A stretch of 42,122 nt of DNA from an uncultured Lachnospiraceae bacterium (GTDB lineage: Bacteria > Bacillota > Clostridia > Lachnospirales > Lachnospiraceae). Below are positions 1-42,122 of the stretch, piece by piece (position 1 is the first letter of the stretch; each line of letters opens with the position of its first letter). A program made the position numbers and the translations under genes. Location: positions 1-42,122 of the forward strand of contig CANQPM010000025.1 of the NCBI GenBank assembly GCA_947625775.1, in the 5' to 3' direction. A model generated the notes under the pieces. The model ran no database searches and was not told where the DNA came from. It saw only the letters and a list, made by a program, of their open reading frames with translations.

Positions 1-3
1 CGC

Positions 4-75
4 GGCTCCATGGTCAAGCGGTTAAGACATCGCCCTTTCACGGCGGTAACACGGGTTCGATTCCCGTTGGAGTCA
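4..75 (+). tRNA. tRNA-Glu (anticodon TTC)
   Basis: A full cloverleaf is visible. The acceptor arm GGCTCCA pairs with TGGAGTC at the 3' end, the T-loop is GGTTCGATTCC, and the anticodon loop CTTTCAC gives TTC, which reads Glu codons. The CCA end is not encoded. It is followed 29 bases later by tRNA-Cys, so the two are probably parts of one tRNA transcript that begins upstream of the window. Confidence 0.95.
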
Positions 76-104
76 TTATTTAAGTTAAATGTATATATAT
101 ATGC

Positions 105-176
105 GGCGCAGTAGCCAAGTGGTAAGGCGTGGGTCTGCAACACCCTGATGCACCGGTTCAAATCCGGTCTGCGCCT
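105..176 (+). tRNA. tRNA-Cys (anticodon GCA)
   Basis: The acceptor arm GGCGCAG pairs with CTGCGCC, the T-loop is GGTTCAAATCC, and the anticodon loop CTGCAAC holds GCA at 137-139, which reads Cys codons. The CCA end is not encoded. An intrinsic terminator follows directly, so this is the last gene of the tRNA transcript. Confidence 0.95.
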
Positions 177-178
177 TT

Positions 179-212
179 AAAGCCTCAAGGATCAATGTTC
201 TTGGGGCTTTTG
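179..212 (+). terminator. Intrinsic terminator after the tRNA genes
   Basis: An 11-bp stem with two G-T pairs (AGCCTCAAGGA against TTCTTGGGGCT) is followed by a T-run. It lies five bases after tRNA-Cys and ends the tRNA transcript. The remaining bases up to 446 hold no gene that I can support, only the promoter of the next operon. Confidence 0.8.
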
Positions 213-365
213 TTGTGTACTGACGGCTTATACAAGTACTGCAGTGAAGGCTATATCAAGAAATGCATGCGGCTCTGTAGGGACAAAGGAAATGCTTTTT
301 GTCGATTTAGACAATATTGTGCAAAATGAGCCGATTTATAGACATAATTTGTACAAATAGGACAG

Positions 366-395
366 TTGAACAGTTGCATATCGATATGGTATTAT
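366..395 (+). promoter_or_regulatory. Probable sigma-A promoter of the zinc-ribbon/kinase gene run
   Basis: TTGAAC at 366-371 and TATTAT at 390-395 are separated by 18 bases. This would give a 5' leader of about 45 bases before the start codon at 447. A TATAAT-like string overlaps the -10, so the exact register is uncertain. Confidence 0.5.
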
Positions 396-446
396 AATAA
401 TGTTTTTGATAAACAAATGTATAAGACGGTTTAGGAGGTAATAAAA

Positions 447-986
447 ATGACATGTCCAAAATGTGGCGCGCAGCTTGCTGATGGCAGCAGCTTTTGCACA
501 AGCTGCGGTAACTATCTGGCGAATAACGCGCAGCAGACAAACCAACCAAACACAGCCCCAAATAACAATATGAATAATATGGGAAACATGAACAATATGG
601 GAAGTGTTAATATGGGGGCGCAGCAGGTGTATTACGCAAGCCCTACAGACCACACGGCGGAGTTTTCGGCAAAGGACATTTCCGATAATAAGGTAATGGC
701 GATGGTGCCATATTTATTGGGAGTGTTTGGGATTATCATAGCGCTGCTTGCTTCAAGGGAGTCTGAGTTTACATATTTTCATGTGCGTCAGGCATTGAAG
801 CTTACCGTAGTTAATACGCTTTTAACGATTTGTTCTTTGGTTTTGTGCTGGACTGTTATTGTGCCGATTGCTGGCGGCATTTGCGCTGTTATTATATTTG
901 TGCTCAGGATAATAGCCTTCTTCCAGGTTTGCTCAGGAAAGGCAAAAGAGCCTGCGATTATCAGCAGCTTAGGATTTTTGAAATAG
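447..986 (+). CDS. Zinc-ribbon membrane protein (DUF4870-like)
   Basis: 179 residues. The N-terminus is a treble-clef type zinc ribbon (CPKCG, then CTSCG about 14 residues later). An Asn/Met-rich low-complexity linker (about 25-55) and a C-terminal half with three hydrophobic segments follow. The spacing and the FTYFHVRQALKL stretch between helices resemble DUF4870-type small membrane proteins. The start is supported by AGGAGGT eight bases upstream. It is the first gene after the promoter at 366 and is followed by a strong terminator, so it may be made in excess of the downstream kinase. The zinc ribbon faces the cytoplasm if the helices follow the positive-inside rule. Function is unknown; a shared partner with the other zinc-ribbon proteins downstream is an inference. 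Confidence 0.8.
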   Translation: MTCPKCGAQLADGSSFCTSCGNYLANNAQQTNQPNTAPNNNMNNMGNMNNMGSVNMGAQQVYYASPTDHTAEFSAKDISDNKVMAMVPYLLGVFGIIIALLASRESEFTYFHVRQALKLTVVNTLLTICSLVLCWTVIVPIAGGICAVIIFVLRIIAFFQVCSGKAKEPAIISSLGFLK

Positions 987-998
987 TGTTTGTTGATT

Positions 999-1037
999 GC
1001 TATAGGATGAACTGCAGGCTTCGTCCTATAGCTTTTT
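999..1037 (+). terminator. Intrinsic terminator between the first zinc-ribbon gene and the kinase gene
   Basis: A 13-bp stem (GCTATAGGATGAA against TTCGTCCTATAGC, one G-T pair) with an 8-base loop is followed by TTTTT. It lies inside the gene run, 34 bases before the kinase start. I see no new promoter between it and the kinase, so it probably acts as a partial terminator. Confidence 0.8.
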
Positions 1038-1070
1038 AAATAATTTTATGGTGATGGAGAAAACGGACTT

Positions 1071-3335
1071 ATGAAAGACGTAAGGCTTTGCCCAAATTGT
1101 CATAGAGAAATAGGCGCAGATGATAAATTCTGCCCATATTGCGGCAGCAATTTGAGCGGTACGCATGCAGGCGCGCACCAGCTTCAGACAAATATGGTGC
1201 TGAACGGCAGATACCGTATTGAACGCGTTATTGGTGAGGGAAATTTTGGAATTACATACTTAGCGGGGGATATTACGCTGCAGATGAAGGTGGCGGTAAA
1301 AGAGTTTTATCCTAAAGGGTATGTGACGCGCGAAAGCATGAACTCTCAGCACATAACAATATATGAAGGAAATAAAAGCGAGTATATACATAAGTGGCGC
1401 AGGGACTTTATCAATGAGGCGCGAAATCTTGCAAAGCTGTCTGGACTTACTGGCATAGTTGAAGTAAGGGATTATTTTGAGCAAAACGGTACGGCATATA
1501 TAGTAATGGAATATCTTGAAGGCGACGACCTTGGCGCGTACATCGAAAAGCATGGCTACACTAAGCCGAATGACGCGCAGCTTGGGCTTGGCAAGAGGAT
1601 TGCCATGGAGCATGCAAAGCGGATTATGGAGCCTGTAATTCTTGCGCTTGAAAAGGTTCATGAAGCGGGAATGGTACACAGGGACATAAGCCCCGACAAT
1701 ATGAAATTCAATATAAACGGAGATTTAAAGCTGTTTGACTTTGGCGCGGCGCGTGAGGCAGACTTGGCAGGGACAAATGAGAAGACAGTCATGCTAAAGC
1801 TTGGATATGCGCCCGAGGAGCAGTACAGAAAATTAGGAAATCAAGGACCGTGGACAGACGTTTATGCGCTGTGCGCGACTATATATAAATGTATAACGGG
1901 TGTCATACCTGTGGAGGCATCTGAAAGGACATATCAGGATACTCTGAAAAAACCAAGCGAGCTCGGAATTGAGATTAGCAGGAGTGATGAAGATGCGCTT
2001 ATGATGGGGCTTGCCGTATATGCGGACAAGCGCATAAAAGATATGAAGGCGCTTCATATGGCATTATATAATGGCGCTGTGCAGCAGCCAAAAACAATAC
2101 TTACGCCTCCGCAAATGCAGGTTGTCACTCCAGCGCAGGTTATTACTCCAGGGCAGGTTATTACTTCGGGGCAGACAGATAAGAGAAGAAAAAAGAGCGG
2201 CTTAAAGATCGCAGTAGCAGTTGCGGCGGTTTTAGCAGTGCTTGCGGCAGCAGGGACAGCGGCATATATTCTGCTGCCTGATTTGCTTGCCACGGGAAGC
2301 CTTGGGAAGGAAGCGCGCGAGGAGGACATTGATAGCGAGGACATAGACGGCGATGACGAGGAAACTGGCGCAGAGGAGGAGAGCAGCGCAGAGGAGGACG
2401 AGCTTATAGCCGAGCTTCAGGAGATGCTTGACAGTCAGGAGTATGAGGATTTAATAGAAGAAATATTAGGGCTTGATGAGGACGACCTTACTGACGGACA
2501 GGCAGAGGCGTCAAACGACCTGCTTTCACAGGCGATTGAAGCGCATCTTAGCCAGCGTTTTGACGAGGCTGACGGGTTGGCGCAGTCAGGGGATTATGAT
2601 GGGGCATTTGCCGTATTAGATGAGGAGGCGGCATACCGTGATGAGCTGGCGGAAGACAAAAAAGCAGAGGATTATATTGACAGTCAGGTGATTGCAGATA
2701 AGCATGATGAACTTTTGCAGAAATATTCAAAATATGTTTCATCAAAGGCTGGCGAGTATGCTGACACGGCAAACGAAATGGGCATAGAAGCTCTTTTTGC
2801 AAATGCAGACAAATATTTTGCGGATCAGGAGGAATACGAGAATACCAAAATTAAGGCTTACAGCGCGCTCGTTTTGAGCCGTATAAATCAGATGAACAAT
2901 CAGGGTGAAAGTCCTAAGCAGATTATGGATTATATTGAAGAAAACAGGAGTATGACGCAGAACAACTGTTGGGTGCTCGAAATGTGGGACTTTTTCTATT
3001 CCCAGTATTGCGGCGGCGCTCCGTCAATATGGTCAGGCGTGGTCAATAATGTTTCCAATAGCGGATATATTCTTGACTACAGCGATTCGAGCGAGCTGTC
3101 GGCGTATGATTTGCATCAGCTGTCGGCATATGAGCTGCGTATGGCAAGATATGAGATATATGCAAGGCATGGACGCATCTTTGAGGATCAGGGCGTAAAT
3201 GACTATTTCTCAAATTATGCATGGTATAAGCCGCAGTATGAAGCGGTTGACTTTGATGAGTCTTCACTGTCAGATACGGAAAAGAAAAACATTGAAACCA
3301 TATTAGCCTACGAAGTGAGCATGGGCTATAGGTAG
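1071..3335 (+). CDS. Membrane-anchored zinc-ribbon Ser/Thr protein kinase with extracellular YARHG domain
   Basis: 754 residues, predicted to phosphorylate Ser/Thr of cytoplasmic partners. A zinc ribbon (Cys7, 10, 21, 24) precedes a complete Hanks-type kinase domain: glycine loop GEGNFG (55-60), VAVKEF with Lys77, catalytic HRDISPDN (203-210), DFG (223-225) and APEE (247-250). A Gln/Thr/Pro-rich linker and one membrane helix (about 379-402) follow. Outside the cell come a very acidic stretch, a helical region and a C-terminal YARHG-type domain (about 681-745). The catalytic residues are intact. It heads a run containing two PP2C phosphatases and a degenerate paralogue (11783-13852) with the same zinc-ribbon and kinase layout. 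Such receptor kinases usually sense the envelope through the outer domain; the ligand here is unknown. Confidence 0.9.
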   Translation: MKDVRLCPNCHREIGADDKFCPYCGSNLSGTHAGAHQLQTNMVLNGRYRIERVIGEGNFGITYLAGDITLQMKVAVKEFYPKGYVTRESMNSQHITIYEGNKSEYIHKWRRDFINEARNLAKLSGLTGIVEVRDYFEQNGTAYIVMEYLEGDDLGAYIEKHGYTKPNDAQLGLGKRIAMEHAKRIMEPVILALEKVHEAGMVHRDISPDNMKFNINGDLKLFDFGAAREADLAGTNEKTVMLKLGYAPEEQYRKLGNQGPWTDVYALCATIYKCITGVIPVEASERTYQDTLKKPSELGIEISRSDEDALMMGLAVYADKRIKDMKALHMALYNGAVQQPKTILTPPQMQVVTPAQVITPGQVITSGQTDKRRKKSGLKIAVAVAAVLAVLAAAGTAAYILLPDLLATGSLGKEAREEDIDSEDIDGDDEETGAEEESSAEEDELIAELQEMLDSQEYEDLIEEILGLDEDDLTDGQAEASNDLLSQAIEAHLSQRFDEADGLAQSGDYDGAFAVLDEEAAYRDELAEDKKAEDYIDSQVIADKHDELLQKYSKYVSSKAGEYADTANEMGIEALFANADKYFADQEEYENTKIKAYSALVLSRINQMNNQGESPKQIMDYIEENRSMTQNNCWVLEMWDFFYSQYCGGAPSIWSGVVNNVSNSGYILDYSDSSELSAYDLHQLSAYELRMARYEIYARHGRIFEDQGVNDYFSNYAWYKPQYEAVDFDESSLSDTEKKNIETILAYEVSMGYR

Positions 3336-3356
3336 GGTGATTGGAAGGAACCGCTT

Positions 3357-5006
3357 ATGAAAAAAAATACGCCAGTGATTATCCTTATAATCAGTATCTG
3401 CGTTATTGAAATATGCGTCATTATTATAGGATATAAGGCAATATCAGACAAGGTTAAAAAAACTGATGAAACCGTACAGGATTATCAGGAGGAGGATAAC
3501 GAAGAACATAAAGATGAAGATGAGGAGAAGACCGAGCCTCCTAAAAGACCTGCGGATGCGCAAGATGAGGAGCTGCTTGAACGTGCAATAACCGCCGCCG
3601 CAGAGGGCGGTGAGGAAAATGAGCTGTCGGCGCTGGAGCTTTTTGAGGCCGCGGCGCAGCAGGGCAATTCGGACGCGCAGTTTTTTGCGGGCGAGATGTA
3701 TCTGCAGGGCATAGGCGCACAGGAAGATTTAGGAAAAGCGGCGGATTACATTCAGATGTCATACGAGCAGGGCAATAAAAAGGCGTTTGATATTTATGCC
3801 AAGATGTGTTTTATGGGGTGCGGGAGCATTGCACAGGATTATGAGAAGGCGGCTGCCATATTTTGCCTTTTGAGCGATGAGGACGCTGAGGCATCATATA
3901 TGCTAGGGCTTATGCATACATTTGGGATGGGAGTGCCGACGGCGTATGACACGGCCGAAAGGTATCTTATCAAATCGGCTGAGCAGGGATATGAGGGAGC
4001 TGAAGCATTTCACCAGACTATGGCGCCATGGGTTACGGGGGCAGAGGACAGAGAAATACAGTATATTCAGCTGCCAGCGCCAGTATCTGAGACAGAGTAC
4101 AGCGGCGGTTTAGCAGAAAAGCTTGATGAGTACGCACAAACGCTTGCAGAGACAGAGACGTATGCGGCATTTGACGAGGAGAAGTCGGCAATTGGGAAAA
4201 TGGACATTTCAGTGGCGTCAAATATTACAATTTTTGGGAAAAACAACTGGCTGTTTATGCAGAATCCAAATGACGGCAGCTCGTACCACGATTATGTCGG
4301 GGACAACGCATTCACGGAGGAGGAGATGGCATCTATTGCCAAACGCCTTACAAAGCAAAAGGAGGACGCTGAGAAGACGGGCAAGGAGTTTGCGCTGCTC
4401 ATCATACCCAATAAGGAGGTAATCTATTCTGAAAATATGCCGACGTACATAGAGCGCGTAAGCGAGGTAACGCGCACGGACAAGCTGGTGGAATACCTGA
4501 GAAGCAATACGGAGCTTGACATAGTTTATCCTAAAGAGCTTTATAATCAGTACAAAGATGACTACCAGCTCTATTATCAGACGGACAGCCATTGCAATAT
4601 GCAGGGGAGCTTTGTTGCCGTAGCGGAGCTTATGAATTTGAAGTACCAAAAACAGCTTTCCCTGGAAAATACACGGTTTGACATACATATGAATAATTAC
4701 TGCGGTGACTTGGGCGTTATGCTTGGCAGACAGGACAGATATTCGGTAGACAGAGTGTATTTTCTGCCTGCGTCCGCTGCGGGCGAGGAGGACAGGACGG
4801 AGGCTTCGCTGCTTTTGATAGGCGATTCGTTTAGCGAGTTTTTAAACACAGAGTTTTCTTATTTCTTTGACGGCGGAGTAGAGCATGTCATGGTCATGGA
4901 TTACGGGTATGACTATTACGAGGCTGCGAAATCCGCGCTTTCTCAGACGGACGCGGATTTGGTGGTGTGGGAATGCGCCGAGAGATATATTGATCGGCTA
5001 AGGTGA
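3357..5006 (+). CDS. Membrane-anchored Sel1-repeat and SGNH (AlgX/DHHW-like) protein
   Basis: 549 residues. An N-terminal signal anchor (about 5-25) leads into a Glu/Asp-rich linker. Sel1-like helical repeats follow (about 90-215, seen as A-x-x-G-x-M-Y-x-x-G and A-x-x-Y-x-x-S-A-E-Q-G patterns). The C-terminal half resembles AlgX/AlgJ and DHHW proteins, SGNH-fold enzymes that O-acetylate exported polysaccharides. The TDSHCN stretch (Asp410, His412) and GDSF (Asp490, Ser491) would supply the catalytic triad in unusual order, as in AlgX. It lies 21 bases after the kinase gene and is translated from an AAGGA site. An acetyl transfer or esterase role on a wall or capsule polymer is inferred from family resemblance. 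Confidence 0.75.
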   Translation: MKKNTPVIILIISICVIEICVIIIGYKAISDKVKKTDETVQDYQEEDNEEHKDEDEEKTEPPKRPADAQDEELLERAITAAAEGGEENELSALELFEAAAQQGNSDAQFFAGEMYLQGIGAQEDLGKAADYIQMSYEQGNKKAFDIYAKMCFMGCGSIAQDYEKAAAIFCLLSDEDAEASYMLGLMHTFGMGVPTAYDTAERYLIKSAEQGYEGAEAFHQTMAPWVTGAEDREIQYIQLPAPVSETEYSGGLAEKLDEYAQTLAETETYAAFDEEKSAIGKMDISVASNITIFGKNNWLFMQNPNDGSSYHDYVGDNAFTEEEMASIAKRLTKQKEDAEKTGKEFALLIIPNKEVIYSENMPTYIERVSEVTRTDKLVEYLRSNTELDIVYPKELYNQYKDDYQLYYQTDSHCNMQGSFVAVAELMNLKYQKQLSLENTRFDIHMNNYCGDLGVMLGRQDRYSVDRVYFLPASAAGEEDRTEASLLLIGDSFSEFLNTEFSYFFDGGVEHVMVMDYGYDYYEAAKSALSQTDADLVVWECAERYIDRLR

Positions 5007-5025
5007 CACAGGGAGGAACACATGA

Positions 5026-6321
5026 ATGAATTTTGAAACTCCGAAATATTATGGAAAATTAAAAAGATGCGCCGCAATGATATTATTACTTGGTCTGTCT
5101 TTTACCGTGCAGACAGGGCAAGTGTACGCCGCGCCAAATAATGGCAATGCCGCGGCGGAGACGGAGGAGGAAATCACGCAGGCTGGCCTGTATATTGTAT
5201 CACAGGACGGAATGGGTGATTTCACTACGATTCAGGCGGGAGTTGACGCTGTACAGTCGGGCGATACATTGCTGATTTGCCCTGGCGTGTATGAGGAGAG
5301 CGTGGAGGTTTTAAATAAGACGGTAAACCTTGTCGGGTGGGACAGGGATACCTGCATTATAAGATATAATGCATCAGGATATGCCAAAGCGCCGCTTATT
5401 TTTAGCGCAGGCGATGTGGAAAATCTTACAATATACGGTTATGGCGGAGAGACGCAGGAGCAGGAAAGCGTGATTGCGCTTACTGAGATTTATGGCAATG
5501 AAAACAGTACGGTTGATGAGATTGCACAGTGGCAAAGCATGTTTTCAGGGTACGCAGTCCATATTGACAGCAATTATTTGTATGGCAAAAATGTGCATAT
5601 GAAAAACTGTAAAATTATTTCCGACAATAATTGCTGCGTGGGCATTGGCGGCAGGGGCGAGAGTTCGGTCGTGCTTGAACAGTGCGAGCTTGTGGCAAAC
5701 GGCATGGGAGGGTGCATTTATTATCATAATACTGATGAGGAAGCTTTTGGCGGGGAGGCGTACTTTACGTTGAGGGATTGCGTGTTAAAAAACTACAGAT
5801 GTCCATATGTGATTTCAATGCATTCCACGGGTGAATGTAATCGTGTATATTTGACTTTTCAGAATAATCATGTAAGCACTGTGGCTTATGAAGCAAGGCA
5901 TATATATAATTTGACAAACATGAACACTATGTTTGACGTGGAGCTGATGGAAAAGCTTGAAAAAAGCGATGCGCTTTATACAGTGGGATATAGCACAAGC
6001 CTAAAAAAGTCAGGTCTGATAACGCATTATGACATAAATAAAAGCTATGAATATATGGAAATGATTGATAATGCGCCAAAGGATAGGCAGGCGCTGCAGC
6101 TGCCAGAAGGCATTTCATATATATCGTTTGCTGATAATGAGCCTCATTACATAGAGCAGGAGAGCCGTCCTGATGTAAAGGCGCGGAAAAGATGCGTGAT
6201 TGACATTTATAATAAAAATCAGGTGACAGGCAGCGGCTGGTGCGGATTGAACGACATATACCTGACGCCTGAAAGCTATGGAAACACATTGATAGAAATG
6301 AACTATCCAATTATGAATTAG
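5026..6321 (+). CDS. Secreted right-handed beta-helix (pectinesterase-like) protein
   Basis: 431 residues. The signal peptide has a hydrophobic core at about 15-30 and probable cleavage near VYA-A (36). The mature protein begins with a stretch typical of pectinesterase-type beta-helices (QDGMGDFTTIQAGVDAVQSG, then CPGVYEE). Short beta-rich coils continue to about residue 300. The catalytic Asp pair of true pectin methylesterases is not evident, so it may be a polysaccharide-binding relative. The first ATG after the ribosome site (5022) runs into a stop after four codons, so the ATG at 5026 is used. It lies 19 bases after the SGNH gene. Confidence 0.7.
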   Translation: MNFETPKYYGKLKRCAAMILLLGLSFTVQTGQVYAAPNNGNAAAETEEEITQAGLYIVSQDGMGDFTTIQAGVDAVQSGDTLLICPGVYEESVEVLNKTVNLVGWDRDTCIIRYNASGYAKAPLIFSAGDVENLTIYGYGGETQEQESVIALTEIYGNENSTVDEIAQWQSMFSGYAVHIDSNYLYGKNVHMKNCKIISDNNCCVGIGGRGESSVVLEQCELVANGMGGCIYYHNTDEEAFGGEAYFTLRDCVLKNYRCPYVISMHSTGECNRVYLTFQNNHVSTVAYEARHIYNLTNMNTMFDVELMEKLEKSDALYTVGYSTSLKKSGLITHYDINKSYEYMEMIDNAPKDRQALQLPEGISYISFADNEPHYIEQESRPDVKARKRCVIDIYNKNQVTGSGWCGLNDIYLTPESYGNTLIEMNYPIMN

Positions 6322-6342
6322 AATTTATTGAGGAGGAAGAAA

Positions 6343-7833
6343 ATGCAGGATTATTTTGATCCAAGTACAGGAGAGCTTATAGGAGGGGACATAGGCGGCA
6401 CAGGCAATATGGGTAATACAGGCAGTACGGACGGCACGGGCAGTATGCCATATGCTTCGTCCCCGGCGGCAAACGTTAATATGCCAGTACAGCCGCCTAA
6501 AAAGAAAGGCTTAGGGCTTTGGATAGGCGTAGGCTGTGGAGCAGTAGTCATAGCAGCGGCAGCGGCTGTCATAGCAGTGAAGCTATTCTCTAACCCTGCC
6601 GTAAAAATCGGCACTGCCATGGCAAATACTTTTAAGGAAACGAGCCAAATACAGAAGGATTTAGATATTATGGGCATGCTTTCCGATGGAAACGCGGGCG
6701 TGCAGATGGATATGGAATATGACCATCAGACATTAAGCGTAAGCGGCGCGTATGACTTTTCAAGTAAGCGTAAGGCAGTAAATGTGAAGGTCAATGGCGA
6801 TTTTGACGACATTGGCGATTTTGAGGCGGATTTTACTGCGCAGCTTGACAAGGATAAGTTGGCAATGAGCCTGAAGCCTGCCAGCGATGACATACTTACA
6901 TATTATTATACAAAGGATAACAAGGGCGATTTTATGGACGCGCTTGAGGACGAGGATATTGATATAGATGAATTGAACGCTTCCCTTGAAAAGCTCTACG
7001 AGCTTGATTTGAGTGGCGCCAGTACATATAAGGATATGTGGGATGCAGCTGCCGATGAGGTTTTAGAGGAAGTAAAGAAAATTGAAATCAAAAAAATAGA
7101 TAAAAAAGAAGAATTTAAGATTGATGGAAAAAAGCGGAGCTGCGGCGGTTATCAGATGGAGATTACCGAAGATAACATGGAGGCAATAATTGACGTAGCC
7201 AGAGAGGCGTTTGAAAAAGAACTGGACGATATAAGCGCCGATGGGGAAATCAGAGATGCTCTTGATGACGTGGTTGATGAGGTCTTTGATGAACTGGAGG
7301 ACTCAATTTCAGGCATGAAGGATATTGACCTGTCTTTATATATGTATAATAAGCAGATTGCCTGCATACGTATAGAGGTGGCGCGCAGCACAGTGGACAT
7401 TATTTTCCATGGGGGTGATTATCCTGCCCAGAATGTTGAAATAGTGCTGGACGGCAATGGGTTTGACGATGAAACAGTGCTTGAGCTGACGGGCGAAACA
7501 AAAGACAAGACTGAGACAATGGAGCTTTCAGTGTTTGGGGAATCGGTTTTTGAGCTGGAGTATGATACAAAGAGTGGTGAATTATCCTTAACAAGCGATG
7601 AGGCAGATCTGGAGTTTGAGGCGGTAGTAAAGAGAACCAAGGAAAGCCTAACCGTGGAGATTGATGATATAGATGATGTTTCACTGACGTTTGAAATAAC
7701 AGACAATGGCGAGATTAAGACATTAAAGGGCGATGAAATTAATTTGGGCGAGGCTGATGAGGACGAGCTTCAGGATTATGCAGAGGATATTCTTAAGGAG
7801 TATGATGATATATTCTATTATTTGATGTACTGA
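6343..7833 (+). CDS. Membrane-anchored extracellular protein of unknown function
   Basis: 496 residues. I chose ATG 6343 because AGGAGG lies at 6331-6336; an in-frame TTG at 6328 would overlap that site. A short cytoplasmic Gly/Thr/Met-rich segment and a PPKKK stop-transfer signal precede one membrane helix (about 57-80). The roughly 415 residues outside are very acidic, with alternating strands and repeated Asp/Glu-Asp pairs. The layout suggests an extracytoplasmic beta-rich domain (LolA/lipoprotein-like by impression only). I do not recognise the family. It lies 21 bases after the beta-helix gene and 57 before the first PP2C gene, in the same likely transcript. Confidence 0.75.
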   Translation: MQDYFDPSTGELIGGDIGGTGNMGNTGSTDGTGSMPYASSPAANVNMPVQPPKKKGLGLWIGVGCGAVVIAAAAAVIAVKLFSNPAVKIGTAMANTFKETSQIQKDLDIMGMLSDGNAGVQMDMEYDHQTLSVSGAYDFSSKRKAVNVKVNGDFDDIGDFEADFTAQLDKDKLAMSLKPASDDILTYYYTKDNKGDFMDALEDEDIDIDELNASLEKLYELDLSGASTYKDMWDAAADEVLEEVKKIEIKKIDKKEEFKIDGKKRSCGGYQMEITEDNMEAIIDVAREAFEKELDDISADGEIRDALDDVVDEVFDELEDSISGMKDIDLSLYMYNKQIACIRIEVARSTVDIIFHGGDYPAQNVEIVLDGNGFDDETVLELTGETKDKTETMELSVFGESVFELEYDTKSGELSLTSDEADLEFEAVVKRTKESLTVEIDDIDDVSLTFEITDNGEIKTLKGDEINLGEADEDELQDYAEDILKEYDDIFYYLMY

Positions 7834-7890
7834 TAATATGCGGGCGGCATAATGCCAATAAGGACATAGGGCGGAAACGGAGATAAAGAG

Positions 7891-8646
7891 ATGGGAGTAA
7901 ATATTAAGGGCGGTTTTGCCACAGATGCGGGCTTGCGTGACAGCATAAACCAAGATGCCATTCTGTTGCGGGCGCTGGAGCAGAATGGAGAATGGTTTGT
8001 GGCGGGAGTGGTTTGTGACGGAATAGGCGGGCTTGAAAGGGGCGAGGACGCATCTAGGCTTGTAATAGGCGCGTTTGATGAGTGGTTCAGGGGAATATGC
8101 CAATGGATTAGGATTGACACGATTGATTTCAACGCTTTGCTGCAGCACGCAACAGAAGCCATAAAACAGTGGAACAAGAAGGTGCGCCAATTCTGCGAAG
8201 GGGAAAATATCAAGAGCGGAACCACAATGTCCATGCTTGTGCTGATACGCGGCTATTATTTTATACTGCATGTAGGCGACAGCAGGGTATATTGTTATAA
8301 TCAGCTTTTAACACAGCTTACCATAGATGATACTGCAAGGAAGCTCGTAAACGGCAGGGAAAGAGATTTGCTCAGCAATTTTCTGGGAAAATCTGACGAG
8401 TTAAAATATAAGGTCTATACGGGCGAGATTAAGAAGGGCGATATTTTTATTTTCTGTTCAGACGGATTTTACAGAAATCTTGCCCCGCAGGATTTGAATC
8501 CCTGCATAACAAAATATCAGTCTGGAATGTCTGTCAGGCAGATTTGCGTTGATGCGATTAACCTTATGAAAATGCGTCAGGAGCAGGACAATATATCGGT
8601 TGGAATAATTTTTACAGAGCACACTAAGAGGGGATTATTTAGATAA
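7891..8646 (+). CDS. PP2C-family Ser/Thr protein phosphatase (first copy)
   Basis: 251 residues, the usual size of a stand-alone bacterial PP2C domain, cytoplasmic. The metal-binding motifs are present in order: NQDA (Asp22), CDGIGG (Asp43, Gly44), GDSRVY in the middle, CSDGFY near residue 190 and QDNISV near the C-terminus. It should remove phosphate from Ser/Thr using two Mn/Mg ions, and the natural counterpart is the kinase at 1071-3335. It is preceded by GGAGA and sits 20 bases before the double zinc-ribbon gene. It is clearly different in sequence from the second PP2C at 11037, so the two may act on different substrates. Confidence 0.9.
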   Translation: MGVNIKGGFATDAGLRDSINQDAILLRALEQNGEWFVAGVVCDGIGGLERGEDASRLVIGAFDEWFRGICQWIRIDTIDFNALLQHATEAIKQWNKKVRQFCEGENIKSGTTMSMLVLIRGYYFILHVGDSRVYCYNQLLTQLTIDDTARKLVNGRERDLLSNFLGKSDELKYKVYTGEIKKGDIFIFCSDGFYRNLAPQDLNPCITKYQSGMSVRQICVDAINLMKMRQEQDNISVGIIFTEHTKRGLFR

Positions 8647-8666
8647 TTGTATTGGAGGATAACTAT

Positions 8667-11021
8667 ATGATATGCAAAAATTGTGGAAAAGAGCTTCCTG
8701 ATAATGTGAGTTTTTGCACGAACTGCGGAACGCGAGTTGACTTAGGTGAGCCAAGCGGCGCACAGGAAGATGAGCATACCCTGATGATGTGGGACGAGGA
8801 GGGTAAGCAGGCTGCGCCCGCGTCTCAGAATGAAGACATATTGACAGGTAAGCCAGAAACGGAGACACTGACGGAGTCCTCGCCAGAGCCTCAAGATGAA
8901 AACCGCACGATGGTGATGTGGGATGACGAACCAAGCAGCACATCAGCCAGCCAGCCCTCGCCAGAGTCTCGAGACGAAAACCGCACGATGGTGATGTGGG
9001 ACGACGAGCCTGCAAATACAGATAATGCAGGCTCTTTTCAAACGGCGTCAGCGGGCGGAGAGGCCACCTGCCCCAATTGCGGCGCGGCAAACAGCGCAGG
9101 TACAGCGTTTTGCGTTAACTGCGGCGCTATGCTGTCGCAGCCTCAGCCGGACGGGCAGGCAAATGCCAACATTCCCCCGCAGCCTTCGGTAAAAACGCCC
9201 AAGAAAAAAGCCAGTAAGAAACTTATTATCGGCGCGGCGGCTGTTGCGGCGGCTGCGGCAGTGGCAGCGCTGGTTATCGTCATCAAGCCTAAGCTGCCGG
9301 CATTTGGCGGAAATGGCGGCGGTGAGAGCCAGTCGGTTTTGTCATATATGAAAGATGATGAGGCATACATATACAAAAGCGGGGATAAGCAGGGCGAGCT
9401 CATAACAGACGATGGCTTTTTTGCCGCGTCAATTTCAGCTGATGGAAGGTATGTATATTATATAGAGCCGGACAGAAAAGACGATACTGGAACGCTGATG
9501 TATAAAAAGCTGGGAAGCAAGAAGGAGGCCAAGGAGCTTGATGATGACGTAAACCTTTCAGGCACTACCTATGTCCTGCCCAATGGGAGCGTGCTGTATA
9601 TAAAGAATGGAAAACTGTATCTGCATAATCTAAAAGAGGCGCAGAAAGTAGCCTCCGGCGTTTCGGGCTTTGAGATATCGAAAGATGATAAATATATATA
9701 CTGGGTTGATGACGACTGCCTTACAGTTCAGGATACTGCGCTTAAAAATGACAAGATAGAGATTGATGACGTGTATAATGTTAAATATACTAGCGATGAC
9801 ATGTCCGATATCCTGTATACTGACGAGGACGGAGATTTATATCACTGCAGAAATCTGAAGGACAGCGAAAAAGTTGCGTCTGATGTTACAATGACAAAAA
9901 GGAGAGGCGATAAAATCTACTATTATGTGGAGGAAAAAACAAAAGAATACAGCTATTATGAGCTGGCAGATGATGATGTTGAGGACAGCTATGATTATGA
10001 CTATTCATACTGTCAATATGACTTAAGCTCGCGCAGCCTTCAAATGACGGAATATACAATATACGAATATTTGCTGAAAAAGGGAGAATCAAAGCAGCTT
10101 GTGGAGATTGAAGGCATATCCTCCTTTGGCGACGACATAATTGAAGATTATTTCCTTTTTGACGAGGAGGGCGAGCCGATAATCGTCTATGGAGCAACGG
10201 AGCTGGATGATGTTTTCAAGATGTCTGACGCGGTAGAAAATTATTATGATGCGGATATGGCATGCTATGTCAAAAACCAGCTTGAGGCTGCGACAGAATG
10301 GAGCGTGTTTTACAAGGGAAAGACAAGCGTTATTGCAGAAGCTGGCGATGTTGAGGGCATTTTTGACTCTGCTGTAATAAACGAAGCAAATAATGAAATT
10401 TATCTGAAAACTAAAGATTACGCTGACTATTATGAGGACAGCGGCTATTACAAACTGTACGTTTGCCCATATACGGCGGACGACAAGACCTGCAGATGGA
10501 TTATTGATGATTTGGCTGAATGGAAGGCACTCGACAGAGGGGTATATTACATATGCAGGGAAATGGGCGACGAGGAAGGTGAGCTGTACTTTAACGGCGA
10601 TAAAGTAGATAAGAAGGTGTACAGCTTGGAAACACGCCAGAATCCGTCAAAGGGCTGTTTCTATTACAAGGATTATGATGAAGATGACTATGAGTATGAC
10701 ATATTTTACTATGATGGCAAGAATATAATTGAAGTGGCGCAGGACGCGGCAGATTTGGGCGTTATTTGCATGGATGATGGAAGCGTACTGTACAGCACTG
10801 ATTATGATGACGGAGAGAGAACGATATGCCGTTATAAAAACGGGAAGACAGCCGTGATATCCGAGGACGTATATGATATGGAAATTATGGAGGACGGAAG
10901 CATAGCTTACATTAAGGATTGGAGCGATAAAAGGGAGGAGGGCGACCTGTATATATTTGACGGCAAAAAGAGCGCCGAGCTTGATACGGGTGTTACGTCA
11001 ATTAGAGTTATATATTATTAA
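8667..11021 (+). CDS. Double zinc-ribbon membrane protein with repeated Thr motif and extracellular propeller-like region
   Basis: 784 residues. I prefer ATG 8667, with GGAGG at 8654-8658, over an in-frame TTG at 8652. The cytoplasmic part has a zinc ribbon at Cys3, 6, 17, 20, three copies of a D-E-x-x-T-[LM]-[MV]-M-W-D motif (Thr38, Thr81, Thr107), and a second ribbon at Cys135, 138, 149, 152. A membrane helix (about 186-206) leads to roughly 575 extracellular residues rich in YYY, DDD and repeated strand patterns such as YIYKSGD and YVYYIEPD, like DUF5050/WD-type beta-propellers. It lies between the two PP2C genes. The repeated Thr motifs look like phospho-acceptor sites for the nearby kinase, which is an inference. 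Confidence 0.8.
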   Translation: MICKNCGKELPDNVSFCTNCGTRVDLGEPSGAQEDEHTLMMWDEEGKQAAPASQNEDILTGKPETETLTESSPEPQDENRTMVMWDDEPSSTSASQPSPESRDENRTMVMWDDEPANTDNAGSFQTASAGGEATCPNCGAANSAGTAFCVNCGAMLSQPQPDGQANANIPPQPSVKTPKKKASKKLIIGAAAVAAAAAVAALVIVIKPKLPAFGGNGGGESQSVLSYMKDDEAYIYKSGDKQGELITDDGFFAASISADGRYVYYIEPDRKDDTGTLMYKKLGSKKEAKELDDDVNLSGTTYVLPNGSVLYIKNGKLYLHNLKEAQKVASGVSGFEISKDDKYIYWVDDDCLTVQDTALKNDKIEIDDVYNVKYTSDDMSDILYTDEDGDLYHCRNLKDSEKVASDVTMTKRRGDKIYYYVEEKTKEYSYYELADDDVEDSYDYDYSYCQYDLSSRSLQMTEYTIYEYLLKKGESKQLVEIEGISSFGDDIIEDYFLFDEEGEPIIVYGATELDDVFKMSDAVENYYDADMACYVKNQLEAATEWSVFYKGKTSVIAEAGDVEGIFDSAVINEANNEIYLKTKDYADYYEDSGYYKLYVCPYTADDKTCRWIIDDLAEWKALDRGVYYICREMGDEEGELYFNGDKVDKKVYSLETRQNPSKGCFYYKDYDEDDYEYDIFYYDGKNIIEVAQDAADLGVICMDDGSVLYSTDYDDGERTICRYKNGKTAVISEDVYDMEIMEDGSIAYIKDWSDKREEGDLYIFDGKKSAELDTGVTSIRVIYY
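8769..9009 (+). repeat. Three in-frame copies of a Thr-Met-Trp-Asp motif, two in a 78-base tandem duplication
   Basis: The motif is encoded at 8769-8803, 8895-8930 and 8973-9009. The last two copies lie exactly 78 bases apart and share nearly identical flanks (CCAGAG before, GATGACGA after), so they arose by tandem duplication. The first is diverged but keeps Asp-Glu-His-Thr followed by Met-Met-Trp-Asp. Confidence 0.75.
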
Positions 11022-11036
11022 AGGGGTAGTTTTATC

Positions 11037-11762
11037 ATGATTTTGACTGCAAAGTACACTGACATAGGCGGACGCGGGATAAACGAGGACAGTGCGGGCA
11101 TATATGTAAAAGAGGGCTGCGTCTGCGCCGTGGTGGCTGACGGAGTAGGAGGGCATGGCGGCGGCGATAAGGCTTCGCGCTATGCCGCCGCGATGATAAA
11201 CAGCCTTTACAAAAATTCTGATACGCCCTTTCCCAAGCAGCAGGTGCAGGGCTGGTTTCAGCAGATAAATGATGATGTATGCAGCCATCAGACAAAGGAA
11301 TGTAAGATGCGCACGACTTTGAGCGTTCTCTTTGCGGATAATCAAAAATGTTTCTGGGCATATGTGGGTGACAGCAGGATTTATCATTTTGCGGATAAGA
11401 GACTGGCGGGAATGACGGTGGATCACAGCGTATCGCAGATGGCGGTATTTTCGGGGGAGATTACCCAGGCGCAGGTGCGTCACCATGCTGACAGAAATAA
11501 GCTTATACGCTCTATAGGCAATGATTCTGCTGTGAAGGTGGACGTGTCGGATTATTTTGACGTAGGTATGGGCGAGCATGCGTTTCTGCTGTGCACTGAC
11601 GGTTTCTGGGAGTATGTGCTTGAAGATGAGATGGAGCAGGCTTTGAGGGATAGTGACAATCCCGTAAAATGGCTTGATAAAATGTCTGTCATTATTAAAA
11701 GCAGGGTCCCTGAAAACAATGACAATAATACGGCAGTCGCCGTATGGATAAAAAATAATTAA
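11037..11762 (+). CDS. PP2C-family Ser/Thr protein phosphatase (second copy)
   Basis: 241 residues, a single cytoplasmic PP2C domain. Motifs are NED (16-18), ADGVGGHGGGDKAS (Asp35 and Gly36 bind metal), GDSRIYHF, LLCTDGFWEYV and a terminal NNDNNTAVAV that supplies the last acidic ligand. This is the classical Stp/PrpC layout, closer to consensus than the copy at 7891. The start has AAAGGGG about ten bases upstream. It lies 15 bases after the double zinc-ribbon gene and 20 before the pseudokinase, so it is probably co-transcribed and opposes the kinase at 1071. Confidence 0.92.
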   Translation: MILTAKYTDIGGRGINEDSAGIYVKEGCVCAVVADGVGGHGGGDKASRYAAAMINSLYKNSDTPFPKQQVQGWFQQINDDVCSHQTKECKMRTTLSVLFADNQKCFWAYVGDSRIYHFADKRLAGMTVDHSVSQMAVFSGEITQAQVRHHADRNKLIRSIGNDSAVKVDVSDYFDVGMGEHAFLLCTDGFWEYVLEDEMEQALRDSDNPVKWLDKMSVIIKSRVPENNDNNTAVAVWIKNN

Positions 11763-11782
11763 GAGAGACAGGTGAAGACAAA

Positions 11783-13852
11783 ATGAATTGTCCCAAGTGC
11801 AACAAAGAAGTGGGGGCTAATGATAAGTTCTGCCCATATTGCGGCAGCAGGCTTGATGCCGCAGCTGCTATGCCAAATGCGCTTCAGTTAAACACTATGC
11901 TGAAGGAGAAATACAGAATTGAGCGCGTATTGGAGGAGGGCACAAGCCAGATTAAATATTTAGCGCAGGACATTACCCTGCAGGTTTATGTGACTGTGAA
12001 TGAATTTTTCCTAAAGGATTATGTCAGCAGGGATTACAGCTCAAAACAGATGACAGTGCGCGATGCTGCAAAGGCGGGGCTGGTAAGCCAATGGAGGAAT
12101 GCATTTTTAGACAGCGTAAGAAATAAGACCAGACTTGGAAGCCTTGCGGGAATTGCAGATATAAGGGACTGCTTTGAGCAGAACGGTACAATCTATGTCG
12201 TAACAGAGTGGCTGAGCGGCGATGACCTGCAGACCTTCTTAAACAGGCAGGGATATACAAAGCCAAATGATGCCATGTATGGGATTAAAAATAGGATTGA
12301 TATAGATACGGCAAAGCAAATTTTTGAGCCGATAATTATTTCTGTTGCCAAATTGCATGATGCGGGCGATGCTTATGGAAATATATCATTTGGCAGCATG
12401 AAATTTGGAAACAATGGAATGTTAAAGCTGTCGGGCTTTCTGTGGGATATAAATGACACAAATAATGCTGTAGCGCGTGTGCAGGCAGACGTTTATTCAA
12501 TATGCGCAGCAATGTATAAATGCATAACCGGCATAGAGCCGTCAAATACTGGCGCTTTAAGGACGCCAAGTGAGCTGGGCATTGCAATCGACAAGTATGA
12601 TGAAGCCGCTATTATGATGGGGCTTGCTCTTGATTTGGGCAGGCGTTTTGCAAATGTGGCTGTTCTGCACAAAGCATTATACAACAGGCCGCAGAAGCCG
12701 CAGGCTGTTCAGGGCGGCGTGAATAATCAGGTTGGGCAGATTAATCAAGCAGGCCAATATAATCAAACTAATTCAATCTATCCCTCTGGCACAGAGCGCA
12801 AAAAGAAGTCAAAAGCGAAGACGGTTATCATAATACTTGTGATAATTGCTTTACTGGCTGGGATAGGCGCTGCGGGCGTTGTGTTTCTGCCAGACTTGCT
12901 TTCAGGAGGGCTGCCGTTTTTGGGAGAGGACAGTGAAGATGACGAAAATAGTGAGACAGAGGAAAATAGCGAGACAGAGGAAAACGGTGATGAGGACCAG
13001 TCATCAGAGGCAGAGCTTGACGACAGTGATATAGAATTATATGAATCCATACTTGAGCAGGCAGAAGCTGATGAGAGTGTTGAGAACCAAAAGGACGCGC
13101 TGGAGCAGCTTATAAGCTTTGTATCAGACAATAACGCAGCCGAGTATGCCTCAGAGGATATAGCTGATATATTTGATACATATAAAACAGGCGTGTTAGA
13201 CCATATAGCGCTTCTTGACAGTCAAAATGTGCTTCCTGCAATTTATACTCAGATGAATATAGAGCTTATGGAGGCGCTTGATCTTGCTTCACGAATAGGA
13301 GAGCAGGATATTGAGGTTGACAGTGATGACCTGCAGAGTAAATCAGACACATTAAAGACAGACTATAAACAGCGTCTGATTGACAATTTTGACAATGAGG
13401 CGCAGGAGGAAATAAACACAAATGGGGTTATTTCCAGAAGCGTGCTCTGGGCGGCTATGGACGGCGCGGACCAGACAGGTCTGTATGACGAAGCCGATTA
13501 CAGCGATCCGCTTAGATTAAGGTATATTTTGGCGTTGACATATCATGTTGACAGCGAGCTTGACAGCTTAGGCAGGGAGGAAGCGGTAGCAAGGCTGTAT
13601 GAGGTTATTGGGAGTGCTGATTACAATCCGCTTCTGCTGTATTATCTTGGCGACCTAAACGGCGACGAGTATGCGGAGGGCTTTTATCAGTACGCTTCAG
13701 ATATTCTGGCGGACAATGGATATGACTTTTACAATATGACGACAAATGAGAAGCGTAACTTTATGTATTACTATTATACTGACGACAGCTATGCCGAGCT
13801 TCGTGACGAGCTGCTGACATATATGAGAGATAATTTTACACAGACTCAGTAG
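11783..13852 (+). CDS. Zinc-ribbon membrane pseudokinase
   Basis: 689 residues, a paralogue of the kinase at 1071. The zinc ribbon (Cys3, 6, 17, 20) and the stretch up to about residue 300 align readily with the active kinase. The catalytic positions are lost: the glycine loop is EEGTSQ, the ATP-binding Lys is Asn73 (VTVNEF), HRDISPDN has become YGNISFGS (200 is Asn), DFG has become GFL (218-220), and the APE segment is absent. A linker rich in Asn/Gln precedes a membrane helix (about 346-365) and an acidic, helical extracellular part without the YARHG domain. It is full length without frameshifts, so it is kept for a non-catalytic role such as scaffold or allosteric partner. Its own catalytic activity is unlikely. 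Confidence 0.88.
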   Translation: MNCPKCNKEVGANDKFCPYCGSRLDAAAAMPNALQLNTMLKEKYRIERVLEEGTSQIKYLAQDITLQVYVTVNEFFLKDYVSRDYSSKQMTVRDAAKAGLVSQWRNAFLDSVRNKTRLGSLAGIADIRDCFEQNGTIYVVTEWLSGDDLQTFLNRQGYTKPNDAMYGIKNRIDIDTAKQIFEPIIISVAKLHDAGDAYGNISFGSMKFGNNGMLKLSGFLWDINDTNNAVARVQADVYSICAAMYKCITGIEPSNTGALRTPSELGIAIDKYDEAAIMMGLALDLGRRFANVAVLHKALYNRPQKPQAVQGGVNNQVGQINQAGQYNQTNSIYPSGTERKKKSKAKTVIIILVIIALLAGIGAAGVVFLPDLLSGGLPFLGEDSEDDENSETEENSETEENGDEDQSSEAELDDSDIELYESILEQAEADESVENQKDALEQLISFVSDNNAAEYASEDIADIFDTYKTGVLDHIALLDSQNVLPAIYTQMNIELMEALDLASRIGEQDIEVDSDDLQSKSDTLKTDYKQRLIDNFDNEAQEEINTNGVISRSVLWAAMDGADQTGLYDEADYSDPLRLRYILALTYHVDSELDSLGREEAVARLYEVIGSADYNPLLLYYLGDLNGDEYAEGFYQYASDILADNGYDFYNMTTNEKRNFMYYYYTDDSYAELRDELLTYMRDNFTQTQ

Positions 13853-13870
13853 AAGGATATTGATTAAGCT

Positions 13871-15010
13871 ATGGATAAAAAAGATAAATGGCGCATAGCT
13901 GTGTTGCTGACGGCAATTATATTGCTGGCGGCAGCTGTAGTTATACTGGTAAAAAAAAGGGCGGACGTTTCGGAACACGGCGAGGAAACGCAGACGAGCG
14001 CTGAAACCCAGACGCAGGAGGAGATACAGGAAAGCACTGAAACCCAGACACAGGAGGAGAGCACAGAGCCTTCAAAGACTGTGGATTATCCTGCCCCCGA
14101 TTATGATTTTCAGATAGAGGAGATAACGATAGAGCTGCCTAGGATAAGCCGTGAGTATGCCCTTGCGTGGGTGAGCGATTTGCACTTAATTACGGATAAG
14201 GAGCCTGCGCAGGATGTTATGGAAGAATTTTTGGAATCGATGCAGACACGGTATGAAACCATGTTTGTAAATCCTACGCAGCCTGAGGACGAGGTAAGGC
14301 ACAGTGATGAGCTCCTGCCTGAAATAATAAAATATCTTAATTATACAAAAATAGACGGAAGAAACTTTGACGGAATAATTTTTGGCGGGGATCTGCTTGA
14401 CTACTGCAGCAGGTCAAATATTGACGCATTTAAGGAGGAGTATGCAAAGCTCAATCCCGATATTCCCAAGCTCTATATCAGGGCGGATCATGATTATGGC
14501 TTCTGGTATGGGGGCGATGCTTTCACAGAGGAAACGGCTTGGGAGATGCACAAGGAGATAGACGGAGACGACCTAAGTGGAAAGTGCCTTGAGTTTGACG
14601 ATTTCGTCATAATAGGCGTGAACCGTTCAAACAAGGATATGTCCCAGCAGCAGTATGAAATAATAATGCAGCAGTATGACAATGCAAAGCAGGAGGATAA
14701 GCCTGTAATAATAGCTACTCATGTACCATATGAAGCTTATGATGACAGCCTTAGGGAATATTCCATGATGGTAAGGAACAAGGTTTATTACTGGACTTAT
14801 TTTTCGAACGAGGGCGATTACAAGCCTAATGACTTGATGGGACAGTACTTTAGCGAGGTCTATTCTGCTGATACGCAGGTGGAAAATGTGCTGGCGGGGC
14901 ATTTGCACGCGGCATGGGACGGGAAGATTTCCGAGCAGGTTTCGCAGCATATCTTTGCCCCTGCGTTTATGGGATTTATTGGCGTTATCCATGTAGTGCC
15001 ATCGGCATAA
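13871..15010 (+). CDS. Membrane-anchored calcineurin-like metallophosphoesterase
   Basis: 379 residues. An N-terminal anchor (about 9-28) and a Glu/Thr/Gln linker containing ETQTQEE repeats (40-66) hold an extracellular metallophosphoesterase domain. Metal motifs are SDLH (Asp103, His105), GGD (Asp174), an ADHD at 205-208 where the family norm is GNHD, ATHVPYE and AGHLHAAW near the C-terminus. The Asn to Asp change in the third motif is unusual and may alter activity. The substrate is unknown; secreted members act on nucleotides, phosphodiesters or cell-wall polymers. It lies 18 bases after the pseudokinase, probably in the same transcript. Confidence 0.85.
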   Translation: MDKKDKWRIAVLLTAIILLAAAVVILVKKRADVSEHGEETQTSAETQTQEEIQESTETQTQEESTEPSKTVDYPAPDYDFQIEEITIELPRISREYALAWVSDLHLITDKEPAQDVMEEFLESMQTRYETMFVNPTQPEDEVRHSDELLPEIIKYLNYTKIDGRNFDGIIFGGDLLDYCSRSNIDAFKEEYAKLNPDIPKLYIRADHDYGFWYGGDAFTEETAWEMHKEIDGDDLSGKCLEFDDFVIIGVNRSNKDMSQQQYEIIMQQYDNAKQEDKPVIIATHVPYEAYDDSLREYSMMVRNKVYYWTYFSNEGDYKPNDLMGQYFSEVYSADTQVENVLAGHLHAAWDGKISEQVSQHIFAPAFMGFIGVIHVVPSA

Positions 15011-15097
15011 TATGTGTATATTTTATCGCAGGCGGCTGTGAAAAGTTTTTTAAAACAGCTGGGCAGCAGAACATAATGTGAAAGCAGGAAAATAAGA

Positions 15098-16147
15098 ATG
15101 AATAAGGCGTCATTTAGAAAAATGATAAGGCTGCTTGTAAGCGCGGCGATGATCATATGCTTTATGTCGGAGACTAAAGCATATGCGGAGGAGGACAGCG
15201 GGAAAAGCGTAATCGAAGAATATGACACAAGTGTCATATATGATATGGGACATATAAAGGCGGAGCAGCTCCCTGTAAGTGGGGAATATTATGAAAATCC
15301 ATCAAATCCGTACAGTTACCTGAAAGCGCCATCGCAAATTATTCATATAGGAAATTACTATTTTATCGCGGACTGTTACAATAACCAGATTTTGTACACG
15401 TCAAAGCTTGGAGCCGATATAAAGGAATGGCGGGTTATGACAAGCAACGTAAGCCTTCCGCATGCTATAGCAGGCGACGGCAGCGTATATCTGGTGACAG
15501 ATACGGAAAATAATCGCGTGCTTGTATTCGAGAGGAAAAACGGCGGATTTCAGAATACGCAGAAGTTTGAAAACATAGGCAAGCGTCCTCATTATGTAAA
15601 ATATGACTGGGAAACAAAAGCATTTTATGTATGGAGCTCAATGACGGGTGAAATGTATATCATAAGGCGAGAGCAGGGCACAAACACTGTTTTTCTTGAC
15701 GAGGTGAGGTGCATTAAGGAGCTGCAGGGAGTGTATGTGCGCTCATTTACTATTGCGGGCGAGCAGATTTTATTTCCGTCGGGAGATAACTCGAGCATTA
15801 TAATAGCCGACAAAAATACGCTTGAGGTGCAGATGAGATTTCCCGTGGTTTCGCAGATAGCGGGAATGGCGCAGATTGTGCCTATTGGAAGTTATTTTTA
15901 TTTGACAGTTATTACTGATTCAAATTATAATCAGAGCATGGCGACCATAATCAGGACAAAGGATTTGTCAAGCCTTGCAGATGGCGTATATGAAGAAATA
16001 TATGATAAATTTCAGTCAAAGGGCATACCTTACTGTATGGAAAATATGAACGGCATGTACTATATTGCCTGTCCGGGACCTTCAAAAAGCATATGGCATT
16101 TTGGGGTTGCGAATGACGTGATTAATAATGTGGGAGCAGTTTATTAA
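15098..16147 (+). CDS. Secreted NHL/propeller-like protein
   Basis: 349 residues. The signal peptide (about 1-31, ending AYA) is followed by repeating strand blocks such as IHIGNYYFIADCYNNQILYTS, HAIAGDGSVYLVTDTENNRVLVFE and HYVKYDWETKAFYVWSS. The pattern of D-x-x-N-N-x-[IV]-L matches NHL-type beta-propeller blades. No catalytic motif is seen. It lies 87 bases after the metallophosphoesterase gene and is the last gene of the run; the next gene has its own promoter. A binding or sensing role outside the cell is an inference from the fold. Confidence 0.7.
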   Translation: MNKASFRKMIRLLVSAAMIICFMSETKAYAEEDSGKSVIEEYDTSVIYDMGHIKAEQLPVSGEYYENPSNPYSYLKAPSQIIHIGNYYFIADCYNNQILYTSKLGADIKEWRVMTSNVSLPHAIAGDGSVYLVTDTENNRVLVFERKNGGFQNTQKFENIGKRPHYVKYDWETKAFYVWSSMTGEMYIIRREQGTNTVFLDEVRCIKELQGVYVRSFTIAGEQILFPSGDNSSIIIADKNTLEVQMRFPVVSQIAGMAQIVPIGSYFYLTVITDSNYNQSMATIIRTKDLSSLADGVYEEIYDKFQSKGIPYCMENMNGMYYIACPGPSKSIWHFGVANDVINNVGAVY

Positions 16148-16238
16148 TGCAGAGTATGCATAATTGGCAATAAAAGGCAATTTACTTTGCATAAAATGAA
16201 AATTATTTAATTATACTAAAAATAGCTGTTTGCGCATA

Positions 16239-16267
16239 TTGACGAAATTTTGGCTAAATGATATACT
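16239..16267 (+). promoter_or_regulatory. Sigma-A promoter of the first DUF5722 gene
   Basis: TTGACG at 16239-16244, a 17-base spacer and TATACT at 16262-16267 form a near-consensus promoter. It gives a leader of about 60 bases before ATG 16334. With the terminator at 17947 it makes the gene a single-gene unit, separate from the kinase run. Confidence 0.8.
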
Positions 16268-16333
16268 GAATATGCTACACTGCGCTTTGGGGCGCGACAA
16301 AACAATCAACATTAAAAAGGTGGAGGAATGAGT

Positions 16334-17923
16334 ATGAAAAAAAGATGGAGCTTATGGCTGGTCCTGTCTATGCTGTTTGTTTTCCTGATGTCTGCGACCG
16401 TGCTTGCGGCTGAGCAGTCAATCACGATTTACAATTGCGTTATTACAGGACAAGAGGTTACTGTGGTTTCGGTAGGACCTGTTGCACAGAGCGATACGGG
16501 CGAGTACTATCTGTTTGAACTAAAGCCCTATGAACTTGGCGTAGGTTCAAGGACTGATTACTGTGCGTCAGCGCTGGCAGCGGAGCTTACGCAGTTTACA
16601 ACTCCTTTGAATTTTAACAAGGCGGATTCAAAGCTTTATTCAAGATTTGTAGTCACGGCATTGCGTGGCGGCGTTTTCGTGCCCGTAAGCCAGGAAATGT
16701 ATATAACTAATCCTGAGGCTGTTGCTACAAAGAACACAAATTATCCCATAAAGTCCAAGAAGGGACTTACCGCAGACTGGAGATATGTTTCAGAATTAAA
16801 GGATTTAGGCGCAGGTTATGCGTCATATGAGCTTGATGTGAGCAGATTTTTTGTCGGCGGCGGCACAAACTATACTTACAACGGCAAGAATTACAGCTTT
16901 AATTCAAGCGTTGTAGCCGAGTATGATATTGTGTGCAAATCGTTTGCTGATACAGGCGCTAATGTTGTAATGGTTATAAAAAATTCTTATAATCCCGCGA
17001 CGGCGGATTTAATTCTGCCAGAGGCGCGTGAGCCTGGCAAGAACTGTTATGCGCTCAACGTAAATGAGCCGGCACCCGCAGAGAAGATTGAAGCGCTGAT
17101 GTCGTTCCTTGCAAACCGTTATTCAGGCTCAAACGGCACAATCCACAGCTGGATTATCGGCAACGAGGTCAATAACAATTCTCCTTGGCATTATATGGGC
17201 AATGTAGATGCTGAAACATTTGCGGCGCAGTATGCTAAAGAAGTGCGTCTCTGCTACAATGCCATCAAGAGCCAGAACGCTGGGGCAAGGGTATTTATCA
17301 ACATTGACCAGAGATGGACGCATACAGACTCTAATCCGCTTGCATATGCGGGCAGGCAGATAGTAGACAGCTTTGCCCAAAATATAAGCAGCAGCGGCAA
17401 CATTGACTGGGGATTATCTATACATCCTCATCCAGTGCCACTGTTTAACTGCCGGTTTTGGAATATTCCCCGTGAGTATGCGGCTTTGAAACTTGTTACA
17501 CATGAGGATAATTCAAAAATGGTAAATCCTTCAAATGTGGACGTGATTACAAACCATATGACGCAGGACTTCCTGCTTTCTCCTAGCGGGGCTGTAAGGC
17601 ATATACTGATTTCGGAGATGGGCTTTACGTCATACAATCCGCAGATACCGACAGACCAGAACATTCAGGCGGCGGCTATGGTATATGCATATAAGCTTAC
17701 GGCATCAAATCCGTTTATCGAGGGCGTAATCATTCACAGACAGATTGATCATGCTTCTGAGGTGGTAAATGACGGAATGGCTGTAGGAATTATGACAGAT
17801 ACAGGCGTACCTAAGGTTGCGTACAATGTATTTAAGTACATGGATACGGCAAATACGTCATATTCAGACGCAATGCTTCCTTATATCGGAGCTTCAAGCT
17901 GGGCTGATTTAGGCGTAAATTAA
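16334..17923 (+). CDS. Secreted DUF5722 family glycosidase-like protein (paralogue 1)
   Basis: 529 residues. I chose ATG 16334 since GGAGG at 16322-16326 is correctly spaced for it, while ATG 16328 is too close. The signal peptide ends near VLA-A (about 26). A beta-sandwich-like part (about 30-130) leads into a TIM-barrel-like part. Its WIIGNEVNNN (Glu278) and ISEMGF (Glu428) match the acid/base and nucleophile positions of clan GH-A glycoside hydrolases. IDQRW and HPHPVPL motifs lie between. Paralogue 2 at 34778 shares all these motifs. Substrate unknown; a role in polysaccharide breakdown or remodelling is an inference. Confidence 0.82.
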   Translation: MKKRWSLWLVLSMLFVFLMSATVLAAEQSITIYNCVITGQEVTVVSVGPVAQSDTGEYYLFELKPYELGVGSRTDYCASALAAELTQFTTPLNFNKADSKLYSRFVVTALRGGVFVPVSQEMYITNPEAVATKNTNYPIKSKKGLTADWRYVSELKDLGAGYASYELDVSRFFVGGGTNYTYNGKNYSFNSSVVAEYDIVCKSFADTGANVVMVIKNSYNPATADLILPEAREPGKNCYALNVNEPAPAEKIEALMSFLANRYSGSNGTIHSWIIGNEVNNNSPWHYMGNVDAETFAAQYAKEVRLCYNAIKSQNAGARVFINIDQRWTHTDSNPLAYAGRQIVDSFAQNISSSGNIDWGLSIHPHPVPLFNCRFWNIPREYAALKLVTHEDNSKMVNPSNVDVITNHMTQDFLLSPSGAVRHILISEMGFTSYNPQIPTDQNIQAAAMVYAYKLTASNPFIEGVIIHRQIDHASEVVNDGMAVGIMTDTGVPKVAYNVFKYMDTANTSYSDAMLPYIGASSWADLGVN

Positions 17924-17946
17924 TTAAATATAATAAAAATATGAGA

Positions 17947-17979
17947 GGGACACAGCCTTTAGGGTTGTGTCCCTGTTTT
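17947..17979 (+). terminator. Intrinsic terminator after DUF5722 paralogue 1
   Basis: An 11-bp stem (GGGACACAGCC against GGTTGTGTCCC, one G-T pair) with a 4-base loop is followed by TGTTTT. It lies 24 bases after the stop codon. Confidence 0.85.
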
Positions 17980-18077
17980 ATACATATGCTATGTATGCGG
18001 AGAGGGTTATGTCATATTTTAAAATTGCGCCATTTAGAGGATTAAAAAAAATAGGAAAGCAGCTTGGTAGTTTTTGG

Positions 18078-18106
18078 TTGTGATTAAACGAAGGTTATGT
18101 TATATT
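18078..18106 (+). promoter_or_regulatory. Sigma-A promoter of the sugar kinase / araD unit
   Basis: TTGTGA at 18078-18083, 17 bases, then TATATT at 18101-18106. It gives a leader of roughly 120 bases before ATG 18235. The gap 17924-18234 holds only the preceding terminator, this promoter and the leader; no clear operator was found. Confidence 0.6.
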
Positions 18107-18234
18107 AAGTATGGAATGTCTTGTCGGTTAATTCGGCAAATGATGGGGAAATTATTGGAAGAACGTTAAGTTTCACGTGGAAAATGCGAGGGACGCGTAT
18201 TTTACAGACATTTAAGAGGAGGTATCTTAATTTT

Positions 18235-19833
18235 ATGGGAAATGACGCAAGGGAAGTTATCGAAAAGGGCGAGGCTGTGCTTGGAATAGAGTTTGGCTCT
18301 ACGCGCATAAAAGCTGTGCTGATAGACAAAAAGCATGAGGTGCTTGCTGTCGGCATACACGACTGGGAGAACCAGCTTGTAAACAATATCTGGACTTACA
18401 GCCTTGACGCCATATGGGGCGGCTTGCAGGCGTGCTATCAGGATTTGGCGGCAAATGTAAAGAAACAGTATGGCGTTGAGATTAAGACGCTTAGCGCGAT
18501 TGGATTCAGCGCAATGATGCATGGATATATGGCGTTTGACCGTGAGGGCGAGCTTTTGGTGCCATTCAGGACTTGGAGGAATACAATCACGCAGCAGGCA
18601 AGCGAGGAGCTGACTAAGCTGTTTGAGTATCATATTCCCCAGAGATGGAGTATTGCGCATCTGTATCAGGCGATTTTGAACGGCGAGGAGCATGTAAAGG
18701 ACATAGCATACTTTACGACGCTTGCGGGCTACATACATTGGAAGCTTAGCGGGGAAAAGGTGCTTGGCATAGGCGAGGCATCGGGAATGTTCCCCATAGA
18801 TATTGAAAAGAAGGACTTTAATGCGAAGATGATAGCTCAGTTTGATGAGCTGATAAAAGATAAGGGCTATGGCTGGAAATTGGCTGAGATTATGCCGAGG
18901 GTGCTTTTGGCAGGTGAGAGCGCGGGTAAGCTTACCGCGGAAGGAGCAAAGCTCCTTGATGTGTCTGGCACTCTGCAGGCTGGAATATCTATGTGTCCGC
19001 CGGAGGGTGACGCGGGCACGGGCATGACTGCGACAAACAGCGTGGCAAAACGCACGGGAAATATTTCGGCGGGTACGTCAGTGTTTGCTATGGCTGTGCT
19101 GGAGAAGGACTTGTCAAAGGCATATGACGAGCTTGACCTTGTGACGACGCCTGACGGCAGCCTTGTGGCTATGGTGCATTGCAACAACTGTACTTCGGAT
19201 TTGAATGCCTGGGTGAATATTTTTAAGGAATTTTATGAGGAGATGGGGCATAAGGCTGATATGAACGAGCTTTATGGCACGCTTTACAGGAAAGCGCTCG
19301 AGGGTGATGCTGACTGCGGAGGGCTTTTGTCGTACGGGTATTTTTCGGGCGAGCATGTGACGGGCTTTGAGGAGGGAAGACCGCTGTTTGTGCGTATGCC
19401 GGATGCGAAGTTTAACCTTGCGAATTTTATGAGGGTGAATTTGTTTACTGCGCTTGGGGCGATTAAAATTGGAATGGATATTCTTTTCAAGGAGGAAAAG
19501 GTGACGCTTGATGAGCTGCTGGGGCATGGCGGACTGTTTAAGACTGAAGGCGTGGGGCAGAGAGTTGTCGCTGCGGCGGTGAATGTGCCTGTGTCCGTGA
19601 TGAAGACTGCAGGTGAGGGCGGTGCTTGGGGCATTGCCGTGCTTGCAAATTATATGCAGGAAAAAGGAAAGGGTGAATCGCTGGGTGATTATCTGAATAA
19701 TAAGGTGTTTGCGGGCGAGGAGTCGTCGCGGGTTGAGCCAGATGCGAAAGATGTGGCTGGATTTGAGAGGTTTATTGAGAGGTATAGGAAAGGGCTTGCG
19801 ATTGAGAGGGTGGCTGTGGATTCAATGAGATAG
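18235..19833 (+). CDS. FGGY-family carbohydrate kinase, probably L-ribulokinase-type
   Basis: 532 residues, cytoplasmic. I chose ATG 18235, with AGGAGG at 18217-18222; the frame stays open back to a TTG at 18121, but that has no ribosome site. The ATP-fold phosphate-1 motif is [16 protein letters not shown] (about 15-30). [11 protein letters not shown] is the typical FGGY sugar-site stretch, and [12 protein letters not shown] and [16 protein letters not shown] are C-terminal nucleotide-site stretches. It phosphorylates a pentulose or related sugar with ATP. The neighbouring araD-type epimerase suggests L-ribulose as substrate, although xylulose-type substrates cannot be excluded. No araA isomerase is in the window. 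Confidence 0.85.
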
Positions 19834-19869
19834 GAATGGTAATATAAAGCGAAAGGAAATGTAAGGAAA

Positions 19870-20565
19870 ATGCTTGAGGAATTGAAGAAAAAGGTTTATG
19901 AGGCGAATATGGATTTGCCAAGATACGGGCTTGTTACTTTTACTTGGGGCAATGTGAGCGCGATTGACAGGGAGAGCGGGATGTTTGTCATCAAGCCGAG
20001 CGGCGTGGATTATGACCTTTTGAAGCCCGAGGATATGGTAGTTATGGATTTGAACGGGAATAAGGTTGAGGGGAAGTATAATCCGTCGTCTGATACGGCT
20101 ACGCACTTGGAGCTTTACAAGGCTTTTCCTGAGATTGGCGGGGTGGTGCATACGCACTCTACATATGCGACGAGCTGGGCGCAGGCGGGGAGGAGTATTC
20201 CCTGCTACGGTACGACGCATGCCGATTATATGTATGGGGAAATTCCATGTGCGCGGGTGCTTACTAAGGAGGAGATGGACGAGGGGTATGAGAAAAATAC
20301 GGGGACTATCATTATAGAAACATTTAAGGATAGGGATTATATGGCTGTGCCTGCTGTGCTTTGCAAAAACCATGGACCGTTTGCGTGGGGAAAAAATGCT
20401 AAAGAGGCTGTGCACAATGCTGTAGTGCTTGAGGAAGTCGCAAAGATGGCGCTTTTCACGGAGCAGCTAAAGCCTGATGTGGAGCCTGCGCCGCAGCGTA
20501 TTCAGGATAAGCATTATTTTAGGAAGCACGGAGCTAACGCTTATTATGGAAATAAAATTGAATAA
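19870..20565 (+). CDS. araD: L-ribulose-5-phosphate 4-epimerase
   Basis: 231 residues, the usual length. This zinc enzyme of the class II aldolase fold converts L-ribulose 5-phosphate to D-xylulose 5-phosphate in L-arabinose use. The zinc ligands are seen as HTH (His94, His96) and His168 in [15 protein letters not shown] carries the conserved Asp75, and TWGNVS and KPSGV line the phosphate site. It follows the sugar kinase by 36 bases, forming a short arabinose-type unit. The D-xylulose 5-phosphate product is a direct substrate of the transketolase encoded next. The start is fixed by conserved N-terminal residues. Confidence 0.93.
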
Positions 20566-20581
20566 CGATCAAACACAGTGG

Positions 20582-20647
20582 TTTATAGGCGTTTGCGGAA
20601 CTCTACTCAATAACGTAGAATTTAGAACAATTTTCGCAATTACCTAA
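20582..20647. repeat. Small intergenic inverted-repeat element (short copy)
   Basis: The ends TATAGGCGTTTGCGGAAC and, on the other strand, TTAGGTAATTGCGAAAAT are inverted matches. An internal hairpin (TCTAC against GTAGA) lies between. The left arm resembles the left arm of the 188-base palindrome at 40139-40326, including the string TCTACTCAATAACGTAGAATT with a few changes. It may be a decayed or internally deleted copy of the same family. Confidence 0.5.
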
Positions 20648-20755
20648 CAGCTGCTAAGCGATAAGGTGAGCGTCAGTACAGCGTGTCACGAAAGATGTTG
20701 CTGTATTGCTGCTGAAAATTGAAATTAGCAATTATCAGGCAGAAATAGCTAAAAT

Positions 20756-20784
20756 TTGTATATACGCATTTAGCTGTGTATGAT
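20756..20784 (+). promoter_or_regulatory. Probable sigma-A promoter of the transketolase pair
   Basis: TTGTAT at 20756-20761, 17 bases, TATGAT at 20779-20784. This lies 41 bases before the start codon and downstream of the repeat element. It implies that the transketolase genes can be expressed apart from the sugar kinase and araD. Confidence 0.55.
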
Positions 20785-20824
20785 AAATTAATTTATATAA
20801 GTATTAAGAACGGAGGAAAACGCA

Positions 20825-21664
20825 ATGACAAATTTAGAGCTTCAAAAAATGGCGAATGAAGTTCGTAAAGGTATCGTGACGGGCGTGCATGCTGCGAAGG
20901 CGGGGCATCCGGGCGGCTCGCTGTCGGCGGCGGATATTTTTACATTTCTCTACTTTGAGGAGATGAATATCGACCCTAAAAATCCAAAGAAGGAGGACAG
21001 GGACAGGTTTGTGCTGTCTAAGGGGCATACGGCGCCGGGGCTTTATTCGGCGCTTGCAAACCGTGGGTATTTTCCAGTGGAGGATTTAAAAACTCTTAGA
21101 AAGCTTGGCTCATACTTACAGGGACATCCTTGTATGCAGAGCGTTCCAGGGGTAGACATGTCGTCGGGCTCGCTTGGACAGGGGATTTCTGTGGCGTGCG
21201 GAATGGCGCTTGGCGCGAAGCTTTCAAATGCTGATTACCGCGTATATACGCTGCTTGGCGACGGTGAGCTTGAGGAAGGTCAGGTCTGGGAAGCTTCGAT
21301 GTTTGCGGGACACAGAAAGCTCGACAATTTGTGTGTGATAGTTGACAACAACGGACTGCAGATTGACGGCAGCATTGATGATGTATGCTCGCCTAATCCG
21401 ATTGACAAGAAGTTTGAGGCATTTAATTTCCATGTAATAAATCTTGCCAATGCGCATGATTTCGACCAGATACGCGCGGCGTTTAAGGAGGCAAGGGCGA
21501 CTAAGGGAATGCCTACGGCGATAATCGCCCATTCTTTAAAGGGCAAGGGCGTTTCGTTTATGGAGGGCAGCATAGACTGGCACGGCAAGGCGCCGAATGA
21601 TGAGGAGTATGCTGTGGCTATGGCTGATTTGGAGAGGATAGGTGAAGAATTATGTCAGAAGTAA
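20825..21664 (+). CDS. Transketolase, N-terminal (thiamine diphosphate) subunit
   Basis: 279 residues, the usual size of the split N-terminal subunit. It carries the thiamine diphosphate site: GHPGGSLSAADI near residue 28, SKGH, and the GDG...N motif (GDGELEEGQVWEA, then VDNNGLQIDG). With the second subunit it transfers two-carbon units between xylulose 5-phosphate, ribose 5-phosphate and erythrose 4-phosphate. A CGGAGG site precedes ATG 20825. Its stop overlaps the start of the next gene by 13 bases, so the two are translationally coupled. Confidence 0.95.
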   Translation: MTNLELQKMANEVRKGIVTGVHAAKAGHPGGSLSAADIFTFLYFEEMNIDPKNPKKEDRDRFVLSKGHTAPGLYSALANRGYFPVEDLKTLRKLGSYLQGHPCMQSVPGVDMSSGSLGQGISVACGMALGAKLSNADYRVYTLLGDGELEEGQVWEASMFAGHRKLDNLCVIVDNNGLQIDGSIDDVCSPNPIDKKFEAFNFHVINLANAHDFDQIRAAFKEARATKGMPTAIIAHSLKGKGVSFMEGSIDWHGKAPNDEEYAVAMADLERIGEELCQK

Positions 21665-22596
21665 AGAAGATTGCGACCAGAGAGAGCTATGGCAATGCTC
21701 TTGTTGAGATAGGTAAGGAAAATCCCAATCTTGTAGTGCTTGACGCGGATCTTGCGGCGGCTACAAAGACGGGAATGTTCAGAAAGGCGTTTCCGGACAG
21801 GCATATTGACTGCGGCATCGCGGAGTGCAATATGACGGGAATCGCGGCGGGGCTTTCACTTTCGGGCAAGATTCCGTTTATGAGCTCGTTTGCGATGTTT
21901 GCGGCGGGGCGCGCGTTTGAGCAGGTGAGGAACTCTATCGGCTATCCGCACCTCAATGTAAAGATCGGCGCTACGCACGCGGGCATTACCGTGGGAGAAG
22001 ACGGAGCCTCGCACCAGTGCAATGAGGATATTGCGCTGATGAGGACTATTCCTGGCATGGTGGTTATGTGCCCGGCTGATGATGTCGAGGCGCGCGCGGC
22101 TGTCAGGGCGGCTGTCGAGTATGTAGGACCTGTGTACATACGTTTTGGGCGCGCGGCTGTGCCTGTGATTAATGACAGGTCTGATTACAAGTTTGAGATT
22201 GGCAAGGGAACTGTGGTAAGAGAAGGTACTGATGTCACTATAGTGGCGACGGGCATATGCGTTGATTCGGCGCTTGGTGCGGCTGGGCTTCTTGAAGAAC
22301 AGGGCGTGAGCGCGGAGGTTATCAATATTTGCACGATTAAGCCGCTTGACGAGGAGATTATCGTCAATTCCGCAAAGAAGACGGGCAAGGTAGTGACGGC
22401 TGAGGAGCACTCCGTTATCGGCGGGCTGGGAAGCGCTGTCTGCGACGCGCTCTGCAAGCATTATCCCGTGCCTGTGTATAAGATTGGCATGCAGGACGTG
22501 TTTGGCGAGTCGGGCTCTGCGGCTGCGCTTGTGGAAAAGTACAGGCTTGACGCTAAAGGCGTTTATGAGCAGGTTAAGGAATTTTTAGGGAAATAA
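21652..22596 (+). CDS. Transketolase, C-terminal (pyrimidine-binding) subunit
   Basis: 314 residues. The pyrimidine-binding domain has the conserved Glu in CGIAECNMTGIAAGLS and the MFAAGRAFEQVRN stretch. A C-terminal transketolase domain (TIVATGICVDSAL, EEHSVIGGLGSAVCD) follows. It pairs with the subunit at 20825 to make one active enzyme; the 13-base overlap supports equal expression. Together with the kinase and epimerase it routes pentose into the non-oxidative pentose phosphate pathway. A related split 1-deoxyxylulose-5-phosphate synthase is less likely given the N-subunit motifs. Confidence 0.95.
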   Translation: MSEVKKIATRESYGNALVEIGKENPNLVVLDADLAAATKTGMFRKAFPDRHIDCGIAECNMTGIAAGLSLSGKIPFMSSFAMFAAGRAFEQVRNSIGYPHLNVKIGATHAGITVGEDGASHQCNEDIALMRTIPGMVVMCPADDVEARAAVRAAVEYVGPVYIRFGRAAVPVINDRSDYKFEIGKGTVVREGTDVTIVATGICVDSALGAAGLLEEQGVSAEVINICTIKPLDEEIIVNSAKKTGKVVTAEEHSVIGGLGSAVCDALCKHYPVPVYKIGMQDVFGESGSAAALVEKYRLDAKGVYEQVKEFLGK

Positions 22597-22684
22597 TTTT
22601 GAAGTGATTTGACACCAAAGGCATTTATAGACAGATTAGAGAGCTTTTAACAAGTAATTTTGGACAAAACAAAAATGCAAAAAT

Positions 22685-22718
22685 AAAAAGGACACTTGTT
22701 TGCGCGGGTGTCCTTTTT
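22685..22718 (+). terminator. Intrinsic terminator after the transketolase genes
   Basis: An 11-bp stem (AAAAAGGACAC against GTGTCCTTTTT) with a GC-rich loop ends in a T-run. It lies 88 bases after the stop. The A-run before the stem could also serve on the other strand, but no gene points that way. Confidence 0.85.
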
Positions 22719-22807
22719 GGGTATGACGGTACGCTGTCAGTCTGTAGGGATGTCTGACTGAATGAAGAAAGTTAATGAAAATTGTTTTTGGTGGCAATTA
22801 GCAAAGG

Positions 22808-23671
22808 ATGGTAATTATTGCTGTGATGGAAGTAAAGAATGTAGAATTGTTAAATAACGATGCGTATTTTATGGAAATTGTAAATAACATGATAGTAGTA
22901 AATAATAATTACAAAGGACTAATTATTTTTGACAGCGAACTTAGATTAATTGAAAAAATAGAATTAATTGAAGAATTGACTATATATGCTTCGTTCAAAA
23001 ATGGCAATAAAATTTTACTGTTTTGTCCTGATAATGGTTGTTTCATTTATGTTAATATAGAGTTACGCATGAAAAAAATAATTCCATTAACAGAATTTGA
23101 TAATTATTTATTTTCTACGATATATGATTGGAACCAGGAAAATTTGATTTTATCAGATTATCAAGGTCATTTTATTAAAGTGGATTTGAATAAGGGAGTT
23201 CTTGTTAAAGTGGATTCGAATGATATGGAGTGTCAGAATATCAGAGAAGATTATGATAAATTAAGCGGGGTAAAAATTTACAAGGTATGTGGCTTGGAAA
23301 AAGAGGCATTCATACAATTTTCTGATTCGAACTACAGTTTAGTTGATTACAAGCAAAATATAAATATTCTTCAGAATTTTGAAAAAGAGCAGTATCACGA
23401 TTTTGAAGCAATAAATGGCTATTTAGCAAAAATTGGTGAAAACAAAGTAGAAATTTTATTTAATAACAATATAGAAGTATGCTATTCTTCAGAATACTAT
23501 GACTTTTTGAAAGGAAAATTTATGCTTGAAAATGGAGAAGTATATTTATTCTTATTAAGTGGTAATAGATTAGATCCTAATCATATTAAAATTGAAAAAC
23601 TGTTTGTACAAACATATACGGAAAATGATGGCAGTATGCACAGCGGTACAGGCTCACTATTCGATAGATAA
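22808..23671 (+). CDS. AT-rich orphan gene, possible beta-propeller protein
   Basis: 287 residues as drawn from ATG 22808. ATG 22826 is also possible, and neither has a good ribosome site. The product is cytoplasmic, without signal peptide or membrane helix. Strand-turn-strand blocks repeat through the length (NNYKGLIIFDSELRLIEKI, GNKILLFCPDNGCFIYVN, ENLILSDYQGHFIKVD), which suggests a propeller. The coding sequence is clearly richer in A and T, and in Asn and Ile codons, than the flanking metabolic genes, a sign of transfer. It stands alone between two terminators. I do not recognise the family; an orphan immunity or accessory protein is conceivable but unsupported. Confidence 0.65.
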   Translation: MVIIAVMEVKNVELLNNDAYFMEIVNNMIVVNNNYKGLIIFDSELRLIEKIELIEELTIYASFKNGNKILLFCPDNGCFIYVNIELRMKKIIPLTEFDNYLFSTIYDWNQENLILSDYQGHFIKVDLNKGVLVKVDSNDMECQNIREDYDKLSGVKIYKVCGLEKEAFIQFSDSNYSLVDYKQNINILQNFEKEQYHDFEAINGYLAKIGENKVEILFNNNIEVCYSSEYYDFLKGKFMLENGEVYLFLLSGNRLDPNHIKIEKLFVQTYTENDGSMHSGTGSLFDR

Positions 23672-23730
23672 CTTCCGATTGCCAAATTAATGTCGTGCGC
23701 AGTTACAATTAAAACAGAAACACATTATCA

Positions 23731-23762
23731 AAGCGTATAGAATAAAATCTATGCGTTTTTTG
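23731..23762 (+). terminator. Intrinsic terminator after the AT-rich orphan gene
   Basis: An 8-9 bp stem (GCGTATAGA against TCTATGCG, with a G-T pair) around a 6-base A-rich loop is followed by TTTTTT. It lies 60 bases after the stop. Confidence 0.75.
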
Positions 23763-23815
23763 TGTTATAGACATTTACAGCGTCAACGCAGAAAGGAGAT
23801 AGGGCTAAATAGCTG

Positions 23816-23844
23816 TTGCAAGGTATTGCATTTTAAGGTATTAT
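23816..23844 (+). promoter_or_regulatory. Probable sigma-A promoter of the Rpn/transposase-like gene
   Basis: TTGCAA at 23816-23821, 17 bases, TATTAT at 23839-23844. The implied leader is about 30 bases and contains GGAGG shortly before the GTG start. Confidence 0.6.
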
Positions 23845-23880
23845 AAAACTAGCAAAACACAGAAAAACGGAGGACACCAA

Positions 23881-24855
23881 GTGCAGAACAAAATATCAGG
23901 CATAATTGACACGGCCAGTCAGGAGGCACAGTATGATGCTTGTGTAAAACGCATTTTATCTGAAAAGATAATACTTGCATGGATATTGAAGGAATGTGTC
24001 GATGAATTTAAACAATACTCAATCCCAAAGATTATGAAGGAATGTATAGAGGGAGAGCCAAAGATATCTACAGTAGCGGTAGACCAAGATGAGCTGGACT
24101 ACACAGAGGACGCAGACGATGCTGACACAGCAATTGAAGGACAGAATACAGAAGACAACTCAATTAAAGAAGGCAAGGTTTACTATGACATACGCTTTTC
24201 AGCTGTAGTTCCCGACACAAAGGAGCCAATCCACTTGATAATAAACATAGAAGCGCAAAAAAGCGACAAAACTACATACCCTATTATCAAGCGGGCAATA
24301 TACTATGTAAGTCGCATGATATCAGCTCAGAAAAATAAAGTTTTCACCAAAAGCCATTATGAAAAAATACGCAAGGTCTATTCAATCTGGATATTGATGA
24401 ATACAGATGAGGACAGGGCAAATACTGTTACAAAATATAGCATTTCAGAGCAAAACGTTATTGGCGCATATAAGGAAAAGGAAAGCAGCTATGATTTACT
24501 TACCGTAATTATGCTGGGCTTAGGAAATGCTCAAAATGCGGAGGATAAGCCGATACTAAAGCTGTTGGACATATTGCTGTCGTTAGACACGAAACCAAAT
24601 AAAAAGAAAGAAATACTTGAAAAGGATTTTAATATTCCAATGCCAGCATCAATAAATGAGGAGGCGAACGTTATGTGTAATTTAGGTGAAGGGATTAGGG
24701 AACAGGCGTATGAACAGGCAAGAGTGGAAGCTGTGCTTAATATGATGAAATCACTGAAATTAAGCGCAGAAGAAGCTGTGAATGCAGTCGGCATATCCGA
24801 CAAGGACAGGCAGCCCATATTAGATATGGTAAGTAAAAAGCTTGCGGCAAAATAG
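23881..24855 (+). CDS. PD-(D/E)XK nuclease family protein (Rpn / putative transposase)
   Basis: 324 residues, GTG start supported by GGAGG about ten bases upstream. The nuclease core has Asp103 in VYYDIRFSAV and Glu124-Ala-Gln-Lys127 in INIEAQKS, the D...ExK signature of the fold. IIKRAIYYVSRMISAQ is a stretch common in this group. An acidic, low-complexity insertion (about 66-95) precedes the catalytic Asp. The C-terminal EQAYEQARVEAVLNMMKS helix and the LSAEEAVNAVGIS tail are typical of Rpn/PDDEXK_2 proteins. Members are recombination-promoting nucleases that are widespread and multi-copy in gut Clostridia. It has its own promoter and terminator and appears intact. Confidence 0.85.
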   Translation: MQNKISGIIDTASQEAQYDACVKRILSEKIILAWILKECVDEFKQYSIPKIMKECIEGEPKISTVAVDQDELDYTEDADDADTAIEGQNTEDNSIKEGKVYYDIRFSAVVPDTKEPIHLIINIEAQKSDKTTYPIIKRAIYYVSRMISAQKNKVFTKSHYEKIRKVYSIWILMNTDEDRANTVTKYSISEQNVIGAYKEKESSYDLLTVIMLGLGNAQNAEDKPILKLLDILLSLDTKPNKKKEILEKDFNIPMPASINEEANVMCNLGEGIREQAYEQARVEAVLNMMKSLKLSAEEAVNAVGISDKDRQPILDMVSKKLAAK

Positions 24856-24882
24856 TCAACTATTTTATAACAATACCACTCT

Positions 24883-24936
24883 AACAACAGCGGCAGGGTA
24901 GAATAAAAAGCCCATGCCGCTGTTGTCGGTATTTTT
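24883..24936 (+). terminator. Strong intrinsic terminator after the Rpn-like gene
   Basis: A long stem (ACAACAGCGGCA against TGCCGCTGTTGT, extended by GG/CC) with an A-rich loop is followed by CGGTATTTTT. It lies about 28 bases after the stop and touches the 3' end of the minus-strand gene remnant. Confidence 0.8.
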
Positions 24937-25173
24937 AATTGCATTTTGTATGAAGGCTATGTGAATTGGTACCAAATACATGTGCATCTGCACAAAACCA
25001 AGCTTTATATTCCCCTTTTGTCGGTTTATCAAACTCCTTTCGTCGTTACCAACCTCGTTTAATTTCCTCAGGACTTGTTATCGACTTTTTATTCACAAAC
25101 CGTCTGCAGCGCCTTTCAATATTTTCTAATTGATTTGAGCTTAATCCTGATGCCTTGTCTTTAAATTGTTCAT
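24935..25173 (-). pseudogene. Remnant of a small gene (frameshift at the start, one internal stop)
   Basis: On the minus strand AAAGGAG precedes ATG (complement of 25171-25173), but that frame stops after ten codons. One base over, a frame of 78 codons runs from 25171 to a stop at 24935-24937, reading EQFKDKASGLSSNQLENIER and so on, with a single TAA at 25046-25048. A lost G after ATG would restore Met-Glu-Gln-Phe. After the internal stop the frame continues with a normal-looking composition (RRKEFDKPTKGEYKAWFCAD). I do not recognise the family. Confidence 0.4.
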
Positions 25174-25639
25174 AAATAAGACTCCTTTGCTATTAATTTT
25201 TTATTTATTTTACCAAACCTGAAAATTATTCAGAATATATAGTTATTTTAATTTATGGATAGCAGAATAAAAAACATGAGGCATTAAATGCATCTTCCTC
25301 GATTTCAACTTTCAAACCCTGTCATTTATTCAAATGCCATATACTGATTGTTTATCAATGAATGAAATTGGGCTGATAGCCTCTAAAGGCAGGCATTATA
25401 TTTAAAGTAAAGTAGCCCCTGATAATCGGATTTATCATAAAAATCTTGGCGCTACTATGGAAATCCGCAATCTCATATGATATAGTAAATAATATGTCAG
25501 AAAACTTTTAGAATTTCAAATTGATATAACAAAGGGGTGTGACTACTGCGTGGTAAAAGTATAATAAAGTTAAATCTGACTAAAGAGCAAATCAATACAA
25601 TCACAACACCCAAAAGACACCCAAATAAAGGAGCAGGCC
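25174..25639. other. AT-rich intergenic stretch upstream of the ABC uptake operon
   Basis: No coding sequence or known RNA is visible. A hyphenated palindrome TGATAA-N6-TTATCA at 25420-25437 vaguely resembles a Fur/PerR-type box. A TATAAT at 25560-25565 could be the -10 of the ABC operon, but no good -35 stands at the right distance. I looked for a cobalamin riboswitch box and did not find one. Confidence 0.4.
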
Positions 25640-26239
25640 ATGAAAAAAACACAGAAAATATGCCGTACAGCGGCAATTATAATAGCCATCACAATAATAC
25701 TGTCATTAATGCCAAGCATATCAAAAAATATAACCCCCCAGACAGTAAACGCCTCAGAGACCGTCACCCAATCCCAGGACTTAACAGCATCATCACAGGA
25801 AAAAACAGATTTAGACGACGGAATATACACAATAGAAGCAGAACTTGGCGGCGGCAGCGGAAGGGCATCTCTAAACTCCGCCCAAATAGCGGTTATTGAC
25901 GGCGCAGCGATGGCTATGCTGGAATGGAGCAGCTCAAACTACGACTATATGATAGTAAACGGGGCAAAATATTTCCCAATAAACGACACCGGAAACTCCA
26001 AATTCCTCATACCCGTATATGCCTTTGACAGAGAATTTGCAGTCATAGCTGACACAGTGGCGATGAGCAAGCCGCATGAGATAGAGTACACAATCACCTT
26101 CAAAACCGATACGGCAAAAAGAATAGAAAGAGGAATCCTTACGCCAACACAAATAATTATGCTTGCCACAGTCATAATTGTGGCAGTAATAGCTGTCGCT
26201 TTGGCAATATTATTTATAAAACGCGCATCTAAAAAATAA
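25640..26239 (+). CDS. Cell-surface NEAT/Shp-like domain protein
   Basis: 199 residues. A signal peptide (hydrophobic core about 10-26, cleavage near VNA-S) is followed by a single beta-sandwich-like domain (about 58-157: DGIYTIEAELGGGSGRA, MLEWSSSNYDYMIVNG, KFLIPVYAFDREFAVIADT, HEIEYTITFK). A C-terminal membrane helix ends in basic residues (about 171-196). The strand order and the aromatic YDYM stretch resemble NEAT or Shp-type haem-binding domains, and the downstream ABC transporter fits that. No LPxTG motif is seen, so it is held by the helix. AAGGAG precedes ATG 25640. The haem assignment is an inference from weak resemblance. Confidence 0.7.
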   Translation: MKKTQKICRTAAIIIAITIILSLMPSISKNITPQTVNASETVTQSQDLTASSQEKTDLDDGIYTIEAELGGGSGRASLNSAQIAVIDGAAMAMLEWSSSNYDYMIVNGAKYFPINDTGNSKFLIPVYAFDREFAVIADTVAMSKPHEIEYTITFKTDTAKRIERGILTPTQIIMLATVIIVAVIAVALAILFIKRASKK

Positions 26240-26272
26240 TTAAAAACCCGAAAGGAACACAGCCCATAAATC

Positions 26273-27454
26273 ATGAAAAAAGCACCAAGCCTAATTACAA
26301 TCATAATTGCCGCCAGCATTATAAGCATATTCATTCTGACAGCCTGCGGCAGCACAGCCGCTTCCAGCAAAAATATGACACCATTGTCACAAATTCCACA
26401 AAATATCAGCCCCTCCCTCACCTATGAAAGCCGCGACACCCTTTCCTATGCGCAGGAATTTGCAATCGACCGCTACAGTGACGGCTACACCCTTATAACA
26501 ATTTCCGACGGCAGCCGCTTTCTCATAGTGCCTGAAAACAGCCCTGCACCCACACAGCTTTCAGATGACATAACTGTCATAAACCAGCCGCTGGACAATA
26601 TCTATTTAGTCGCAAGCGCCGTAATGGACATATTCCGCGCACTGGACAGCATAGACAGCATACGCCTGTCGGGAACACGCTCAGACGACTGGTACATAGA
26701 CGAGGCGCGCGCGGCAATGGAGTCAGGCGACATTCTATATGCGGGAAAATACAGCGAGCCCGACTATGAGCTTATCCTGTCACAGGGCTGCCGCCTCGCA
26801 ATAGAAAACGGCATGATAACTCATTCTCCCGAAGTCGGCGAAAAGCTCAAAACGCTTGGCATACCAATGCTCATAGACCGTTCAAGCTACGAACCGCACC
26901 CGCTGGGGCGCGTTGAATGGATAAAGCTGTACGGGGCGCTGCTTGGCAGGGAGGAGCTTGCGCGGCAGCTTTTTGACGAGCAGCAGTCAGCCCTGAATCA
27001 GATCACACAAACCGCGTCAGGCAAAGACGCAAAAACAGTCGCATTTTTCTACATCACGGCAAATGGCACCGTAAATGTCCGCAAATCAGCCGATTATATC
27101 CCTAAGCTGATAGAGCTTGCAGGCGGAAAATACATATTCGACAATCTCGGCGACGAGGAAAGCAGCTCCTTTTCGATGACAATGCAGATGGAGGAATTTT
27201 ACGCTGCTGCAAAAGACGCTGATTACCTTATATACAACAGCAGCATTGACGGAGAACTGTCATCAATAGAAACATTGCTTGAAAAAAGCCCATTATTAGC
27301 CGATTTCAAGGCGGTACAGGAGGGTAAAGTCTGGTGTACAACAAAAAATCTGTATCAGGAGTCAATGTCGATAGGCGGCATGATAACAGACGTAAACGCG
27401 ATGCTCACGCAGGACAAGGCAGCGCAGACAAAGTATATGTATCTGCTGGAATAA
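26273..27454 (+). CDS. Iron/haem/cobalamin-type ABC transporter substrate-binding lipoprotein
   Basis: 393 residues. The lipobox LTAC (Cys25) shows a lipoprotein anchored to the outer face of the membrane. The mature part has the class III binding-protein layout (FecB/BtuF type): two lobes joined by a long helix, seen as LDSIDSIRLSGTRSDDWYID, YELILSQGCRLAIENGMI, PMLIDRSSYEPHPLGRVEWIKLYGALLGREE and GGKYIFDNLGDEESSSFSM. The Ser-Ser-Tyr/His region could contact a chelate. It follows the NEAT/Shp-like gene by 33 bases and its 3' end overlaps the likely permease start. Substrate not fixed by sequence; haem or a ferric siderophore is favoured by the neighbour. Confidence 0.9.
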   Translation: MKKAPSLITIIIAASIISIFILTACGSTAASSKNMTPLSQIPQNISPSLTYESRDTLSYAQEFAIDRYSDGYTLITISDGSRFLIVPENSPAPTQLSDDITVINQPLDNIYLVASAVMDIFRALDSIDSIRLSGTRSDDWYIDEARAAMESGDILYAGKYSEPDYELILSQGCRLAIENGMITHSPEVGEKLKTLGIPMLIDRSSYEPHPLGRVEWIKLYGALLGREELARQLFDEQQSALNQITQTASGKDAKTVAFFYITANGTVNVRKSADYIPKLIELAGGKYIFDNLGDEESSSFSMTMQMEEFYAAAKDADYLIYNSSIDGELSSIETLLEKSPLLADFKAVQEGKVWCTTKNLYQESMSIGGMITDVNAMLTQDKAAQTKYMYLLE

Positions 27455-28437
27455 GCTTTGCGGTATTGGCTGCACTTCTTGTCATACTGATTATCCTCAA
27501 CATATGCATAGGCAGCGTACACATTACAGTCAAGGAAGTAATCGGCGGATTTACGGGCGCGGAAATATCAGATACGGCAAAAAATATCATATGGCAGATA
27601 CGGCTGCCGCGAGCCCTTGCGGCGGCAGTGCTCGGCGGCGCGCTCGCGCTTTCAGGCTACCTTCTGCAGACCTTTTTCCACAATCCGATAGCAGGACCGT
27701 TTGTGCTGGGGATATCCTCAGGCTCGAAGCTTGCCGTAGCCTTAGTAATGGTATTCTTTTCAAAAACGTTTACACATATCAGCTCATTTACGCTCATAGC
27801 AGCGGCGTTTGTTGGAGCGGCGGCGGCAATGGGCTTTGTTCTGCTGATGTCAAAAGCCGTGGATAAAATGTCCATGCTTATCGTAGGAGGAGTGATGATA
27901 GGCTACATATGCTCCGCGATAACTGACATAGTTGTCACATTTGCGCAGGACGCGGACATAGTAAATCTCCACAACTGGTCAAAGGGCAGTTTTTCAGGCA
28001 TCTCATGGGAAAATGTGACAGTAATGTCACTTACAGTATTCATTACCTCCGCAATAGTTTTTTGCATGTCCAAGCCTGTAAGCGCATACCAGCTCGGGGA
28101 GGCATACGCAAAAAGCATGGGCGTTGACATAAAGCTATTCCGCATACTGCTTGTCCTGCTTTCAAGTGTCCTCGCGGCATCAGTCACTGCGTTTGCGGGT
28201 CCCGTTTCATTTGTCGGAATAGCCGTTCCCCATATCACAAAGCGCCTGCTAAAAACCACAAAGCCAATACTGATGATACCCGCAGGCTTTCTTGGCGGCG
28301 CGGTTTTCTGCCTTTTCTGCGACTTGCTTGCAAGAAACCTGTTTGCACCGACCGAAATGAGCATAAGCACAGTCACGGCGGTATTCGGCGCGCCTGTCGT
28401 CATAGCGGTTTTGATACAGCGGAAAAGAGGTAAATAA
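27334..28437 (+). CDS. FecCD/BtuC-type ABC transporter permease
   Basis: 367 residues from GTG 27334; about nine or ten membrane helices begin at residue 41. The FecCD signature regions are visible: IWQIRLPRALAAAVLGGALALSGYLLQTFFHNPIAGPFVLGISSG near the start and AGPVSFVGIAVPHITKRL, the ATPase-contact loop, near the C-terminus. The start is uncertain. GTG 27334 has an excellent AGGAGGG nine bases upstream but lies 121 bases inside the preceding gene and adds about 40 charged residues. TTG 27466 would give a normal N-terminus but has only a weak site. Its stop TAA shares its last base with the next ATG. Confidence 0.88.
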   Translation: MYNKKSVSGVNVDRRHDNRRKRDAHAGQGSADKVYVSAGISFAVLAALLVILIILNICIGSVHITVKEVIGGFTGAEISDTAKNIIWQIRLPRALAAAVLGGALALSGYLLQTFFHNPIAGPFVLGISSGSKLAVALVMVFFSKTFTHISSFTLIAAAFVGAAAAMGFVLLMSKAVDKMSMLIVGGVMIGYICSAITDIVVTFAQDADIVNLHNWSKGSFSGISWENVTVMSLTVFITSAIVFCMSKPVSAYQLGEAYAKSMGVDIKLFRILLVLLSSVLAASVTAFAGPVSFVGIAVPHITKRLLKTTKPILMIPAGFLGGAVFCLFCDLLARNLFAPTEMSISTVTAVFGAPVVIAVLIQRKRGK

Positions 28438-29522
28438 TGTATTTTTTCAGCACGGAAAAAATGTCAGTAGGCTACGACAAAAAGCCGATTCTTGAAAATA
28501 TAGAAATAGGCGTGGAGCGAGGTGAAATCCTCACGCTCATAGGCCCCAACGGCGCGGGAAAGTCCACAATTTTGAAAAGCATAGCAAAGCAGCTCGACCT
28601 AGTTGCGGGGACAGCCTATCTTGACGGCATAAGCTTAAGCGATATTCCAAGAAACGAGCTGCCGCGCAGGCAGGCGCAGGTTTTTACGGGCAGGCTGAAC
28701 ACGGAGCTTATGACCTGCCGTGATGTCGTCGCTATGGGGCGCTATCCATATACGGGAAAATTCGGAATACTTTCCGCGGAGGATTACAGGACAGTTGACG
28801 AAGCTATGGAACTTGTGCGCATAACCGCGCTTGCCCGCACGGATTTTAACAAAATAAGCGATGGGCAGCGCCAGCGCGTGATGATGGCGCGGGCATTGTG
28901 CCAGAAGCCTGAACTTATTCTCCTCGACGAGCCCGTGACCTACCTCGACATAAAGCATAAGCTTGAATTTCTCTCGCTTTTGCAGGAGATGGCGCGCGAA
29001 AAAAACATCACGGTGATTATGTCGCTCCATGAACTTGATCTGTCAAGGAAAATTTCAGACAAAATATTGTGCATAGGTGAAAACGGCGCGGAACGCTACG
29101 GCGCGCCCGAAGAAATATTTAAAGACGGCTATATAACAGACCTGTTTCATATAGATACAGGAAGCTATGGGGAAAGGAGCGATTCGCTTGAACTGGAGCC
29201 GCCAAAGGGAGAGCCAAGGACATTCGTGCTTGCGGGAATGGGCACGGGAATGGACACTTTCAGGAAACTCCAGCGCCAGGGAGTGCCATTCGTTACAGGC
29301 ATTATCTACGAAAATGACCTCGACTATCCGATAGCAAAAGCATTGGCGGCTCATATTATATGTGAAGCGCCGTACAGCAGCATAGGCGATGAAAAACTTG
29401 AAGAAGCCAAATGCTGGCTCAAACGGTGCAATAATATAATATGCTGCCGCGACCGCTTTGGTGACTGGGAAAGTGGAAACCAAAAGCTGTATAACATAAT
29501 AAATGACATACAGAAAATTTAG
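28437..29522 (+). CDS. ABC transporter ATP-binding protein (FecE/BtuD type) with C-terminal extension
   Basis: 361 residues. Walker A is GPNGAGKST (36-44), the signature motif is ISDGQRQR (140-147, with Asp in place of the usual Gly), Walker B is LILLDEP (160-166) and the switch His is His198. The ordinary ATPase domain ends near 245. About 110 further residues (FVLAGMGTGMDTFRKLQRQG, GIIYENDLDYPIAKALAAHI, CCRDRFG) form an extra domain that most FecE/BtuD proteins lack. Its ATG overlaps the permease stop by one base, so the pair is translationally coupled. It powers uptake through the permease at 27334. Confidence 0.92.
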   Translation: MYFFSTEKMSVGYDKKPILENIEIGVERGEILTLIGPNGAGKSTILKSIAKQLDLVAGTAYLDGISLSDIPRNELPRRQAQVFTGRLNTELMTCRDVVAMGRYPYTGKFGILSAEDYRTVDEAMELVRITALARTDFNKISDGQRQRVMMARALCQKPELILLDEPVTYLDIKHKLEFLSLLQEMAREKNITVIMSLHELDLSRKISDKILCIGENGAERYGAPEEIFKDGYITDLFHIDTGSYGERSDSLELEPPKGEPRTFVLAGMGTGMDTFRKLQRQGVPFVTGIIYENDLDYPIAKALAAHIICEAPYSSIGDEKLEEAKCWLKRCNNIICCRDRFGDWESGNQKLYNIINDIQKI

Positions 29523-30121
29523 TCCATTGCCCTTTTGATGGCAGACATAAGCTCGCCATACGTTTCATACGCGGGAATCTCGGGATTGTCAGCCTTGATT
29601 TTGTCAGTGCTCTTGAATAAAAAGCCCGCCTTGCTCGCCTTAATCATTCCAAGGTCATTGTAGCTGTCGCCGCTTGCTATAGTGTCATAGCCGATAGACT
29701 GCAGTGCCCTGACCGTCGCAAGCTTTGAATTTGCAATGCGCATCTTAAAGCCCGTAATCTCACCGCTTTCCGCAACCTCAAGCGAATTGCAGAAAATAGT
29801 GGGCCACCCGAGCTTTTTCATAAGCGGCGTCGCAAACTGGGTAAAGGTATCGCTTATAATAATCACCTGCGTTATCGAGCGGAGCTCGTCAAGAAACTCC
29901 TTAGCCCCCTCAAGCGGCTCAATTTTTGCGATAGTTTCCTGTATTTCCTTTAAGCCAAGCTTATGCTCCCTCAAAATGCCTATACGCCATTTCATAAGCT
30001 TTTCATAGTCGGGCTCATCGCGTGTCGTGCGCCTCAGCTCAGGAATGCCGCTCGCCTCCGCAAAAGCAATCCAAATCTCAGGCACAAGTACGCCCTCCAA
30101 ATCCAAACATGTTATATACAT
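29519..30121 (-). CDS. thrH: ThrH-type HAD phosphatase (phosphoserine phosphatase / homoserine phosphotransferase)
   Basis: 200 residues from ATG at 30121, supported by GGAGG just upstream on the minus strand; the open frame reaches further back without a better start. HAD motifs are DLEGVLVPE near the N-terminus (nucleophile Asp7, with Glu in place of the usual second Asp as in ThrH), IISDTF in the middle and GDSYNDLGM near the C-terminus. ThrH removes phosphate from phosphoserine and can move it to homoserine. The gene converges with the ABC operon; the two stop regions overlap by four bases. It follows the Xre gene but has its own promoter. Confidence 0.85.
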   Translation of the reverse strand: MYITCLDLEGVLVPEIWIAFAEASGIPELRRTTRDEPDYEKLMKWRIGILREHKLGLKEIQETIAKIEPLEGAKEFLDELRSITQVIIISDTFTQFATPLMKKLGWPTIFCNSLEVAESGEITGFKMRIANSKLATVRALQSIGYDTIASGDSYNDLGMIKASKAGFLFKSTDKIKADNPEIPAYETYGELMSAIKRAMD

Positions 30122-30214
30122 AATATCCTCCATCTGCCACGTCTTTTTATATAATGAAATCATATGCACAGGGTTAAAACTCGGACGTGTGCGCGCAAGC
30201 ATAACCACTCTACG

Positions 30215-30243
30215 ATTATACCATACTTTACGCGCGTGATAAA
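30215..30243 (-). promoter_or_regulatory. Probable extended -10 promoter of the thrH-type gene
   Basis: On the minus strand TTTATC, 17 bases and TGGTATAAT are seen; the TGn before TATAAT makes an extended -10. It gives a leader of about 85 bases and separates this gene from the Xre gene upstream. Confidence 0.5.
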
Positions 30244-30275
30244 GAAAATATTTCAGATATGCCTTAATCTTTGCT

Positions 30276-30524
30276 TTAATCACGAAACTGTAAAAGCTTA
30301 TATGCCTCAATGCCCAGCACGCCAGCTATGTTAAACAGCAAATCAAGCGAAACAGGGCGCACGATATTAGGCGCTTCAATTGCGCCCAGATGCTGCCTGC
30401 TTATGTTCACCTTCTCGGCAAGTTCTTCCTGGGTAAGCTTTGCATGCTTTCTGTAATAAGCGATATTATATCCGAGCTCTATGTATTTTTTAGAGTTATC
30501 GAACGGAATTTCTGCGTTTTTCAT
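30276..30524 (-). CDS. Small Xre-family helix-turn-helix regulator
   Basis: 82 residues, almost entirely one HTH domain: NIAYYRKHAKLTQEELAEKVNISRQHLGAIE is the typical recognition region, followed by SLDLLFNIAGVLGIEAYKLL. The start has GAGAGGA upstream. It is probably a cytoplasmic DNA-binding repressor. Its targets are unknown; direct repeats in its own upstream region (30599-30632) are candidate sites. Confidence 0.88.
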   Translation of the reverse strand: MKNAEIPFDNSKKYIELGYNIAYYRKHAKLTQEELAEKVNISRQHLGAIEAPNIVRPVSLDLLFNIAGVLGIEAYKLLQFRD

Positions 30525-30598
30525 TATCTTATCCTCTCATATCGACAAAATTCTCCCCCTATCAATATATTTTAGTGAAAAATTTAAAAACCTAAATC

Positions 30599-30632
30599 AT
30601 ATGACAAATAACTTATGATATGCGTCAAATAA
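30599..30632. promoter_or_regulatory. Direct repeat upstream of the Xre gene (candidate operator)
   Basis: ATATGACAAATAA at 30599 and ATATGCGTCAAATAA at 30618 are near-direct repeats about two helical turns apart, between the divergent Xre and methyltransferase genes. Read on the minus strand, TTGACG within the second repeat could be a -35 for the Xre gene. Binding by the Xre protein is an inference. Confidence 0.3.
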
Positions 30633-30786
30633 CAGAGCCGATTTTGACATTTGGGAATATTGAAAATCCTTCCCACGGCACGGATAATCCGATACACAAT
30701 TCCCTGTCTGGACACATTTGCTTACAGCGGGCATAAGTTAAGATTTTTTTTCTTGCAATTTGTTTATTTAAAATGCGTCGCATGCG

Positions 30787-30795
30787 TGCTATAAT
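30787..30795 (+). promoter_or_regulatory. Extended -10 element directly before the methyltransferase start
   Basis: TGCTATAAT is a perfect extended -10 (TGn plus TATAAT). A TTTAAA 17 bases upstream is only a weak -35. Transcription would start at about 30802, one base before the ATG at 30803, so the message would have no leader. Confidence 0.45.
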
Positions 30796-30802
30796 CATAT
30801 TT

Positions 30803-32059
30803 ATGGAAAAGCTAAGACAATTATTGGATAATTATATAAAAAATAATGAAGTGATTTTAAGGGCGACAGCAAGCAACCCGCGCGACAGGGAAAAAATATC
30901 AAAGCTGAGGGTACGCCCCATATCAAATAAGGGCGCGCTTTATTATCAGGCGGAAAGCTTTATCGGGACTAAGGTTTTTCACAAAAATATTGCGTCTGGC
31001 GAGCTTGCGGAGTTTATTGCGGACATGACAGCCGCAGATTTTCGCCAGCTCGAAGTCGAAACACCGTATCACAGCGCGGTGGCGCTCATAAGCAAAAAGG
31101 GCAGCGTAAGCATAAAGGAAAAGACAAAAAAGGATAAGGCGGACAACGCTGCGGAAGGTACAACGGGGACAACGGCAGACAGTGGGGAAAGTCTGGAAAG
31201 CAGCATTATGTCAAATCCCGCTTTCCAGCACAACAGGCAGAAGAAATACATTCTGCCGCAGGACGAGCCAATTCCATTTCTTGTTGAGCTTGGGGTGCAG
31301 ACGCCAGAGGGCAGAATCATAAATTCAAAATACGACAAATTCAAGCAGATAAACCGCTGCCTTGAATTTGTCCGCGACATTCTCCCAAGCCTGCCCCAAA
31401 AGAAGAATGAGCCAATCAAAATAATAGATTTTGGCTGCGGCAAATCGTATCTTACGTTTGCAATTTATTATTACCTTAAAATAATGAACAAATATGACAT
31501 AAGTGTCATAGGACTGGATTTGAAAAAAGACGTAATCGAAAACTGTCAGCGGCTTGCGGATAAATTTGGCTATGATGGGTTAAAATTCCTTGTGGGGGAT
31601 ATCGGCTCATATGACGGCGCTGACAGCGTGGATATGGTGGTGACGCTGCATGCGTGCGACACCGCGACCGACTACGCGCTTGCGAAGGCAGTCAAATGGA
31701 ATGCATCGTTGATACTCTCGGTTCCCTGCTGCCAGCATGAGCTGAACAAACAGATAAGCTGCAAAGAGCTTGCCCCGCTTTTAAAATACGGCATTATAAA
31801 GGAAAGAATGGCGGCGCTCATAACAGACGCAATCAGGGCGAATCTCCTTGAGGAACAGGGATATGATACGCAGCTGCTTGAATTTATAGATATGGAGCAC
31901 ACTCCGAAAAACATACTGATAAGGGCGGTAAAGCGCAAGGACGGCGCAATAAAATATGGCAGGTCTTGCGGCGGCTCGTATGACATTTCAGAGCTTGCCG
32001 ATTTCCTCAATGTGTCGCCCACGCTGAAAAAGCTGCTGTCCTCGGAAAACGACGACTGA
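30803..32059 (+). CDS. Class I SAM-dependent methyltransferase (Methyltransf_32-like)
   Basis: 418 residues from ATG 30803. An earlier in-frame ATG at 30773 lies upstream of a strong -10, and neither start has a ribosome site. The N-terminal 200 residues hold a poorly conserved region with a Lys/Ala/Thr-rich insertion. The SAM domain begins with IIDFGCGKSYLTFAIYYYL (near 207) and has VIGLDLKK (acidic ribose ligand), VGDIGSY, VTLHACDTATDYALAKA and SVPCCQHEL, all typical of the Methyltransf_32 group. The HACD and PCCQHE motifs suggest an RNA or small-molecule amine target, but the substrate is unknown. It starts a new transcript diverging from the Xre gene. Confidence 0.87.
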   Translation: MEKLRQLLDNYIKNNEVILRATASNPRDREKISKLRVRPISNKGALYYQAESFIGTKVFHKNIASGELAEFIADMTAADFRQLEVETPYHSAVALISKKGSVSIKEKTKKDKADNAAEGTTGTTADSGESLESSIMSNPAFQHNRQKKYILPQDEPIPFLVELGVQTPEGRIINSKYDKFKQINRCLEFVRDILPSLPQKKNEPIKIIDFGCGKSYLTFAIYYYLKIMNKYDISVIGLDLKKDVIENCQRLADKFGYDGLKFLVGDIGSYDGADSVDMVVTLHACDTATDYALAKAVKWNASLILSVPCCQHELNKQISCKELAPLLKYGIIKERMAALITDAIRANLLEEQGYDTQLLEFIDMEHTPKNILIRAVKRKDGAIKYGRSCGGSYDISELADFLNVSPTLKKLLSSENDD

Positions 32060-32107
32060 AATATCATACATCTATTTGGACCGCTAAAGCGGCATTGGAG
32101 ATTAATA

Positions 32108-34627
32108 ATGAAAAATTTTATCAGCAAGATACTGGTGTGTACGGCAGTTTTCATAATTACGCTTTTTATAAGCAGCGGTATTTACAACAACGGCAACGAG
32201 GAGATGACGGCGGGAATGCCTGCGGCGTCGCTCCCGCTGGTGCATATAAGCGCGGACGGTATTGCGTATAATTATATGTATGGGCTAAGGCAGGATATAG
32301 ACGGCAGTTTTTTCAGGGATACGATAACTCCGCTTGGCGACGGCAGGACGATAAATATTGTCATAGACAAATTCGGCAACAAAATAGACGGCATTTCCTT
32401 TGAAGTAAGGAGCATAGACGGCGCAAGGCTTGTGGAAAGCACGCAGGTCAGGGACTACCGCGAGGGCGCTGAGCAGATACGCGCCACAATCACGGTAAAG
32501 GATTTGATAGAGGCGGAAACGGAATACAACTGGATATTAATGCTTGAAACAGGCGGGGAAACTGTCAAATATTACACGCGGATAATAGACGGCAGCGGCT
32601 TGGAGGCGGGCGAAAAGCTTGCGTTTGTGCGTGATTTCCACGAAAAGACGTATGATAAGGAAAGGGCGCGCGAGCTTGCGACATACCTTGAGCCTGATTC
32701 GACAGGCGACAATACTACCTACAGCTATGTGAATATCCACTGCAGCCTGCGGCAGGTAGCATGGGGCGATTTGAAGGTGAAGGAGCTTTCAGAGCCGCGC
32801 ATCGCCATAAATGAGATTGAAAAGCAGACAGCGTCAATCCATTTATATTATGTAGTCCAGACGACGGAAGGGAAAAATGTCTACAATTATAATGTGAGCG
32901 AGTTTTTCCGAATAAGATATACTCCCGACAGGACATACCTGCTTGACTACGAGCGCAGGATGAACCAGATTTTTGATCCTGACGCAGATGTCTACGCTAA
33001 CAATAAGATAATGCTTGGCATAAGGGACAGCAGGATTCAGATGATGGAGAGCGACGGCGGCTCAAACCTCGCCTTTGTAAACGGAAAGCAGCTGTTCTGC
33101 TATCATTCGGCGGACAAGAAGCTTGCATACCTGTTCAGCTTTGCAGACGGGCTGGATCTGCGCACTATATATGAAAATCATGAGATAAAAATACTGAATG
33201 TAGATGAAACAGGCAACGTAAGCTTTATTGTGTACGGCTACATGAACCGCGGAAGCCACGAAGGGAACATCGGCATACAGGTTTATGAGTACAACGGCAT
33301 GCTGAACACGGTCGAGGAGCTTTTGTTCATACCATATGATAAAGCATACACCATGTTAAAGGCGGATATGGAGCAGCTTTCCTATCTGAACAATAAGGGC
33401 ATATTATATTTATACCTTGACGGCTCTATAATCGCAGTCAGCCTGACTGAAAGAAGCTATAGCGAAATAGCCTCTGACCTGCAGCAGGGAAGCTTTCAGG
33501 TGTCTGCCAGCGACGAAATGCTTGTATGGCAGAATTCCGCCGATTCATATGACTGTACGGGACTCATACTTATGAACCTGAACACTGGAAATACGAAGGA
33601 GGTAAAGGCGCAGGGCAGTAACCGGATGCTGCCGCTCGGCTTCATAAACGAGGATTTGATATACGGGCTTGCGCATTATGAGGATATAACAGTGGATTCC
33701 ACAGGCTCAATAACATTTCCGATGTATGCAGTATATATTCAAAACGAGCAGGGGACAATACTCAAAAGCTATGAGCATGAAAATGTCTATGTGACAGGCG
33801 CGGAGATAACCGATAACCTCATAACGCTTTCAAGGCTTGAAAAGAGTGAAAACGGCGCGTATAACAGCCTTCCCGACGACCAGATAGTCAACAGCATGCC
33901 CGAGGAGACAGGCTACAATACCTCTGAGCTTGTGGCGACACAGAGCTATGAGAACATAGTGCAGCTTGTGCTGAAAAATACCTTGGACGGCAAGACGCTC
34001 AAGCATACGCTCCCGATGCAGGTTTTGTTTGAGGGCTCGCGCGAAATGGAAATAAACATTGAAAATCCGACAGGCAGGTATTATGTATATGGAAAAGACG
34101 GCATTATGGGAATCTTTACGCATGAGGCGGACGCCGTAAATCTGGCGTATTCGATAAATGGCGTTGTTGTGGGCGAAAGGGGGGAATATATCTGGAAAAA
34201 GGCTTCACGCAGCACGCGGAACCAGATTATGGCTATCACGGAGCATGCAAGCAGCAGTGAAAGCAGCGCCCTTGCAGTTTGTCTGGAAACAATTTTAGGC
34301 TTTGCAGGTTCCACAAAAAACGTACAGCCTATGCTCGACAGCAATATGACGGTCAGGCAGATTTTAGAGGAGAATATAAATGGCATACATGTGTTGGAGC
34401 TTAGGGGAGTGAGTCTTGACGCGGCGCTTTATTATGTCAACAAGGACATTCCAGTGCTTGCGACGCTTGAGGGCGATAAGGCGGTGCTTGTTATAGGGTT
34501 TAATGAATATAATGTCGTGCTGATGGATCCGGAGGCGGGCGCTATATACAAAATGGGCTTAAATGACGCGGCGAAATTATTCCAGGACAACGGGAACTCA
34601 TTTGTGACGTATGTCATGGAGGACTGA
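32108..34627 (+). CDS. Large secreted protein with a degenerate C39-like C-terminal domain
   Basis: 839 residues. A signal or anchor helix (about 8-26) precedes several beta-rich domains: an N-terminal sandwich-like region (about 45-180) and a propeller-like middle (about 270-640). The last 130 residues match the layout of C39/papain-like peptidase domains: ASSSESSALAVCLETILGF, ISLDAALYYV-like helix, IPVLATLEGDKAVLVIGFNEYNVVLMDPEAG. The usual catalytic Cys position reads Ser and the usual His reads Lys, so it is probably inactive as a protease. It lies 48 bases after the methyltransferase with a small hairpin (CCGCT-AA-AGCGG) between, probably in one transcript. Function unknown; a surface-binding role is likely. 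Confidence 0.75.
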   Translation: MKNFISKILVCTAVFIITLFISSGIYNNGNEEMTAGMPAASLPLVHISADGIAYNYMYGLRQDIDGSFFRDTITPLGDGRTINIVIDKFGNKIDGISFEVRSIDGARLVESTQVRDYREGAEQIRATITVKDLIEAETEYNWILMLETGGETVKYYTRIIDGSGLEAGEKLAFVRDFHEKTYDKERARELATYLEPDSTGDNTTYSYVNIHCSLRQVAWGDLKVKELSEPRIAINEIEKQTASIHLYYVVQTTEGKNVYNYNVSEFFRIRYTPDRTYLLDYERRMNQIFDPDADVYANNKIMLGIRDSRIQMMESDGGSNLAFVNGKQLFCYHSADKKLAYLFSFADGLDLRTIYENHEIKILNVDETGNVSFIVYGYMNRGSHEGNIGIQVYEYNGMLNTVEELLFIPYDKAYTMLKADMEQLSYLNNKGILYLYLDGSIIAVSLTERSYSEIASDLQQGSFQVSASDEMLVWQNSADSYDCTGLILMNLNTGNTKEVKAQGSNRMLPLGFINEDLIYGLAHYEDITVDSTGSITFPMYAVYIQNEQGTILKSYEHENVYVTGAEITDNLITLSRLEKSENGAYNSLPDDQIVNSMPEETGYNTSELVATQSYENIVQLVLKNTLDGKTLKHTLPMQVLFEGSREMEINIENPTGRYYVYGKDGIMGIFTHEADAVNLAYSINGVVVGERGEYIWKKASRSTRNQIMAITEHASSSESSALAVCLETILGFAGSTKNVQPMLDSNMTVRQILEENINGIHVLELRGVSLDAALYYVNKDIPVLATLEGDKAVLVIGFNEYNVVLMDPEAGAIYKMGLNDAAKLFQDNGNSFVTYVMED

Positions 34628-34636
34628 TTTAAGGAA

Positions 34637-34666
34637 TTGGATTAATTTGTTATTTATGTTTATAAT
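34637..34666 (+). promoter_or_regulatory. Probable sigma-A promoter of DUF5722 paralogue 2
   Basis: TTGGAT at 34637-34642, 18 bases, TATAAT at 34661-34666. It gives a leader of about 105 bases before ATG 34778. Confidence 0.5.
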
Positions 34667-34777
34667 AATTTATGCTGTTTATTATTGTGTTATTTATTTT
34701 TAGGTGATATACTAAAAAAATCACATCACTTGATTAAATTATTCAAAAGCCGCAGGGGCGGTAGAAAGAGAGGAAAA

Positions 34778-36388
34778 ATGAAAAAAAAGCTAACATTTTA
34801 TGCGGTCATCGGTCTGCTGCTTGTATGCCTTATGCAGATTACGGCTATGGCGGCGGGAAACGTAACAATCAACCAATGCGTCATAAGCGGCAGCAACCAG
34901 ATAACGGTTATTGCCACAGCGCCCTCGGCAGTGCCGAGTGACGACAACAATTATTATCTTTTTGAATTAAAGCCCTATCAAAGCTCAATCGGCAGCAGGC
35001 AGGATTTCTGCGCGCAGGCTGCAAAGGCAGGCACGATTACATTTGTAACTACGCTTGACGAGGGTACGGCAGTGTCAAAGCTCTACTCTAAGTTTGTCGT
35101 AGCGGTAAAGACAGGCGGTACATTTACGGCGGTAAGCCAGGAATTTTATATTACGAATCCCGAGGTTATCGCAACACATACAGCGGTAAATCCAGTTCCG
35201 ACATCAATAAAGGGCATCACAGCGGATAATGCAGCGATGCTGGCTCTGTCTGACCTTGGCGTACAGCATGCAAGCTATGAGCTCGCAATTGACAGGTTTT
35301 TCCAGCCGGGAGCAGTGCTTCCCTATGTGTATAATGGCAAGACATACAATTTCAATCAGACAGTAATCGGCGAGTATGACATGATTATGACGCTTTTTGC
35401 CGTGCAGAATATGGAAGTTACCATGAACATTATCAATTATTACAATGCAGATACGGCGTTTACGGTAAAACCCTCGGCTCGTGTGTCTAATAAGTACAGG
35501 CATTATGCATTCAATACGGACGAGCAGCTTGGCGCGGAGTCGATAGAAGCCCTGATGTGTTTCCTCACGGAGCGTTATAGCAACCCAGCAACAGGACTTA
35601 TCTCAAACTGGATTATAGGAAACGAGGTAAACAACAACAATCCATGGTATTTTGCGGGCAACTACAATGTCGCGGATTTTACGCTTGAATATGAAAAGGC
35701 TTTCCGCATGTGCTACAATGCGATTAAGAGCCGCAACGCCAACGCGCGCGTGCTTACCTGCATTGACCAGAGATGGAATTGGGAGGACGGCACGGCAAAC
35801 CAGTATGGCGCAAGGAAGTTTATGGACAACTTCAATACGGACGTTGCCTCACATGGAAATATTGACTGGGGCGTAGCTTGGCATCCTCATCCGGTGCCTC
35901 TTACAGCGGCAAAATTCTGGGATATGCCTAAAAATTATAAAGCGCTGAAACTGATAGACCATACGGTAAACACAAAGATGATAAATCCCCAGAATATGGA
36001 GGTATTTACAAATTATATGGCGCAGCCTGCTTTCCTTGCGCCGAACGGACAAGTGAGATACATTATCATATCTGAGATTTTGTTTAATTCGCAGAGCTCA
36101 AACGAGGCGATGCAGGCGGCGTCATTTGCGTATGCGTACAAGCTCGCGGAGACAAATCCGTATATCAAGGCGTTTATAGTCCACAGGACAGTAGACAATC
36201 CGTATGAAAAGGCGTCTGACGGCATAGCCTGCGGACTTTACAACTGTGATGCAAACGGTTGGGCTACAACGCCGAAGCAGATTTATGACGTGTTTAAGTA
36301 TATAGATACTCCTCAGTCGGCGGCATACACACAGTTTGCGCTTCCGATTATCGGCGCGTCAAGCTGGGCGGCGCTCGGCGTTAATTAA
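34778..36388 (+). CDS. Secreted DUF5722 family glycosidase-like protein (paralogue 2)
   Basis: 536 residues. I chose ATG 34778, with GAGAGGA just upstream; the frame is open back to 34685 without a ribosome site. The signal peptide ends near AMA-A (about 25). It keeps the same architecture and motifs as the protein at 16334: NWIIGNEVNNNNPW (Glu283), CIDQRWNW, HPHPVPL, IISEILF (Glu433) and the terminal IGASSWA-LGVN. The two Glu fit acid/base and nucleophile of clan GH-A hydrolases. Two full paralogues 17 kb apart, each with its own promoter, suggest separate control or different glycans. Substrate unknown. Confidence 0.82.
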   Translation: MKKKLTFYAVIGLLLVCLMQITAMAAGNVTINQCVISGSNQITVIATAPSAVPSDDNNYYLFELKPYQSSIGSRQDFCAQAAKAGTITFVTTLDEGTAVSKLYSKFVVAVKTGGTFTAVSQEFYITNPEVIATHTAVNPVPTSIKGITADNAAMLALSDLGVQHASYELAIDRFFQPGAVLPYVYNGKTYNFNQTVIGEYDMIMTLFAVQNMEVTMNIINYYNADTAFTVKPSARVSNKYRHYAFNTDEQLGAESIEALMCFLTERYSNPATGLISNWIIGNEVNNNNPWYFAGNYNVADFTLEYEKAFRMCYNAIKSRNANARVLTCIDQRWNWEDGTANQYGARKFMDNFNTDVASHGNIDWGVAWHPHPVPLTAAKFWDMPKNYKALKLIDHTVNTKMINPQNMEVFTNYMAQPAFLAPNGQVRYIIISEILFNSQSSNEAMQAASFAYAYKLAETNPYIKAFIVHRTVDNPYEKASDGIACGLYNCDANGWATTPKQIYDVFKYIDTPQSAAYTQFALPIIGASSWAALGVN

Positions 36389-36391
36389 TGC

Positions 36392-36421
36392 TTGACAAGC
36401 AGGCGGATTTAGAATTATACT
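36392..36421 (+). promoter_or_regulatory. Strong sigma-A promoter of the ileS leader
   Basis: A perfect TTGACA at 36392-36397, 18 bases and TATACT at 36416-36421. It starts only four bases after the DUF5722 stop codon and drives the T-box leader; transcription should start near 36428. Confidence 0.8.
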
Positions 36422-36494
36422 GGTTGATATAATAAAGCTTATAGTAAGCGTCAGGGATATTTGGCGCCTGCTGTAAAATCAAAATAACTGAAAC

Positions 36495-36787
36495 TAAAAG
36501 CTATGACGAAGACAGTATGCATTTCATCAAAATTCACAGCGAGCCGGTGGTGGTGCGAGGCCGGCATGAGTAGGGAAATGCGGAAAATCACTTCCGAGCT
36601 GCGATGCTAAAATTATCTGTATTTTCAGGTGTTTCAGATTAAAAGTAAGCGCCGCCGTACCCTCTGCGTTAGCGGGGAACATATTAAACCGTAATATGTT
36701 TAAAAACATTAATTCGGCGCGTATGGCGTAACGGTGGCTGCGAGGCATTATACCCTCGTCCTTTACGGAGGACGGGGGTTTTTTATT
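36495..36787 (+). promoter_or_regulatory. T-box riboswitch of ileS (specifier ATC)
   Basis: The leader shows the T-box plan. Near 36510 lies GACGAAGACAGTA, then a stem I apex GAGCCGGTGGTGGTGCGAGGCCGGC. The specifier ATC (Ile) at 36587-36589 sits in AAAATCACTTCCGAG, and the T-box core AACGGTGGCTGCGAGG lies at 36730-36745. Two exclusive folds are visible: CGAGG 36741-36745 can pair with CCTCG 36754-36758 (antiterminator), or CCCTCGTCC 36753-36761 can pair with GGACGGGGG 36770-36778 followed by seven T (terminator). Uncharged tRNA-Ile would favour read-through into ileS. Confidence 0.9.
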
Positions 36788-36808
36788 TATGAATGGAGGA
36801 TTACGGCA

Positions 36809-39800
36809 ATGTATCAAAAGGTTTCCACAAACATGAACTTCGTCGAAAGGGAAAAAGAAGTCGAGAAGTTCTGGAAAGAAAATGACATCTTCAAAAAGAG
36901 CATGGAGAACCGCAAGGAGGGCGAGACATACACTTTTTATGACGGACCGCCTACGGCAAACGGCAAACCCCATATCGGGCACGTGCTTACCCGCGTAATC
37001 AAGGACATGATACCGCGCTACCGCACGATGAAAGGCTATATGGTGCCCAGAAAGGCAGGCTGGGACACGCATGGGCTTCCCGTAGAGCTTGAGGTTGAAA
37101 AGCTTCTTGGACTGAACGGAAAAGACCAGATTGAGGAGTACGGCATGGAGCCCTTTATCAAAAAGTGCAAGGAATCCGTATGGAAATACAAGGGAATGTG
37201 GGAGGATTTTTCAGGCACGGTCGGCTTTTGGGCTGATATGGATAATCCTTATGTCACATATGACGATAATTTCATAGAGTCCGAGTGGTGGGCGTTAAAG
37301 CAGATTTGGGATAAGAAGCTTTTGTATAAGGGCTTTAAAATTGTTCCGTACTGTCCGCGCTGCGGCACTCCGCTTTCATCGCAGGAGGTTGCTCAGGGCT
37401 ATAAGACCGTAAAAGAGCGCTCCGCGGTAGTGCGCTTTAAGGTAATTGGAGAGGACGCATATTTCCTTGCATGGACAACGACGCCATGGACTCTCCCGTC
37501 AAACGTCGCACTCTGCGTAAACCCTGATGAGACATATTGCAAGGTAAAGGCGGTGGACGGCTATACTTATTATATGGCGGAGGCGCTTCTTGACAGCGTG
37601 CTTGGAAAGCTTGCTGAAAATGAAGATGATAAGGGCAAAAAAGCGTATGAAGTGCTTGAAACCTACAAAGGCACAGATTTAGAGCGCAAGGAATACGAGC
37701 CGCTGTTTGATTTCGCCGCGGAGATAATAGAAAAACAGCACAAAAAGGCGCATTACATCACATGTGACAGCTATGTCACAATGACAGACGGTACTGGTAT
37801 CGTACACATCGCGCCTGCATTCGGCGAGGACGACGCAAATGTAGGCAGAAAGTATGATTTGCCGTTTGTGCAGCTTGTAAACGGCAAAGGCGAGATGACC
37901 GAGGAAACGGCTTATGCGGGCGTTTTCGTAAAGAAAGCCGATCCTATGGTATTAAAGGATTTGGAGGCAAAGGGCTTATTGTTTGACGCGCCTAAGTTTG
38001 AGCATGAATATCCCCACTGCTGGCGCTGCGATACGCCGCTTATCTATTATGCGCGCGAGTCGTGGTTTATAAAGATGACGGCGGTAAAGGATGATTTAGT
38101 ACGCAACAACAATACAGTCAACTGGATTCCAGAGTCTATCGGCAAAGGGCGTTTCGGCGACTGGCTTGAAAATATCCAGGACTGGGGTATTTCAAGAAAC
38201 CGCTACTGGGGTACGCCGCTCAACGTATGGGAGTGTGAGTGCGGACATCAGGAGTGCATAGGAAGCCGCGCGGAGCTTGCGGAGCGCAGCGGCAATCCCG
38301 ATGATGCAAAGGTTGAGCTGCACAGACCGTATATTGACGAGGTTACGTTTAAGTGTCCCGAGTGCGGCAAGGACATGCACAGAGTTCCCGAGGTAATTGA
38401 CTGCTGGTTTGACTCAGGCGCGATGCCGTTTGCGCAGCACCATTATCCGTTTGAAAATAAAGAGCTGTTCGAGCAGCAGTTTCCCGCTCAGTTTATTTCC
38501 GAGGCGGTGGATCAGACGAGAGGATGGTTTTATTCACTTATGGCGGAGTCAACGCTTCTGTTCAACAAGTCGCCGTATGAGAATGTAATCGTACTTGGAC
38601 ACGTGCAGGACGAGAACGGACAGAAGATGAGCAAGTCAAAGGGAAATGCCGTAGATCCGTTTGAGGCGCTTGAAACATACGGCGCTGACGCTATCCGCTG
38701 GTATTTCTATATCAACTCCGCCCCTTGGCTTCCAAACCGTTTCCACGGTAAAGCCGTGCAGGAGGGACAGAGAAAGTTTATGGGCACGCTTTGGAATACC
38801 TATGCTTTCTTTGTGCTTTACGCAAATATAGATGATTTTGACGCGACAAAGTACACGCTTGAATATGACAAGCTGCCCGTAATGGATAAGTGGCTTTTGT
38901 CAAAGCTCAACACGGTAGTCAAAGAGGTTGACAGCGACCTTGAAAATTACCGCATACCCGAGGCGGCAAGGGCGCTGCAGGAGTTTGTTGACGAGATGAG
39001 CAACTGGTACGTAAGGCGCAGCCGTGAGCGTTTCTGGGCGAAGGGAATGGAGCAGGACAAGATAAACGCGTACATGGCGCTTTACACGGCGCTTGTGACT
39101 ATTTCAAAGGCTGCAGCGCCGATGATACCGTTTATGACGGAGGATATTTACCGCAATCTTGTATGCAGCATAGACAAATCAGCGCCCGAGAGTATTCACC
39201 TGTGTGACTTCCCCGTCGCTGATGAGAAGCTTATCGACACGCAGCTTGAGGCTGATATGGAAGCTGTATTGAAGGTGGTAGTCATGGGGCGCGCCTGCCG
39301 AAATGCCGCAAACATCAAAAACCGCCAGCCAATCAGCAAAATGCTGATAAAAGCGCCGTTTACGCTGAGCGAATTTTATCAGGAGATAATACGCGACGAG
39401 CTGAACGTAAAGAGCGTGGAGTTTACAGAGGACGTAAGGGAGTTTACTACCTACACCTTCAAGCCACAGCTTAGGACAGTAGGACCTAAGTACGGTAAGC
39501 AGCTTGGCGGCATTCAGAAAAAGCTTGCCGAGATAGACGGGAACGCGGCGTTTGCGGAGCTTAAAGAAAACGGCTTTATCACGTTTGACGTAAACGGTAC
39601 AGAGGTCAAGCTTGCCGAGGAGGATTTGCTTATTGACATCACGCAGAAGGAAGGCTATGTCACAGAGGCGGATAATACAGTCACGGTAGTGCTTGACACA
39701 AACCTTACTGACGAGCTTATCGAGGAAGGCTTTGTATATGAGGTAATCAGCAAGATCCAGACAATGCGCAAGGATTCTGGTTTTGAGGTTATGGACCATA

Positions 39801-39970
39801 TCAATGTTTACATCAGCGGAAATGAGAAGATTGCTGAAATCGTAAAGAAAAACTCAAGCTCAATCGGCGAAAAGGTTCTCGCCAACGCGTTTAAATATGA
39901 GAACGGCGGCATTTCCAAGGAGTGGAATGTCAATGGGGAGAACGTTGTGATTGGCGTTGAGAAAATATAA
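36809..39970 (+). CDS. ileS: Isoleucyl-tRNA synthetase, long (type 2-like) form
   Basis: 1053 residues, longer than the roughly 920-940 of classical bacterial IleRS. I chose ATG 36809 with GGAGGA at 36795-36800. It joins isoleucine to tRNA-Ile in the cytoplasm. HIGH is PHIGH (55-58), KMSKS is at 606-610, the editing domain contains AWTTTPWTLPSN, and zinc-site Cys pairs CPRCG and CWRC are present in the middle. The C-terminal region after about 890 (anticodon-binding plus an extra domain) fits the eukaryote-like IleRS class, some of which resist mupirocin. That assignment is from length and motifs alone. It is controlled by the T-box leader upstream. Confidence 0.95.
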   Translation: MYQKVSTNMNFVEREKEVEKFWKENDIFKKSMENRKEGETYTFYDGPPTANGKPHIGHVLTRVIKDMIPRYRTMKGYMVPRKAGWDTHGLPVELEVEKLLGLNGKDQIEEYGMEPFIKKCKESVWKYKGMWEDFSGTVGFWADMDNPYVTYDDNFIESEWWALKQIWDKKLLYKGFKIVPYCPRCGTPLSSQEVAQGYKTVKERSAVVRFKVIGEDAYFLAWTTTPWTLPSNVALCVNPDETYCKVKAVDGYTYYMAEALLDSVLGKLAENEDDKGKKAYEVLETYKGTDLERKEYEPLFDFAAEIIEKQHKKAHYITCDSYVTMTDGTGIVHIAPAFGEDDANVGRKYDLPFVQLVNGKGEMTEETAYAGVFVKKADPMVLKDLEAKGLLFDAPKFEHEYPHCWRCDTPLIYYARESWFIKMTAVKDDLVRNNNTVNWIPESIGKGRFGDWLENIQDWGISRNRYWGTPLNVWECECGHQECIGSRAELAERSGNPDDAKVELHRPYIDEVTFKCPECGKDMHRVPEVIDCWFDSGAMPFAQHHYPFENKELFEQQFPAQFISEAVDQTRGWFYSLMAESTLLFNKSPYENVIVLGHVQDENGQKMSKSKGNAVDPFEALETYGADAIRWYFYINSAPWLPNRFHGKAVQEGQRKFMGTLWNTYAFFVLYANIDDFDATKYTLEYDKLPVMDKWLLSKLNTVVKEVDSDLENYRIPEAARALQEFVDEMSNWYVRRSRERFWAKGMEQDKINAYMALYTALVTISKAAAPMIPFMTEDIYRNLVCSIDKSAPESIHLCDFPVADEKLIDTQLEADMEAVLKVVVMGRACRNAANIKNRQPISKMLIKAPFTLSEFYQEIIRDELNVKSVEFTEDVREFTTYTFKPQLRTVGPKYGKQLGGIQKKLAEIDGNAAFAELKENGFITFDVNGTEVKLAEEDLLIDITQKEGYVTEADNTVTVVLDTNLTDELIEEGFVYEVISKIQTMRKDSGFEVMDHINVYISGNEKIAEIVKKNSSSIGEKVLANAFKYENGGISKEWNVNGENVVIGVEKI

Positions 39971-39980
39971 GACTTAAAAG

Positions 39981-40086
39981 CGGGGCTGTCGCAATAAGAA
40001 TTAGACGTACAAAATATAGTACAATAGTCAGCTAAATGATACTATATCTTGCACTTATATTCATTAATGCGACAGCCTCGTTTTTT
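39981..40086 (+). terminator. Terminator-like 100-base palindrome after ileS
   Basis: CGGGGCTGTCGCA at 39981-39993 pairs with TGCGACAGCCTCG at 40068-40080. Inner arms GTACAAAATATAGTAC (40007-40022) and GATACTATATCTTGCAC (40038-40054) also pair, leaving a 15-base loop. Six T follow at 40081. It ends the ileS transcript, and the long, nearly continuous stem is unusual for a simple terminator. Confidence 0.75.
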
Positions 40087-40138
40087 ATATTTTGACTAAT
40101 TGGACTTTATTATGCAAATTTTTACAAACATCTAATGG

Positions 40139-40326
40139 TTATATAATAGACATTTGCGAAATTCTATTCAACAACGCAGAATTAGGCAGAATATATAAAT
40201 AAGCGGCGTCTTGCGGAGCATTAATGTATTGTATCTGTGATACAGTGCATTGACGCAATTTTTATATATTTTTCCTAAATTCAGACGGTTCAGAATAAGT
40301 TTCGCCAATACCTAATGCATATAAAA
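40139..40326. repeat. 188-base imperfect palindrome, MITE-like element
   Basis: The left arm (TTATAT, TAGACATTTGCGAAATTC, AGAATTAGG, AATATATAAA) and the reverse complement of the right arm (TTATAT, TTAGGTATTGGCGAAACT, TGAATTTAGG, AATATATAAA) match along most of their length. The centre is TGTATC-TGT-GATACA, flanked by GCGTC and GACGC. No reading frame is inside. It ends ten bases before the DUF4317 stop codon. The shorter element at 20582-20647 shares its end sequences, so this may be a small non-coding mobile element family. Confidence 0.6.
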
Positions 40327-40335
40327 CGGAAAAAA

Positions 40336-41643
40336 CTACACGGTTGTATCCACCCCGTTAAGATTGATATGTTCATCATCTTCCATAGGTATAAGCAGGT
40401 ACTTTTGACCGTCAATCGTCTGCGCTTTGACCTGCTCCGCCTTGTTCGGCTTCATGCGCAGAAAAACCTCCGCCCAGCGTTGCGTGTCTTCTGGATCGAC
40501 AGGCGCTTCCATGCTCACAAGCGTTTCAATCTGCTTGTCCTTTTCCTCGCTTTCCTCTTTGGTTTCTTTGAGCTCATTTTTGAGCGTAGCCACTTCCTCA
40601 AGCAGCTTTATTTCCTTCTTCTCCTTGTTATTTTTTTCAATAGCCTTTTCATTTACAAGATTCTTGACTATAGGTGGCGTATCACTAAATTCGCTTGCAA
40701 ACTGCTCCTGGATAAGCGATACCGCGGCATCGGGGATGTCATTTTTTGTGAGTACGTCCTTTATGATTTCATTGGTAAGCGTAAACGCCTCGGGCTCAAT
40801 CACCACCAAATCCTCCAGTTCCGTTTCATACTCCTGCGCAATGTCATTCAGGCTTTCCTGTATATCCAAAAGCACCTCATCGCTTTTCTCGATAATCGGT
40901 GAAATGGCAGTTTTTACTATGCTGTGGAAGGTATTCTGCTCCTCCGTGGCGGTACGCTTAGCCCCGCAGCCAAGCGCATTTTCGACAAAGTCTTTATGAG
41001 AATCCTTGGCATCGCGCACATAATATGTAAGGGTGTTTACATCGGCGCTCCTGTCTACAAACGACGGAAACAGGAAACCGACATCGGGCACGCCGACTAC
41101 GCGGTCCTGGATGCGCGCGCCTATCCTGTGCTCGTCTTCACGGTAGCCAAGCCCCGGCTTTGAAAGGTTTACGGGGCATATGGCGCAGAGCAGATACTGG
41201 AAAACTTCCTCCGACTCGTCAAGCTTTAGGTCGTCGTTAGTCTTGGTGATGACATCATACGCGTCATGGAAAATCAGTATCAGGTAGTTGCCGACATAAT
41301 CATAATGCTCGATAATCATGTCATACAGATGCTCCAAAAGCTCGTGATTTTTAAGCCCGCTCTCGCGAAGCCCGAGAAGATACCGCTGCTTTCCGCCAAT
41401 ATCGTCTTCGCCCTTTGCAAATTTTAGCTCCAAAAGGTTGTTGCCTATTGTCCCTGAAAGCGCTTTTTTTGCAATCTCAAGATACTTGTAAAATTCCTCA
41501 TCGTCTAAATTAAGAAAATTTTCGTCAAGCTCGACCACTTTGTTCTTGTTTGAATCCACATAGCAGCCGCACATGCGCGTAAAGGTGCAGCTCTCCTTTT
41601 TAAAACGCCTTTTTAGCTCTAATATATCTCTGTTCCTAAGCAT
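40336..41643 (-). CDS. DUF4317 family protein
   Basis: 435 residues, cytoplasmic, no signal peptide or membrane helix. The N-terminus NRDILELKRRFKKESCTFTRMCGCYV and the central stretch GLGYREDEHRIGARIQDRVVGVPDVGFLFPSF are hallmarks of the DUF4317 family, common in Clostridia and without a known function. A charged coiled-coil-like segment (about 335-385, KEKKEIKLLEEVATLKNEL) precedes a C-terminal small domain. The start is supported by TGGAGGG nine bases upstream on the minus strand. It stands alone, convergent with ileS, with the palindromic region at its 3' end. A hairpin (CCGCC against GGCGG, about 41682-41707) lies in its leader. Confidence 0.88.
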   Translation of the reverse strand: MLRNRDILELKRRFKKESCTFTRMCGCYVDSNKNKVVELDENFLNLDDEEFYKYLEIAKKALSGTIGNNLLELKFAKGEDDIGGKQRYLLGLRESGLKNHELLEHLYDMIIEHYDYVGNYLILIFHDAYDVITKTNDDLKLDESEEVFQYLLCAICPVNLSKPGLGYREDEHRIGARIQDRVVGVPDVGFLFPSFVDRSADVNTLTYYVRDAKDSHKDFVENALGCGAKRTATEEQNTFHSIVKTAISPIIEKSDEVLLDIQESLNDIAQEYETELEDLVVIEPEAFTLTNEIIKDVLTKNDIPDAAVSLIQEQFASEFSDTPPIVKNLVNEKAIEKNNKEKKEIKLLEEVATLKNELKETKEESEEKDKQIETLVSMEAPVDPEDTQRWAEVFLRMKPNKAEQVKAQTIDGQKYLLIPMEDDEHINLNGVDTTV

Positions 41644-42122
41644 ATCCAGCCCTCCAAATTATTTTTAGCTTTTTCCTCAGCCGCCTTCCGCGAAAAACAG
41701 AACGGCGGGATAAATCCATTATGCAATGCATATATCATAAAGCCAGCTAACATAAATAATAACATAAAATGTTGCGTTTGTGGGAAGAAATTTACTATAA
41801 ATGCGGATACATTTGTTATGAATTATTGGGGAATTTTGCGTAGGATTCAATTTAGGCGCAGTTAAAATTTTGGAGTAAGTATATATATTTTAATGATTTG
41901 TGAACAAAAAAGAAATGGCATTATTGTAGTAATTACAATGCTTTGCGGGTTGTCTTGTATAAAATTTTTTGTAATTTGTGAATATTTTTTACCTTTGTTT
42001 CTTTTGATGTGTATGTTAAAAGGGGTTAAAGCCGCATATTTACTGTATTTGCGCTGTATTGTGATTTGAAAATATTTGAAAAGCTCGGGATTACAAGTGT
42101 CCCCGTGAGGACAAACCCTGAG
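41644..42122. other. AT-rich intergenic region at the window end
   Basis: No open frame or known RNA family is recognised. Its first part is the leader of the minus-strand DUF4317 gene. The last 40 bases can fold (CTCGGG against CCCTGAG, enclosing TGTCC-CCGTGA-GGACA at about 42096-42111). This could be the start of a structured RNA cut off by the window end. Confidence 0.4.

What the first reader, a model, noticed from the sequence alone, without database searches (positions are those of the whole stretch)
366..16147. Candidate undescribed transmembrane kinase, pseudokinase and phosphatase system with zinc-ribbon adaptors
Seen: one strand-coherent run holding a complete zinc-ribbon receptor kinase, a full-length paralogous pseudokinase, two different PP2C phosphatases, two more zinc-ribbon membrane proteins, and five secreted or anchored proteins (Sel1-SGNH, beta-helix, unknown, metallophosphoesterase, propeller). 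Most gaps are 15-87 bases. Known: PASTA-type kinase operons usually hold one kinase and one PP2C. Inference: the cytoplasmic zinc ribbons may dock the parts together, the outer domains may sense or modify a wall or capsule polymer, and the two phosphatases may reset different outputs. I do not know a described system with this gene set.
Basis: partly seen in the sequence, partly recalled or inferred. Interest (0 to 1): 0.8.

Follow-up and report, generated by a model that had tools for sequence, protein, structure and literature searches.

The report
Kinase–phosphatase envelope module from secretion loci
A run of twelve genes in a bacterium of a gut family encodes a membrane kinase, a dead copy of it, two phosphatases and several proteins predicted to act outside the cell; in the closest relative found the same run is the tail of a type VII protein-secretion locus, so it is probably a phosphorylation switch for that machine or for the cell wall around it.

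Summary
The gene run is real: twelve co-directional genes (447-17923), one more than reported. All twelve recur in the same order and strand in one other species of the genus (G017). The pseudokinase has lost the VAIK lysine, HRD and DFG, yet its domain shows purifying selection. It is not a full-length paralogue: its front half groups with the neighbouring kinase, while its outer domain belongs to a helical family lying next to the metallophosphoesterase in 41 of 44 loci. That outer domain is on a kinase-less zinc-ribbon anchor in 35 of the 44; in the 9 with a kinase fold, PP2Cs (7 of 9) and a VWA-TM-FHA reader (6 of 9) are nearby, against 2 and 0 of 35. The main new fact lies outside the window: in G017 the run continues upstream into PP2C, VWA-FHA, WXG100, YukD, LytTR and an EssC-like ATPase. 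In five genus genomes the metallophosphoesterase lies 11-22 kb downstream of EssC, same strand. I read the run as a detached accessory module of a kinase-type T7SS, related to but distinct from published T7SSc-j. The window's own genome has its T7SS-like cluster on another contig, so the coupling there is inferred.

The parts
366..395 (+). promoter-like site upstream of g1 (TTGAAC-18-TATTAT, TG before the second hexamer)
   Evidence: consensus match only
447..986 (+). g1: zinc ribbon + DUF4870-like membrane protein, 179 aa
   Evidence: orthologue in G017
999..1032 (+). intrinsic-terminator-like stem (13 pairs + T run) between g1 and g2, conserved in G017
1071..3335 (+). g2: zinc ribbon - Ser/Thr kinase with intact Lys, HRD, DFG - TM - outer region with YARHG domain, 754 aa
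3357..5006 (+). g3: Sel1 repeats + ALGX SGNH domain (TDSH and GDSFS motifs), predicted secreted/anchored, 549 aa
5026..6321 (+). g4: pectinesterase-like beta-helix, 431 aa
   Evidence: below curated cut-off; homologues
6328..7833 (+). g5: TM + outer beta-rich domain of unknown family, 501 aa from TTG (ATG at 6343 likelier)
   Evidence: no family; model pLDDT 85
7891..8646 (+). g6: PP2C phosphatase, 251 aa, motifs present
11037..11762 (+). g8: PP2C phosphatase, 241 aa, motifs present
11783..13852 (+). g9: zinc ribbon - pseudokinase (K->N, HRD->YGN, DFG lost) - TM - all-helical outer domain, 689 aa
13871..15010 (+). g10: predicted secreted/anchored calcineurin-like metallophosphoesterase with DLH, GGDxxD, RADHD, THVP, GHLH, 379 aa
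15098..16147 (+). g11: predicted secreted NHL/propeller-like protein, 349 aa
   Evidence: homologues
16328..17923 (+). g12: DUF5722 (PF18989, 448.6 bits), predicted secreted, 531 aa; last gene of the conserved run
17946..17974 (+). terminator-like stem closing the run

Best explanation
The twelve genes are an envelope phospho-signalling and wall-modifying module that belongs, by origin and in several relatives by location, to a kinase-type T7SS of Lachnospiraceae. Shown: conserved synteny in one relative; intact kinase, PP2C and hydrolase motifs; a pseudokinase domain under purifying selection; linkage of the outer-domain/metallophosphoesterase core to EssC, WXG100 and YukD in several relatives; FHA readers beside the kinase form in 6 of 9 loci. 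Inferred: the outer helical/YARHG regions sense the state of a wall polymer. The active kinase g2 phosphorylates threonines that FHA proteins read (VWA-TM-FHA and the FHA domain of EssC; in this genome those on contig C20), licensing assembly or firing of the secretion machine. The two PP2Cs reset this. The pseudokinase g9 is a non-catalytic docking copy: inside it offers the same zinc-ribbon/kinase surface as g2, outside it carries the helical domain that partners the metallophosphoesterase and propeller. The outer enzymes (SGNH, beta-helix, metallophosphoesterase, DUF5722) trim or modify a wall or capsule polymer at that site. In the window's genome the module is physically detached from the T7SS genes.
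For: All 12 genes in order in G017. Upstream on the same strand there: PP2C, VWA-TM-FHA, DUF4176, two WXG100, LytTR, an EssC-like FtsK with FHA (1666 aa) and another FHA protein, plus YukD at C1:74256; the ATPase's best PDB sequence match is YukB. In 4 of the 6 genus genomes with both EssC-I (full-length match of 50% identity or more) and the metallophosphoesterase they share a contig, 11-22 kb apart, same strand, metallophosphoesterase downstream; EssC-II in G022 likewise (chance about 4e-7, ignoring shared descent and with the radius set from the data). L154 holds kinase, FHA, PP2C, FHA, PP2C, VWA-FHA, metallophosphoesterase, propeller, FHA, EssC, LytTR and WXG100 in one run. VWA-FHA in 6 of 9 kinase-type loci against 0 of 35 kinase-less; PP2C 7 of 9 against 2 of 35. 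SxxH and NG of the FHA site are kept in all 13 VWA-FHA rows compared (two rows are one G017 protein, two one G027 protein). Pseudokinase domain dN/dS about 0.12, synonymous changes near saturation.
Against: No window ORF of 90 aa or more matches the EssC, WXG100 or VWA-FHA profiles; the genome's T7SS-like cluster is on contig C20 with its own kinase, PP2C and VWA-FHA. YukD has no match in G000. The full run was seen in only 2 of 16 genus genomes with the metallophosphoesterase. Of those 16, 7 have no EssC match at E<=1e-30. Genus-level co-occurrence is modest (p about 0.03 for EssC-I, 0.05 for any EssC), and in G003 and G033 the two are on different contigs. In 35 of 44 outer-domain loci the anchor has no kinase, and only 4 of those 35 show WXG100 or EssC within about 10 kb. 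WXG100 and EssC alone do not separate the kinase-type from the kinase-less loci (p 0.09 and 0.37). The GR of the EssC FHA site is kept only in G017 among 6 rows with the domain. No substrate, interaction or transcript data.
Confidence: 0.5

Rival explanations
1. A free-standing envelope sensor and wall-modification system. The ancestral core is a zinc-ribbon anchor with the helical outer domain plus metallophosphoesterase plus propeller; kinase, pseudokinase and PP2C were added as a local feedback circuit, and its neighbourhood with T7SS genes reflects a shared island rather than shared function.
For: 35 of 44 outer-domain loci have kinase-less zinc-ribbon anchors, 29 of the 35 with a propeller gene, and 31 of the 35 show no WXG100 or EssC within about 10 kb; in several rumen-type Lachnospiraceae the core faces a g5-like gene and transporter-like ORFs instead; the window's copy has no T7SS gene at the locus.
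Against: FHA readers and PP2C track the kinase form closely; five genomes place the core downstream of EssC on the same strand; g2-, g4- and g5-like genes also sit inside EssC clusters without the metallophosphoesterase beside them (L032, L034).
Confidence: 0.37
2. A duplicated PASTA-kinase/PP2C (PrkC-PrpC type) operon that controls wall synthesis in the ordinary way.
For: The kinase's best NCBIfam match is PknB_PASTA_kin (128 bits, cut-off 450), and both PP2Cs match Stp1 below cut-off.
Against: No PASTA domain match in g2 or g9; a separate PP2C-kinase pair sits on contig C2 (L051), and its kinase has the longest branch of the kinase tree.
Confidence: 0.06
3. An anti-phage defence or conflict system.
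For: g2 and, weakly, g9 score against PADLOC kinase models such as mad6 and PD-T4-6, and g8 against PDC-M21C.
Against: The other seven of the ten proteins tested have no match at E<=1e-5 (g11 and g12 were not tested), and the outer-enzyme content does not fit.
Confidence: 0.03
4. A decaying duplicate operon in which the pseudokinase is a gene on its way out.
For: The three catalytic motifs of g9 are gone and its kinase domain evolves faster than that of g2 (69% against 89% identity).
Against: All 12 frames are open in two species (g12 of G017 is cut by the end of the stretch I took); dN/dS by NG86 is far below 1 for every gene, though synonymous changes are near saturation.
Confidence: 0.04

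Closest known systems
T7SSe / T7SSj (kinase-type type VII secretion systems; Garrett, Higginson and Palmer 2024, PMC11217815; outline with abstract, sections 7, 9, 14, 15 and find passages seen)
   Same: TM Ser/Thr kinase, PPM phosphatase, separate FHA protein, EssC ATPase with N-terminal FHA, WXG100, ubiquitin-like YukD protein: all seen in the linked form (G017).
   Different: The FHA reader is VWA-TM-FHA, not DUF6382-FHA; zinc-ribbon kinases and pseudokinases, two or more PP2Cs, metallophosphoesterase, SGNH and beta-helix proteins are added. Word counts in the main text were 0 for zinc, metallophosph, Lachnospir, Ruminococ, Roseburia and Blautia. TsxI and TsxK were not looked for.
T7SSb pseudokinase EssB/YukC
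   Same: Membrane pseudokinase with cytoplasmic dead kinase, one TM and a helical outer part; interacts with EssC (passages in PMC11217815 and PMC12599244; helical outer part from the abstract of PMC3694306 in the listings).
   Different: No PF10140 match over cut-off in the 11 genomes searched, this one included (one sub-threshold match in G003); the g9 kinase fold groups with the active kinase beside it.
PASTA kinase / PP2C operons (PrkC-PrpC, Stk1-Stp1)
   Same: TM Ser/Thr kinase with PP2C partner.
   Different: No PASTA match; kinase plus pseudokinase, two PP2Cs, zinc ribbons and several outer proteins.
YARHG-domain membrane kinases and zinc-ribbon YARHG proteins (Coggill and Bateman 2012, PMC3355149; parts 1 and 2 of 4 read)
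   Same: Kinase-TM-YARHG and zinc ribbon-TM-YARHG architectures, proposed to bind peptidoglycan or another outside ligand.
   Different: In the parts read the two are listed separately; here zinc ribbon, kinase and YARHG are in one protein with a set of partners.
AlgX-type SGNH O-acetyltransferases
   Same: g3 has the ALGX domain (PF16822) and Asp-x-His and Ser motifs (catalytic roles recalled).
   Different: No MBOAT partner in the run; an MBOAT and a GDSL protein lie near each other on contig C20.

Membership tests
Kinase-type T7SS (T7SSe/T7SSj) | EssC/TsxC ATPase at the locus | tested here: not met
   No window ORF of 90 aa or more matches the session's EssC profile. Met in the syntenic relative G017; the window genome's match is on contig C20.
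Kinase-type T7SS (T7SSe/T7SSj) | WXG100 protein (TsxA) at the locus | tested here: not met
   No window ORF of 90 aa or more matches the session's WXG100 profiles. Present in G017 and, by session profile, on C20.
Kinase-type T7SS (T7SSe/T7SSj) | ubiquitin-like TsxB/YukD (PF08817) | tested here: not met
   No match in G000 at E<=0.001; present near EssC in G017, G014, G021, G030, and in the genomes of L152 and L154.
Kinase-type T7SS (T7SSe/T7SSj) | TM Ser/Thr kinase (TsxD) and PPM phosphatase (TsxF) | tested here: met
   g2, g6, g8; orthology to TsxD/TsxF not tested.
Kinase-type T7SS (T7SSe/T7SSj) | DUF6382-FHA protein (TsxJ) | tested here: not met
   No FHA in the genes of the run; the linked relatives scanned have VWA-FHA without DUF6382 (G017; L152, L154, L187). 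DUF6382-FHA occurs elsewhere in the genus (L209).
Kinase-type T7SS (T7SSe/T7SSj) | TsxI and TsxK components | not tested
EssB/YukC pseudokinases | membership of PF10140 | tested here: not met
   No such match of g9 in Pfam at E<=0.05; no G000 match.
EssB/YukC pseudokinases | cytoplasmic pseudokinase - TM - outer helical domain | tested here: met
   Motifs lost; outer domain modelled all-helical, pLDDT 96.5. TM and sidedness read from the sequence, inferred.
PASTA kinase operon | PASTA repeats in the outer region | tested here: not met
   No PASTA match in g2 or g9.
YARHG kinases | kinase - TM - YARHG (g2) | tested here: met
   g2: PF00069 102 bits, PF13308 75.2 bits.
YARHG kinases | YARHG on the pseudokinase g9 | tested here: not met
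   No PF13308 match in g9.
AlgX-type O-acetylation | ALGX/SGNH domain with catalytic motifs | tested here: met
   PF16822 48.6 bits; TDSH and GDSFS; their catalytic role is recalled.
AlgX-type O-acetylation | MBOAT acyltransferase beside it | tested here: not met
   No MBOAT match among g1-g12.

The most novel reading that the evidence does not exclude
Lachnospiraceae have re-invented the EssB role of the type VII machine. Receptor kinases, some still active and others dead in at least two separate lines (YGN without DFG in g9; HQN and GFG in YARHG pseudokinases lying upstream of EssC with one gene between in L032, L034 and L036), dock the FHA domains of EssC and VWA-FHA proteins through zinc-ribbon/kinase surfaces. 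They thereby couple secretion to a dedicated set of outer wall-modifying enzymes, with paired PP2Cs as the off-switch. The window's module would be a copy that has moved away from its machine.
Probability: 0.2. Interest if true: 0.82.

Novelty: new variant of a known kind. Interest (0 to 1): 0.6.

Why it matters
Kinase-type T7SSs were proposed only recently from gene neighbourhoods, and how phosphorylation would act on them is open. This locus family shows natural swaps (kinase, pseudokinase or no kinase on the same outer domain beside the same hydrolase) that co-vary with PP2C and FHA readers, which makes the question testable by comparing relatives. It also ties candidate wall-modifying enzymes to such machines in a common gut family, and suggests a route from active kinase to receptor pseudokinase by in-operon duplication and domain swap.

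Tried and rejected

The 67 loci are the 66 plus the window trimmed to about 10 kb each side; 23 of the 67 have no outer-domain gene and were left out of the kinase/kinase-less comparison (one of them, L197, also gave no metallophosphoesterase ORF). L160 and L187 are from one genome; several relatives sit at contig ends. The kinase tree used 25 rows chosen by me from the 40, and the g9 branch is long (1.29). The chance figure treats genomes as independent and uses a radius (23 kb) taken from the data. The family-wide search found the metallophosphoesterase in 15 of 200 genomes.
Full report
What is there. The window is contig C25 of a 3.75 Mb genome in 42 contigs. Of the 66 named records found with the metallophosphoesterase, 50 carry the word Lachnospiraceae in their title. 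From 447 to 17923 there are twelve genes on the + strand with short gaps: g1 zinc ribbon/DUF4870-like; g2 zinc ribbon-kinase-TM-YARHG; g3 Sel1-ALGX; g4 beta-helix; g5 unknown; g6 PP2C; g7 double zinc ribbon with long outer domain; g8 PP2C; g9 zinc ribbon-pseudokinase-TM-helical domain; g10 metallophosphoesterase; g11 NHL-like; g12 DUF5722. TM segments are read from the sequence with a simple hydropathy script on the homologues. Then come sugar genes: FGGY kinase (matched at E<=1e-100 in 35 of 38 genus genomes) and, by my reading of the translations, an aldolase-type and two transketolase ORFs.

Conservation. In G017, another species of the genus, all twelve genes recur in order and on one strand, at about 60-88% protein identity over aligned columns (g12 is cut by the end of the stretch taken). 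Among the 16 genus genomes with the metallophosphoesterase I saw the full run only in these two (some are cut by contig ends). dN/dS (NG86) is far below 1 for all twelve, with synonymous changes near or past saturation; for the pseudokinase domain about 0.12 (0.214/1.844), for the g2 kinase domain about 0.03. A 13-pair terminator-like stem with a T run lies between g1 and g2 in both species, with 38 bases left before the g2 start in the window. My inference is that g2-g12 are reached by read-through, or from a promoter inside g1.

The pseudokinase. g2 keeps Lys, alpha-C Glu, HRD, Asn and DFG. g9 has N, S, YGN, S and no DFG at these places; its G017 orthologue has T, S, YGN, D and no DFG. The other seven distinct kinases fused to the same outer domain (L030, L152, L154, L160, L165, L173, L187) are intact. 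In a 25-row tree the two g9 kinase domains group with the two g2 domains (99/100), not with the seven; the g9 branch is long, so this is strong but not beyond doubt. The outer domain of g9 is that of the seven and of many kinase-less anchors. So g9 most likely arose when the g2 front half was copied onto an existing outer domain and then died as an enzyme. Separately, 5 of 9 distinct YARHG kinases in the loci held are dead in another way (HQN and GFG; L032, L034, L036, L038, L041).

The core. Of 67 metallophosphoesterase loci (66 plus the window), 44 carry the g9-type outer domain, and in 41 of the 44 it is the gene next to the metallophosphoesterase; 38 of the 44 have the propeller gene within the stretch. 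In 35 of the 44 the anchor has no kinase fold; in 9 it has one (the two pseudokinases included). The kinase form goes with PP2C (7 of 9 against 2 of 35, p 3e-5) and VWA-TM-FHA (6 of 9 against 0 of 35, p 1.2e-5; 7 of 9 if G017's longer stretch L029 is used). WXG100 (3 of 9 against 3 of 35, p 0.09) and EssC (1 of 9 against 1 of 35, p 0.37) within the flanks do not separate the two groups; either is present in 3 of 9 and 4 of 35. Two PP2Cs sit with one kinase in L152, L154, L160 and L187. The other 23 loci lack the outer domain: contig-edge cases and, mostly, distant metallophosphoesterase relatives.

The T7SS link. Upstream of g1 in G017, on the same strand, are a third PP2C (246 aa), VWA-TM-FHA (513 aa), a 223-aa protein, DUF4176, a 392-aa protein, two WXG100 proteins, a 116-aa and a 235-aa protein, LytTR, a 1666-aa FtsK/FHA protein and a 200-aa FHA protein, with YukD among them. 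The ATPase's best solved match is YukB (E 2.7e-141). EssC-I (full-length match, 50% identity or more) occurs in 7 of 38 genus genomes, six of which have the metallophosphoesterase (16 of 38 overall; Fisher p 0.03; any EssC match 9 of 14, p 0.05). In G017, G014, G021 and G030 (EssC-I) and G022 (EssC-II) the metallophosphoesterase lies 11-22 kb downstream of EssC on the same strand; in G003 and G033 the two are on different contigs. L154, from another genome, shows the fused arrangement in one run. YukC/EssB is missing over cut-off in the 11 genomes tried, with one sub-threshold match in G003. The window genome has one T7SS-like cluster, on C20, with its own TPR kinase, PP2C, VWA-FHA, zinc ribbons and MBOAT and GDSL proteins; its VWA-FHA is only 35% identical to G017's C1 copy, so the linked machine of G017 was not found in the assembly held.

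How it may work. Shown: parts, motifs, synteny, linkage. Inferred: g2 and relatives sense the wall outside and phosphorylate threonines read by FHA proteins; SxxH and NG of the FHA site (motif recalled) are kept in all 13 VWA-FHA rows compared, two pairs of rows being the same proteins, while the GR position varies in EssC. PP2Cs reset. g9 docks rather than phosphorylates, as EssB does in T7SSb (PMC11217815 and PMC12599244, passages). The outer proteins act on a polymer at the same place. The g9 outer domain is confidently modelled as all-helical (pLDDT 96.5) without a trustworthy structural relative. g5 is modelled at pLDDT 85 without a safe match.

What is known. Kinases, PPM phosphatases and FHA proteins in T7SS loci are published (T7SSc-j, PMC11217815: outline, sections 7, 9, 14, 15 and passages seen). 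YARHG kinases and zinc-ribbon YARHG proteins are published (PMC3355149, parts 1-2 of 4). A review of bacterial pseudokinases has no occurrence of zinc or YARHG (PMC12599244, passages only). No paper with this gene set was among those listed by searches, which cover only the open library and show capped lists. Verdict: a real, conserved combination that I could not find described, best filed as a new variant of kinase-type T7SS-associated signalling; the function is inferred.

Noticed in passing
window 999-1032 and L029:16707-16740: Conserved terminator-like stem between g1 and the kinase gene with little room for a promoter after it: possible read-through control of the whole run.
   Followed up: partly
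L032:9863-12064, L034:9515-11599, L036:8825-10993, L038:1-2133, L041:8993-11248: A second family of receptor pseudokinases (YARHG type, HQN and GFG), upstream of EssC with one gene between in the first three; possible EssB stand-ins.
   Followed up: partly
L054 and L205 (window genome, contig C20): T7SS-like cluster with EssC, WXG100-like ORFs, PP2C, TPR kinase, VWA-FHA, VWA, zinc ribbons, MBOAT and GDSL proteins.
   Followed up: partly
L049 and L050 (window genome, contig C27): Cluster with several kinase-like frames, two PP2C-like frames and FHA-domain frames.
   Followed up: no
L163, L164, L166, L170, L172, L175, L180, L181, L182: The kinase-less core faces a g5-like gene, in most with an ORF of about 406 aa, often one of 349 aa, a zinc-ribbon g7-like gene and a ~1600-aa ORF; in L130, the same contig as L170, these are ABC-2 and ABC transporter parts and an ALK_LTK_GRD-domain protein.
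   Followed up: partly
L209:12768-14315; also L210, L211: FHA-domain protein directly upstream of the FGGY sugar-kinase gene in three species; DUF6382-FHA (TsxJ-like) shown for L209.
   Followed up: partly
window 23881-24855: PD-(D/E)XK family transposase (PF12784) in a low-GC stretch.
   Followed up: no
window 26273-29522: Periplasmic-binding protein, FecCD permease and ABC ATPase: an iron-siderophore or cobalamin type importer by family.
   Followed up: no
window 4-176: tRNA-Glu and tRNA-Cys at the contig start, then a terminator-like stem at 179-210.
   Followed up: partly
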